A stretch of 64,000 nt of DNA from Cenococcum geophilum 1.58. Lineage: Eukaryota; Ascomycota; Dothideomycetes; Gloniales; Gloniaceae. Under the pieces are notes generated by a model. That model did not search any database. It was not told where the DNA came from and saw only the letters and a list, made by a program, of their open reading frames with translations. Numbering within the stretch: the first letter of the stretch is position 1; the number at the start of each line of letters is the position of its first letter. Made by a program: the position numbers and the translations under genes. Where the stretch lies: positions 6,022,230 to 6,086,229 of the forward strand of contig KV748177.1 in NCBI GenBank assembly GCA_001692895.1. Direction: 5' to 3'. Of the stretch, positions 1 through 64,000 are shown piece after piece.

Positions 1-115
1 CGGACAGGTAGCCGAAGATTCTATGGCGCAGTTCGAGGGGAATACCCAAGAGGGTAGCATCTGCTGGCTGGGTCATGTTGGGTTCGACTTCTGCTGGCGG
101 GGCCATGGATGCCAT
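1..115 (-). CDS. F-box/2EXR-like protein, N-terminal fragment running off the window
   Basis: On the minus strand an ATG at 115-113 (a second in-frame ATG lies at 106-104) opens a frame that stays open to the window edge. After a short Pro/Ala-rich start it reads LLGIPLELRHRIFGYL at about residues 22-37. This matches the Leu-x-Pro-x-Glu-Leu-Arg-x-x-Ile-x-x-Tyr-Leu signature that begins many fungal F-box-like and 2EXR proteins. F-box proteins usually recruit substrates to SCF ubiquitin ligases; 2EXR proteins have no settled role. Only about 38 residues are visible, so the C-terminal substrate-binding part cannot be judged. A longer overlapping minus-strand frame (419 to 21) is in another phase and looks like a shadow. 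The base composition is normal and there is no visible RIP damage, so the gene is probably alive. Confidence 0.6.
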   Translation of the reverse strand, partial: MASMAPPAEVEPNMTQPADATLLGIPLELRHRIFGYLS

Positions 116-839
116 TTGTTGCGGTATAATTTTTGAAAAATGCGACACCGATGTCAAGAGTCGAATAACAGCGAAGATATGCGGTGGGTTCAGGCAGGCA
201 GTGAGGTAGCAGTAAGGTAGGAAAGTGGGGTTTCGGAAGCTTCACTCGCAAGGCTTCGTGTCTGCCTTGTCTAACACGGCCACCACAAGGCCACCACAAA
301 CCGGAGTGAAGTACGGCTGAAACTTTGACAAGGAATGGTGTTCCAGAGACAGCATCGGCGCTGGGAGGTATTTGATCTACTTCGGCGTCTGCTAAATTGC
401 TTTGTGGGGTGAAGGCCATCTCTCAATGATTCGAAGAAAGTTAATGTTTAAAGCTTGCGTGACATGGATATGGTAACCCCAGGGCACGCGATAATCGCAA
501 AGCTAGATTCCTCGAAAGGTTAAGGCTGAAATCCCTCCCGAGGTCCGTGCGGCTTGGTTGTACGCTTCGCACCGACCGCTGCACCGCCACAACCTACACA
601 ACTTATTGCTGTACCAGTCTGAGTATGATTGGAACCAGACTGTCGTTCCTTGGGGTGCATCAGCCTTGATCACGTTGACTATTTTCACCTCGCGTTGATC
701 ATTAGCATGATGCAAACTCCAATACCAAAGCGTGCCTAGTGGGAACTGACGGGCAGTCGAGATCTGCCCTTTTCAGGAACCAGCGGCTTTCTTTCTCTCA
801 TCTTTTATTTACCCCAATTCCCTCAGCATACCCTTCTCG
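116..839. other. Intergenic region between the F-box-like gene and the regulator pseudogene
   Basis: The base composition is normal, unlike the AT-rich DNA to the right, so this is probably ordinary host sequence. It should contain the promoter of the minus-strand F-box-like gene and, at 720-839, the former promoter of the plus-strand regulator. A CT-rich stretch at about 788-815 fits a fungal core promoter. A 70-codon minus frame at 715-503 has no family resemblance and is not called as a gene. Confidence 0.4.
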
Positions 840-1731
840 ATGAAGCGCCGAATACCTATCAACTATGAGCCCTGTCAGTCGGGGAAAACAGGCCGTACTC
901 GCAACCCCCCTCCAGGCCCTTGTGAGACTTGTGTCCGGCGTGTTTATTTGAGGCGATCTGCTCAGACTTTACCCGAGCAAAATACAACTCAGGTCAGCAA
1001 CGACGAGCTATTAGCGCGAATTCAGACACTGGAAGATATGCTCCGTGGACGTAACGATGGCCTCTCTTCCCACGCCGCTGCCCCTCAAGGTTGCCTTACG
1101 CCAATGACTTTGGGAACGAATGCTCGTCGTTACCAGTCTCATTCCAGCGAGTCTACCACGGTTCCCACGTTATCATCCCTGAGTCCTTCAGCCCGATTGG
1201 GACACTCCATGTTTCTAAAACTGGACATGTGCGCTACCACCCTGGTGCTTCCCAGTGGAGCTCAGTTTTTGATGAATCACCTCTAGCGGAATATGTAAAA
1301 GATTTCAAAGATCTTCTAGCGATGACCTGAGCCGTTTTCCTTATTGCTCGTCTACAAAGCAGACAACCAACGGCTCATCGCCACTTTGCCCCCCGTTCGG
1401 CAGTGCAACGAGCTGAGAGACGTGTTCTTGGAAGTATTCTCTCCGGTAAGGCTTCATTAACGGTTCTCTTTCAACCGGAGCGTACTCTGATAAGGAACAA
1501 CAGCACTTCCATATTATACACGAGCCTACATTTCACGCAGATTGCACCTGCCCTCAAGACGACCCTGAATCTACGTGTCTTAGCCGGCCGACTTTGTTGT
1601 TTGTTGTCATGGGCATAGTTGTCACTGCTGTTGATGATAAAAGCTCTTTGCCGCGCGATTTGGGAAGACCCAGCGATGGCAATAATCAAATAATCATAAT
1701 CACCGACTCTGATTCTAATCGATTACATTAA
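840..1731 (+). pseudogene. Broken Zn2Cys6 fungal transcription factor, truncated by repeats
   Basis: The start at 840 gives a basic N-terminus laid out like a Zn2Cys6 DNA-binding domain, but only three of the expected cysteines remain (C12, C28, C31). The first cysteine position is Tyr9 (TAT, consistent with a TGT-to-TAT RIP change). A linker and short coiled coil follow (ELLARIQTLEDML, residues 56-68). The frame then shifts: the family-like stretch GTLHVSKTGHVRYHPGASQW is read in a different frame at about 1199-1258. Further frames carry LPPVRQCNELRDVFLEVFSP (about 1384-1443) and HEPTFHADCTCPQDDPES (about 1519-1572), then LLFVVMGIVVTA (about 1591-1626). These resemble the start of the fungal-specific transcription factor middle homology region. 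At least two frameshifts and a stop at 1328 separate the blocks. The recognisable sequence ends near 1690 at the AT-rich zone, so most of the regulatory domain is missing. It cannot make a working regulator. Confidence 0.8.
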
Positions 1732-2160
1732 TTATATAATAGCCTCTATATTAAGTGCTATATCTACTGTTATAAAGCCTCCTAATTTAACTACCTTACG
1801 AATCTAGCTCTTTAAGTACTCCGTTTATTCTACTACCGTTACTCTAAGCCTTAAACGCTCCTATAATATTATATAATATACGCTTAAAAAAAGTCGTTCG
1901 GACTTAGCCGATACAGCTAGTATAAGGAGGATATTAATAGCTATACGTAAAAGACGCAGATAGAGGCTTTATTAAGACGGTTTAAGCTATTAGCTAAGGG
2001 AATTATTAGCGGTTAATTATAGAGGCGTTACCTATGAAATTAACGCTAGGAATACTAAAATAGTACTTATATTAATAAAGTGGAGCTTTATAAAATCGGC
2101 CTCTATACCTATAAGGTGAGGATATAAATTGGGAGTCCAATTAATAGAATAACAGAGTAT
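1732..2160. other. AT-rich RIP-degraded DNA, origin not recognised
   Basis: TpA-rich sequence with stops in all frames and no readable domain. It is probably the worn end of an element that truncated the regulator gene. It ends at the TGT terminus of the LTR at 2161. Confidence 0.4.
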
Positions 2161-2406
2161 TGTTAGCGACTCAGTCAATCGAGGCACGAGCACGACAAAA
2201 GGGACGCGCAAGCCTGTACGAATGGTAGTCTATAAACGAGGATCTAAAGCTAGAGAAAGGAAAGGAGAAGAAGAGCAGCGCCGCTCGATGTTTTATAAGA
2301 TCTTCGCGTCACATGACCGCAATATGCGGCAATCTGTGGCAACTTGCCAGTATAGAGGACTGCATAATTCTGCCAAGTTCTGCCAAGTTCTACCAGTGCC
2401 ATAATA
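2161..2406 (-). repeat. LTR of gypsy remnant A
   Basis: A 246-bp LTR beginning TGTTAGCGACTCAGTC and ending GCCATAATA (ancestral end probably TAACA). It is the same LTR type as the solo LTRs at 27632-27892 and, inverted, 31591-31774. A run of C followed by T (about 2410-2421) adjoins its inner side; on the minus strand this is a polypurine tract, so it is the 3' LTR of a minus-strand element. The matching 5' LTR was not found. Confidence 0.8.
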
Positions 2407-5400
2407 TTACCCCCCCCCCTTTAGTAAAGCCTGCCCTTAGGCTTTATATATCCGTATTACTTCTATAAGGTGTTCTTATCCTTATATTCTTCTAGTAGCC
2501 TATTGTCTTTACTATGCTAGCGCTCTATTTACTTATCTAGGTATTTTAGGGGTCCTAATTTATTAGGGTAACGGCTATAAAATTCTTAAAGCTTATAGGG
2601 ACTACTAATAAAGTTCTATATAGGGTACTAGGTAGGATCTAGGTTATAGCCTTTCTAACTAACGCGGTATTTTAGCGTTCTCCTTACTAGTTTATAGGCC
2701 AGTATTTCTTTAATTTCCTATTTATCGTCGCCATTAACTTAAATTGGCAGGGGGGGGTTGTTCTTTTATCTGGGTAATAGGTTATCCATAGCATTCTATA
2801 GTTTATCCAGTAAGAAAATAGGGTAAACCTTTATTAAATCTAGGAGCTTTACCTTATATAAATTACCCCTCTTATTAAGGACCTTATATAGTCCTGCTAT
2901 TTAACAGTCTAGCTTATAGCTAGGTCGTTCCGTCTTTTAGTTCTTTATTATAACCTAGACCATATTACCTACGGTAAAGTTAGGCTTACGCCTATACTTA
3001 TTTATCTGCTATTTTATTAATTTTTAGGTCTTTTTTAGATTTGTATAGGCTACTATCTAGGCTTCTTTTAAGCGCTTAGCGTACTACTAGGCTTTTTTAT
3101 AAAATAGTCTTTTGTATACGGTTTAGGGTCCTTTTAGTCTTTTCCAGTTAAAGCTAGTATAGGGTAAGTAGCCTATTTCTAGTTAAATAGGGGCAAATCT
3201 AGTAGAGTTATAAGGTAGGGTCGCCTAGGTATAGTCTATAAAGGGTAATAGTTTAGCCTAGTTATCTTAGAAGTAGTTAATAAAGGGCCAGAGCCTTTAA
3301 TCTAGGTATTAGTTTATAATCTCCGTCTAACCGTCTATTTAGGGGTAATATACCATAGAAAGCTTTAGCTTAATGCCTAAAATCTAGGTAAACTTATTTT
3401 AGAAGGCTAATATAAACTACGGCCCGTAATTAAAGACGATAGTATTTAGTAGTCTATAAATTTAATAGACGTAGTGAATATATAGTTAAGCCGCCTTTTT
3501 AGTATTAATATTTTTATAATAGGGAATTAAGAACGGGCGCTTACTAAAGCGGTTAACTAAAATTATAACTATATCGTATCCATTACGGTTAAGAGGCAGT
3601 TTATAGAAATTTATAGAGATATACTACTAAGGACGTTCTAATATTAGAAGGAGTTTTAATAATCCTAGGGTCTTATTTTGTAGAATTATAAACCTATAGT
3701 AATTGCTGCAGTTCTATATATAATAGTTAATATCTATAACTATTCTGGGCTAGTAGTAACGGTCACTAATAATTTTATGGGTTTTATTTTTTTTAGGATA
3801 GGCTATAGAGACCTAGGTATATGCTTTAGCGATAAGTTAAGTCTATAAATTCTATTCCTTTACCACTGCTAGCCGTGCCTAATGCTTAAGTAGTCCATTT
3901 TCAAGGGACTATAGGCTAGTAGTGTCCTTCGCCTTTTTACGGTACTCTTATAAAGAAGGGGCCGTACGGTTTACCTATAGTAGTTTATTAATAAGGTTAA
4001 GTTCCGTAGAGTTAATAGGGCATATCTTAGCTTCTAAAGATTTTATACTTAGTTCTGCCCGTATCTAAGGGTTAAGGTACTTCAGTTATAGTGGTATCTA
4101 GCTCCGTAATAAGATCTTTACGGCTACCTATCCGTTTAGGTCCTATTTGCGTCTTATAAGTGCATCTACACAGTTAATAGCGCCTAGCCTATATATAATT
4201 AGGAAGTTAAACTAAGATAGGATATCCGCCTAGCGCGCCTACTAGGCCGTAAGGGCTTTTATTATTATATAATATTCTAAGGCCTTATAATCTAAAACTA
4301 CTTAAATAAGTTTAGGGGTCCCTTCTAGCTATACTCGCCAGTGCTAAAAGCTAGAGATAATAGCCAACATTTCTTTATTGTAGATGGGGTAGTTTAGCTT
4401 AGTATCTACTATAGTCTTTAAGTAGTAAGCAATAGGGTACCATTCTTTATCCGTTTGCTTCTAGGAATAAACGCTAGTAATAATACTATCTAAGGTATTA
4501 GTTTCTAGCATTAAGGGCCGTTTTGGGTTATAGTAGGTAAGTAAGGGAGTAAAGACCAGTCGTTTCTTAAGCTTATTAAAAGCCTGCCTATATGCGGTAT
4601 TAAAGTAAAAAGGCTGGTCCTTTATAGTTAGACAGCTAAGGGGCTAAGTAATCCTACTATAGTTCTTAATAAAGCGTTGGTAGAAGTTATAGAAGCCTCA
4701 GAATAACTATATCCCTTTTACGGTCCGTAACAGTTCCCACTAATTAATTACGGCCGTCTTTTCTAGGTCTACCTTAATTCCGTCTATACTAATAATAAAC
4801 CTTAGGTACTTTATACGCTTTACACTAAATTCTAACATCTTAATATTAGCCTAGAGGCTAGTCTTATAGAGCTGTTATAGGACCTTATAAATATACTCCT
4901 TATATTCCAACTTATTCTTAGAGTAAGTTATAATATTATCTAGATAGGCTATATAGAAGTTATTAAAGTAGTTAAAGAGTACGTTATTTATATATTGTTT
5001 GTACGTAGCCAGTCCGTTAATTAGTCTAAAAGGAAGCACTTTATACTTATATAATCCGTATTAAGTCTAAAATATAGTAAGATTTATAGATCTGGGGTTT
5101 ATTTTAATTTAGTGGAAAGCCTAACGGATATTAAGCTTTATATATACCTTAACTTTATTTATTTAGGCCAGTGTCTTATTAAGTAGGGGTAGTGGATAAT
5201 GGTCTTTACGGGTTATATTATTAAGCTTATAGTAGTTAATACAGAAATAAAGTCCTCTATTTAGCTTTTTTATAAAGAAAATAGAGGAGGTAAAAGGGGC
5301 CTAGCTAGGCTTAATAAACCCTTTTACTAGGTTATTAATAAGGTACTACTTAGTAGCCTATAGTTTAGCAATTAATTGTTTACGGAGGGGGGTATAGCTA

Positions 5401-5830
5401 AGGGTATTTTCCTTCTCTGGCTTAATCTCGATCTTATGGTTATATAATTAGTAAGGTAAAAGTATATTAGATACTGCCTTAAAGAATATATCTTTAAACT
5501 TTTAATACTAATAAGGTAGTTTCTATTCTACTAGCTCCTTATCTATAAGCTTACTTTCCTATCCACTAAGCTCGTTTTCCTTTTCCTTAATTATTCGATT
5601 AATTTCGTATAAGCTAGTAGTAAAGGTAACGGTGTTAGGTTAGACTAAGTTCTGGTAGAATCATGCAGCGCTAATATAGTAGATATTAACTAGTAGAAGG
5701 TATAGCTAGCGCCGTAAAAGTTATAGATTGTACTAGGGCACTACGGGCTGTTTTTAGAGTGCCTATAGTCTAATTTAAAGAGTTTCTAGCTTTATACCGC
5801 TTAGCTCGTGCCTTAATTTAATAAAAGCCT
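2407..5830 (-). mobile_element. Gypsy remnant A: integrase, RNase H, RT and protease region, RIP-degraded
   Basis: Read on the minus strand from about 5830 leftwards the order is protease region, reverse transcriptase, RNase H, integrase and 3' LTR, as in Ty3/gypsy. The RT core reads YLDNIITYS at about 4920-4947 (family YLDDIIIYS; one Asp became Asn). Downstream the RNase H block WYPIAYYLKT is readable. Stops, mostly TAG/TAA in place of Trp or Gln codons, break every frame. The internal sequence is related to element E at 43227-55014, but its LTR is of another type. No gag is attached on its right side, where a different RT fragment begins, so it is a partial copy. The right boundary is approximate. 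Confidence 0.75.
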
Positions 5831-6420
5831 TAGTTAATAGCTAAGCACTAGTCTATAAGTTCCTTTAGCGTCTATATAGTAGTAAAAACTAGCAGTATAG
5901 CCCGTTGTAGGTCTAGGGTAAGCTTATTAAATAGGTCTAGTATTAGATCTTTCTAGGGAATTTAGGCCTAACTAGCTAGGTATAGAAAGCGGGGTAAAAC
6001 TAGGGCAGAGAAGTTATTAATAAAATATTAGTAGAAATTGGTAAATCCTATAAAGGCTCTTATATCCTTAACGTTCTTAAGTTCTTCCTAGTTTATAATT
6101 ACTTTAACCTTATTTAAGTCCATTTATATACTATTTATAAAAATAAGGTGTTTAAAGTATAGGACTTCTATTTTATAAAATTGGTATTTATTTATATCTA
6201 ATTATAGACTAGCTTCGCGTAGGGCTTATAAAACAAAATTAATATATTTCCAGTATTTAGTTAGGTTATTACAATATATTAGAATGTTATTAATATAAGT
6301 AGTATAGAAGATATCTAAGTAAGGACGTAGGGTGTTATTTATATAATGTTAAAATAAGCTTAGGATATTTATAAGCCCGAATAGTATTACTAAATACTTA
6401 AATAATTTATACTGGCTTTA
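5831..6420 (-). mobile_element. Second gypsy RT fragment (D)
   Basis: A separate minus-strand RT fragment lies directly right of remnant A. It contains YINNILIYC at about 6262-6288 (family YIDDILIYS, both Asp to Asn) followed by KDIRAFIGFTNFYQ (about 6031-6072), the conserved block at the RT/RNase H boundary of gypsy polyproteins. Two RT cores 1.3 kb apart cannot belong to one element, so D is a different copy. Neither end has an LTR, and the junctions with A and with the LINE on its right are approximate. Confidence 0.6.
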
Positions 6421-8041
6421 CACTCTAGCGCGGCACGTAGTGTTCTCCTATAGGCCCCTATAGCTCTATATAGGCATTAGTTTTATAGCTTAGCTAATAG
6501 CTCTAGGAAGCTTTTTACTAGCACCTTACCGCCTAGCCCTAGGCCCCAGATCTAGGAGCCGTATAGCATTATTAGCCTTACTACTACTGTATATAGTAGG
6601 CATGTGTGTCTAAACAAGGGACCCTATATTAAGGCTAGGTTACTACTTGCCCTCTTTTTCGTTATAAAGTGGATAAGCTAGTATTTATCTAGTGCGAATT
6701 TGGCGCTGTGTCATTTTGCCTATATAATACACCTATTATACGCCTAGTTTAGCTTAGTGCAGTTTTCTATAGCTATATTTCCCTATATAATTAGGTTTAT
6801 ATTATCTATAAATCCTAGGGCGATTATATTCTAGCTATTATTATATATCTCTAGTAGTTTGGATATAAAGAAGAGGAGTAGTATTAGTAATAGGGGTAAG
6901 CCCTATAGGATACCTATAGGTGTTAGTATTAATTTACTTTCGTAGCCCTTAATTATAATTTTTATAGTACACCCCATTAGGAAGGCTTAGATAAACTTAA
7001 TTATCTAGTTTAATAGGCCCTTATTTTTTAGAATATATAGAAGTCTTTTATATAATATATTATAAAAGGCCCCGTTTAGATCTAGGCTTAGCATAAATAT
7101 AGTACATCCTAGGTAAGCTTGCCATACTACTTAAATACTAGAGGTTATTAGGGAGAGGGCTAAAAGGTTTAATTGTTTCTTTCTTGCACCCATTTATGTC
7201 TATAATAGTAGCTTTTATACTTCTGCCGCTTCTTAAATATATTCTATAACTATCTTTTTTAGGAGCTTTCCTAGGGTATTCTCTAAGGTAATTAGACGAT
7301 AGCTTCTTAAAAGGGAGTGGTCTTTCTTCTTTACTTTTTATAAGATAACCATAGTTATTACTTTAAGGTATTTAGGTAATTCGCCTTTCTAAAGGCAGGT
7401 AGTTACAGCGTTAGTAAGTAGTATTACTACCGCTTCTACCGCGGCTTTAATTACCTTATTTAGAATCTTATCTAGCCCTAGCGCTTTACTAGTAGGGAGC
7501 TTTTATATAGCGTCCTTTATTTCTTTTGCTAATAGTATATAGCTTATCTCAATTAGTAAGGGGTAGGGTTAGCTACTAATGTTCTATAGGTCCGCTTAGC
7601 CCATGCCTAGGAAGAACCTCTCTGCTAGTATTTTAATTTTTTCCTTATTATTATTTGTGTACTAGTCCCGTTCTATTTAGTAGAGCGTAGGTAGATAAGG
7701 GTCTTCTAGCGTCTCTTTAGCGGCTTACTTACTCTACTTTAATATGCGCTAGAGCGCCTAATTATATAGTTTAGTAGGGTCTAAGGGAATTTCTTTTAGG
7801 AATTGGCGCTAGTTATTTCTGCCCTCTTCTTATATTATCTTCTTAAGCCTATTCTTTAGGGCCTTATAGCTCTATTAGTAGTACGCTTCGCCTATTATAC
7901 TATACTATCGTCTTACCCTTTTTGCTCCTGTAAGTAGCTAGGCCGCCTTTAGTAACTATTTATAGTAGGTGTGTTTACTAAGTTAGGCTTTTAGGTAGTA
8001 TTCTTCTAAGCAGTTGCTTATAATTGTTTAAATATCCTCTA
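6421..8041 (-). mobile_element. Tad1-like LINE H, ORF2 C-terminal part (left piece)
   Basis: Minus-strand non-LTR retrotransposon sequence, homologous over its length to the RT region of the LINE at 46651-52229; both carry a related stretch near 6590 and 47935. It is heavily RIP-mutated with no open frame. It is cut by gypsy B1, whose target duplication ctcta ends this piece (8037-8041) and begins the next (16079-16083). Its 3' end is missing against fragment D. Confidence 0.7.
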
Positions 8042-8468
8042 TATAACGGAACCTTGTAGCAGGAACTACGATGGGTTCTGTTAATGGGCTAGGTGTATAG
8101 GAAATGCAAAGACAGTAGTCAACAACGTAATAACAATTGGTGGAGTGGTTGCCTAACAGATTAACTCTAATTGTGTTCTAAGAATTACTATAAGGAAAGA
8201 ACTATCTAGATAGGGACTAAGGGTCCTTAAATACACAACCGTATTCCTATAAAATCCTTCTTATATATAATGTACGTCTTATCTATATTAAACGTGACGT
8301 CCCTTACGTTTAATACAGCCAACACATTCAACCATTATGTAACTCGCTTACCATTCTTTATTATATAGTTCTATGGGTTCTATCCTAGTCCGTACCTATA
8401 TTAACTAACTAGCTTCTTTTAACTCTTCTCTAAGTAGTCGTAATATCGTACTTAAAGCGTCCGTAACA
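8042..8468 (-). repeat. 3' LTR of gypsy B1
   Basis: 427 bp, from TATAACGGAACC (ancestral TGTAACGG) to GTCCGTAACA; the same length as the partner LTR at 15652-16078. The purine tract on the minus strand lies just inside it. Confidence 0.9.
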
Positions 8469-11400
8469 CTATCTCCCTCCTCTCTATCTTTGTCCTTAAA
8501 GATACCTAGTATCTCCAGGTCGTTTACTAGAGGTATAATATCCGTCTAATTAATTTGGTTAACATTATTGCTTATTATACCTAAAGCAATTTCTTCTCTC
8601 TTTTAGGTTAAGCGTTGCCTTTATACCGTTTCCTTAATACTATTACTAGGTAAAGTAATAGCGATTCCTTACTCTCGTTATACGAAAGAGGGGTTAAGTT
8701 ATATTACGATCGCGAGTCCCTTTAGTTACTAACCTTCCTCTTATTCTAAATACACTCGCGCTAATATACGTTCATTATATAACGTTTATTCTACGTCTAA
8801 TGTTAAGTATACGCACCCTATTACTCTTAATAGTTTTTAAGTTCCCTAAGTAATTTATTATAGGGTCTTATGTTTAATCTGCTACTATAAAGCTTAATAG
8901 TAAGCTAGCCTCTACGCTGCTTAAGGTTTAACGTGTCTTAAAAGAATCCGCATATATCCTTAAAGCTCAGCGTTTAGCTTACGCTTATCTTCAGCATTTA
9001 AAACATATCTGTAAGAAAGTCCGTTTAAAGGAGTAAAAACTTATTTAATAAGGTCTTTAGGAACTAGGTAATAAAAGAACTAACTCTTCTTCTATAGTAA
9101 AGGAAATAACTCTAAGTAGTTTGGTAGTTACTCTTCCTAGGTCCCCCTTAGGTAACTTATTCTTTAACAATCCTTCTTTATTAATATTACCTAACCTATT
9201 TTCTTCCGATACTCCTATACCTTTCCTATAGTATTCTTTAAATTTTCTAGTAGCTCCTAGGTAGTCTTAGTATAGCCTATCCACTTAACCTTATACTATA
9301 TCTTATTGTCGATATCCTTATGACTAACAATCTTTAAAACTTGCCATTTATTTTCTTCCTACCCTCTATACGTGTCTGCCTTATAAACTAGTGGCTTAAC
9401 GTTCCTATATGCTAGTTCTAGTATTGTGATATACTATATAGGGTAGATCTTTATTCTAGCTGGTAGGTTTAACTTAAATATAACTAGTAAAATCCTCTAT
9501 ATAATTTTAAAAGGTCTTAGTTTAACATAGTCCAACTTCTTGCTTAGTTATTAACTTTTAAAATTTTTATATAGTAGCCATACTTTATCTCCCTCCTTAA
9601 GATCTAGTCCCTTAGATCTCTTAGCATTATAGTACTTTTTCATTCTTTACTATACTGCCTTAGCTATTTCCGTAAGGTTTATATAAAGATTTATTAAAGT
9701 CTCCATTCTTTACTTAGCTTTACTACTCGTTTTCTTTACTTAATATAGCAATAATAATGTTCTTAGCTTATATCCGTAATTCGCCTTAAATAGTAATATA
9801 CCTATTCCTTCTTGTGGTGTTATATTATATATAAACTATATAATTAGTAATAGCGATACCCAATTATTCTGTGCGTAATTAATATAATGCCTTAGATACT
9901 GCTCTAGTATCTAGTTTAGTCTTTCCGTTTAACCGTCTATCTGCGGATAATATATAGTAGAAGTTACTACTTAAACTCCTTACTCCACCAAAAATACCTC
10001 CTAAAATACTGCTATAAATCTTAGATCTTTATCTAATATGATTTTACTTAGTACTCTATATCTTGCGAATACTTCTTTAATATAGATTCTAACAATATCT
10101 TCCGCTAAGATTTCTTCTATACAGGCTATAAAGTATCCCCACTTCGTAAGCTTATCTACTATCACTAAGATTACGTTATAATCCTATCTAGTAATAGGAT
10201 CTCTTAACTTTAGTAACTTAATAATAAAGTCCTATAATATAACCTCCTATAGTCTCTCTAGTGTTTTAATAGGTTATAGCCCTCCATATAGCTTATACCT
10301 TATTAGTTTATTCCTTTAGCAATCTAAACACTCTTTAGTAACTCTTCTAGCTATCCTCTAAATTCCGTTAATAATATATTCCTTCTAGAGTCTTAATACT
10401 AAGCCTATAGCTCTATTATGTCCTTAAGTTAGTCCCTTATAGAAGTCCTCTATAAACTGCTCTGCTATACTTTTTAGGATATACTTCGCTTCTCGATTTT
10501 CGTATATATTTAACTATAGATCTTCTAGCTGTTCTTCTAGAATTCTTTATACCTAAAAGCTTTCTAGTATTTTATAGACTTTTCTTAACTTATCCTCTTA
10601 AGTTACTATAATTTTTGGATAATTGTACCTAATTAGTCTATCTATATCTTTTTACAGTAAAGCCCCTAATAGCTTATCGTTATTTTGTAGTTTAGCCTTT
10701 TAACTTAATATATTGGCTTACGTATTATCTATACCCTTAGTATACTAAATCTTAAAATAATATTCCGTAAGCATCTCTGCCTATCTAACCTATCTTTAAT
10801 TAAGTTCCTTTATTATTAGGAATCCTATTAGGTTTTTATAATCCATTTTAACTATAAATAGTTTTTCTATACCTTATAAGAATGCTCTCTATTTCTTTAG
10901 TACTATAACTATACCTAACAACTCTTTATTATAGATGTCATAGTTTAACTTTAGTAGTATTATCTTCTAACTATAATATACTACTAGATGCCATTTATCT
11001 AGATGCTTTTATATAAAATATACTCCTAGTATAAAGTCTAATATATCTATTTCTACAACCGTCTCTAGTCCTAGTTAATAAATCTTAAGAACTGGCTCCT
11101 AGGTAAACAACTCTTTAACTTTCTTAAAAAGTTCTCGCTATTCCTCTCCCCATACCCATAGTTCTTCTTTCTTCGTTAATTATATAAATAGTTCGGTATC
11201 CTTTAACTATTGCGCTATAAACCTTTTATAGTAATTACAAAACCCTAAAAATAATCTTAACTATATAACGTTCTCTAGTTCTTACCAATTTACTATAGCC
11301 TTAATTTTCTTTAGATCTATGCTAAGTTGGCCTAGTTTAATAATAAATTTAACAAAATCGGTCTTCCTGGTAAAGAACTTACATTTCTTAATTACTACTA

Positions 11401-14400
11401 GCATTTATTCTTCCTATAGTCTCTTTAAAACCCATTTAACGTATTCTCTATGCTCTTCCTTATTTATTAAGTAGATAATAATATCGTTAAGATATACCAT
11501 AATAAATTTATCTAAATATTCTCCTAACATATTATTAATACGCTTTTAAAACGTTGCTAGTGCGTTTATAAGCCTAAATTATATAACTAATAGTTTATAT
11601 AGTTCTTTCTTTAACCTAAAGGCTGCCTTTTATTTATTGCCTTTCTTAATCCTAATCTAATGGTACGCCTATCTTAGATCTATCTTCGTAAAGATTTACG
11701 CATTACCTATCCTATCTTAGATCTCGCTAATTAAGGGTAAAGGATACCTATCCTTTCTAGTGATACTATTTAACTATCTATAGTCAATATATAGCCTTAG
11801 TTTACCATTCTTTTTTAGTATAAATAGTACTAGATAACCCGCTAATAACTATAATAGTCTAATATATCCCTTTCGTAAGTTTTCTTAGACAAACTCTTTT
11901 AATACTCTACCTTCTTCTTCGGTAAGCTTATAGATTGGAAAGAACCTTAAACTTATTCCTAGTTCTAATTCTATTTCATAATCCCACGCTATATACTCTA
12001 ACAGTTTTTTGCTTTTAGGTAACCATAGTTTCTTGCCATATTTATAGTATCTTTTTAATATATAGCTTAGCCCTTTTTCCGTTTCTTCATAGGTCGCTCC
12101 TACTTAATATTATACCAACTTAGTTTATTATTGCATCTTGCGTTATTATATATCTCTAATATCGACCTAACCTATAACCCAATTAATCTTTAGATTATAT
12201 TCCTGTAACTAAGGCATTCCTAATACTGCCTCATTATTCCCCAATAGTAATATATCGAAAGACACTTTAACTTATCTTCCTTTAATGGTTAGCTAAATAG
12301 GTCTTATTTTAAGGTTAATAATACCTCCTCCATAGGCTATCAGATCCCCTAAAATTATTACTAATAGGTAAGAACATTCCTTCTATCTATATGGTAACCC
12401 CATTCTTTTAACTGCTACTAGCGAGATATAGTTTCTCGTTACTCCACTATCTATTAATACCTTAAACTATTAATCTTGCTATTTAACTCGTAAATTTAGG
12501 TATTGTCCTTAAATTCCTTTAAGGGTTTAAGGCTCTACCACTAGCTCCCTCTGGTCCTATGGGCCTCTACTTTTCCTAACTACTGGCTACTAAATCCCGT
12601 TTATACTTAGTCCAACTTAGGCTAATACTTAGTTCGTTTTTTATCTTTAATATACCATAAATAGGTATTCTCCAGACATTCCCACCATTATTATCCATCT
12701 AGGCATTCTTCTATAAGGAATTTCCCTAGCTAAAGTATTAAGTCCCCTTATTCTTAAACTTCTACTAAATGCTAACTATATATATACTTAACGTTTTAAT
12801 ACTTCGCCTTGTCCGTTATCTAATACATCCTTATTAAATACTTTTAATTTTTATCTTTTGGCGCTCTATATATATTACACGCATTATCTACGCATACTAT
12901 CCATAATAGTATATAATATGCTTAATATCTTAGGTTAACTCTCGGTTCGTTTTTGTCCTGGAGTTTAAATCTTTCTTATATTAATTTAAGCGTTACAACT
13001 TTATTCGCGGGTACTAAGATTCGCCTTTTACTTCTCTAGTCCTCTAATTACTTCTCTAGATCTTTTAATATTATAATTAAGGCCCCCTTAATATAAGTTA
13101 TAGCCTTCTCTATAATCGGGTAGTCTTAGACAACTTTTTTGTTCAGCTACATATAGAAATCCTCCCACTCATTATTATATCGTTACCTATACTACTTTTA
13201 GTATAGCTGCTTAAGTATATACGGCTCGTTCGTAAGGAAATATCTCTTTATTACTGCGTCGTAATAGCCTTTAGTATATCGTTCTTTAAACCTAGTAGGA
13301 ATCCCTAGATCCTCTTCCTGTTTTAGTTTAATAAGCCACTTAGCTCTTAGTATGCCTATTCTAGGTCTATTAGTAATCCTTCGTACTAGTGCTCTGTCCC
13401 TTATACGTCCTAATATGCTAAATCCCTTATCTAGTTTCTATTCTTGCCATAAGGTAATTCTTATCCTAAATTCCTCTATAGTTTCCTTTACGTCGCGTCT
13501 TACAAGTAGATCCTTAAAGTCTTCATGCTTCTTAATCTTAGTATTAACTTTTCAATCTTTAGGCCGAATACTATATTCCCCTAGTAAGTCTTCTAGGTCT
13601 ATATATCTATCTCCCAGTCTAATTACTATTTACGCTGCAGATTCCCGGATCTATAAGGAAGCTCCTTACCTCTTACTTATAGATGTTTTAATTTATACTC
13701 CAAATTCTTAACCCCTTAGATTCTTTAATCCTAAGCTTGCTTCCAACTTAAGCTTAGCTCCAGCCTTAGTTTAACTAGGCTTTACTAGTGTCCTTATCTT
13801 ATCTTAAGAGTCCTAGATCTTACTCATCTCTTCTTAAAAGTCTTATGCCGTTAGGAATTCTTATCCCAAGCTTATTCATATATCTTTAAACTAAGCTACT
13901 ACTCTACTCCATCGGTTTCTATCCGTTGTAGGTCTTTAAGCTTACCTCATCTCGTCTTAAGAATCTTAGTCGTCTCTCATCTCATTATAAAAATCTTAAG
14001 CCTTTAGCCTTTTACCTTTATCAAGTAGTGAGCTAGCACTAGCAGTTATCTGCTTACTTAATCGTCCTTAAATATTACTCCTTCCGTCTCGTAAAGCAAT
14101 AGACGCCATATCTAACGGTGTTATAATACCCATTACTAAACCTTGCTCTGTAGCGGTCTCAGTCTCTACTTCTATTACGTTATTAAGGTTTAGATACCCC
14201 CAGTTAGTTCCTTTACTATCCTTATTACTATTAATTAATAAGTACTCTAACTCTATTATTATTATTACTAATTATTATCCGCACGTTACTGTAATATCTT
14301 AATCTAGCTTATAGAGTCAATCTTATTCTTTATCTAACTCTTTAGTTCCTCTAAGTCCTTTTAACTCTAGCTCTTATGGCCAATAGCTTACACCATACTT

Positions 14401-15651
14401 AGCGTTTTTATAAATTTGGTATGCGTTATTGTAACAAAACGCAAAACTTTTAATTAAACACTCTTTTGTTCCTCGCAGTACACTATCGTCCCTCTATATA
14501 TATATGTCACATACTATTAGTCTAGTTCCCTTTATTACATAGTAACTCTAACCATCTTTATAATCCCTTATAAAGTGACCCTATTTTCCGCAATTTATAT
14601 AAGCTCTATTTCTAAACCATTAACTTTGTTATAGAGTCCGCCTAAACGTCTTCTGCTATTAAAATCCCTAGTTTAGCCTCTGCTCTTTAGTCCTATAATC
14701 ACTAAATCCTTAACCTCTAGGTTTCTATAATTTCTTACTCCCTTTCTTATAGGCTTCTTAAGTACTACTTAGGTCCATTAGCTCTACGCTATACCATAGT
14801 TTCTAACTTAGCTTTAGTTATTACGTACTCTACGTCTTATATAACTATGGAACTCTATCCTAGCCTCTCTTAGCCTATTCCCTTTAGAAGATCCTATTAT
14901 TAATCTTAATCGCTTAATCTATTAATTCCCTTAGGGTGTCCGCATCTTCCATCAGAATAATTACGTCCTAGACTTTAGCCTTAAGTCCTTGTTTATACTA
15001 TACCATAAGCGCCTTATTATTCTATTCGACCTATATTATAAGTATTTAAAACTATATTATATACTTAATTACTAAAGTTTACTGTGTTAGGTCCTAAAGC
15101 TTTTTCTTTACTATAGTTGTTGCTTCCGGGTCTCCAAATATCTATATTAATCGTTCCGCGAATCCTACCTAGTTAGAAAACACAAATCGTACTTCTTAAT
15201 TTGTAGTAGTTATTCCATTAGTCTATATTTCTATTAAGTAGGGTTTAAACCATTTAAGTGCCTAACCTATTAGGAATAGTCCTATATAGGCTATCTAATC
15301 CATTGTCATGGCTAACTTAGCCCCTTCTTGCATGACTTTAAAATGCATTTATATCAGAAATCCTTTAAGCTTTAATCTCTCTCCTAAAAATCGTTTAATT
15401 GATGGTAACTTAACCTTTACTACTCCAATTCCATTAAGTTTGTTTTTAAGTACCGTATTATTTTCTATTAATTAATCCACTATTTCTTATAATTATCCTA
15501 CCGTCACAGGTTGTTGCGAGTTAGTGTTTACTATACTAGTGTCACCTCTTAACCTTAAAGTAGTTACCGCCGTTAATAGCGTTATAGTAGCTGCTTTTGG
15601 TGGCATGTTATTCACCTTTCTATATTTAATACCATAACTAGGTAGTAATTG

Positions 15652-16078
15652 TATAACAAAACCTTATAGCAGGAACTACAATAGGTTCTGTTAATAGGCT
15701 AGGTATATAGGAAATACAAAGACAGTAGTNAACAACGTAATAACAANTAGTNGAGTGGTTGCCNAATAGATTAACTCNAATTATNTTCTAANAATNACTA
15801 CAANGAANGAACTATCTAGGTAGGGACTAAGGGTCCTTAAATACACAACCGTACTCCTATAAAATCCTTCTTGTACGTAATATACGTCTTATTTATATTA
15901 AACGTGACGTCCCTTACGTTTAATACAGCCAACACGTTTAACTATCATGTGACTTACTTACTATTCTTCGTCATATAGTTCCACGGGTTCCATCCTAGTC
16001 CGTGCCTATATCAACCAACTAGCTTCTTCCGACTCTTCTCCAAGTAGTCATAACATCGTACTTAAAGCGTCCGTAACA
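15652..16078 (-). repeat. 5' LTR of gypsy B1, with ambiguous bases
   Basis: 427 bp, from TATAACAAAACC to GTCCGTAACA. Positions of about 15730-15806 contain a cluster of n calls, the only ones in this copy. Confidence 0.9.
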
Positions 16079-16083
16079 CTCTA

Positions 16084-17916
16084 ATAAGGCCTAGGGTATA
16101 GCTGCTAGCCTATTAGTAACTTTCTAGGTATACTTTTACTAATTAAGTTTTTTAGTGGCGTATCTCTGGCGAGTTTGTTACGCTAGTGCGGCAATATTAA
16201 GCGCTATCTATATAGGTATATAGTTTGTAGTAATTGCCTATATATCTTCTAGTCTATAAAACTCTAGTTAGTATATAAGTGTTTCTTATATAAATATAAG
16301 GTTAATTATGCTCTCTTAGGTTTCTCTTTTCTAGGTAGGTTTGCTAGTTAGGGTAGTTAAGGTAAGGCCCCGCGTTTCTAGCTTGTTTAGTAAATATATT
16401 ACCTATACTTTAACTATGGCTTACTGTCCTCCCTATAATATATAGTATGCGTTAAAGTCCCTTAGGACTATTACCTTGCCTTCCGCTATATTAATAGCCT
16501 ATTAGAGTAGTCCCTGTATAGCGATTTGGGGTTTATTATCTTTTAGGTTATAGATGTTAATTATACTAATCTGGCCCCTATTAGTAGCTATTTACAGTTT
16601 ATCTATATTAGGGCTAATATTATAGTAGCTCTATACTTATATGTTAATATATTAACTAACTAGGAAGTATATATAAGTAGCTAGGTTTGGTTCGTATAGG
16701 AGGTAGTATCCTTTTAGTTAGTATATTTTGCGTATTTACTTATTATATACTAGTTCTTATAGAGCTATTATTTAGTGCTCTTTTAGATCTAAGCTGTTAA
16801 ATAAAGGGCGTATTACTTTGTAGTTTAAGTATCTATAGTTATATTGTATTATTATTAGTCTCTTTATAGTGTTAGTTAGTCTAATAACTTATAGATATCT
16901 TCCGTTTACCTCTAAAGCGTCTTATTTAGGGCTATTACAATTAGGATTCTTTGCTAAGATAGGTCTCTAGCGGCGTTAGTACTACCTTATAGGCGTCCTA
17001 CGCCCCGCTTTACCACTAGTTAGGTAGAGGGTGCCCCTATTAGGGTGGAAACCCTAGACCTTTTTCTTTATACGACTGTCTAGCCTCTGTTACTTATTAC
17101 GCTTATCTCCTTCTCCTTATATACGTTTCCTTATATCGTAGCTATAACCTAGTATAATTAGGCTTATCTTATCTTAGTAGTTTCTAGATATATATAGAAG
17201 GTCTTATATACCGTTTTCTACCACGCTTTATATTCTTTACCGCAGTTTATATATCTAGCTCCTTTGTCCTTAGGGCAGTCCTTCATCTTATATATCTTAG
17301 CGCACTACCCATACCTTTCCTATTTCCTATATACGCTCTAGGTATAGCCCTACTGCTAGATCTAAATTATTAGCGGATTTAGACTGCGTAGTAATATAGC
17401 TAAGCTTTATACTAGAGGCTATCTATAACTATTTTTTTTATATATTACTACCGCCTGCATCTTTTAGATTAGTAGGTAAATTATTAGGGTACCGTATGTT
17501 TTAACCTTTTAGAACCCTAGTGATACCCCTATATATAAGGTGCGAACTTTCTAGAGCTATATAACTCTAGATATTATAATTCCTAGAACTAATTTTTTAG
17601 TAGCCTCCGTAATCCTTTAGATAAGTTATAGGTTTATAGCGCCTTACCTGCTTTCTACTTATATATTAAGGGGTTCTCTAATTATTTTAACCAGGTAGTT
17701 CTGGCGGAGGATCTTATACTTAGAGGTATCTCCCTAAGTAATAGCCCGGTCCTTTACCTGTTAGTTAGGGAGTATAACCTCTATATTACTACTATATAGG
17801 ACCTTTACTGCTATGGCCTTTAGTATATATACTCTAATTAATATAAGGATCTATTCCGGCTCTGCTCCTACTACTTTTATTATTAGACCCTAACTATAGA
17901 CCTTATAGGTGCTATA
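16084..17916 (-). mobile_element. LINE H, endonuclease and ORF1 region (middle piece)
   Basis: Continuation of the LINE interrupted by B1. By position against the LINE at 46651-52229 it covers the APE-type endonuclease (left) and much of the ORF1 nucleic-acid-binding protein (right). All frames are broken by RIP-type stops. Its right end is the target duplication ctata (17912-17916) of a solo LTR. Confidence 0.65.
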
Positions 17917-18304
17917 TGTTACAGACCTTATATTAGCAGTAATATCACTACTAAGAAGAGATATAAATAGACTACTAGTGGAAGTACGGGAGGTGCTGGA
18001 ACTAGTTAAATTATAGAATAAGAGGTAGCCGAGTTATGTAATCAGTTACGTTACAAGTTTAGAACGTAGGAACGTAGGAACGCGACATACTTAGTACATT
18101 TCTTAGGCGCAGTATTGTGTATTTAAAGGACTACAGTCCCTACCTAGATAGTTCTCTTCTTTATAGTAAATCTTAGAATATAATTAGAGTTAATCTATTA
18201 GGCAACCACTCTACTAGTTATTATTATATTGTTAACTTCTTCTTACCTATATACTTAGCCTATTAACAAGTCTACCGTAGTACTTCCTATAAGGCTTTAT
18301 TACA
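17917..18304 (+). repeat. Solo LTR of the B gypsy family, opposite orientation
   Basis: 388 bp, from TGTTACAGACC to GGCTTTATTACA. This is the reverse complement of the B-type LTR. The flanks are ctata (17912-17916) and ctatg (18305-18309), a target duplication differing by one transition. It carries the family stretch read on the plus strand as AACCACTCTACTAGTTATTA near 18204. It presumably arose by LTR-LTR recombination. Confidence 0.8.
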
Positions 18305-18740
18305 CTATGCTAGGTAGGCGCTAGTGGCAATATTAGCTTATAAGGGCTTTATTATATACGTTACTAGTATTCCTTATAATTTTATAGCATTCTTAATGCG
18401 CCTAAGCCTATCCTTTATAGCGCCCTGGTTTCTATTACACCTTATCTATAGTTCCTAAGCAATTTATCCTGCTTATTAGGCCGTATATACTACCCCTACG
18501 CGTAGGTGTTCGTTTTCCCCCTTCCCTAAATCTTCCTTAATGTCTTTTAGAATGCCTATAAGTTTTTACCATTTCTAGTCATTGTCTTTTAGTTATTTTG
18601 GTTGGGTCGCCCCCTATTAGGTTTGTTATAGTATCGCGTTTTTTTATATATTGACCTACCTTTAAGTCTATTAAGACCCCCCTATATCGCGTAGGCTTTC
18701 CAGCTATAATGCGTATATTAGTTCTGGGGTATGTTATACT
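18305..18740 (-). mobile_element. LINE H, 5' end (right piece)
   Basis: AT-rich sequence continuing the LINE beyond the solo LTR, expected to hold the start of ORF1 and the 5' UTR. No frame is open. The border with the gypsy G fragment near 18740 is estimated from where similarity to elements E and F begins. Confidence 0.5.
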
Positions 18741-19866
18741 ATAGATTTAATTAGGAGTGGTTATTTCTTTATTAAATTAGTGGTGGGCGTGTTTTGCTGC
18801 TGTAGCGGCTTTCTATAAAATTAACTAGATTTTTCCGCTTCTATTAATTAGGGCCAGTGTTAATTTACTTTAATTCTAAATCTAATAATAGATAGTAAGC
18901 CGTAAATATTTTATAAGTTAGTAGGTTATTTAAGGTTAGAGTAATCTTTTCTTATAGCCTAATTATTTATTTATTGTATAGGTCTAATTAGTAGTTTTTA
19001 AGAGGAACCTAGCCTTTTTCTATAAGATATAAGAATTAAGTCTAAAATTTAGTAAAGAGTTAGTTTAGTTTTATTATTAGGCGGTTATAGTTATACTAAA
19101 TATCCCGTACTTTATTTACGTTAATATAAATAATAGCTAAATATTATAGTATTTTACTAATAGATATAAACCAGGTAGGGGAGTTATCCTTAAACTTGAC
19201 TTAAAGGTAACACTAGGCACTTTTAGTAGTTTAACTAAAGAGGTAGATTATTTTAGCTTCCTTAAAAAGGAAGTAGTTAATATTAATATAGAGGTCTATT
19301 TTATTAGATAGTAGTTAGGGGTTAAGGAGCTTAATAAACTTTAATTACTTTATTATTATATTCGTACTCCCCACAATATTATATTTAGTAGAGTAAATAG
19401 ATTAGCTAAGGCTTTAAAAAGGGGGAAGCTAGGCTATTTTATAGGGCTATAAGGCTTCCTAGGATCTCTTATAAGGTCTTATATATTTTTTTTACTTTAA
19501 AATAATTAGCTTTTTAGCTAACCGTAAGGGCGCAAATCCACTTACATGCGTCTATAGCGGTATTATTGTCTTTAATTTTTAATCTTAACTAGATTTTGGG
19601 TTCCTCTTAAGTAAAGGCAGTTCTCTTAAATAAACTTACTTTAGGTGCTATTATTAGCCTCCTAGGGTTTATTAAAATTATATAATTTGGTTTTAAGTCT
19701 AGGGTTCTTTTAAGGGTATAAGTTAAGTGCAGTCTAGCCTATAAAGTAGGTAAGTAACTTTTAGTATCTAAGTATAATGTATTAACGCGTTATTATAGAT
19801 AAAGGTCCTCTTAGGGTAAAATGTTTTTAAGGCCTTCCTAGGCAGTATTAGGAGAGCTTAGTATAA
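18741..19866 (-). mobile_element. Gypsy G fragment, gag region
   Basis: Similar along its length to 53730-54803 in element E and 61560-62667 in element F, which is the 5' gag part of this minus-strand family. All frames contain stops. The polymerase part is absent on the left, where the LINE begins. It is followed by a complete LTR of the same type as in F. Confidence 0.7.
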
Positions 19867-20137
19867 TATAACGAGCTTATATAAATACCTCTAAGATAAA
19901 GCTTATATATTGCTACTATATAAAGATACTAAGCTAAAAAGAAAAAGGAGAAGAGGAAGGCCTTTAGGGGTTAACATAAATATAAAGGAGTCGCTAAGGC
20001 GCTAGTAGTAAGCGAGCTAATAGCGATTTTCTATCCCGGGAATAGAAAACCCTAATTGGTTAGTAAAAGTCAGGGTTGGTAAAATATAGCAGAAGTATAG
20101 CAGAATTTAGCAAGTGACGCGCCCTAGCACTATTATA
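19867..20137 (-). repeat. 5' LTR of gypsy G
   Basis: 271 bp, from TATAACGAGC to CACTATTATA (ancestral TGTAACG...CGTTACA); the same length as the F LTR at 62668-62938. It ends directly against B-family sequence, which suggests G inserted into B3 with target actta (20138-20142). The other flank is not present. Confidence 0.75.
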
Positions 20138-20399
20138 ACTTATTAGAATCTTAAATTAGTCTTATCTAATTTTAAGAATCCTAAACCTATAGTCTTTGCC
20201 TTTATTAAGTAATAAGTTAGTACTAGTAGTTACCTACTTACTTAGACTATCTTAGTCTTACCCCCTTCTATTTTCTAAAGTAATAGATATTATATCTAGC
20301 GGAGTTATAACTCTAGTTACTAATCCTTGTTCTATAGCTATCTTAGTCTCTACCTTTATTATTATATCCTTAAGGTTTACATGCTCCTAGTAAGCTGCT
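20138..20399 (-). mobile_element. Gypsy B3 fragment, left piece
   Basis: Similar to B1 around 13940-14200 and B2 around 55730-55960, the part between gag and protease. It is interrupted at 20400 by the chromovirus; the target duplication ctgct is at 20395-20399 and 27520-27524. Confidence 0.7.
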
Positions 20400-20595
20400 T
20401 ATTACAGCACTAACCTAACGCATACTGTTTTATACTATCTCGTACTATCTTATACTATTTCCTACTATTAGCTAGCCTACTATTAGCGCCTTAGCGGCTG
20501 GCCCTACTATTTATATATAATACCCCCTTTTACCTTCTTCTCCTCTTTATACCATAACGTAGTTATTTATTCTACTTTATTACAGCACCGTAATA
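20400..20595 (+). repeat. 5' LTR of the chromovirus
   Basis: 196 bp, TATTACAGCAC to GCACCGTAATA; a near copy of 27324-27519 with transition differences of the RIP kind. Confidence 0.9.
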
Positions 20596-23500
20596 GTTTA
20601 TAGTATCCCTAGTTACGCCTCGTTATAACCTTTGTTTTTTCCTAGTCTATTATTTTTATTTTCCTAGCGTAATTATAACCCGGCGTGACTGATAATACTA
20701 TGCTATAGGTCCTAGATAACCCTAACACAGTTATAAATAATCTTAGTACTATAGCCAGCCTTATAGACTTTAATTGCCTTATATAGATCTCTTAAAATAG
20801 GCGACTATAATATAGATAATACCCTATCGGTAAATATACGCAAAGTACTTACCTACCTTTTTAATACCTCCTATACCTATATTACCTAGGCAATTAGAAG
20901 TAGCCTAGAATACCCTAAGGACCTTAATGTGGTAGGAACCTTCTAGCACTTCTCTATATATATAACTTTCCTAACTAGCATTAAGAGCGGTCCCTAAGCC
21001 GTCTATAATAAAGGCCGAACTATAAAGTCCTAATTTAAAGAAGCTTAGTACAGAATCAACTCCCTTAAGACGCTTAAACTATATATACAATAATACGAAT
21101 AGTAAGCCTTTACAAATACTCAGACTATATAAAGTCTAAGCCTTTAGATTACTATACTTACCCAAACTATTGCCGATAAGAATACCGCTACTAGCCCTCC
21201 TTTTCTAACTAAGCCCTATAGAAAAAAGCGTAAAGTAAAAGATCTAACCCTATTTAATAGCAAGGGATTACTAACTAAAAAGTAAGAAAAATTTAGGATA
21301 TGGGAAATAAAGATCTAAGGTGTTTTATAAAGGGATATAAAGTGCTTTAAGACCCTAACAGACAAAGTCCTCTATATATAAGATATGCTAATAGATAAGG
21401 CTTATAACTATATTAAGTATAGCCTTAATATACTACGTATATACCTAAATAACTTAAGTAAATAGACCTTCTCTAACCGAGAGTCTATATTTATATATAT
21501 AAGAAAGTATTATAAGACTATATATATAACCTAAGTAGTTAAAAATAAGCTAGATACCTTAAGCTAAGGCTAGTATAACTACTAGTTTTAGAAAGTAGAG
21601 CTTAATAAGTTAATAATTAAAGTAAATAAGACTAAGGAATAAAAAGTAGATCTGCTTAAGAAGAATATTTCCTCTAAGATAAAGGACCTAGCCTTTACCC
21701 TTAGCTGTAAGATCGGTAATACTAACAATAAAGGCTAAAGCGAGTAGATGGATATATTCGCTTATAACCTATAGAACTATACCTACTATACTAAGCTAAA
21801 TACCGCTAAGCTAAGTATCGCTAGCGGCTATTAACCTATATTACCGCGGAATAACCTAATAAACCTTAATACCGTTAAGTTCGGTAGTAGTAATAATAGT
21901 CTCCCTAATAACGTCTAAAGATATTATATAGATAATAGACTCTATATAGCGTATGGTTAACCTAGCTACTAGAAAGATACTTATAACCCCTAAAAGAACC
22001 TAAACCCCCTTTTAATACTACCGCGCTAACCCCCTTCTAGCCGCGGCGGATTTTTTAATAGAGGGGATAGTAATTAAGGCAGTAACTATAGATAAGGATA
22101 TAGGTTCGGACATAGAGACCTACCCCTATAATTCCCTTCCCTAATATAGCCTTAGCTAATAGTCCTATACGTAAACTATAGATAAGTACTCTATACTACT
22201 ACCAATTATAAAACCGGCTATATTATTAGTAAAGTACCCTTTAGTATATATACATCGTTAGAGACTAATACGTTAGGATATATTAGCTAAAACCATAGCT
22301 ACTAGCTAAACCCTATAATTCAGCCATTAAAAGGCTAACCCTTAGACTAAGTCGCCCCTAAGGGTTAAAACTATATAGGGAGGAGAATAAAAGGATTAGA
22401 TCTATACTACTAAATTAGTTAGACCTTATTTTAAGCTAGTTACTACTTAACCTTAGAATAGTAAATAGTGATAGAAATACTATCCTTATTTAGATCTACC
22501 TCTCCTTACTATATAACTTACTCCTATAAGTTCTTATTAAAACAGTAAGCCTTATTAATACTAGTAGTATAGCACCAGCGTTTATAGATAAAGACTCGCT
22601 TATAAAAAAAGCATAATATTATAATAAAAAGACTCCTAGTTCTAAAACTACTCTGCCTTATTAATAAACTTCTATCTAGGCTTATTACCCACTACTTTAT
22701 AGTAATAATAATAATTAGCCACTATACAGAATCTATACTCTTCTATATTATAAAGTTATTACCCTTTATACTAGTAATTTTTAGAATACCCTAGCTTAAA
22801 AAGCATAACCTAAAGGCAGACTTCCCTACCCTAGAGCTTAAGTTTAACTCTAATTACTATGCCTATAACTATCTCCTATAGCATATTCCCGACTATAACT
22901 AAGTAGTACTATACGGACGCATTATACGGCTAACGCTTAGATACTATTAGCTGATAGTAAAAGAGGTGCCTAATACTAGTAAGCTAATATATATAGTAAA
23001 CTAAGTAGAGATTCTAGAAGACTAGATTACTACCCTATCCTTTAAAAAAAATAAACACCGCTAGAACTATAAGTCCCCCATATATACCCGCTTAACCTAA
23101 GTTAGCTAATAAAATACCTAACCTTAAGTTATTTGCTATACGTATATGCGACCGCACATATAATAGCTAAGGGCGTTATAGCTAAGACTAAAACCAGAGT
23201 AATTAAGACCTTTTCCCTATAACGCCTAACTTTATACCTATCTCCCGCGCGTACTATATAGGGCCGCTACCTTATTTCCGCCCCCCTAGGCTAACTAAGC
23301 TATACTAGCCTAGCTATAGCACCGAAGAACTAAACACGCCCTAATCTAGACGATATTAGATATATTTATACCGTTAATTTCACCTAGTTCTATAAATAAA
23401 AAGATATAAAGGTAATAAGGATCTATATAGCAGAGCTAGTAGAACTAGTTAAATAAGAAGAGTATTAATAGCTACTTAAGGAGCTGCCTATAGGCCTAAT

Positions 23501-23728
23501 AGAAGTACTGAACCTACTAGAAAGTTCTTTCCGCTAGCTAGTAGAAGGCGACTATATAATAGATAAAGCCCATAAAGCGCTACCCCTTTATTTTTATAAC
23601 TTCTTTAAGATAAACCTAAAAATAAAGTCTAAGTTTTTACGCTAAAAGATAGTTAATACTAATATTAAGAAAGTTCTAAAAGATAAACTAGGATTAACCT
23701 ATAAAGATATTTTATAACGCTTACTAAA

Positions 23729-23921
23729 TGTGACGGCTCGAACCATCGAACAAATGTCTCACTAGAGACTTGAACGAATGCTTGCAAGATCAAGCGAACG
23801 AATGCTGTATTACGAAGATATTAAGCTAAGGAGCAAGAGAAGGTGGTGAGGCCACGTCTATATACACACGCCAAGTCTTAAGCGAACCCCTGACTAGGTG
23901 ACGCGCTCCAGCGCCGTCACA
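23729..23921 (-). repeat. Solo LTR of the E/F type inside the chromovirus
   Basis: 193 bp with 9-bp perfect inverted ends (TGTGACGGC...GCCGTCACA) and perfect ctaaa target duplications (23724-23728 and 23922-23926). Its composition is close to normal and shows little RIP decay, unlike the chromovirus around it. Confidence 0.9.
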
Positions 23922-26900
23922 CTAAAAGAGTTTCGCGAATATATTAAATACTTTCTCCCTAAAAATATAGATAAGCTGCCCCCTTACTAACTATAGGACT
24001 ATAAAATTAAGATTATACCTAGAAAGCAGGCCTCGTATTATAAAAAAAAACTACTTTTACCTACTAAACTTAGTTATATAAAGAAGTGGATTAATAAGAT
24101 ACTAGATAAGGGTTTTATCTATAAATTAATCTTACTAGCCGTTATACTACTCCTCCTTACTATAAAACCTAGCGGCGGTATATAAATCTACTATAACTAC
24201 TAAGGCCTAAACACAGTTACTATTAAGAATTAGTATCTATTACTACTAGTCTATAAGATACTTAACGCACTCTATAGTGCTAAGTACTTTACTAAGCTTA
24301 ATATAATTACTACGTTTAACCGGATCCAAATCGCGGAAGGCTATAAATAGCTTACAGTATTTATTACCCGGTTTAGGCTCTATAAAATATTAATTATACC
24401 GTTCGGTCTTTATAACGCACTCGCTATATTTTAAAACTATATTAACTATATTCTATATAACGCCCTTAATAACTACTACACTGCATATCTTAATAATGTC
24501 CTTACCTTCTTAAAAATATACGCTAAGTATACGAAATATATAAATAAAATTATCTAGAGACTTGGTAATGCTGGACTCTAAGTTAATATTAATAAGTTTA
24601 AGTTTTATACTACCAAAATAAAATACCTTAGCTTAATTATCTTAACTAATGGCATAACTATAGACCCTAAAAAGGTGTAGGCCTTATAGGAATAGAAGGA
24701 CCCGACGTTAGTTAAGAAACTATAGTAATTTCTTAGCTTCGCGAACTTCTACTAATGATTTATCTAAGGCTACTCTAAGGTAGTTAAGCCTATAACTAGG
24801 CTATTAAAGAAGAGTATTAGCTAGTTATAGGGCCTTAACTAAATATAGGCGTTCTAGACCCTAAAAATAGCGTTTACTATAGTACCGGTCCTAGCGTATT
24901 ACAACTATATAAAGAAAACTGTGGTAGAGATAGACGCCTTAAACTAGGCTTTAGGTAGAGTACTCTATTAAGCTAATAAAAGTAATAAGCTTAAGCTAGT
25001 TACATTTTTTTCTACTAAGTACTTAGCCCCTAAATATAACTATAAAATATATAATAAGGAGCTCCTAGTAATTATTAAGGCACAAAAAAAATAGCGCCTT
25101 AAACTGTAAAGAACTAAGTATCTATTTAAAATTATTATAGACTATAAGAACCTCTAGACCTTTATAATAATAAAACAATTAAATTAGCGCTAAGTCTGCT
25201 AGGCTAAGTTCCTTTCCTAATTTAACTTTGTTATTACCTATAGGCCTAGCACTAAAGCCACAATCTTAGACGCTCTTAGCCGCCTCCTAGGCGTTATACC
25301 TACTAATATTAATAACGAATATCTATAATACTAAGACCGTATTATCTTACTACCAAAGAAAGTTAACCCTATTACCCTAGAAGAGCTACTAAGCAAATCC
25401 CAAGATTAGAGAATTAAAGACTTTATTACAGTAATAGACCTAAAGTTTAAGAAAAAACCCCTTAAGGAGCTTATTAAGAATGCCTATATAGAGAATAAAC
25501 TTGCTAGGAATATATTGGCTGCGCTACGTAAATAGGAAGACTATAAAGTACGCCGTTAGCCTAAGCAGATTAGGAAGCTGCTCTACAATAATAAATCTAA
25601 ATACTTAATTATTAACGGCCTAATCTACTATAGGAATTAAGTATTTGTCCCTAACTTACCTAAACTCTAATTAGAACTTATACACCGTATATATAGTTTA
25701 GGCCCTATAGGTTACCTAGGCCGCGTTAAAATACTAAACCTCCTTAATTAAATGTATTAGTAGCTAGGTATTTTATAGTTTATAACTACCTTTATAAGAG
25801 ACTACGCTCTTTACTTCCGTATAAAGACCCTATACTTAGTACCGTCCAGTTTTCTAAAACTACTAAAACTACTAGTCTGCCCGTAGACTAATATCTCTAT
25901 TAACTACGTTGTTAACCTGCCTAAGTGCCTTTATAACTGTAAAATATATAGATATATCTTTATTGTTGTTAACCGCCTAATAAAGATAAGATACTTTATC
26001 CTTATTACTAGCCTAAATACTAAGAAGCTCGTTAAAGTATTTATCTATACTATCTATAAGTTATATAGCGCTTTAAATACTATTGTTTCTAATAAAGGCT
26101 CTTTATTCGTTTCTAACTTTTAGCGTCGCCTAAACTAGCGCCTAAAGGTAACCCTAAGCCCTAGCTCCGTATAGCACCCTAAAATAAATAGTTAAACTAA
26201 GATTATTAATACAGTAATAAATAAGTACTTATACGCCTTTGTAAGCTTTACCTAAGATAACTAGGTAGATTAGCTCCCCCTTACTAAGTTTATTATAAAT
26301 AACTAGGTTAATAAGACTATAGGAATCTTACCGTTCTTTGCCAACTATAGCTATAACCTATATCTGGGTATTAAACCGGTAGGCCCCTAGCTATTAGCCC
26401 TATCTATATATATAAAGAAGAAGTATTTGTAAGCTAATACTATTGCTAACCGCTTTAAGCGCATCTTAACCCAGCTTAAAGCCCTAGCTTATATCTCCTA
26501 GTAATGCTATAAAGATAACGCTAATATAAAATAAGATTAAGGTATAATATTTAAAAAGGATAATATGGTTATAGTTAGCCTTAAAAATATAAAGACTAAC
26601 CAGCCTAAGAGAAAGTAAAATAATAATTAAGACGGACCCTAGCCCGTCCTAGCTGCCTATAAAGGAGTAGTTATAGTTAACCTTCTAGACTATATCCGTA
26701 TTAATAAGTCTTTCTATACTTCAAAAGTCCGCCTCTAGTTCCCTAAAGAGATCTCTGGTTAAGTATATATTAATAAAGAGGAACGTTATAATATTATAGG
26801 CATGATAGCTAAAAGGGATAATAACAGTAATATTACGGATAAGTAGGAATTTAAAAAGATCCTTAATATATATAATAAAAAAATAGATAAGCACGGCTTA

Positions 26901-27323
26901 ATATATTATATTAAGTGGAAGTATTATAATAAGAAAACCTAGGAACTTAAGAAATCCCTAAAAGGGTATAAGCGCGTACTACTAAAGTTTTATAAATAAT
27001 ACCCTAAGAAGTTAGAACCCCTAAACTGGGTATAAGATAAGGGAGAGTTATACTAAAACCGTAGCCGACTATAAAGATAATTTAAGGAACTTTAACCGCC
27101 GGTTAAAGTTATCTAATTAGTTAGTTTTTTTATTAAAAAGCGCTACGTAGTAGCAGTATAGAGTTCTACTAACTTTATTTATTAAACTAACTAATTAGGA
27201 TTTTCTATACCCGGTATAGAAAATTACTATTAGCTTAATTAAGAGCGGTAAGCAGAAGTAATATCTTTATAGTAAAAATAAGTTATTTAATTTAGGGACT
27301 AAACCTTCTAAGGAGGGGAGTAC

Positions 27324-27519
27324 TATCACAGCACTAACCTAACGCATACTGTTTTATACTATCTCGTACTATCTCGTACTATTTCCTACTATTAGCTGGC
27401 CCACCACTAGCGCCTTGGCGGCTAGCCCTACTATTTATATACAATACCCCCTTTTACCTTCTTCTCTTCTTTATACCACAACGTAGTTATTTAATCTACT
27501 CTATCGCAGCACCATAACA
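27324..27519 (+). repeat. 3' LTR of the chromovirus
   Basis: 196 bp, TATCACAGCAC to GCACCATAACA, directly after the polypurine tract. Confidence 0.9.
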
Positions 27520-27524
27520 CTGCT

Positions 27525-28020
27525 TTTATTATCTTATTATCGCTAATTTCCGTATTTATTTTAAATAGGTTTATTAGATCTTTAGGTGCATTATATCTAT
27601 ATATATTTTTCCTATAATAGAGCCTATTTTATGTTAGCGACTTAGTCAATCAAGGCACGAGCACGGTAAGATGGACGCATATAAGCCTATATAATTGGAT
27701 TGTCTATAAACGAGGATCTAAAGCTAGAGAAAGGAAAGGAGACGGAAGGCGGCGCCGCTCGACGTTATATACAATCCTCTGGTCACGTGACGGTGATTGT
27801 CTAAAACTGTGTGAAACTGCCCCGCCATAATCCACCGATATCCATCAGCCACAATCCACCAGTTTTCACCAGTTTCCACCAGCGCCGTAATATTTTACTT
27901 ATTATCCTATTTCTATATATCCTAGAGTTCTCTTAGCTTAGGCTCTTATAGCTAATAGCTTACGCCATACTTAGCGTCCTTATATATTTAGTATACGTTA
28001 TTATAATAAAATGTAAAGCG
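27525..28020 (-). mobile_element. Gypsy B3 fragment, right piece, with nested solo LTR
   Basis: The outer pieces (27525-27631 and 27898-28020) continue B3 and match B1 near 14350-14450, including a stretch reading GCTAATAGCTTACGCCATAC near 27951. The solo LTR at 27632-27892 splits it. Similarity to the B family stops near 28020, so the copy is truncated there. Confidence 0.65.
27632..27892 (-). repeat. Solo LTR of the A type
   Basis: 261 bp, from TGTTAGCGACTTAG to GCGCCGTAATA, with perfect tttta target duplications (27627-27631 and 27893-27897). It contains a run of short CCACCAG/CCACAATC-like units at about 27828-27884. Confidence 0.85.
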
Positions 28021-28055
28021 CTGACTAATCTAGCCTGTCTTCCTCCAAAAACGAG

Positions 28056-28187
28056 CACCTCCTATAGCTCCACCAATTTGGCTTCAAATTATATAAATAA
28101 AACTTTATTTTATGGCCTTAAAATAGAGCTATAAAATAAGACCTTATTTATATATTAGAGTTAGATTGGTAGGGTTATAGGGGGTAT
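28056..28187. repeat. Long imperfect hairpin, MITE-like
   Basis: The arms at 28056-28113 and 28131-28187 are imperfect inverted copies around a 17-base loop. The inner ends TTTATTTTAT and ATAAAATAAG pair, and the outer ends CCTCCTATAGC and GTTATAGGGGG pair. The size (about 130 bp), AT-richness and position at a gene flank suit a foldback or MITE element. No coding capacity and no clear target duplication were seen. Confidence 0.6.
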
Positions 28188-28588
28188 ATTGTTTTAATGG
28201 TGGGGTGGATGCGCGCGTCGTAGCGAGTTCCCGATATTTTGCAACCAACAGTAAGCTCTACGCGAGTCTCCGACACCTCCGAAAACACAGTAACTGTGCT
28301 AGGGCCCGGTACGCCCGGAGGCTTGAGACTAATACAAGAAGGTGTCTCATGCAGCTGTAGTCGAGATGTGGGAGATTGCGGGTTATCGGTGAATTATTTC
28401 GTTGAATGCTTCAATTAATCCGAGGTTCTTGTAACCCTGCCTCACCGCCGTATTGTCTGCAGGGACATTCTGTTGACTCAACATGCAGACGGAGATCCCA
28501 CATCCAACGCAGTATCTGCTTCCCATACTTCTCCTAACATTGACTCTAGGCTAGGATAAGAAAATACAATCTATACTCTCTGACCCCA
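28188..28588. other. Non-repetitive spacer downstream of the MFS gene
   Basis: Normal base composition with no frame of note. This is host DNA that should hold the 3' UTR and polyadenylation region of the minus-strand transporter gene. Confidence 0.4.
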
Positions 28589-30374
28589 TCACGAGATATA
28601 TTGACTTTTAGACCTAATTACTGGGCCAAATCGATAAAGAATCCACGGAACGGGGGTGAGTGCGAGGACAATAAATGCAAGTAAGCTTGTCGCCCAAGCA
28701 ATTCCCAGACACTCGTACACTAGCACAACTCAGAAACTTTCCAAAATAATAGACAGACAAAAGAGAAAAAGGAGAGAGGAGACCTACTTTGGATCGTAAA
28801 TAATGGAAATGCGGCTCCAAGAAGGCTGCGAACCATAGCCACAGTTGCTGTTGCGGAGGCGCCCACGCTTGCCCCATAAACATCAATAACGTAAATGGCA
28901 TACGACATCTATGATAAGCTTATACATCAATTTATTGAACGAGATGTTCACTGCCGGCATTCGCCAGGACATGGGAGACCAGCGAAAATTGGGCAAGATA
29001 ACTTACGAATACGAGAAAATTTCCAAACGCAAAAATAGCGGAGCCAACTATAGATACAATCCAGTGCACACTTGGTCGCGCGGACCAACCGCACCAGAAA
29101 AGCCCAACCGGGACAAAGATACTTCCGATCAGAGCTAGTAACAAGCGCTTTTCTGGAGGAGGGTTGATTGCCTTGCCAGCGTTAATAGCTTGGACCGTAT
29201 TTCTATAAGAAATCCGGCTGAAGACTACTACGAGCATGAACGCGACCACATTACCGACGGCAAGACCGAGGAATACGAGGCCTTGGGATCCAAGATCAAA
29301 ATCGTAAGTTTTAATGAAAATATAAGGCAGGGCAGCGAAGAGTGAATAATAAATGGCGAAGTTGAAACCGATATAAAAAGCAAACGTTCCTACAATGATT
29401 TCTGTGAAGAACATATTCCAGGGCCGGAATAGAGTCGACGTCAGCAAAAGATTCATCCTCCGAGATAGCGAGAGCTGAAAGCCGTCTGGTCCAGGAACCC
29501 CGAGTTTTTTTGCTCGGCGGTTTAGTAACACCTTTTTGTAAGTTTCTCTCATGCCAATTGCGAAGAGACTGGCGGCAATAGCAATAAAGAGAAGTATCCA
29601 TTGCGTCCAGCGCCAGCCTTTTGCCGGAACTGTGAAGCCACTGATAAGAGGTCTAGAATTGCGTAAATCAGAGGTTGGCTCTCCTTATGAAATTTGTTTG
29701 TAGTTGCTCCACTCACCCAAAGGAGGGACCAAGGAATGGAATTAGTACGAGAAAGGCCATTGGAATAGCTCGATCTTGTGGCACCCAGATATCTGCGATT
29801 GTGCCTGCAGAGACACTCAGGACAGGACTTCCAAAAACCCCAGCAAGAAATCTGCAAATCGTTATTGCTGCTATACTCTGGGACAGGCCTGCACCTAGGG
29901 TAAATAGGGCAAAGAGGAAAAGATATGGGGCATAAGTTCCGCGACGCCCGAATGTCTCGCTCAGCGGCGCCGCAAGGACTGGACCCCAAGCTTGGCCGAA
30001 AACATAGAAAGAGTAGGGAAGAAGAGCAATTGTCATAGAGACATGAAATTGCTGCCTGATCAGCTCTATGCCTGGTATGTATATGGAAGAAGCGATGGTT
30101 CTATAGAAGAGTATAAGCTACGGAAAGCTCAATCTTCAATAGTGGAAATATCTAACACTACGAATGCAAAAGCTGAAGGAACAGCCGTGTGGTATATCTT
30201 TCTTGCATTTGTCCAGTTGTAAGGGTTTTCTTTGTCATATGGCCCACTCCAATCTTTCACTGGTATAATCGTTTCAAGTTTGGGATGTGTGCCTAATCCT
30301 TTCGAAGCCGAAGAATTCCCCATAGCGGCTTCAAAATGGAATTGGCGTGCAAGGAACCAAGCCGAAGAATTCAA
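28589..30374 (-). CDS. MFS drug/polyamine-type transporter (DHA1 family), intact, five exons
   Basis: Exons on the minus strand: 30374-30157, 30100-29717, 29652-29007, 28908-28788 and 28719-28589. The four introns (56, 64, 98 and 68 bp) all have GT-AG ends and the joined frame closes at TGA with 499 residues. An internal Met (codon at 30323-30321) would give 482 and is a plausible alternative start. A cytosolic N-terminus with DWSGPYDKENPYNW (41-54) precedes the membrane segments. The loop 2-3 motif is LSETFGRRG (119-127). The motif C region is IPFLGPSFG then PLISG across intron 2. The end has FPLFTIQMYE (across intron 4) and PVPWILYRFG. These are hallmarks of 12-helix proton-antiport DHA1 carriers of the fungal Tpo/Flu1 kind, which export drugs, polyamines or metabolites at the plasma membrane. 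The substrate cannot be told. No frame damage is visible although RIP-mutated repeats flank both sides. Confidence 0.9.
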
Positions 30375-30866
30375 TTTCGGGGAGCGACTCCGCTATTCGG
30401 TGATTGTTGGGTTGCTTGCACACTGGCGGATATGAGCTGCAAAATCTGAAGAAATTTTTTATCCCAAGCCAATCTCTAAGCTTTGCGTAAAGGCATCAAT
30501 TTATCCTAAAGGCGGTAAGCCGGTAAGATTTACTAGGTCAAGAGATTTGGTCAATTCTACACTGCTCAGTAATCGTTTTGCATGCATATCGGTCAGACAA
30601 AGGATCACTATCTGCGCCAATGCCCTTTATTAAGTATCCGCTAATATGGAGACGTCATCAGGTGTCATCCTCACACTCCAGTTCCTGAGGGCCTGTTAGA
30701 ATCCCGATCGGACGGTCAGTGCTGTCGGGTCCCCGCCATGTTTCGGAGAAGACTAACAGGAGGCCACACACCTCTCCTGATGTATATATATTAATATTAA
30801 TATTACCTAGTTATAGATCCACCTTAATTAACCTATTAGTAAGAGGAGTAGGTAGATATTTATAAG
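30375..30866. promoter_or_regulatory. Upstream region of the MFS gene
   Basis: About 400 bp of normal composition (to about 30780), followed by AT-rich DNA before gypsy B4. As the only unique DNA 5' of the transporter it must contain its promoter. A palindromic CCGATCGG core lies at 30703-30710. CCTGTTAG (30691-30698) is repeated inverted as CTAACAGG (30754-30761). No TATA box can be assigned with confidence and no regulator can be named. Confidence 0.4.
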
Positions 30867-32395
30867 TATAACGAAGCCTTGTAGGAAACACCACGATGGA
30901 CTTGTTAATAAGCTAGGTATATAGATAAACAAATAACATGATGAACTTTAATTAATTCTAAGATTTACTATTAAGAGAAAACTATCTATAATAGGGAACG
31001 TGGATTATTAAACATATAACTATACTCCTAAGAAATCCCTTTAGTACCTTAGTATATTTAGTACGTTAATATATTAACTATCTGCTAACTATATAACTCG
31101 TCTAGCTTTCGTCTTATCCCTTAACACGGCAATTTTAGTCCTTAGGTTATCGATAAGAATTAACTAATTAGAAAAGCTAGGTTAAATATAAATATTTAAT
31201 TAAATCTAGTTATAGATATAAGTGACCTTAGCAAAGGACCCTATTGTCTTAAGGGATAGTTTTACTAGCTTTAAGGCATCTAGTATTGTAATAGCTAACT
31301 TATCTAAGTCTCCTCTAAGTAGTTATACTACTACTGTTATAAGGTCTATAATGCTATCCCCCTCCTCTAATCTCTAAGTCCTTAATTAGAAGTATAGTAT
31401 ATTACATTTTAATTTAGTAACCTTTATAACTTATAATATCTAAATAACCTTTATAATTATATTTATAACGCTATACTTATTTAGTTACTGTTATTCTCTT
31501 ACTTAGTAAAATTACAAGTCCTTATTCTTATTATATAGAGAAAGGGTTAGTTTATATTATAATTATACCTCCCTTTAATTACTAACTTTCTGTTACGGCT
31601 CCGTAACGGATCTAGTCAGGGGGCTCGCTTGAGCCTTGGCATATGTATATAGACGTGTCCTTTTCCACCTTCTGCTCCTCATCGTGATATCCGGGTCCAT
31701 AGACATTCCAATTGTACAGGCTTGCATACGTTCTTTACGGCGCTCGTGCCTCGATTGACTGAGTCGCTGTGACACTTTCTCTTTATTTTAAATATATAAA
31801 GGCGAATATATTTTATCCTATAACGTTTACTTTATCTTTAATACTAAATATATGCGTTATATTATCCTTTATAGTCTTTTAGTCCCTTAGTTAATTTATT
31901 ATAGGGTCTTATATTTAATCTAAGACTAAGAAGCTTAAGGATAGGCTTAAATCCTTAATATAAAGATAGCCGCTTATACTACACTTTATTATCTTAAAAA
32001 AAGTCTATAAAAAAGGTTGTTTAAAAGATTATAAGCTAGTTTAATAGGGTTTAGCTAAGTCTAGAGATAGAAGAATAGGTTTTACTAAACTAGAAAAGGA
32101 AACAGCTCCTTATAGCTTAGTAGACACTCCTTCTATATCCCCCTTAAGTAGTTTATTTTTAGTAATCCTTCTTTTTTAATAGTACTTCTATACTTTTTCC
32201 GTAGTATTCTTAAGATTTTCTATAGGTTTCTATAAGTCTCTTTATAGTCCTTTTATTTAAATTTATACTACGCTTTATTATCTATACTCTTATAATTTAT
32301 AACTTTCTAAACTTCTTATTTATTTTCCTCTTAACCTCTATATATATCCCTTTTATATACTAATAGTTTCATATTATCTTTACTAATTCTAGTAT
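30867..32395 (-). mobile_element. Gypsy B4: diverged, truncated B-family copy
   Basis: Begins with a B-type LTR (30867-31353, longer than the 427-bp B1 LTR because of an extra segment). The purine tract (pyrimidine on this strand, about 31356-31374) and the 3' internal part follow, similar to 8469-9430 of B1. The polymerase genes are missing: similarity ends near 32395. The solo LTR 31591-31774 is nested in it. It is more diverged from B1 than B2 is, so it is an older insertion. Confidence 0.7.
31591..31774 (+). repeat. Solo LTR of the A type, nested in B4
   Basis: 184 bp, from TGTTACGGCTCCG to GCTGTGACA, with perfect ctttc target duplications (31586-31590 and 31775-31779). It is the inverse orientation of the LTR at 2161-2406. 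Its composition is nearly normal while the surrounding B4 is strongly AT-rich, so it is young or escaped mutation. Confidence 0.9.
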
Positions 32396-32640
32396 AGTTA
32401 AACCCCCTTAATACGATATGGGGTATATAACGATATCCTCTACATTACGATTTATACCCCTTAATCAAGCCTTTTTGGTGTAATATTACGATAATCTGAC
32501 TTTTGACAATATCGTTAAGGTAGCTTTACTAAAATCGTTGTAACCAGATAAGATTTTGTATGGGGAGAGCCCTATTTAGCCTATACAGTGGGTGTCTTAT
32601 ACCCTTTTAGGGTAGTTAGCCTCCCTTTTCCTGCTTATTA
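32396..32640. other. Unassigned degraded DNA between B4 and a LINE fragment
   Basis: AT-rich sequence without a readable frame or a clear match to the other repeats in the window. Confidence 0.3.
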
Positions 32641-34420
32641 ACGCATTACGTGACTATTTAGTATATTTAAAAGCAACTAAGAAATAGTAGTTTTAGGATT
32701 TATAAGTAATATAAACCTAATTATATAGGGAAATATAGTAACAAAAAACTATACTAGGCTAAACTAGGCGTATAATAGGTGTATTATATAGGCAAAATAA
32801 TATAGCGCTAAATTTGTACTAGATAAATACTAGGTTATCTACTTTATAAAGAAAAGAATGGTAAATAACGACTTAGTACTAACAGAAGGTATCTAGGGCC
32901 GCGAAGCAAAACTAGAAGCCACCTTTAAGGTTCTAGGGGTTTAGGTAGACGCTAAATTAAACTAGAACGTATATATTATATAGGCGACTTACTAGGGAGT
33001 TATAGTATTTGTAATTGCATTATAAATCGCAGTCTTAACCTAGGGGCCTTTATTTAGACATATACGAATATATAGTAATAGTAAGGCTAATAGTATTATA
33101 CGGCGCCTAGATCTAGGGTCTAAGTCTAAATAGTAAGCTACTAGTAAAAAGCTCCCTAACGCTACTAGCTAAGCTATAAAACTAATACCTATATAGGATT
33201 ATAGGGGCCTATAAGAGAATACTATATACCGCACTAAACCAAGAAGTAGTATTACTACTATTAGACATATATATAGATATAATTGCTATATAGAGAGCAG
33301 TTATGATATAAGACTACCTAGTAGGGAAAGATATACGCTAAATATTAATATATATATAAGGAGTAAAGGCCTAATAAAGGGGTAACGTGTTTAAGTATAT
33401 AAGCGGTAGAAAGATAATAGAAAATAAAAAAAACTACTATAATAATAAAGGCTATAAGGCTATTAGTATAAATAGAGACCTATTATATAAATTGCAAGAT
33501 AGATAGATAGCGAGTAAAAGCGATACTAGAAGAAGGCGGTAAAAGTATAGAGAGCGGTTATATAGAATACCCTATAGATAACACTAACTCTCCCTATATA
33601 AAGGATAGATAAAGGTAGAATCTATCCTTACCTTTCTACTATAGATAGAGATTTTAGGACTAAACGTATAGCTAATAAGTATCTATATTCTAAATACTAT
33701 ACTATATTATAAGTGCGGTTAGCCTATATAGTTAATGCGCTATATACCACTCTTTTATAACTACTACACGGTAAAAGACTAGCTATTTGCTAGGGTAGGT
33801 AAAAATAATATTACCTAAATACTTTTTATAAGTAAAGGTCTATATATAGTAGTATAATAGCCTATAGATTAAGGAGTCCTTTAGCAGTTCTAAATAGCAA
33901 GTAAGATCTAATAGGAGGATACCTATAGATACCCCTTACCAGCCCCTTAGTGACTAAATACCCATATCTAGTTAAAGGCAGTATGTAGGTAAATTACTAA
34001 ACCCTTTTACTACCTCCTCCTTTATCTTTTAGAGTGCTTTAAAAGCATAGTATATAAGGTAGACTTATTATAAAGATATATAGGCTAGGCGAAGGCAGAG
34101 TGTATAAGATTAGCTAAAAGGATATACTTAGGTTTTTCCTCTATTAGGGGTTTTTTCTATATATAGAACGTAGAAGCCTATATAGACCTAAAAGGGGGGC
34201 CGAATTAGGCAATAAATAGAGTCAATAATAATTATTAAGTCTACTATAAAGGCTACGTAAGACTAAGATAAGGAAGACTATAGAGCGAGTAAGGTTAGCG
34301 TAGTTAAGAGAAGTGTAAATCGCGATTACGCCAAACCTAACTAAGTAATTAGTCTATAAGTAAACCCTTAAAAGGCCCGGTTTTTAAGAGATCCTAGTAA
34401 GACTAAAGCTTTATAAGATT
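32641..34420 (+). mobile_element. LINE fragment, ORF2 C-terminal half, plus strand
   Basis: The stretch around 32700-32860 is the reverse complement of 6650-6800 in LINE H, so this is the same LINE type in the opposite direction. Readable remnants include VDAKLN (about 32945) at the position where LINE ORF2 proteins have a conserved block after RT. Stops are frequent. The 5' half (ORF1, endonuclease) is absent, which fits the usual 5' truncation of LINEs, and the 3' limit is approximate. Confidence 0.55.
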
Positions 34421-35062
34421 TTTAATTTTTAGTATTAAGGCACGTAATTAATTACCCCTAATTTAATTAGCTTCTACTACTTATAAGCTATATCTATAAC
34501 GTAGAAAAGCTTTTAAATATACTTACTAATCGTAGTATAATCTAGTTTAGATAGATTTTAATGGTGTTATAGTAGTTAGAGGGGGTAGTAAAATTTAATT
34601 TATAAGGCCTTATAATATCTTATATTTTTATACTAAATATCGCGATTATACTCTACTAGATATTTAATTATAATATATAGAATATATTACTATTTATTTT
34701 ACGCCTAAAATTAACTAAATTATATATTAACTATTATTTATAACTATCTACTACGCTATATTTTCTAAATCTGCTTATAGAAATAGCTAAAATCTACTAA
34801 AAAGCTCTACTTTATATAGCTTTAAGATTTAATATAATATTAAATCTTTTCTAAAATAACGTAATTAGTCCGGAATAAAGACGATAAAACCAATATATAA
34901 CTTGTTTCTCTTTAAAGACGATCTATTCTGGTATAAAGCAGAAATAATCCGGAACGAGCCGTATGCCGGCATAATGTCTCGGGTCCCACATTATATTTTA
35001 GGGTAGGAAACCGTGCACGAGCCATCGGCTTTTTTCCTTTTTCCATTTAATTTTTTTATTTC
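34421..35062. other. Unassigned AT-rich then mixed DNA
   Basis: Strongly AT-rich to about 34850, then closer to normal composition to 35040, ending in a T-rich run. No gene, LTR or known element recognised. Confidence 0.3.
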
Positions 35063-35170
35063 CATTGTATTATACTACGTACAATGCTGCGCATGCAGCC
35101 TCTAGGCCATGGTGCTATAATTCTATATATATAATCGTTTCTAGGCAGCTTAATCTGTGTTAGTAGCTAT
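35063..35170 (-). repeat. Dispersed A-tailed short repeat, copy 1
   Basis: Roughly 108 bp shared with 63283-63391, differing mainly by transitions. On the minus strand both copies end in ATTGTACGTAGTATAATACA followed by an A-rich run (T-rich here, 35030-35062). Inside is the palindrome-like GCTGCGCATGCAGC. The A-rich 3' tail suggests a SINE-like or LINE-end retroposon. No convincing polymerase III A/B boxes were found. Confidence 0.6.
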
Positions 35171-35808
35171 ATCGTAGTAATTGATAAATCACTATACTGG
35201 GGGTTTACAAGTAAAATACTAAGTTAGTAACAACTATTAGGTAGTGAGAAAATGGTAGAAAAACGCTACAAAAAATCGAAAGAAAATCATAAGTAATCCT
35301 AACGCATATCCCTGTCCTATTTGTGGTTTATTTCTGTCCTTTTGCGGCGTGCATGCTTATTTCTAATGGCTTTAAGACACCACCAAATTGATCTTTCCTT
35401 ATCGCCTATGCAGCGAGCCGTCAGCACGCTGCATAAATATACGCTGACTGACTGCTTGCATCAGCAGCTTGCTGCCTGCGATGCTGCCTGTTGGTCACAC
35501 TGGCAGTCACTCTCAACTTTCACTTCTGGGGCTGTGTCGGACGAAGTCGTGTGTCGATTGATCTATAAAGAAAATGAGACTATATATACATCAAAAAGTC
35601 GTCGTCAGCTTCGTCTGACCTACGACTTATTTGGTTCATCAGCTAGAGTTTCAAACATCAGTCGTTTGACCAAGGACTGGTGCGGCTTCTAGGGTTCCAT
35701 AGGTCGACAGATTGCTTAATTAACAGTACCCGCATCTGCGCAAATCCTCCTTTGTTCTCTATTTATTTTGCGCTTTTCACCCATTCATCCCTGTAGTCAG
35801 ATATAAAT
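35171..35808 (+). promoter_or_regulatory. Upstream region of the P450 gene
   Basis: Mostly normal-composition DNA from about 35290 to the P450 ATG, so it probably holds the promoter. A CT-rich patch (about 35747-35790) and ATATAAAT (35801-35808) lie directly before the start codon. A 123-codon plus frame (35321-35692) has no family resemblance and is not called. Between 35171 and 35290 the DNA is AT-rich and unassigned. Confidence 0.4.
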
Positions 35809-37513
35809 ATGCTGGATATAATCCTTAGGGTCTCATTTCAACCCATATGGCTGGCCTTTGCTCTTATTTGGTTCATTCTATTCTCATGGTTTAGAACTGT
35901 GCGGGTCAGGTTTCGCGTGAAGGCACTAGGAAGTCGTTACGCTCCGAGGATACAAACATACCTGCCCTTCGGTAGATCCCATTAATATCTTAACAGTCTT
36001 CAAGGCTAACCAGTAGAGCAGGCCTTGCGTTTATTTATAAGTCTATCACGGCGGCTAGAAAGCAGCGATCTTTTGACCTCTGGCGCTCGCTGTTCGCCGC
36101 CTATGGAACAGTGGATTCACCCTACACTGTTGAGACTAAGATTGGCTCTAGACGGTATATCCTTACAGCCGACCATGAAATCATAAAAGCTGTGCTTGCC
36201 ACCCAGTTCAATGACTTTGGCAAAGGGGAAACTTTTAATAGGCAATTTCATGACTTCCTCGGGGACAGCGTTTTTACTACTGATGGGAAGGAGTGGCATG
36301 ACAGCCGTCAGCTGATCCGTCCACTGTTTGTGAACCAACGGATCGGAGATTTGGAAGTGTTTGAGAGACATACTCAGAGACTTCTGAGTCTAATAAACGG
36401 AAAGGGAGAAACAACTGAGCTTCAACAACTGTTATTCCAATATACGCTGGATGTGTCAACAGATTTTATGTTTGGCAAGACCGTTGGCAGTTTGGAAAAC
36501 CCTCAAGTCGAGTTTGCCAATGCAATTAGTGAGGTGCAGGGAGTACAAGCCGTGATTGCAAGATTAGGGTATGTACAACCCTATTACCGACCTTCCATTT
36601 GACTCCGATTTAACGTATCCTGCTGTATAGTCCTCTGCATCGAGTTATCCCTCGCGGGACCTATTTAAAAGGTCTTATTGTCATCAATTCTCTCATAAAA
36701 CCATTTGTCTCCCGTACGCTCAACCTCAGTCCAGAAGAGCTTGAAAAGGTCTCCAGCACGTCCTCGAAAGAATATACCTTTCTCCATGCATTGGCTCGCT
36801 CAACACGCAGCCCCAAGAAGATCCGCGATGAGCTGGTCAATCTTCTTTTTGCAGGACGGGACACGACTGCTGCTACACTCTCCTGGCTTTTCTACGAACT
36901 AGCTGGCCACTCCTCGGTCGTCCGAAAACTGCGCTCTGAGATCATGTCTGTACTTGGAGATGACTGTAACAAACCCCCGAGATTAGAAGACCTCAAAAAG
37001 ATGATTTATCTCCATCATACTGTCAATGAGATCCTTCGTATGTACCCGCCAGTTCCTTTCAATATCCGCTCCGCCCTATCTGACACCACCATCGCCACAT
37101 CTACCTCTCCTCAACCACTCTATATTCAGAAAGGAGACTCTGTTGTTTTCTCAACTCTCGTGCTTCATCGACGTGCAGATATCTACCCATCTCCATCCCC
37201 ATCTTTCGCGCCAGTTGATCAATTCTCGCCTGAGCGTTGGGAAACCTGGGCACCAAAACCGTGGACGTATATCCCATTTAATGGTGGTCCAAGGATCTGT
37301 GTTGGGCAGCAGTTTGCCTTAAGGGAGATCTGGTTTACAGTCTGTAGAATCTTGCAAAGATTCGAGAGGTTGGAGAGAGTAGAAATTGCAAGGCCAGGAG
37401 ACGGTGAAGGACACGACGAGAGAGTACAGTTTATGAGGACGGAGATTGTAGGGACTCCAGGGAAGAAGGTCAGAGTTAAATTTTGGAATTATGCTGGGCT
37501 CTGTCACGAATAA
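35809..37513 (+). CDS. Cytochrome P450, CYP52-like (E-class), intact, three exons
   Basis: Exons 35809-35971, 36022-36568 and 36631-37513; introns of 50 and 62 bp with GT-AG ends, the first with a GGCTAACC branch site. The joined frame encodes 530 residues. Residues about 12-28 form an N-terminal membrane anchor, and YLPFG (51-55) ends the hinge. DGKEWHDSRQLIRP resembles the C-helix region that contacts heme. The I-helix has AGRDTT (311-316), the K-helix EILR (370-373) and the PERF-like region SPERW (436-440). The heme loop is FNGGPRICVG (453-462) with Cys460 as the iron ligand. All catalytic motifs are present. The pattern is that of the CYP52/CYP539-type fungal enzymes, which hydroxylate n-alkanes and fatty acids at the endoplasmic reticulum; the actual substrate is unknown. 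A gypsy element starts about 58 bp after the stop, so the native 3' end may be lost. No RIP-type damage is visible. Confidence 0.93.
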
Positions 37514-38009
37514 TATGTCACTGTATGAGCAAGCAGGATCTTTCGCTCGTATGTAAATTCCTCAAGGCTGTCTATAGTTATAGATAAACCGGCGGTAGAA
37601 GTTATAAAAGCTAAGGAAGAACTAGATCCCCTTTATAGTATAAGGGGGTTTCTAGTTATAAATTACTTTAACCTTCTTAGGAATAACCTTAAATCCTTTT
37701 ATAGTAACAATAAACCTAAGATACTTTATACGTTTTACTCTAAATTTATATTTCTTAATATCTATTTATAAGCCTATATTCCATAACCTCTTTAGGACCT
37801 TTTTAATATAAACTTAATACTTAAATTTATTGTCTAAGTATATAAGAATATTGTTTAGGTAGGCTGTATAGAATTTATTAAGATAGTTAAAAAGGACGTT
37901 ATTTATATACCTTTAGTATATAATCGGCCCGTTTATTTATCTAAAAAAAAAGACTTTATATTTATAGGACCTATAATAGGCATAGAATATTATTAAGTCT
38001 TTAGCTATA

Positions 38010-38055
38010 ACGTAGTCGGCAAGCTAATAGGCTATGCAAGCCTCCAGGCCACCCC
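38010..38055 (+). repeat. Left terminal inverted repeat of the Fot1-like transposon
   Basis: Starts ACGTAGTCGGCAAGC and ends CAGGCCACCCC; pairs with 59456-59501. Confidence 0.92.
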
Positions 38056-38139
38056 ACTAAACCACTAAAGGTAAATATAGCAAATTACTCAACCACGAAC
38101 AATTGTATTTGGTGTAGCTATTTACTAGCTACTTATTTA

Positions 38140-38545
38140 TATAACGGAACCTTATAGCGAGTACCACGATAGGCTTGTTATTAGGCTAGGTGTGTAGGTA
38201 ATGCAAATTAAAGTTAATAATATAATAATAACTAGTAGAGTAGTTACCTAACAGATTAACTTTAATTGTATTCTAAGAATTGCTACAAGGAAGGAACTAT
38301 CTAGGTAGGGACTAAGGGTCCTTAAATACACAACTATACTTCTATAAAATCCTTCTTATATATAATATACATATACTCTATTTGCTTTATTATAGATTAT
38401 ATAGATTACGTTACGTAACCTTAGTTACTATTCCTTGTTATATAGCTCTATTAGTTCTATCCTAGACCGTACTTAAATTAACTAACTAGCTTTTTTTAAC
38501 TTTTCTCTAAGTAGTTATAATATTATACTTAAAGCGTCCGTAACA
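38140..38545 (-). repeat. 3' LTR of gypsy B2
   Basis: 406 bp, TATAACGGAACC to GTCCGTAACA; partner of 57348-57771. Confidence 0.88.
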
Positions 38546-41500
38546 CTATCTCCCTTTTCTTTATCTTTATCCTTAAAGATTCTTAATATCTCTAAGTTGT
38601 TTACTAGAGGTATAATATCCGTCTAATTAATTTGGTTAATATCGTTACTTATTATACTTAAAGTAATTTCTTCCTCTTTAACTGCTCGTTGTGCTCGCAC
38701 TATTGCTATAATATTATCTCTTAGTGAGATTATACCGTCTCTATATTCTTGCTGTTTAAAAGAGGAGTTAGTTTATATTACGCTAGTAAACCTATCTTTA
38801 CAATAACCGTTTTTTTGCTTAAAGTGTACTAAAGCAAATATTTATTTGTCCTATAACGTTTACTTTATCTCTAATACTAAATATACGTAACCTATTATTC
38901 TTAATAATCGTCTAGTTCCCTAATTAATTTATCTTAGGGTTTTATATTTAATCTACTACTACACAGCTAGATAATAAACTGTTTATTACTCTGGCGGAGT
39001 TATACTATTCTTATAACGCGGAATAGGAGGCTACTAATGCTTAGTAATGGGCCCTTAAGTCTTATCTTATAGCATCCGCTTAATTAATCCGTCTTAAAAA
39101 GGTTTATAAAAAGGTCCGTTTTAAGGAATAGAAGCTTATAAAATAGGGTCTATAGGAACTTAGTAATAAAATAACGGATTTTTTTCTAACTAAGAAGGAA
39201 ATAGATTTAAGTAGCTCGGCAACTGCTCTTCTTAGGTCCCCCTTAGGTGACTTATTTTTTAGCGATCCTTTTTTATTAATACTGCCTANCCTAATNTNTT
39301 NTAATACTCCTATACCTTTCCTATAGCGTTNTTTAGNTTNTNTAGTAGTTCCTAGGTAGTCTTATTATAGCCTATCTACTTTACCTTATACTATATTTCG
39401 TTATTAATGTCCTTATAGCTAACAATTTTTAAAACTTACTATTTGTCCTCTTTTTGTCCTTTATACGTGTCTATCTTATAAACTAGTAGCTTAATATTCC
39501 CGTATATTAGCTTTAGTATTATAATATACTATATAGGGTAGATCTTTATTTTAGCTAGTAGGTTTAACTTAAACGTAACTAGTAAAATTCTTTATTTAAT
39601 TTTAAAAGGTCCTAGTCTAATATAGTCTAACTTCTTGCTTAGTTATTAACTCTTAAAATTTTTGTGTAGTAGCTATACTTTATCTCCCTCCTTAAGATCT
39701 TGTCCCTTAGATCTCTTAATATTATAGTACCTTTTTATTCTCTACTATACTATTTCCACTAATTCCATAAGGTCTATATAAAGATTTATTAATGTTTTTA
39801 TTCTTTCTTTAGCTATGCTACTTATTTTTTTTGCTTACTATAGTAACAACGATATTCTTAGCTTATATCTATAATTTGCCTTAAATAGTAATATACCTAT
39901 TCCTTTTTATGGTATTATATTATATATAAACTGTATAACTAGTAATAATAATACCCAATTATTCTATACGTAATTAATATAGTGTTTTAGATATTGTTCT
40001 AGTATCTAGTTTAATCTTTCTATTTAACCGTCTATCTACGGATAATATACGGTAGAAGTTGCTGCTCTAACTCCTTATTCCGCTAAAAATACCTCCTAAA
40101 ATACTGTTATAAATCTTAGATCTCTATCTAATATAATTTTACTTAATACTCTATGTCTTATAAATACTTCTTTAATATAGATTCTAGCGATATCTTCTGC
40201 TAATATTTCTTCTATATATATTATAAAGTATCCCTACTTTATAAGCTTATCTACTATTACTAGGATTACGTTATAATCTTATTTAGTAATAGGGTTTCTT
40301 AACCTTAATAACTTAATAATAAAGTCCTATAATATAACCTCCTATAGTCTTTCTAGTATTTTAATAGGTTATAGCCCTCTATATAGCTTATGCCTTATTA
40401 GTTTGTTTGTTTAGCAATCTAGGCATTTCTTTATAACTTTTCGCGCTAAGCCCTAGATTCCGTTAATAATGTACTCTTTTTAGAGTCTTAATACTAAGCC
40501 TATAGCTCCGTTGTGTCCTTAAGTTATTCCCTTATAGAAATCTTTTATAAAGTATTCTGCTATACTTCTTAGGATATACTTTACCTCTCTGTGTTTATAT
40601 AATATTTCTTCTCCTAGATATTCTAGCTGTTCTTCTAGCTGTGCTTTAAAGATCTTCTATGCCTAAAAGCTCTCTAATAACTTATAAACTCTTTCTAGTT
40701 TGTTATCCTCTTAAGTTACTATAATTTTTAGGTAATTGTACCTAATTAATCCGTCTATATCTTTTCGTAGTAAAGCCCCTAATAGCTTTTCTTTATTTTA
40801 TAGTTTAGCTTTTTAACTTAAAGTATCTGCTTATGTGTTATCTATACCCTTAGTATACTGTAAGCATCTCTGCCTATCTAACCTATTTTTAGTTAAGTTC
40901 CTTTATTATTAGGAATCCCATTAGGTTCTTATAATCTATTTTAACTATAAATAGTTTTTCTATACCTTATAAGAATACTCTCTATTTCTTTAGTGCTATA
41001 ATTATACCTAACAACTCCTTATTAGAGATGTTATAGTTTAACTCTAGTAGTGTTATTTTCCGACTATAGTATACTACTAGGTGCTATCTATCTTAATGTT
41101 TTTATATAAAGTATGCCCTTAATATAAAGTCTAATATATTTATTTCTATAACCGTCTCTAATCTTAGTTAATAGATTTTAAGAACTGGCTCCTAGGTAAA
41201 TAATTTTTTAACTTTCTTAAATAATTCTCACTGTTTCTCTCCCTATGCCTATAGTTTTTCTTTTTTTATTAATTGCGTAAATGGTTTAATATTCTTTAAC
41301 TATTGCGCTATAAACCTTCTACAGTAATTGCAAAACCCTAGAAGCGATCTTAACTATATAACGTTCTCTAGTTCTTGCTAATTTACTATAGCCTTAATTT
41401 TTTTTAAATCTATACTAAGTTAGCCTAGTTTAATAATAAATCTAATAAAATCGGTCTTTTTAGTAAAGAACTTGTATTTTTTAATTACTACTAGTATCTG

Positions 41501-43226
41501 TTCCTTCTGTAGTCTCTTTAAAACCTATTTAACGTATTCTCCGTATTCTTCCTTAGTTATTAAGTAGATAATAATATCGTTAAGATATACTATAATAAAT
41601 TTATCTAAGTGTTCTTCTAATATATTATTAATACACTTCTAAAATATTACTAGTGCGTTTATAAGCCTAAATTATATAACTAACGGCCTATATAGTTCCT
41701 CCTCTAATCTAAAGGCTGTCTTTTATTTGTTGCCTTCTTTAATCCTAATCTAATAATATACCTATTTTAGATCTATCTTTATAAAGATTTGCGCGTTACC
41801 TATTCTGTCTTAGATTTTGCTAATTAAGGGTAAAGGATACCTATCCTTTCTGGTAATGCTGTTTAACTANCTATAGTTAATACACAGCCTTAGTTTACTA
41901 TTTTTCTTTAGTATAAATAGTCCTAGATAACCTGCTGATGATTATAATAGTCTAATATATCCCTTTTGTAGGTTTTCTTAGACAAACTCTTTTAATACTC
42001 TACCTTCTTCTTTAGTAAGCTTATAAATTAGAAAGAACCTTAAACTTATTTCTAGTTCTAATTCTATCTTATAGTTCTATACTATATACTCTAACAACTT
42101 TTTACTTTCTGGTGACTATAGTTTTTTACTATACTTATAGTATCGTTTTAGTATATAACTTAGTCCTTTTTCTATTTCTTTATAGGTTACTCCTACTTAG
42201 TACTATACTAACTTAGCTTATTATTATATCTTTGCGTTATTAAGTATCTTTAATATTAACCTAACCTGTAATCCAATTAATCCTTAGATTATATTCCTAT
42301 AATTAAGGCATTCCTAATACTGCCTTATTATTCCCTAATGGTAATATATTAAAAGACATCTCAATTTATTTTCCTTTAATGGTTAATTAAATAGGTCCTA
42401 TTTTAAGATTAATAATGCCTCCTCTATAGGCTATCAGATCTCCTAAAATTGTTACTAATAGGTAAAAGTGCTCCTTCTTTCTGTGTGGTAACCCTATTTT
42501 TTTTTTAACTGCTACTAGTAATATATGGTTTCTCGTTACTCTACTATCTATTAATGCTTCGAACTATTAATCTTACTACTTAACTTATAGATTTAGGTGT
42601 CGTCCTTAAATTCCTTTAAGGGTCTAAGGTTCTACTACTGGTTCCCTTTAGTCCTATAGGCCTCTACTTTTCCTAACTATTAGCTACTTAATCCTATTTA
42701 TATTTAGTCCACTTTTAGCCAATACTTGATTTGCTTTTTGTCTTTAATATACTATAGACATATATTCTCTAGGCATTCCCACTACTATTATCTATTTAGG
42801 TATTCTTCCGTAAGGAATCTTCCTAACTAAAGTACTAAGTCCCCTTAGCTTTATACTTCTACTAGGTGCTAACTATATATATACTTAGCGTTTTAATATT
42901 TTGCTTTATCTAGTGCCTAATATATTCTTACTGGATACTTCCAGTTTTTATCCTTAGGTGCTCTATATATATTATACGTATTATCTATATATATAATCCA
43001 TGCTAATATATAGTATACTTAGTGTTTTAGATTAACTCTTAGCTTATCTTTATCTTTAAATTTAAACCTCTCTCGTATTAATCTAAGCGTTGCGACTTTA
43101 TTTATAGGTACTAAGATTTGCCTTTTACTTCTCTAGTCCTCTAATTACTCCTCTAAATCCTTTAATATTATAATTAAGGCTCCTTTAATGTGACTTATAG
43201 CCTTTTCTATAATTAGGTGGTCTTAG

Positions 43227-43437
43227 TGTCACGGCTTAAATAAATGCCTTTAAACCGAAGCTTGAACGAATGCTGTATTACGAAGATACTAAGCTAAAGA
43301 GAAGGAAAAGGGGTCGCTAGGACCGATGTAAACAAATATATAGGGTAAGCCGCTAAGGCGCTAGCTTTAGGCGGGCTAATCATAGGTCGGCAGAATATAG
43401 CAGAATTTGGCAGGTAACGTGCGATAGCGCCGTTATA
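43227..43437 (-). repeat. 3' LTR of gypsy E
   Basis: 211 bp, TGTCACGGCTTAAATAA to GCGCCGTTATA; near copy of 54804-55014, differing by transitions. Confidence 0.92.
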
Positions 43438-46400
43438 TTACCCCCCTCTTTAAAAGAAAGCCTGCCCTTAGGCTTAGTTAGAAATAGGGTAGCACTAGGC
43501 TTATAAACGTAGGATTATAAAATATAAGATAAGGAGATAAAGGGGATATAAGTACGTCTAGACTAAGTACAAAGGGCGATTATAGGCTAAGTGGAAGCAC
43601 TAGGCTAGAAAGAGTAGCCGCTAAAAGTCTTAGCACGGATCTAACTAATTAGATAACTTTAACCGGCGGTTAAAGTTCCTAGATATCTGAAATTTTACGG
43701 TACTAGCAGAATTTAGCAGAATATAGCAGAATATAGTAGAATTTAGCAAATAGCTGTATTAGGGTTTTAGGGCGTTTTTATCCCTATATTCTTCCGGTAA
43801 CTTATTATCTTTATTATACTAGCATTTTATCTATTCGTCTAGGTACTTTAGGGGTCCCGGCGTATTAGGGTATTAGTTATAGAATTCTTTAAGCTTCTAG
43901 GGGTAGCCTATAAAGTTCTACGTAGGGTACTAGGTTAGGTTAGGATTATAGCCCTTCTATTAGACACGGTATTTTAGCGCTCCCCATACTATCTTATAGG
44001 CCAGTATTTTATTAACCTCCTATTTATTATCACCATTTACTTAAACTAGTAGGGGAGGCTTGTTCTTTTGTCCAGGTAATAAGTTATTTATAGCTTTCCG
44101 TAACTTATTTAGTAAGAAGATAGGGTAAACCCTAATTAAATCTAGGAGCTTTATCTTATATAAGTTGCCTATCTTCTTAAGAACCTTATACGGTCCTACC
44201 ATCTAGTAGTCCAGCTTACGGCTAGGTCGTTTAGTCTTCTAATTCCTTATTATAACCTATACTATATCGCCAGGGGTAAAATCAGGCTCTTGACGGTGTT
44301 TGTTCGCCTACTATTCCATTAACCTCTAAGCTTTTTCTAGGTTCTTATAGGCTACCATCTAGGCTTCCTTTAATCGTTTAGCGTACTATTAGGCCTTAGT
44401 ATAGAATAGCTTCTCTTATATAGTCTGGGGTTCTTTTAGCCTTTTCCAGTTAAAGCTTATGCAGGGTAGGTATCTCATTTCTAGCTAAATTAGGGTAAAC
44501 CCTATAGAGTTATAGGGTAGGGTTGCTTGCGCGTAGTCTATTAAGGGTAGTAGTTTAAACCAGTTGTCCTAGAAATAGTTAACGAAGGGCCTAAGCCTCT
44601 GGTTTAGGTACTAATTTATAATCTCTGTCTAACCGTCTGTTTAGGGGTAATAAGCCGTAAAAAGCTTTAGCTTAATACCTAGGATCTAGGTAAACTTATT
44701 CTAAAAGGCCGATATAAACTATAGCCTATAATTAGACACAATAGTATTTAGTAGTCCGTAGATTTAGTAGACGTAATAGATATATAGCTAGGCTGCCTCT
44801 TTAGCATCAATGTTTTTATAGCAGGGAATTAAGAATAGGCGTTTACTAAAGCGGTCGACTATAACTATAACTATATTATATCCGTTATGGTCCCTAAGTA
44901 GTTTATAAAAGTCTATAGAGATATACTACTAAGGGCGCTTTAGTATTAGGAGTGGCTTAAGTAGTCATAGGGTCTTATCCCGTGGGATTATAGCTCTTTA
45001 GCAGTCTTCGCAGTTCTATATATATTAATTAATATCCACAACCATTCTCGGCCAGTAGTAGCGGTAGTTAATAATTTTACGGGTCTTATTCTTGCTAGGG
45101 TATGCTATAAAGACTTAGCAATAAGCTTCGCGGATTAGTTTAGTCCGTAGATTATTAATATTAGGGACTATAAGCCGCTCCTAGTATAGGAGTAATCCTT
45201 CCTCCGTTTTAAAATTAGGGTTTCCTTTTACAGCTTATTCGCAGAGGGCCCTTAAAGCATTAGCCGTGCGGTTTACAGTTAGGAGGCGGTTAATTAGCCC
45301 TATTAGCTTATCTAAGGACTCCCCTATTAGTGCTAGCTCGTTTTACTAGAAGTCTAGCTCCTTAAGGATCCGTGGGTCAAGCTATTCTAGATAGAGGAGG
45401 GCGCGCGTTTAATATTAGGTCTTTAGCTTATCCTAGGGTCTTACGTCTTATTCTCTTTAGGTTAGGGCATTAGCCTTAAAGTTTTACTTACTAGAACGAT
45501 ATATAATCATAAAGAAGAATTAAAAGAGTATTTTAGCCTACTAGGCTTATTATTTAATAAGCTGCTTTATAGTTATAAAGTACTCTAGGGCTTTGTAATT
45601 TATATATATCTTAATCCAGGAGTTTATACCTTTAAGCTCTACACGCTATTAGAAGAGTAATTAAATAATAGCTAGTATTTCTTTATTATATACTTTATAG
45701 TTATACTTAGCCGGGTTTATTGTCTTTAAGAAGAAAGCTATAGGGTATTATTTACCGTCTAGATATAACTATAATAGGATTCCCGCTACGACCCTATTAA
45801 AGGCGTCCGTTTCTAGCATTAATTTAAGGTCTAAGTTATAGTAATAAAGGATTAGGGAAGAGATAAGCCAATCCTTTATCTCTTTAAAGTCTTTTATATA
45901 GCTATTATTAAAAATAAAAGGCGTGTCCTTCCTAGTTAGTTATATAAAAGGTTTTGCTATAATTCTATAGTTATAGATAAACTATTAGTAGAAGTTATAA
46001 AAGCTAAGGAAGGATTAGATTCCTTTTACTATATAAGGGGGCTTCTAGTTATAGATTACCTTTACCTTCTTAGGGTTAACCTTAATTCCTTCTATAGTTA
46101 TAATAAACCTAAGGTATTTTATACGTTTTACCCTAAACTCGCATTTCTTGATATTAACTTATAAGCCCGCGTTTTGTAGTCTCTTTAGGACCTTCTTAAT
46201 ATAAACTTAATACTTAAGTTTATCGTCTAAGTATATAAGGATGTCGTCTAGGTATACCGTGTAGAATTTATTAAGGTAATTAAAAAGAACGTTATTTATA
46301 TACCTTTAGTACGTAGCCAGTCTATTTATTAGTCTAAAAGGAAGAACTTTATATTTATAGGAACTATAACAGGTACGGAACGTTGTTAAATCTTTAGATA

Positions 46401-46650
46401 TAGGGTTTATCCTAATTTAGTAGAAAGCTTAGCGGATATTAAGTTTAGTAAAGATCTTTACCTAGCTTAGACGTGTAAGGGTCTTATTAATTAAAGGAAT
46501 AGAATACTGGTCCTTTTAAGTAATAGCGTTTAGCTTTTAATAGTTAATATAAAAATAAAGGCCTCTATTAGGCTTTTTTATAAATAGGATAGGGGAAGTA
46601 AAAGGGGCTTAACTTGGCTTAATAAACCCTTTATCTAAGTTATTAATTAA

Positions 46651-46676
46651 TAATAATAATAATAATAATAATAATT
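46651..46676. repeat. (AAT)n trinucleotide tract, LINE 3' tail
   Basis: About nine AAT units. On the coding (minus) strand it is a TTA-type tail at the 3' end of the LINE, directly next to the target duplication. Confidence 0.9.
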
Positions 46677-49600
46677 CATTGCTTAACGTCCGATTCGGAT
46701 CCCTACTAGGCCTACGCGGACTACTCCTTATTTACATGTAGGGAGAAAACTCTATTTAAGAAAAATAAGAAAACCCCGTGATCTATCTCCCCGCCTTTTG
46801 GGACTCGCCTACTTAGCGCCTACGAGTCGCCTATGGTGCTCTACTACCTTACTATTTAACCTCCTTAGGAACCACTACTGCCGTAACAAGCCTACGGACG
46901 CGCTAGTATCACAAACTTTTACTCTACTACTGTAGAGTTACTAGGGGGCACCTACTACTCGCCCCCTTGCCTTCTATTACCATTTCCCTTGCAACCCGGA
47001 ACTAATTTAGCACATTTTAACTAATAAGCCACTGGGTGACCGCCTTAAGGCCTTTTTATGTTAAGAGCAGTGTATTATAGTTCTCTGTGCCAACTACTAA
47101 GAGCATTATTTCTTAATTGGTGCGTAGGGGGCATAGCAGTATTACGTGTTTTGGTGTCTGTCTTGGCTAGCCACATTCACATCTCGGGCTACCTACTAGG
47201 ACACCCACCCAGTAAAGCCAATCTTTTAGTCCTATTATTCCTGTTCTTAAAAGTATTGCTATTATGTTTTCTACCTTTATTAGGCCTTTTCGGAGCCCTT
47301 AGGTATTTACCCCCCATGGCGTTAACTATACTATGGCTTGGGTTCGTCTTACCTGAGTCAGCCTCTGTACCTTTGACTCCCATTCGCCTCTCCAGCGTTG
47401 GTCCAACCAGTATTACATTACGGTAGATGGTTTCCCGGCGTTCTTACGTGTTCTACTTTAGCTCCTTTCTCTATCTTGCTGTTATCTTTACTAACCTCTT
47501 ACACGTCTCCCTTCCTCCTCTATATGGGCCTAGGCCCTAAAGCGGCACCATTCTTCTTCTGCTTTCTTTACCTGTTTCTCTAATATCTCTTCCCTACTTT
47601 GGGGTTATTAGTTTATTCTCCTACGGGGCACCCTAGGGTCCCTCTATAGTTTACTTAGGCGTGTCTTAATATACTTTATAACATTAGAGTTGCGTTTATT
47701 TTACGTTCTTTATATTACAGCGGCTTTAATATGTAACTATAGGGGGGGAATATTGGATTCCTTCTCAAGCAGTGCTATAGCCGTTCGCTTGTACCCGCCT
47801 ATAATACTCTAAAGGCAGGCTGTTTAGACCTTTTGAAGTAGTTTAAGGAGTGATTTTAGGGGGCCCTTCTTAGTTTCTCCAATGGCCTAGATACTAGATC
47901 TATATATCATGGTTAGCCGGACAACTGCTATATATAGTAGGCGTGACCTCTAGAAGCATGGACCCCATATAGAATTAACAATCCTGGATAAAGCGATAAA
48001 CTATACTTGGCCTTTACGGGCCGCTTACGCCGCATATACGCTCCACCGGAGCTTACTATCTACCTATACTTCTAATACCCTTAGGCCCTGAACTAGTTAA
48101 CCCCCAAAGCCTTAGATGCGAATTATATACTAGAGATCTGCAGATTAGTTACGTTTTCTTATAAAATAGATTAGCTAGTATTTCTCTAGTAAGAATTAGA
48201 CTCCATAACGTTTTGCCTACTCTATATAAGTGTTATAGGCTTTCTCTAGTGTTCTACAGTTCTCTGCGGCTATTAGCCCGTATATAATTAGGTTTATATC
48301 ATTAACAAAGCCTATCCCCTAGGTCGCCCCTTCCTTAAAGGAGTCAAGCAGGTTGCTTACAAAGAAAAGGAAGAGTATAGGCGAGAGGGGTAATCCTTAT
48401 AGTATTCCTATTGTAACTACAATAGGGGGGCTCTGGTATCCGCTAAAAACCAATAATGTTTCTTTCTAGCCTATAAACCCTTAGACAAATTATATAATCT
48501 ATTCTAGGAAGCCCTTTACCCTAAGGATATACAGGAGACGCTCGTAGGGTACATTGTCGTAGGCACTACTAATATCTAGGCTAAGCATTAATACTACAAA
48601 GTCCTTTCGCATCGCCCATGCAGATTTAATAGTGGCAGCGAGTAGCGTAAGTACTAATAGTATTAAGCGGTTCTTTCTTGCCCCTATTTAGCTTTATAGT
48701 AGTAGGGCGTGTTCCTCTACCGTGTCTGCTATGCGTTTTACTATTACCCTTTCTAAGATCTTGCTAAGGGTGTTTTCTAAGGCAATAGGGCGGTAGCTTC
48801 CTGGGATTAAGTAATCTGCTTTGCCTTCTTTTCATAGGATAACCGTTGTTATAGATCTTCCGAGTCGCAGGTAGTAGCCTATAGTAAAGCATACTCTGGC
48901 TACATCTACAAGCTAAGGTACTATAAGTGGCCCATAGGTTTTTAGGGCCTTATTTGGAATCCCATCTGGTCCTAATACTATATTATTTAAAAGGCGGCTA
49001 ATAGTTCTAGCCATTTCCTCTATTATTATGTCGCTGTTAACCCGCAGGCAAGTCACTGGTGTTTCGCCCGTAATATCACTAAGGTCTACTAGAGCCAGTT
49101 AGGGGAAGAACCTTTCTATAAGGATCTTTACCTTCTTATCATTGTCGTTTATAGCCTATAATTCTCCTACTCTTCGTAGGGGTAGTAGGTGTGGGTCTTC
49201 TACTAGGCGCCCTGCCTTTTTCTTTACCCATTTCGCTATATCCCAAAGGCCCTTATTATAGGGGAGGCTCGGGTTAAAAGTATACTCATTTATAAACCGT
49301 CTCCAGTTATTCCTTACTTCTTTTTTTAGGGTATTCTTTAGCTAGTTTCTTGTGTCTTTATATCGTCTCTCATCTTTAGGGTCGTAGCTGCTTATATATT
49401 TCCTTCTTGCTCGTCGTTAGCTAGCAACTAGAACTGCGCATTATATAGACTATACGTGTCGCGCGTAGGGGCCCGGTTTTAAGATCGGGCAGTACTCTTC
49501 CAGCCTATTTTTAATTGCTGCCTAGATCCTTTCTAGTCTTCGGTCGATTTCCTTGGGGGTAGTTAATAGGCCTCGCTCGTTTAGTATTAGGTGGATTTCT

Positions 49601-52229
49601 TCTAGGTCTTAGAGTTGTTATTTAACTACATTAAGGAAACTGTTTATCTTAAGCTTCCTTATTACATATCTTTTTCTATTTAGTTGCGCTTTAGTATCTA
49701 GGTCTAGCTATATCTAGATAGGGATATAGTCTAGGGTAAGTGCCCATTCTTCTTTAGGGTTGCACCTTTCGAGTCTCTAGTATAGGCCTTCGTCTATAAA
49801 TATGAGGTCAATTATACTTCTGGCGGTGCCTTATTACCATATAATTGCTCCTAGGGGGGTGGCTAGCTTAAGGCCCCAGATATCTATAGCTCTTAGTAGG
49901 CACTCTAACTGTTAGTCTGCAGCAACATGGATACCCCCCCACCACAGGTAGTAGAGGTTCATATCTCCTAATAGGATAGACTTTATACCTTCGGTTTCTA
50001 GTAAGCTTATTACCAATATAATATTCTCTATTTATAGGACCCCTTTAACCCTAGGGTTATACACATTAATAATTTATACCGGTCCCCTATATGTTTGGAT
50101 TGTTATAACTGTAATATCTAGGTTAACTACCTACCATAACTATAAGGACAGGCTGATAGCCTTACTAATCATAAAGCACACACATATAGCTGCTTTTGGT
50201 TCGTATAGAAGCTAGAATCCTTAGGGGCAGTATATTAATTATGTAAAGGTATTGTAATACGGCTCTTGTATAGCAAGGATATAGTATTTCTCTAGGTCTA
50301 GACTGTCTAGTAGGGGCCTTACAAGGCGGTAGTTTATATTACCGCAGTTATACTATATAATAGATAGGTAGCGGACCCCCGGCGAGGGTCCTTCAACTCT
50401 CCTTTATTCCTCACTTCTTCTGTTTCCACTTTCTCTAGAATATTCGGAGCTTCTATCTCTTATATCTATACCCTAGTTACTACTCATTTTATATAGAGCT
50501 TTCCATTCCCGTATCTTGTGTTCCTATTAGCGCTTCTATATCTAAATCTGTTATTATTACCGGTTCTTCCCCTATTCTTACTAGTCGGCTATATACCCTT
50601 TATAGGTCGGCTATAAATATTATATTTACCGCATTAAGTCTAATTCTTAATTGTCCTAGTCTTAAGCCTACTATTGCTGTCCATAGGGGTCTTCCTACGG
50701 GGCGTCCTCTCCCTTATGTCCCCTATGACCCTTATATCCCTAATCGGTCTAGTAATATCGCGCGGCGTCGCTTCTGGCCCGTTAAGGCTTAGGATAGCTA
50801 GCCTAGCCCTCTAGTATTAAAGGTAGGAAACGCTAAGAAAGCACCTACGTCCCCCTAGCTTATCGCCTATTGTTTCTATTTGTATAACCTAGCGTGCAGT
50901 TATTCCCGCAGCTATTAAGCCCTTGCCTTCCGTCTCCTATATTTAATACAGTCTTCTCTCTCCCACGCCTTATGTGTGCTTCGGTGGCAGTTCGCGCATT
51001 TTATTTAGTCTTAATTTAAGCAATATCTCATATCGTGGGGGCCTACACAGTGGCCGTAGCACACCTGTGCTGCGCATATAGATTAGATATATCCCCATTA
51101 TATATAGCAATAGCATCATTCTAGGCGTAGTCTGTGGTTATAGAGCCTTGTGTTATATATAAGGCCATTTATAATTATTCCTTTTTAGATAAAGAGTTTT
51201 TGCATTCCTGGTGTATATATACTGACGATAAGGGAGCCATACGTTTATCCGGCGTCTCCCTAGCAAGTCTCCGGCGACCCTCATATCCTCTCGTTGTTCT
51301 TATTATATACTTAGTTTACATTTTCCTATCAAAGCCATTGGATTTAGGTAATTTCAAGTCCTAGTATAAGGCGTTCCATTTATCTTACTATCTCCTATAT
51401 AATTACTATATTATCCGCCTAGCGTCCCTTTTCTACCCTAAGGCTTATAGGAACTGCTAGGACTTTAACTGGGTAATCCTCACAGAGTACTTTTATACCA
51501 ATACGTTCTCCTAGCCTATCCCCTGCCCTTACGGCTCGTTCCTTTACCTATTAGTCCTTTAGGGTAACTCTAATATCTCCGCTCTTAAGGTGTCAGACTA
51601 CAACAGCGTCGTAGACCTCTTTGCGTATCTCTATAAGGACTTCTATTTCTAATTGTCCCCTAAGCCCCTCTGCTTATTCTATATTTAGTCGTATTATAAT
51701 TATATACCCAGTTGTTAACTTAAGAGGGGTAGGTTCCCTATACTGTAAAAGCGCAGCTACGGCGGCCCAGGTGCGGTTCGCCGGTAAGGGGGGGTTATGC
51801 TTATTTTCGATTTTACTTAGCCGTTGGAGGATTTAATCAAGGGTTTACTGGAGGGGCACCTAAGGTTCGCTAGACTAGCGGAGCCATTCTACTAGCTGTA
51901 TTAGTTCGTTATAGCTAACAGTTACTCCCCTACAATTCTAGATACTAGACGCGTCCAATAGGCTTTATATTTTGTCAGATGCCTTCTTAATAGAGGTATT
52001 TCCGCTTTGTGGTGTGGTATTCGCCCGTCTTTATTGTGGAGGGCCATTGCTAGGCGTAGTTCTAGCGGTCGCGCGCGAGTGCGAGCCACCGTCGTTCGAC
52101 GTGTGCCTCCCCTGCGATGCATGCATCTCAGGGGGATTCTCTGGGTGTTTTTTAGGGTTCTTTTGGTTGGTTTTGGTCTTTTTAGGCCGGGTGCAGCAAG
52201 AGCTCCAGTTCCGTTAATCTTAGGTCTCT
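46651..52229 (-). mobile_element. Tad1-like LINE, near full length, inserted in gypsy E
   Basis: Flanked by a perfect 15-bp target duplication TAAGTTATTAATTAA (46636-46650 and 52230-52244). Coded on the minus strand. An ORF1 start near 52122 is followed, near 51060-50940, by paired zinc-knuckle remnants (CYGHC then CANCHRSTHKAWERE). The APE endonuclease shows ILLGDMNLYYLWWGG (about 49980-49936). The RT shows FVNDINLIIYG near 48300 (family FVDD). The ORF2 C-terminus has a readable zinc-binding block SPRCECG...HVILLCP (about 47195-47130). The 3' end is a TTA trinucleotide tail. Frames are broken by several stops and shifts, so it is dead, but long stretches at 46680-47600 and 51900-52220 have normal composition, so it is probably the last insertion of the nest. 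Confidence 0.9.
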
Positions 52230-54803
52230 TAAGTTATTAATTAAGTGCTGCTTTATTACCTTTAGCTTATCTATTAATTAATAGTGGAGGGGGCTATAGC
52301 CTAGCGAATTATTGGCTTCTAATTAAATCTTATAATTGTATATCTGGTAGAAGGGTAACTTATTTAAGGCCGCCTTTAAGAATGTATCCTTATAGTCTAT
52401 ATAAATGGTAAAAAGAAGGCGTTTAACTAGTTCCTTATCGGTTTCCTTAGTTAGCCTTTCCTCTCTATTATTAATAATTCGGTTAATTTTATATAGGCTC
52501 GTTATAAAGACCTTATTATCCTTCTAGTATATATTAAAGTAGAACGCTACAGCGCTAATTACGGCGATATTTACGGTAGGGGGGTTGCCTAATAATAGGG
52601 GCGTATATAACTTTAGAGACTTCTAGGGTACTAGCGTTATTATTACTCCGTTTAGCTCCTATTATATCTTTTAGAGGTTATCCCTTATATCCTATTAATA
52701 CGTTCTTTTCTATACCGGTTAGATCTATATAATTTAGACGTTATTTATATTACTATCTATCCCACTTTTATATATAGAGTCCTCTTTAAACATAGCGCTT
52801 TAGGAGAGTATCTTTATTAGTATAAAGTTCTTTCTAGCTTTATAGCGGGCGTTTTCTTAGGTAAAGGCTAGGTTACGGGCCCAGATATTCTACTAGTAGG
52901 TAGGGTTAGCCCTTGCAGCTAGTGTCTTATAGTCAGTTTAGATCTCCCTAATAAAGGAGGGTAACCTTAGTCTATCCTCCGGCTAGATAAACCGTCTTTA
53001 TTGTATATTTAGCCAAATATTAAAATAGGATATCTATTTTCGTCTAAGGATTATATTATAGGACCCTAGGTCTAGGATGTAAAAGGGGATACTATATTAG
53101 CGTCGTCTGTTAAGAGCAATATATAACTTTAAGATATGGGTAACGGGCCGACCGGCTTAGCCATTGTAGCCTTTTACCTAGATAGGCTTCTCTAGTTAGA
53201 TGGCTTCTATATTTAGAAACTTAGCAACATTATTTATATAGGTAGTATTTATAAAGGCAAAGCTATTTACTCTAGTATTAATAAGGGCGGTTATATTAAC
53301 TCTATATCCATTTTAAGATACTATATATAGAACCGTAAAATACTTTCTACCTATTAACTAACTAAGATTAATCTCTTTAAGATTAATAGGGTACCTTAGG
53401 GGGGAGTCTTTCCCTAGGGTTCTTTTTTTCCTAACTTATTAGACGTTTCTCCTTCCTCTATCTCCTTAATATTGCCTATATCCTTTAGCTCCGGGCAGGA
53501 CGAGGTAAAGTAACCCTACTTATTACAGTTAAAGCACGTAGCCGAGGTAAGGTTAATTAGAGTGTTGCGGCGGATACTAGTTAATAGCATAGTACGTAAC
53601 TAGTTAGGCAAGGCTTATTAGTATATAGTTATAACCGCCTTTAGCGTAAGAGCAGTTATAACTTATCTTCCTACTCTGGCTCCTATAGGTGTGGCTAGTA
53701 AGTTCTAATTATTATAGAGTTGCTTCTGCTAATTAGGGCAGGTATTAATCCGCTTTAGTTCTAAGTCTAATAATAGGCAATAAGCTGCGAGTTTTTTGTG
53801 GGTTAGTAGGTTATCTAAGGTTATAGCGATCTTTTCTTATAGCCGGATTATTAGCTTATTATATAGGTCTAATCAGTAGTTCTTAAGGGGAACCTAGCCT
53901 TCTCCTGCAAGGTATAGGAATTAAGTCTAGAATTTAGTAAAGGGTTAGTTTAGTTTTATTATTAGGCGATTATAGTTATAATAGGCATCCTATACTTTGT
54001 TTAGGTTAATATAAATAGCCACTAGGTGCCGTATTATCTTATTAATAGATATAAATCGGACAGGGAAGTCGTCCTTAAACTTAGCTTAAAGGTACTATTA
54101 GGCGTCCCCAGTAGTTCGACTAAAGAGGTAGAGTATTTTAGCTTTTTAGAAAGGAAATAGTTATAGTTAACACGGAGCTTTCCTTATACTTAAATCCTCT
54201 AATTTTTAAAGGTAGGGTCTATCCTATTAGACAGTAGTAGGGGGTTAAGGAGCTTAACGGACTTTAATTTCTTTATTATTATATCCGTACTCCCTAGTAT
54301 ATTATATTTGGTGGAGTAAATAGGTCGGCTAGGGCTTTAAGAAGGGGAAGCTAGGCTATTTTATAGGGCTATAAGGCTTTCTAGGATCTCTTATAGGGTC
54401 TCTTATATATTTCTCACTTTAAGATAATTGGCTTCTTAGCTAGCTGCGAGGGCGCAAATCTGCTCGCGTATATCTATAATATTATTATTATCTTTAATTT
54501 CTAATCCTAATTGGATCTTAGGTTCCTCTTAAGTAGAGGTAGCTCTCTTAAATAAGCTTACTTTAGGTGCTATTATTAGCTTCCTAAGGTTCGTTAGTAT
54601 TATACGCTTTAGTTTTAATTCTAGGGGTATAGGTCTAGTCCTATCTAGCTTATAAGGTAGGATATTATCTAGGCCTTCTTAGGTAATGTAGAGTTGTTTT
54701 AGTATCTAAGTATAGCGCGTTAATGCGTCGTTGTAGACAAAGTTTCTTTAGGGTAGGATATTATTGAGGCCTTCCCAGGCAAGGTAAGGAGAGCTTAGTA
54801 TAA

Positions 54804-55014
54804 TGTCACGGCTTAAATAAATGCCTCTAAACCGAAGCTTGAACGAATACTATATTATAAAGATACTAAGCTAAAGAGAAGGAAAAGGGGTCGCTAGGAC
54901 TAATGTAAACAAATATATAGGGTGAGCCGCCAAGGCGCTAGCTTTAGGCGGGCCAATCGCAGGTTGGCAGAATATAGCAGAATTTGGCAGGTAACGTGCG
55001 ATAGCGCCGTTACA
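54804..55014 (-). repeat. 5' LTR of gypsy E
   Basis: 211 bp, TGTCACGGCTTAAATAA to GCGCCGTTACA, followed by the target duplication cttag. Confidence 0.92.
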
Positions 55015-57347
55015 CTTAGACAACTTTTTTATCTAACTATATATAGAAATCTTCCTACTTGTCGTTATGTCGTTATCTATACTACTTTTAGTATAACCCT
55101 TTAAGTGTATACGGCTTATCCGTAAGGAAGTATCTTTTTATTACTATATTATAACAGCCTTTTATATATTGTTCTTTAAACCTAGTTAAAATCCCTAAAT
55201 CCTCTTCTTATTCTAGTTTGGTAAGCTACTTAACTCTTAGTATACCTATCCTATATTTATTAGTAATCCTTTATATAGGTGCTTTGTCCCTTATACGGCC
55301 TAGTGTACTAAATCTCTTATCTAGTTTCTAATCTTACTATAAGGTAATTCTTACTCTGAATTCCTTTATGGTTTCTTTCTTTTTGCGTCTTATAAGTAGA
55401 TCCTTAAAGTCTTCTTACTTTTTAATCTCGTTAGTGGTCCTTATTTATACGTTAAAGTCTTAGTTCTATAGGATTCTTAGTCCTAAGCTGGCTTCTGTCT
55501 TAAGCTTAGCTCCTACCTTAGTCTAACTAGGCTTAGGTATTCTTATCTTATCTTAAGAGTTTTAAATCTCACTTATCTTATCTTAAGAATCTTATACCTA
55601 TAGGAAACTCTATCCCAAGCTTATTTATATATCTTTAAACTAAGCTATTGCTCTACTCTATTAGTTGCTGTCCGTTATAGGTCCTTAAGCGTGCCTTATC
55701 CTATTTTAGGAATCTTAGTTATCTCTTATCTCGTCTTAAGAATTTTAAGCCTTTGGCCTTTTACCTTTATCGAGTAATAAATTAGCACTAGTAGTTGTCT
55801 GCTTGCTTAGTCTCTATAAAACACTCTTCCTTTCGTTTTATAAAGCGATAGATGCCGTATCTAATAGTGTTATAATGCCCGTTACTAAACCTTACTTTAT
55901 AGCGGTCTCAGTCTCTGCTTTTAATGTGACTTCTTTAAGGTTTACACGCTCCTAGTAAGCTGCCTTTATTGCCTTGTCGTCTGTAAATGTTTTGCCTATA
56001 TTAAACTCGTCGTCTTTAATATCCGATCTGCGTAATAGTTTATTAGTTCCCCTATATTCTAAGGATTTTGGCTCCTATAGCCAATGGCTTACACTATACT
56101 TAGCGTCTTTATAAATTTGGTAGGCGTTATTATAACAAAATACGAAACTTCTAATTAAACACTCTTTTGTTCCTTGTAGTATACTATTATCCCTTTATAT
56201 ATATATGTCTTCTACTATTAGTCTGGTTCCCTTTATTATATAATAACTCTAACTATCTTTATAATCCCTTATAAAATAACCTTATTTCCTGCAATTTATA
56301 TAAGCTCTATCTTTAAACTACTAACTTTACTATAGAGTCCGCCTAAACGTCTTCTGCTGTTAAGATCCCTAGTTTAGCCTCTACTTCTTAGTTCTATAAT
56401 TACTAGATCTTTAACCTCTAGGTTTTTATAGTTTCTTACTTCTTATGGGCCTCTTTAGTACCACTTAGGTCTATTAGCTCTACGCTATACTATAATTTCT
56501 AATTTAGCTTTAGTTATTGCGTGCTCTACGCCTTATATAACTATAGAACTCTATCCTAACCTCTCTTAGCCTGTTCCCTTTAGTAGATCCAATTGTTAAT
56601 CTTAATTACTTAATTTATTAACTCCCGTAGGGTATCCGTATCATTTATTAGAATAATTACGTCCTAGACTTTAGCCTTAAGTCCTTATTTATACTGTGCT
56701 ATAAGCGCCTTGTTATTCTACTTAACTTATATTACTAACGTCTGGAACTGCGTTATATACTTAATTGCTAAGGTTTATTATATAATATCTTAGAGTTTTC
56801 TTTCCGCCGTAGTTACTACCTCTAGATCTCTAAATATTTATATAAATCGCTCCGTAAATCCTTCCTAGCTTAAGAATATAAATTATACCTCCTAATTAGT
56901 GGTTATTATTTTATTTGCCTGTATTTCTATAAGGTAAGGCTTAAACTACTTAAGTGCTCTTCTTAATAGGAATAGTCCCGTATAGGCTATTCGATCTATA
57001 GGTATTAGTAGCTTTACTCCTTCTTATATAACTTTAAAGTGCATTTATATAAGGAATCCTTTAAGCTTTAATCTTTCTCCTAAGTACCTCTTAATTAATA
57101 GTAACTTAATCTTTACTGCTCTAATCCTATTAACCCTTTCTTCTAGCGCCGTATTATTAGTTATTAACTAGTTAACTATTTCTTATAACTGTCCGACCGT
57201 TATAGGTTGCTATAAGTTAGTATCTGCTATACTAGTGTTACCTTCTAACCTTAAAGTAGTTGCCGCCGTCAATGGCGTTATAGTAGCTGCTTTTAGTGGC
57301 ATATTGTTTAACTTTCTGTATTTAATACCGTAACTAGGTAGTAATTA

Positions 57348-57771
57348 TATAACAGAACCTTATAGTAAGTACTATAATAGGCTCGTTATTAGACTAGGTA
57401 TATAGGTGATATAAATTAAAGTTAACAACGTAATAATAACTGGTGGAGTGGTTGCCTAATAAATTAACTCTAATTGTATTCTAAGAATTACTATAAGGAA
57501 GGAACTATCTAGGTAAGAACTAAGGGTCCTTAAATACACAACCGTACTACTATAAAATCCTTCTTGTATATAATGTACGTGTACTTTATTTACTCTATTA
57601 CGGATTATATAGATCTTATAAATTATATAGATCACGTTATATGACCTTAGTTACCATTCCTTATTATATAGCTCTATCGGTTCCATCTTAGACCGTACTT
57701 AAATTAACCAACTAGCTTTTTCCAACTCTTCTCTAAGTAGTCGTAACATTGTACTTAAAGCGTCCGTAATA
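57348..57771 (-). repeat. 5' LTR of gypsy B2
   Basis: 424 bp, TATAACAGAACC to GTCCGTAATA, followed by atttg. Confidence 0.88.
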
Positions 57772-57776
57772 ATTTG

Positions 57777-59400
57777 ACGTCTAGGGCACGTACGTGCATT
57801 ATGTTCTATTAATTTGCACATGCTATACTTACGTACTGCCCGTTACGGTCGCTCAGCCGCTGCCTCTACTGCCCCCTCTACTACCGTTTTCTGGGCAGCT
57901 TGTGCACGAGATAGGCCTTCTGCTCCTAATAGAATACCCCCCTTAGCTATATACGTGCGACGCTGTGCTCTCTTTCTTTTCTGGCGCTGGTTTTCTATAT
58001 ATAGCTTCTTATTTTCACTTATAAGCAGGATAGTACTTAACATTGCCATTTCGCACCCCTTAATAAGCTAGCTAAGGGCTTGTTCTATTAGACTTAGTAG
58101 GCTATACATACGCCGCTTAAGAATAGCGCCTTAGCAAGGCCGTCTGCTGTTATAGCTTAGTAATATTATAGGGTGTTTTAGGTGCCTGGGATGCACTTAA
58201 CTACGGACGGCGTTGGGGTAATAGCGTCTAATATTCGGTGTGTAGCTATGCTAGTACGCGATTAGGGCTATATGGAACTAGGCTAGTAGCTATAAATCCT
58301 GTCAGTATATTATTCTAATAAATGGCTATATGCCTAGCCTACCTATATAGTGGCAGAAATTCGTGTTTATTAATATAGTTAACACTATAACCTATAAGCT
58401 GTTTAACGAGGCGTCCGTATAATTACTTAAGGACTAAGAAACAGCCTATATCTAGTGGCTGCAGTAGATATAACGAATACGCTAGTATATAAAGGACGAC
58501 TATCTAATAATCCAGATAGTACTGATTAAATTTAGGCGATATATAGCTGTTGTGGCTATCTAGTACTAGCAGCCGATGCGTGCTAACCGTATAATCCTTT
58601 ATATGCTTATTAAAGACCTCTATTAACTAGGTTAGGCCAATCTTATTTATTATTTAGCTATTATCGCTAATACCAACTAACCAGTTATATGGGATAATAT
58701 CGTCCTTATACTAAGTAGCTTAGTATATTACTGCCTTGAAAATAACTAGTAGTAGAATTATAACCCCTAGGGCATTAATATATTTAATAATTATAACCTA
58801 TTCTTAATTTCCTGGCTGTACTATTCTAGGCCGGCCAGCCCTATTAGTTCCAGTAATAACTTTTATAGTTATAATAACACCTATCTAATAGCCAGTTTTA
58901 TTAAAATTCTAAATATCCTCGTTAAGAATCCTATATTAAATTTTTATATCTTAAACGCGTTTAAACTAGGCCTAAATAAGTATAGGATCCTTATATTTAG
59001 CATCCTAGTAGTTATACTTGCGATTCTATTTAGATTATAGGTCATTATAGCGCTTAATAAAGTTATGTACCCATCGCTCGCCAACTAGTTACCATTTGGC
59101 GTACTAGGTAGCTAAAAGGCTAGCCATCTACTATATTATAACAACCCTAGGTAGTATACCGCGTTAATCTATTAATAGAATCCACTGCTTAAGGCTCTCT
59201 TCTTATACTGGTGTAAGACGGCGATTTAGGGCAATAGAACCGCGTCTTGGTTTAATGCCTTTGTTGCGTTACTAGGCTGTAGTTTAGGGCACATTGTATG
59301 TCTTTACAGCAGATTGGAAACTTAAGAATTAGCCTTAATTATGAGCATTAAGAGCTAGAATAAGTCTACCCTCTTAAAAAAGGGGTTTTTCTTATCGTGG
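57777..59400 (-). pseudogene. Fot1/pogo-type DDE transposase, RIP-inactivated
   Basis: Read on the minus strand, the conserved blocks follow the family order in mostly one frame. A DNA-binding part has WVHNFIKRYNDLQSKWNRKY near 59075-59010. The first catalytic region reads NFNKTG near 58885-58905, where the family has NFDETG, so the first catalytic Asp is now Asn. The second region is RLLVLDSHNSY near 58535-58570 with its Asp kept. A later block is LLQPLDIGCF. The basic C-terminal tail has RQKRKRAQRR (about 57990-57961). In-frame TAA stops replace Gln codons. The typical length is about 540 residues; the remnant is nearly full length but cannot produce an active enzyme. Confidence 0.85.
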
Positions 59401-59455
59401 TGTAGTCATTAAAGTAATAGTTAAGTAACGCGTTGCGTCTTTTACGATTTTGATA

Positions 59456-59501
59456 GGGGTGGCCTGGAGGCTTGTATAGCCTATTAGCTTGCCAACTACG
59501 T
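59456..59501 (-). repeat. Right terminal inverted repeat of the Fot1-like transposon
   Basis: Reverse complement of 38010-38055 except for two transitions; followed by TA. Confidence 0.92.
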
Positions 59502-61121
59502 TAAGGTTTATATAAATTTAATAAAAAGCTTAGCGGATATTAAGCTTTATAAAGATTTTTGCCCAACTTAGGCATATAAAGGTCTTATTAATTAATAGAA
59601 TAAAGTACTAGTCCTTTTAAGCAATAGCGTTTAGCTTTTAATAGTTAATATAAAAACAAAGGCCGCTATTAAGTTTTTTTATATATAAAATAGGAGAAGT
59701 AAAAGGGGCTTAGCGTAGCTCGATAAACCCTTTATTAAAATTATTAATTAGGTATTACTTTATTACTTTAAGTTTATTTATAGTTTACTAGTAAAGGGGG
59801 CGATATACTAGGAAGTTATTTGCCTTTAATTGGATCTTATAGTTATAGGTTTAGTAAAGGGGTAGCTAGTTAGACGCCGTCTTTAAGCGTACGTCCTTAT
59901 ATCCTAAGTTGATAGTAAAAAAAAGGCGCTTAACTCGCTTCTTATTAGTTTCTTTAGATAGTCCTTTTTCTCTTTTATTAAGAATTTAGTTAATTTTATA
60001 TAAGCTAGTTATAAAGACTTTATTATCTTACTAGTATATATTAAAGTAGAACTCTATAGCACTAATTATAGTAATATCTACTATAGGGGGGTCGCGTAGT
60101 TTAGGGGGTTATATAACTTTAGGTTCTAGAGTATTAATTATATTATTCCTTTTTTTAGCTCCTATTATATCTTCCTAAGGCCATCTCTTATATTCTATTA
60201 GTAGGTTCTCTTTTATATTAGTTAAATTTCTATAATTTAAAAGTCTTCTATATTACTATCCGTCCTACTTCTATAAGTAGAGTCCTCTTTAACTATGGCG
60301 CCTTAAAAGAGTATTTTTATTAGTATATAGGAGTTTATTCTAGCCTTTTAATAGGCGTCTTCTTAGGTAAAGGCTATATCGCGGTCCCTAACATTCTGCT
60401 AGTAGGTAGGGTTAGCCTTTATAGCTAGTATCTAGTAATTAGTTCGGATTTCTCCGGTAAAGAAGAGTAACTTTAATCTATCCTCTAGCTAGATAAACCG
60501 TCTTTATTATATATTTAACTAAATATTAAAGTAAAATGTTTACTTTTAGCGAAGGATTATATTATAGGACCCTAGGTCTAAAATATAAAAAGAAATACTA
60601 TATTAATATTGTCTATTAAGAGAGATATATAACCCTAAAATATAGGTAACTAGCTTACCAGCTTAACTACTATAGTCTTTTATTAGAATAGGTTTCTCTA
60701 GTTAGATAACTTTTATATTTAGAAACTTAGTAATATTAATTATATTTGTAGTATTTTTAAAGGTAAAGCTATTTACTCTAGTATTACTAAGGGTAGTAGC
60801 ATTAACTCTATATCTATTTTACGATACTATATATAAGGTTATAAAGTATTTACTACCTATTAGCTAACTTAGGTTAATCTTTTTAAAATTAATAGGGTAC
60901 TCTAGAAAGGAGTTTTCCCCTAAAGTTCTTTTTTTTAACTTATTAAACGCTTCTTCTTTCTCTATTTCCTTAATATTACCTATTTATTTTTAGCTCTAGG
61001 TAAGATAAGGTAAAGTAACTATCCTTTCTATAGCTGTAGTATATAACCGTAGTAGGGTTAATTAGAGTATTACGGCAAATATTAGTTAAAGGCGTAGTAT
61101 ATAATAGGTTAGGCAAAGTTT

Positions 61122-61459
61122 TATAACGGGACTAACCCAGTTATAGTAGGAATGTCTCGGTGAAACACTCGACAGACAAATCCCGACGCTTTGACCAAAT
61201 TCTGCCGAATTCTGCTAGCTTGATCGACTTCTGCCAAGTTCTGCTAGATCAATTCGAATTCTACCAAAGTCCGTCGAAGACCGCGTGCGCACGCATCGAC
61301 CACTAAGACCCCTGACTATTTAATTATAAGATTCTCTCGTTATATCTTTCTCTTCTTTACGCAACGTCTTGTACTCTGCAAGAGCTATATACCCTTAGAT
61401 TTGGATAGAATTTATATTATTCCTTCAAATCTCCTTTAAAGCCTCTTCACGCCCTCACA
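61122..61459. repeat. Solo LTR of a distinct family inside gypsy F
   Basis: 338 bp, from TATAACGGGAC to GCCCTCACA, flanked by agttt (61117-61121) and agctt (61460-61464), one transition apart. Element E lacks it at the same place. The left half holds repeated TTCTGCC-A units (61199-61260). Its composition is closer to normal than F. Confidence 0.7.
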
Positions 61460-62667
61460 AGCTTATATATTTATAGTTATAACTACTTTTAGCGCAAGAG
61501 TAGTTATAGCTTATCTTCCTACTCTAACTTCTATAGGTATGGCTAATAAGTTTTAATTATTATAGGCTTATTTTTATTAATTAGAGCGGATATTAATTCG
61601 CTTTAGTTCTAAATCTAATAATAAGTAATAAGCCGTAAGTCCTTTATAGGTTAGTAGGTTGTTTAAGGTTATAGTAATCTTCTCTTATAGCCTAATTATT
61701 ATGTTATTATATAGGTATAATTAGTAATTTTTAAGGGGAACCTAGCCTCCTCCTATAAGATATAGGAATTAAATCTAAAATTTAGTAAAGGGTTAGTTCG
61801 GTTTTATTATTAGGCGATTATAGTTATACTAGGTATTTTATACTTTATTTAAGTTAATATAAATAATAGCTAAATATTATAGTATCTTACTAATAGATAT
61901 AAACTAGGTAGAAAAGTTGTCCTTAAACTTGGCCTAAAGGTAATACTAGGCACTTTTAGTAGTTTAACTAAAAAGGTAGAGCATTTTGGCTGCTTTAGAG
62001 AGGAAGTGGTTATTATTAACGCGGAGTTTTCTTTTTATTCCAATCCTCTAATTCTTAAAGGTAGGGTCTATTCTATTAGATAGCGGTTAGGGGTTAGAGA
62101 GCTTAATAGATTTTAATTACTTTATTATTATATCTATACTCTCTAATATATTATATTTAATAGGGTAAATAGGTTAGCTAGGGCTTTAAAGGGGGGAAGC
62201 TAAGCTATTTTATAGGGCTATAAGGCTTTTAGAATCTCTTATAGGGTCTTTTATATATTTTTTACTTTAAAATAATTAGCTTTCTAGCTAGCCGTAAGGG
62301 CATAAATCTACTTATATACGTCTATAGCGCTATTATTGTCTTTAATTAATAATCCTAACTAGATCTGAAGTTTCCTTTAGGTAATAGCAATTCTCTTAAA
62401 TAAGCTTACTTTAGGTGCTATTATTAGCCTCTAGGGTTTATTAAAATTATATAATCTAGTTTTAAGTCTAGGTTTCTTTTAGGTATATAGGTTAAGTACA
62501 GTCAAGCCTATGAAGTAAAATATTTTAAAAAGCCTTTCTAGGCAGTATAGGGAGAGTAACTTTTATTATCTAAATATAATGTATTAACGCATCGTTACGG
62601 ATAAAGGTCCTTTTAGAGTAGGATGTTTTTAAGGCTTTCTAGGCAGTATAGGGAGAAATTAGTATAA

Positions 62668-62938
62668 TATAACGGGCTTATATAAATGCCTCTAAGATAA
62701 AGCTTATAGATTACTACTATATAAAAATACTAAGCTAAAGAAAAGAAAAAGAAAAGAAAGGTCCTTAGGGGTTAACGCAAATATAAAGGGATCGCTAAGG
62801 CGCTAGTAGTAAGCGAGCTAATAGCAATTTTCCATCCTGGGGGTAGAAAATCCTAATTAGTTAGTAGAAGTTAGGGTTAGTAGAATATAACAGATATATA
62901 GTTGAATTTAGTAAGTAACGCGCCCTAGTACCGTCACA
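62668..62938 (-). repeat. 5' LTR of gypsy F
   Basis: 271 bp, TATAACGGGC to GTACCGTCACA; same length and type as the G LTR at 19867-20137. Confidence 0.85.
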
Positions 62939-63260
62939 GTACTAGGTATCTATTAAGGTAAAAGTATTTACTTTAGAGTTAGCTAAAGTAGAGGTTAAAA
63001 CTTAATATTTATTACAGAATAAATTATAAGGGATAGTGTAGCTCCTTTTACTAACTAGCTAACCTAGATTAATATATAATATATTAATCCCTTTTAACCC
63101 TAGAGAGAAGTCTTTCTTTAAGGTGTCTCTTTTTTTTTTAACTTTATACTATCCTCCTAGATTAATAAAACCTTATCTATTTTTATCTTTATCTAATAGT
63201 CCTTAGTAAAGTAGTTCTTTTAGCTATATAAAAAGCAAGCTCCTTAATTACTAAAGGTCT
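62939..63260 (-). mobile_element. Gypsy fragment right of F, gag/protease-like
   Basis: Weakly similar to 53260-53470 of element E (a CTATTTACTCTAGTATTA-like stretch and the segment before the knuckle). It is strongly RIP-mutated with no open frame. It is probably the element into which F inserted, ending in a poly-T run at 63259-63276. Confidence 0.45.
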
Positions 63261-63282
63261 TTTTTTTTTTTTTTTTATATCC

Positions 63283-63391
63283 GATTGTATTATACTACGT
63301 ACAATACTGCGCATGCAGCCTCTAGGCTATGGCGCTATAGTTCTATATACATGAATCCTTTCTAGGCAGCTTAACATGTACTAGTAGCTAA
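63283..63391 (-). repeat. Dispersed A-tailed short repeat, copy 2
   Basis: Matches 35063-35170. On the minus strand a run of about 18 A follows its 3' end, a better-preserved tail than in copy 1. Confidence 0.65.
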
Positions 63392-64000
63392 GTGGACACT
63401 CTGGCCCGTTAAAATGCTAGGGGAGCTCTAGCTAAATTGGTGTTTTTGTTCTGGTATTTTGCTTACTATGGTCCAGTTTACACCAAGAAGATCGCACTAA
63501 GGAAATCCTGGCTCTTTTATCTATTTCTGCCGTATTCTGCCGTTTCTAGAGTAGAAAAAGCGCTCTAAAAGATAGATTTAGTAATATTTTTGCATATAAA
63601 AACAAAAGGTTCTTAATAGTTTGCCAGCTTGGAGACAACTACCAGTTATTCCTATACGACTTTTTTCGGTAATGTACCCTATTACTTCTCCTTGCTAAAG
63701 AAATGGGTAGGGAATTAGTAATTAGTAGGTACTCTCCCCAAAAGTAACCTACTAATCCTAGATTTACGTTCTAGAAAACGGGTATTTTATAAGGGCGAAC
63801 CTCGTTACATAAACCCACTCCCATAGGAAAATTTTCGCGAGGTTGTCTTGTATAGGGTATAAACACCAATTCGCCTATACACCTTATATTTTACGTGCTA
63901 AAGGAACACGGGCCGGCCCCCTTCCCCCTTCCCATAGCCACCCTAGCGACGCATCTGCCGCTCGTCTGCGGTCCGTCTGCGGTGCGACCGTGCGCCTTGG
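63392..64000. other. Unassigned DNA at the right edge
   Basis: Mixed composition, becoming GC-rich after 63900 with short CGTCTGCGGT-like repeats (63961-63985). No gene, LTR or known element recognised. Confidence 0.35.

What the first reader, a model, noticed from the sequence alone, without database searches (positions are those of the whole stretch)
37571..62938. Five-level nest of transposons, with target duplications at the inner junctions
Reading inward: gypsy F (truncated) contains a Fot1-like transposon (TA, 46-bp inverted repeats), which contains gypsy B2 (attta/atttg), which contains gypsy E (cttag/cttag), which contains a LINE (15-bp duplication). Each outer sequence resumes at the right homologous point after the inner one is removed, so insertion order is fixed. 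The nest mixes cut-and-paste, LTR and non-LTR classes and starts 58 bp after a live P450 gene, giving a relative time scale for element activity and RIP.
Basis: seen in the sequence. Interest (0 to 1): 0.8.

Follow-up and report, generated by a model that had tools for sequence, protein, structure and literature searches.

The report
Nested transposons in a fungal chromosome
A stack of transposons inserted one inside another, scarred by mutations of the kind a fungal genome defence makes, lies beside a cytochrome P450 gene; it is real and its insertion order can be read, but nests of this kind are already known in fungi.

Summary
The nest is real and its junctions are exact. I mapped the two flanks of each insertion separately onto other genomic copies. 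They abut with an overlap equal to the claimed target duplication: TA for Fot1 in F (6 of 6 loci holding both flanks), 5 bp for B2 in Fot1 (26 of 27), 5 bp for E in B2 (4 of 4, plus B1 in the window), 15 bp for the LINE in E (8 of 8). This makes an assembly chimera very unlikely. That is six layers and eight elements. Insertion order is fixed from F inward, but LTR divergence cannot date it: B2's LTRs differ by 55 transitions and 1 transversion, E's by 14 and 0. Transversion distance to sibling copies falls inward from F to LINE (0.0240, 0.0110, 0.0065, 0.0017, 0.0001 per site), but G breaks the trend (0.0132), so this reports family age rather than insertion age. Nested, RIP-mutated clusters are known from other fungi. 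Ordinary; low interest.

The parts
62939..63259 (-). G: interior piece of a gypsy-like element into which F most likely inserted; cut on the left by F's LTR end and on the right by H
   Evidence: 39 other copies listed, 86-90% (40 of 1024 candidates scored); 5 of 5 other fetched G copies align with copy L086 on both sides of the segment; 65.5% identical to F 60751-60941. Strand by similarity to F.
37571..38007 (-). F (gypsy), left remnant, RT region; truncated at 37571
   Evidence: RVT_1 1e-7 on the piece 37571-38008; repeat homology starts exactly at 37571
59504..62938 (-). F, right part to the end of its LTR (...GTCACA)
   Evidence: Continues F: 6 of 6 loci holding both flanks abut across a single TA; F LTR homology in L076
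61122..61459 (.). Solo LTR (338 bp) of another family inside F, TSD AGTTT/AGCTT at 61117-61121 and 61460-61464
   Evidence: 39 other copies listed (40 of 963 candidates scored), ends compared with 19 fetched copies; site empty in L017, the only one of 109 loci that holds both flanks, and in the C38 copy (gap)
38010..38055 (.). Fot1-like left TIR (46 bp), TA at 38008-38009
59456..59501 (.). Fot1-like right TIR (46 bp), TA at 59502-59503
57777..59501 (-). Fot1-like transposase region, decayed
   Evidence: HTH_Tnp_Tc5 2.9e-7; DDE_1 0.0013, below its cut-off
38140..38545 (-). B2 left LTR (TATAACGG...GTAACA), TSD ATTTA 38135-38139
   Evidence: LTR start read from sibling copies: 6 of 7 begin at the same base, L008 two bases later; LTR pair alignment
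57348..57771 (-). B2 right LTR (...GTAATA), TSD ATTTG 57772-57776
39900..42019 (-). B2 pol pieces: RT in 41450-42019, possible integrase zinc finger near 40.4-40.5 kb
   Evidence: RVT_1 6.7e-16; zf-H2C2 0.0069, below cut-off
43227..43437 (-). E left LTR (211 bp), TSD CTTAG 43222-43226
54804..55014 (-). E right LTR (211 bp), TSD CTTAG 55015-55019
44600..46638 (-). E pol pieces in the order RT, RNase H, integrase (read on the minus strand)
   Evidence: RVT_1 9.2e-20, Integrase_H2C2 6.7e-12, rve 0.011 below cut-off; RT_RNaseH_2 2.5e-6, just below cut-off
46651..52229 (-). LINE, (TAA)n tail at the left end, TSD TAAGTTATTAATTAA at 46636-46650 and 52230-52244
   Evidence: RVT_1 1.1e-9, Exo_endo_phos_2 4.4e-6, just below cut-off; empty site in 8 of 8 E copies
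63260..64000 (-). H: poly-T-ended (poly-A on the minus strand) repeat that cuts G and runs off the contig end
   Evidence: Copies at 99% (C37) and 97% (C132); 0 transitions and 1 transversion in 719 and 718 aligned sites. Class not determined.

Best explanation
A genuine nest formed by successive insertions: G, then F into G, then a Fot1-like transposon into F at a TA, then gypsy B2 into Fot1, then gypsy E into B2, then a LINE into E by target-primed reverse transcription (the enzymology is inferred from element class). A solo LTR in F and the poly-A-ended repeat H in G are side insertions whose place in the order is known only relative to their hosts. RIP-type mutation affected all six layers. 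A later deletion or rearrangement, of unknown mechanism, removed the left arms of F and G and left F's broken end 57 bp from the P450 stop. Shown: boundaries, duplications, empty sites and order from F inward; RIP-type bias. Inferred: F into G, H into G, the deletion, the enzymology.
For: Flank overlap on sibling copies equals the target duplication at all four inner junctions (B1). Domain hits place E and B2 as gypsy-like, Fot1 as pogo/Tc5-like and the LINE as endonuclease plus RT. C-to-T differences fall at CpA far more often than at CpC or CpT: LINE 39% against 1.7% and 2.2%; G was not context-tested but has the highest RIP index, 1.86. Sibling G copies continue on both sides of the window's G segment.
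Against: F's own target duplication cannot be checked, because nothing of F or G remains left of 37571; F into G rests on F's LTR ending flush inside a G segment. H's second end lies off the contig. Reads were not available. Eight N calls lie at 39289-39342 and one at 41870, inside B2.
Confidence: 0.85

Rival explanations
1. Assembly chimera: unrelated repeat copies joined by the assembler near the contig end.
For: The nest lies at the end of contig C2, which stops in a repeat with 97-99% identical copies elsewhere; Ns occur in B2.
Against: Four insertions carry flush ends and target duplications of fitting length, each matched by an empty site in independent copies. A chimera would not produce these.
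Confidence: 0.02
2. The nest is real, but F and G were brought together by rearrangement, so that F is the outermost true layer and G is merely adjacent.
For: The left side of F is lost, so no duplication can be tested.
Against: F's LTR ends at GTCACA and G begins at the next base, at a point inside G as judged by 5 of 5 other fetched G copies that continue leftwards.
Confidence: 0.12
3. The layers were laid down in one burst rather than in separate waves, and differences between layers reflect family histories only. (Not exclusive of the main explanation, which needs an order but no long gaps.)
For: Sibling distance measures family age, and G (outermost) is not more diverged than F. B2 and E LTR pairs show 1 and 0 transversions, so both may be young.
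Against: Sibling distance falls at every step from F to LINE.
Confidence: 0.35

Closest known systems
Nested transposon clusters of Mycosphaerella graminicola (Zymoseptoria tritici), PMC4522978
   Same: Passages seen: 78 putative nested clusters of 7.5-63 kb, the majority with an LTR element as base, LTR target duplications of 4-5 bp; CpA-to-TpA bias; 60 genes within 2 kb of clusters, cytochromes among them; the caution that RIP may inflate LTR insertion ages.
   Different: Different genome; here a Fot1-like DNA transposon is one of the middle layers and six layers are stacked. I did not tabulate nesting depth in that paper, so I cannot say that six is unusual.
Nested retrotransposons of maize (recalled; mentioned in a PMC4522978 passage)
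   Same: Elements inside older elements, order read from target duplications.
   Different: In plants LTR divergence is used as a clock (recalled); here RIP-type mutation makes it unusable.
Fot1/pogo-like DNA transposons (features recalled)
   Same: TA target, TIRs, HTH_Tnp_Tc5 match.
   Different: Decayed copy with 1855 bp of own sequence, split by B2.

Membership tests
Nested transposon cluster | Outer element resumes at the homologous point after the insert | tested here: met
   Flank overlaps in sibling copies at four junctions; for F in G only one side exists
Fot1/pogo-like (Tc1/mariner superfamily) | TA target duplication and TIRs | tested here: met
   TA/TA, 46-bp TIR; 6 of 6 empty sites with one TA
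Fot1/pogo-like (Tc1/mariner superfamily) | Tc5-type DNA-binding domain | tested here: met
   HTH_Tnp_Tc5 2.9e-7, 30.8 bits against cut-off 22.2
Fot1/pogo-like (Tc1/mariner superfamily) | DDE_1 catalytic domain | tested here: inconclusive
   DDE_1 0.0013, 18.7 bits against cut-off 22; the copy is decayed
Ty3/gypsy (E) | LTR pair, 5-bp TSD, order RT-RNase H-integrase | tested here: met
   LTRs and TSD; RVT_1 and Integrase_H2C2 above cut-off, RT_RNaseH_2 just below
Ty3/gypsy (B2) | LTR pair and 5-bp TSD | tested here: met
Ty3/gypsy (B2) | RT before integrase | tested here: inconclusive
   RVT_1 6.7e-16, but only zf-H2C2 0.0069, below cut-off, for the integrase
Ty3/gypsy (F) | LTR pair and order of domains | tested here: inconclusive
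   Only one LTR and part of pol remain; assigned by 76-84% identity to E over four flank pieces and RVT_1 1e-7
Ty3/gypsy (G) | LTR pair, TSD and pol domains | not tested
   321 bp only; 65.5% identity to F over 199 bases
LINE (non-LTR retrotransposon) | RT with endonuclease, no LTR, variable-length TSD, simple 3' tail | tested here: met
   RVT_1 1.1e-9; Exo_endo_phos_2 4.4e-6 (27.0 bits against cut-off 27.4); 15-bp TSD; (TAA)n tail
Solo LTR at 61122-61459 | Single LTR with 5-bp TSD and TG...CA ends shared by other copies | tested here: met
   one TSD base differs (AGTTT/AGCTT); the first two bases read TA in the window; that full elements with this LTR exist was not tested
Repeat-induced point mutation | Transition excess with CpA preference | tested here: met
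   (LINE, E, B2, Fot1, F); LTR pairs 55:1 and 14:0
Repeat-induced point mutation | RIP demonstrated in the organism | not tested
   organism not identified

The most novel reading that the evidence does not exclude
The nest is a readable stratigraphy in which each successive family was hit by RIP almost as soon as it amplified, yet RIP never stopped the next family. The LINE copies differ from the window copy by 7-9% transitions but by 1 transversion in 7187 aligned sites (6 copies). The H family, with the window copy and two others nearly identical and without a transition over about 719 sites, would be the wave now in progress. Transversions between siblings would then be a usable RIP-proof clock.
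Probability: 0.3. Interest if true: 0.4.

Novelty: new member of a known kind. Interest (0 to 1): 0.2.

Why it matters
As one locus it matters little: it documents how a large fungal genome accumulates insertions within dead repeats. Its use is methodological.

Tried and rejected
LTR divergence as a clock: rejected, differences almost all transitions. One search gave 54:1 for B2 with the LTR end set a few bases too far; one search gives 55:1 (its end is still one base too far; the LTR ends at 38545). RIP index as a clock: does not follow depth. Transversion distance to siblings: falls from F to LINE, but G does not fit (pooled 25 of 1887 sites in 6 copies, nearest copy 1 of 316). With a single G copy it had seemed to fit; five more copies removed that. 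It therefore reports family age. The copies compared came from the scored BLAST hits, which favours near relatives; only the best aligned piece per copy was counted, over 0.3-2.4 kb.

Assembly chimera: rejected on duplications and empty sites. Rfam and tRNA scans of the window: nothing (the tRNA scan used the bacterial code). Pfam on 10 pieces: 6 gave nothing, 4 gave a match (E RNase H, a weak LINE RT, the P450, and a chance-level ORF6N). Pfam on 9 pieces: 7 matched, 2 did not; ACCA_BT (0.18) and HTH_psq (0.21) were set aside as chance. Pfam on 9 LINE pieces: 1 matched (49500-50499), 8 did not. All transposon pieces that I tested were from the minus strand.

Species: not identified. The best P450 relative (98%) is a JGI record without a named organism. 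The genome size of 177.2 Mb resembles the 177.57-Mb maximum in the abstract of PMC4392786 (search listing). That this might be Cenococcum geophilum is my recollection and untested; PMC5023957 (one passage) gave no support either way. Literature: six searches and passages of PMC4522978, PMC10787394, PMC13041039 and PMC5023957. One search found no held paper with all of 'nested insertion', 'RIP', 'LTR retrotransposon', 'transversion' and 'fungus'; that does not show such work is unpublished.

Full report
The window is the right-hand end of contig C2 (6,022,230-6,086,229) of a 177.2-Mb, 162-contig genome; position 64000 is the contig end. Composition is gene-like at 35.0-37.5 kb and low in GC, rich in TpA and poor in CpA from there on.

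Boundaries. Repeat detection found the pairs that make up the nest. I then read each end. The Fot1-like element spans 38010-59501 with 46-bp TIRs that differ at 2 positions and a TA on each side. B2 spans 38140-57771: sibling copies show that its LTR begins at TATAACGG. Its duplications are ATTTA and ATTTG; the four empty copies printed read ATTTA, so the difference may be RIP on several copies or a single change in the window. E spans 43227-55014 with 211-bp LTRs and CTTAG on both sides. The LINE spans 46651-52229 with a 15-bp duplication and a (TAA)n tail at its left end, so it lies on the minus strand. The transposase, pol and LINE domain matches are on the minus strand too; I tested only minus-strand pieces of the transposons.

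Empty sites. I took the left and right flank of each insertion as separate queries and asked where they land in other copies. They abut with an overlap equal to the target duplication: Fot1 in F, 2 bp in 6 of the 6 loci holding both flanks (109 scanned, two of them pieces of the window); B2 in Fot1, 5 bp in 26 of 27 (29 examined; the exception gives 9 bp where the alignment stops 11 bp short); E in B2, 5 bp in 4 of 4 (10 fetched, 6 without either flank); LINE in E, 15 bp in 8 of 8. The window's own B1 copy, 8042-16080, holds a single CTTAG at 13125-13129 where B2 holds E, and E itself gives the empty site for Fot1 in F. The whole-genome tables agree: in contigs C38, C20, C65 and C4 the part of F left of Fot1 directly adjoins the part right of it.

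More layers than reported. F carries a 338-bp insertion at 61122-61459 that begins TATAACGGGAC (TGTAACGGGAC in most of the 19 fetched copies) and ends CACA, with AGTTT and AGCTT on its sides. It is a repeat with 39 other listed copies, and the site is empty in L017, the one locus of 109 that holds both flanks, and in the C38 copy of F. It is a solo LTR by structure. F's LTR ends at 62938, and the next 321 bases are an interior piece of another repeat, G, with 39 other copies listed at 86-90%. Five of five other fetched G copies align with copy L086 on both sides of that piece, and G is 65.5% identical to F's own 60751-60941. F therefore most likely inserted into G. F's duplication cannot be tested, because nothing of F or G remains left of 37571. 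At 63260 G is cut by a poly-T run and a repeat H that continues to the contig end. A 119-bp piece of the same repeat lies before the P450 gene at 35051-35169.

RIP. C-to-T differences between the window's copies and their siblings fall mainly at CpA, then CpG. For the LINE the rates per available site are CpA 0.39, CpG 0.137, CpC 0.017 and CpT 0.022; E, B2, Fot1 and F also rank CpA first and CpG second. The 338-bp solo LTR shows only a weak CpA preference (0.184 against 0.051-0.100), which would fit a repeat too short for efficient RIP (recalled from work on Neurospora).

Time. B2's LTRs differ by 55 transitions and 1 transversion over 406 aligned sites, E's by 14 and 0 over 211, so the number reports RIP-type mutation. 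This agrees with the caution in PMC4522978 that RIP may inflate LTR ages (passages). I used transversions against sibling copies instead: F 219 of 9129 sites in 9 copies, Fot1 111 of 10068 in 6 near-subfamily copies (six copies of a farther subfamily, left out of this series, gave 0.0347 per site), B2 110 of 16948 in 7, E 12 of 6998 in 5, LINE 1 of 7187 in 6. The values fall at every step inward. G does not fit: 25 of 1887 in 6 copies, less than F. Sibling distance bounds insertion age only from above, so this is no contradiction, but it shows that the series is about family age. The solo LTR gave 98 of 6270 in 19 copies. H is nearly identical to copies on C37 and C132 (no transitions, 1 transversion in 719 and 718 sites) but 0.029 and 0.033 transversions per site from two others.

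The P450. The 3' piece, 36791-37510, matches PF00067 at 2.1e-45 and is 98% identical to a JGI protein without a named organism. Fifty-seven bases separate its stop from F. Since no F copy listed extends left of 37571, and F copies elsewhere and the related E continue there (E 43227-45963), the junction is a break in F and not an element end; the continuation is read from E, not from F copies.

Verdict. The order is secure from F inward and the time scale is not. Nested clusters with RIP-like mutation and nearby genes are documented in M. graminicola (PMC4522978, passages), and nested insertions in Pseudocercospora (PMC13041039, passages).

Noticed in passing
63260-64000; 35051-35169: Repeat H has two copies elsewhere that match it without a single transition over about 719 sites, unlike the nest's layers; a piece of it also lies upstream of the P450 gene. 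It may be recently active and not yet RIP-mutated, and the contig ends in it.
   Followed up: partly
61122-61459: Solo LTR in F with little RIP signature (composite index 0.16), consistent with short repeats escaping RIP.
   Followed up: partly
8042-16080: A second copy of the B family (B1) in the same window, not opened by E; it served as an empty-site control.
   Followed up: partly
39289-39342; 41870; 15730-15808: Scattered single N calls in otherwise continuous repeats: 8 and 1 in B2, 10 in the right LTR of B1, suggesting ambiguous consensus there.
   Followed up: no
52222-52229: Eight bases between the end of the LINE's homology to the C31 copy and the target duplication; the C31 copy has other bases there (L074). 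Possible untemplated bases or variable 5' ends.
   Followed up: no
37571: F is cut in its RT region directly beside the P450 3' end; the event that removed the left arms of F and G is unexplained.
   Followed up: partly
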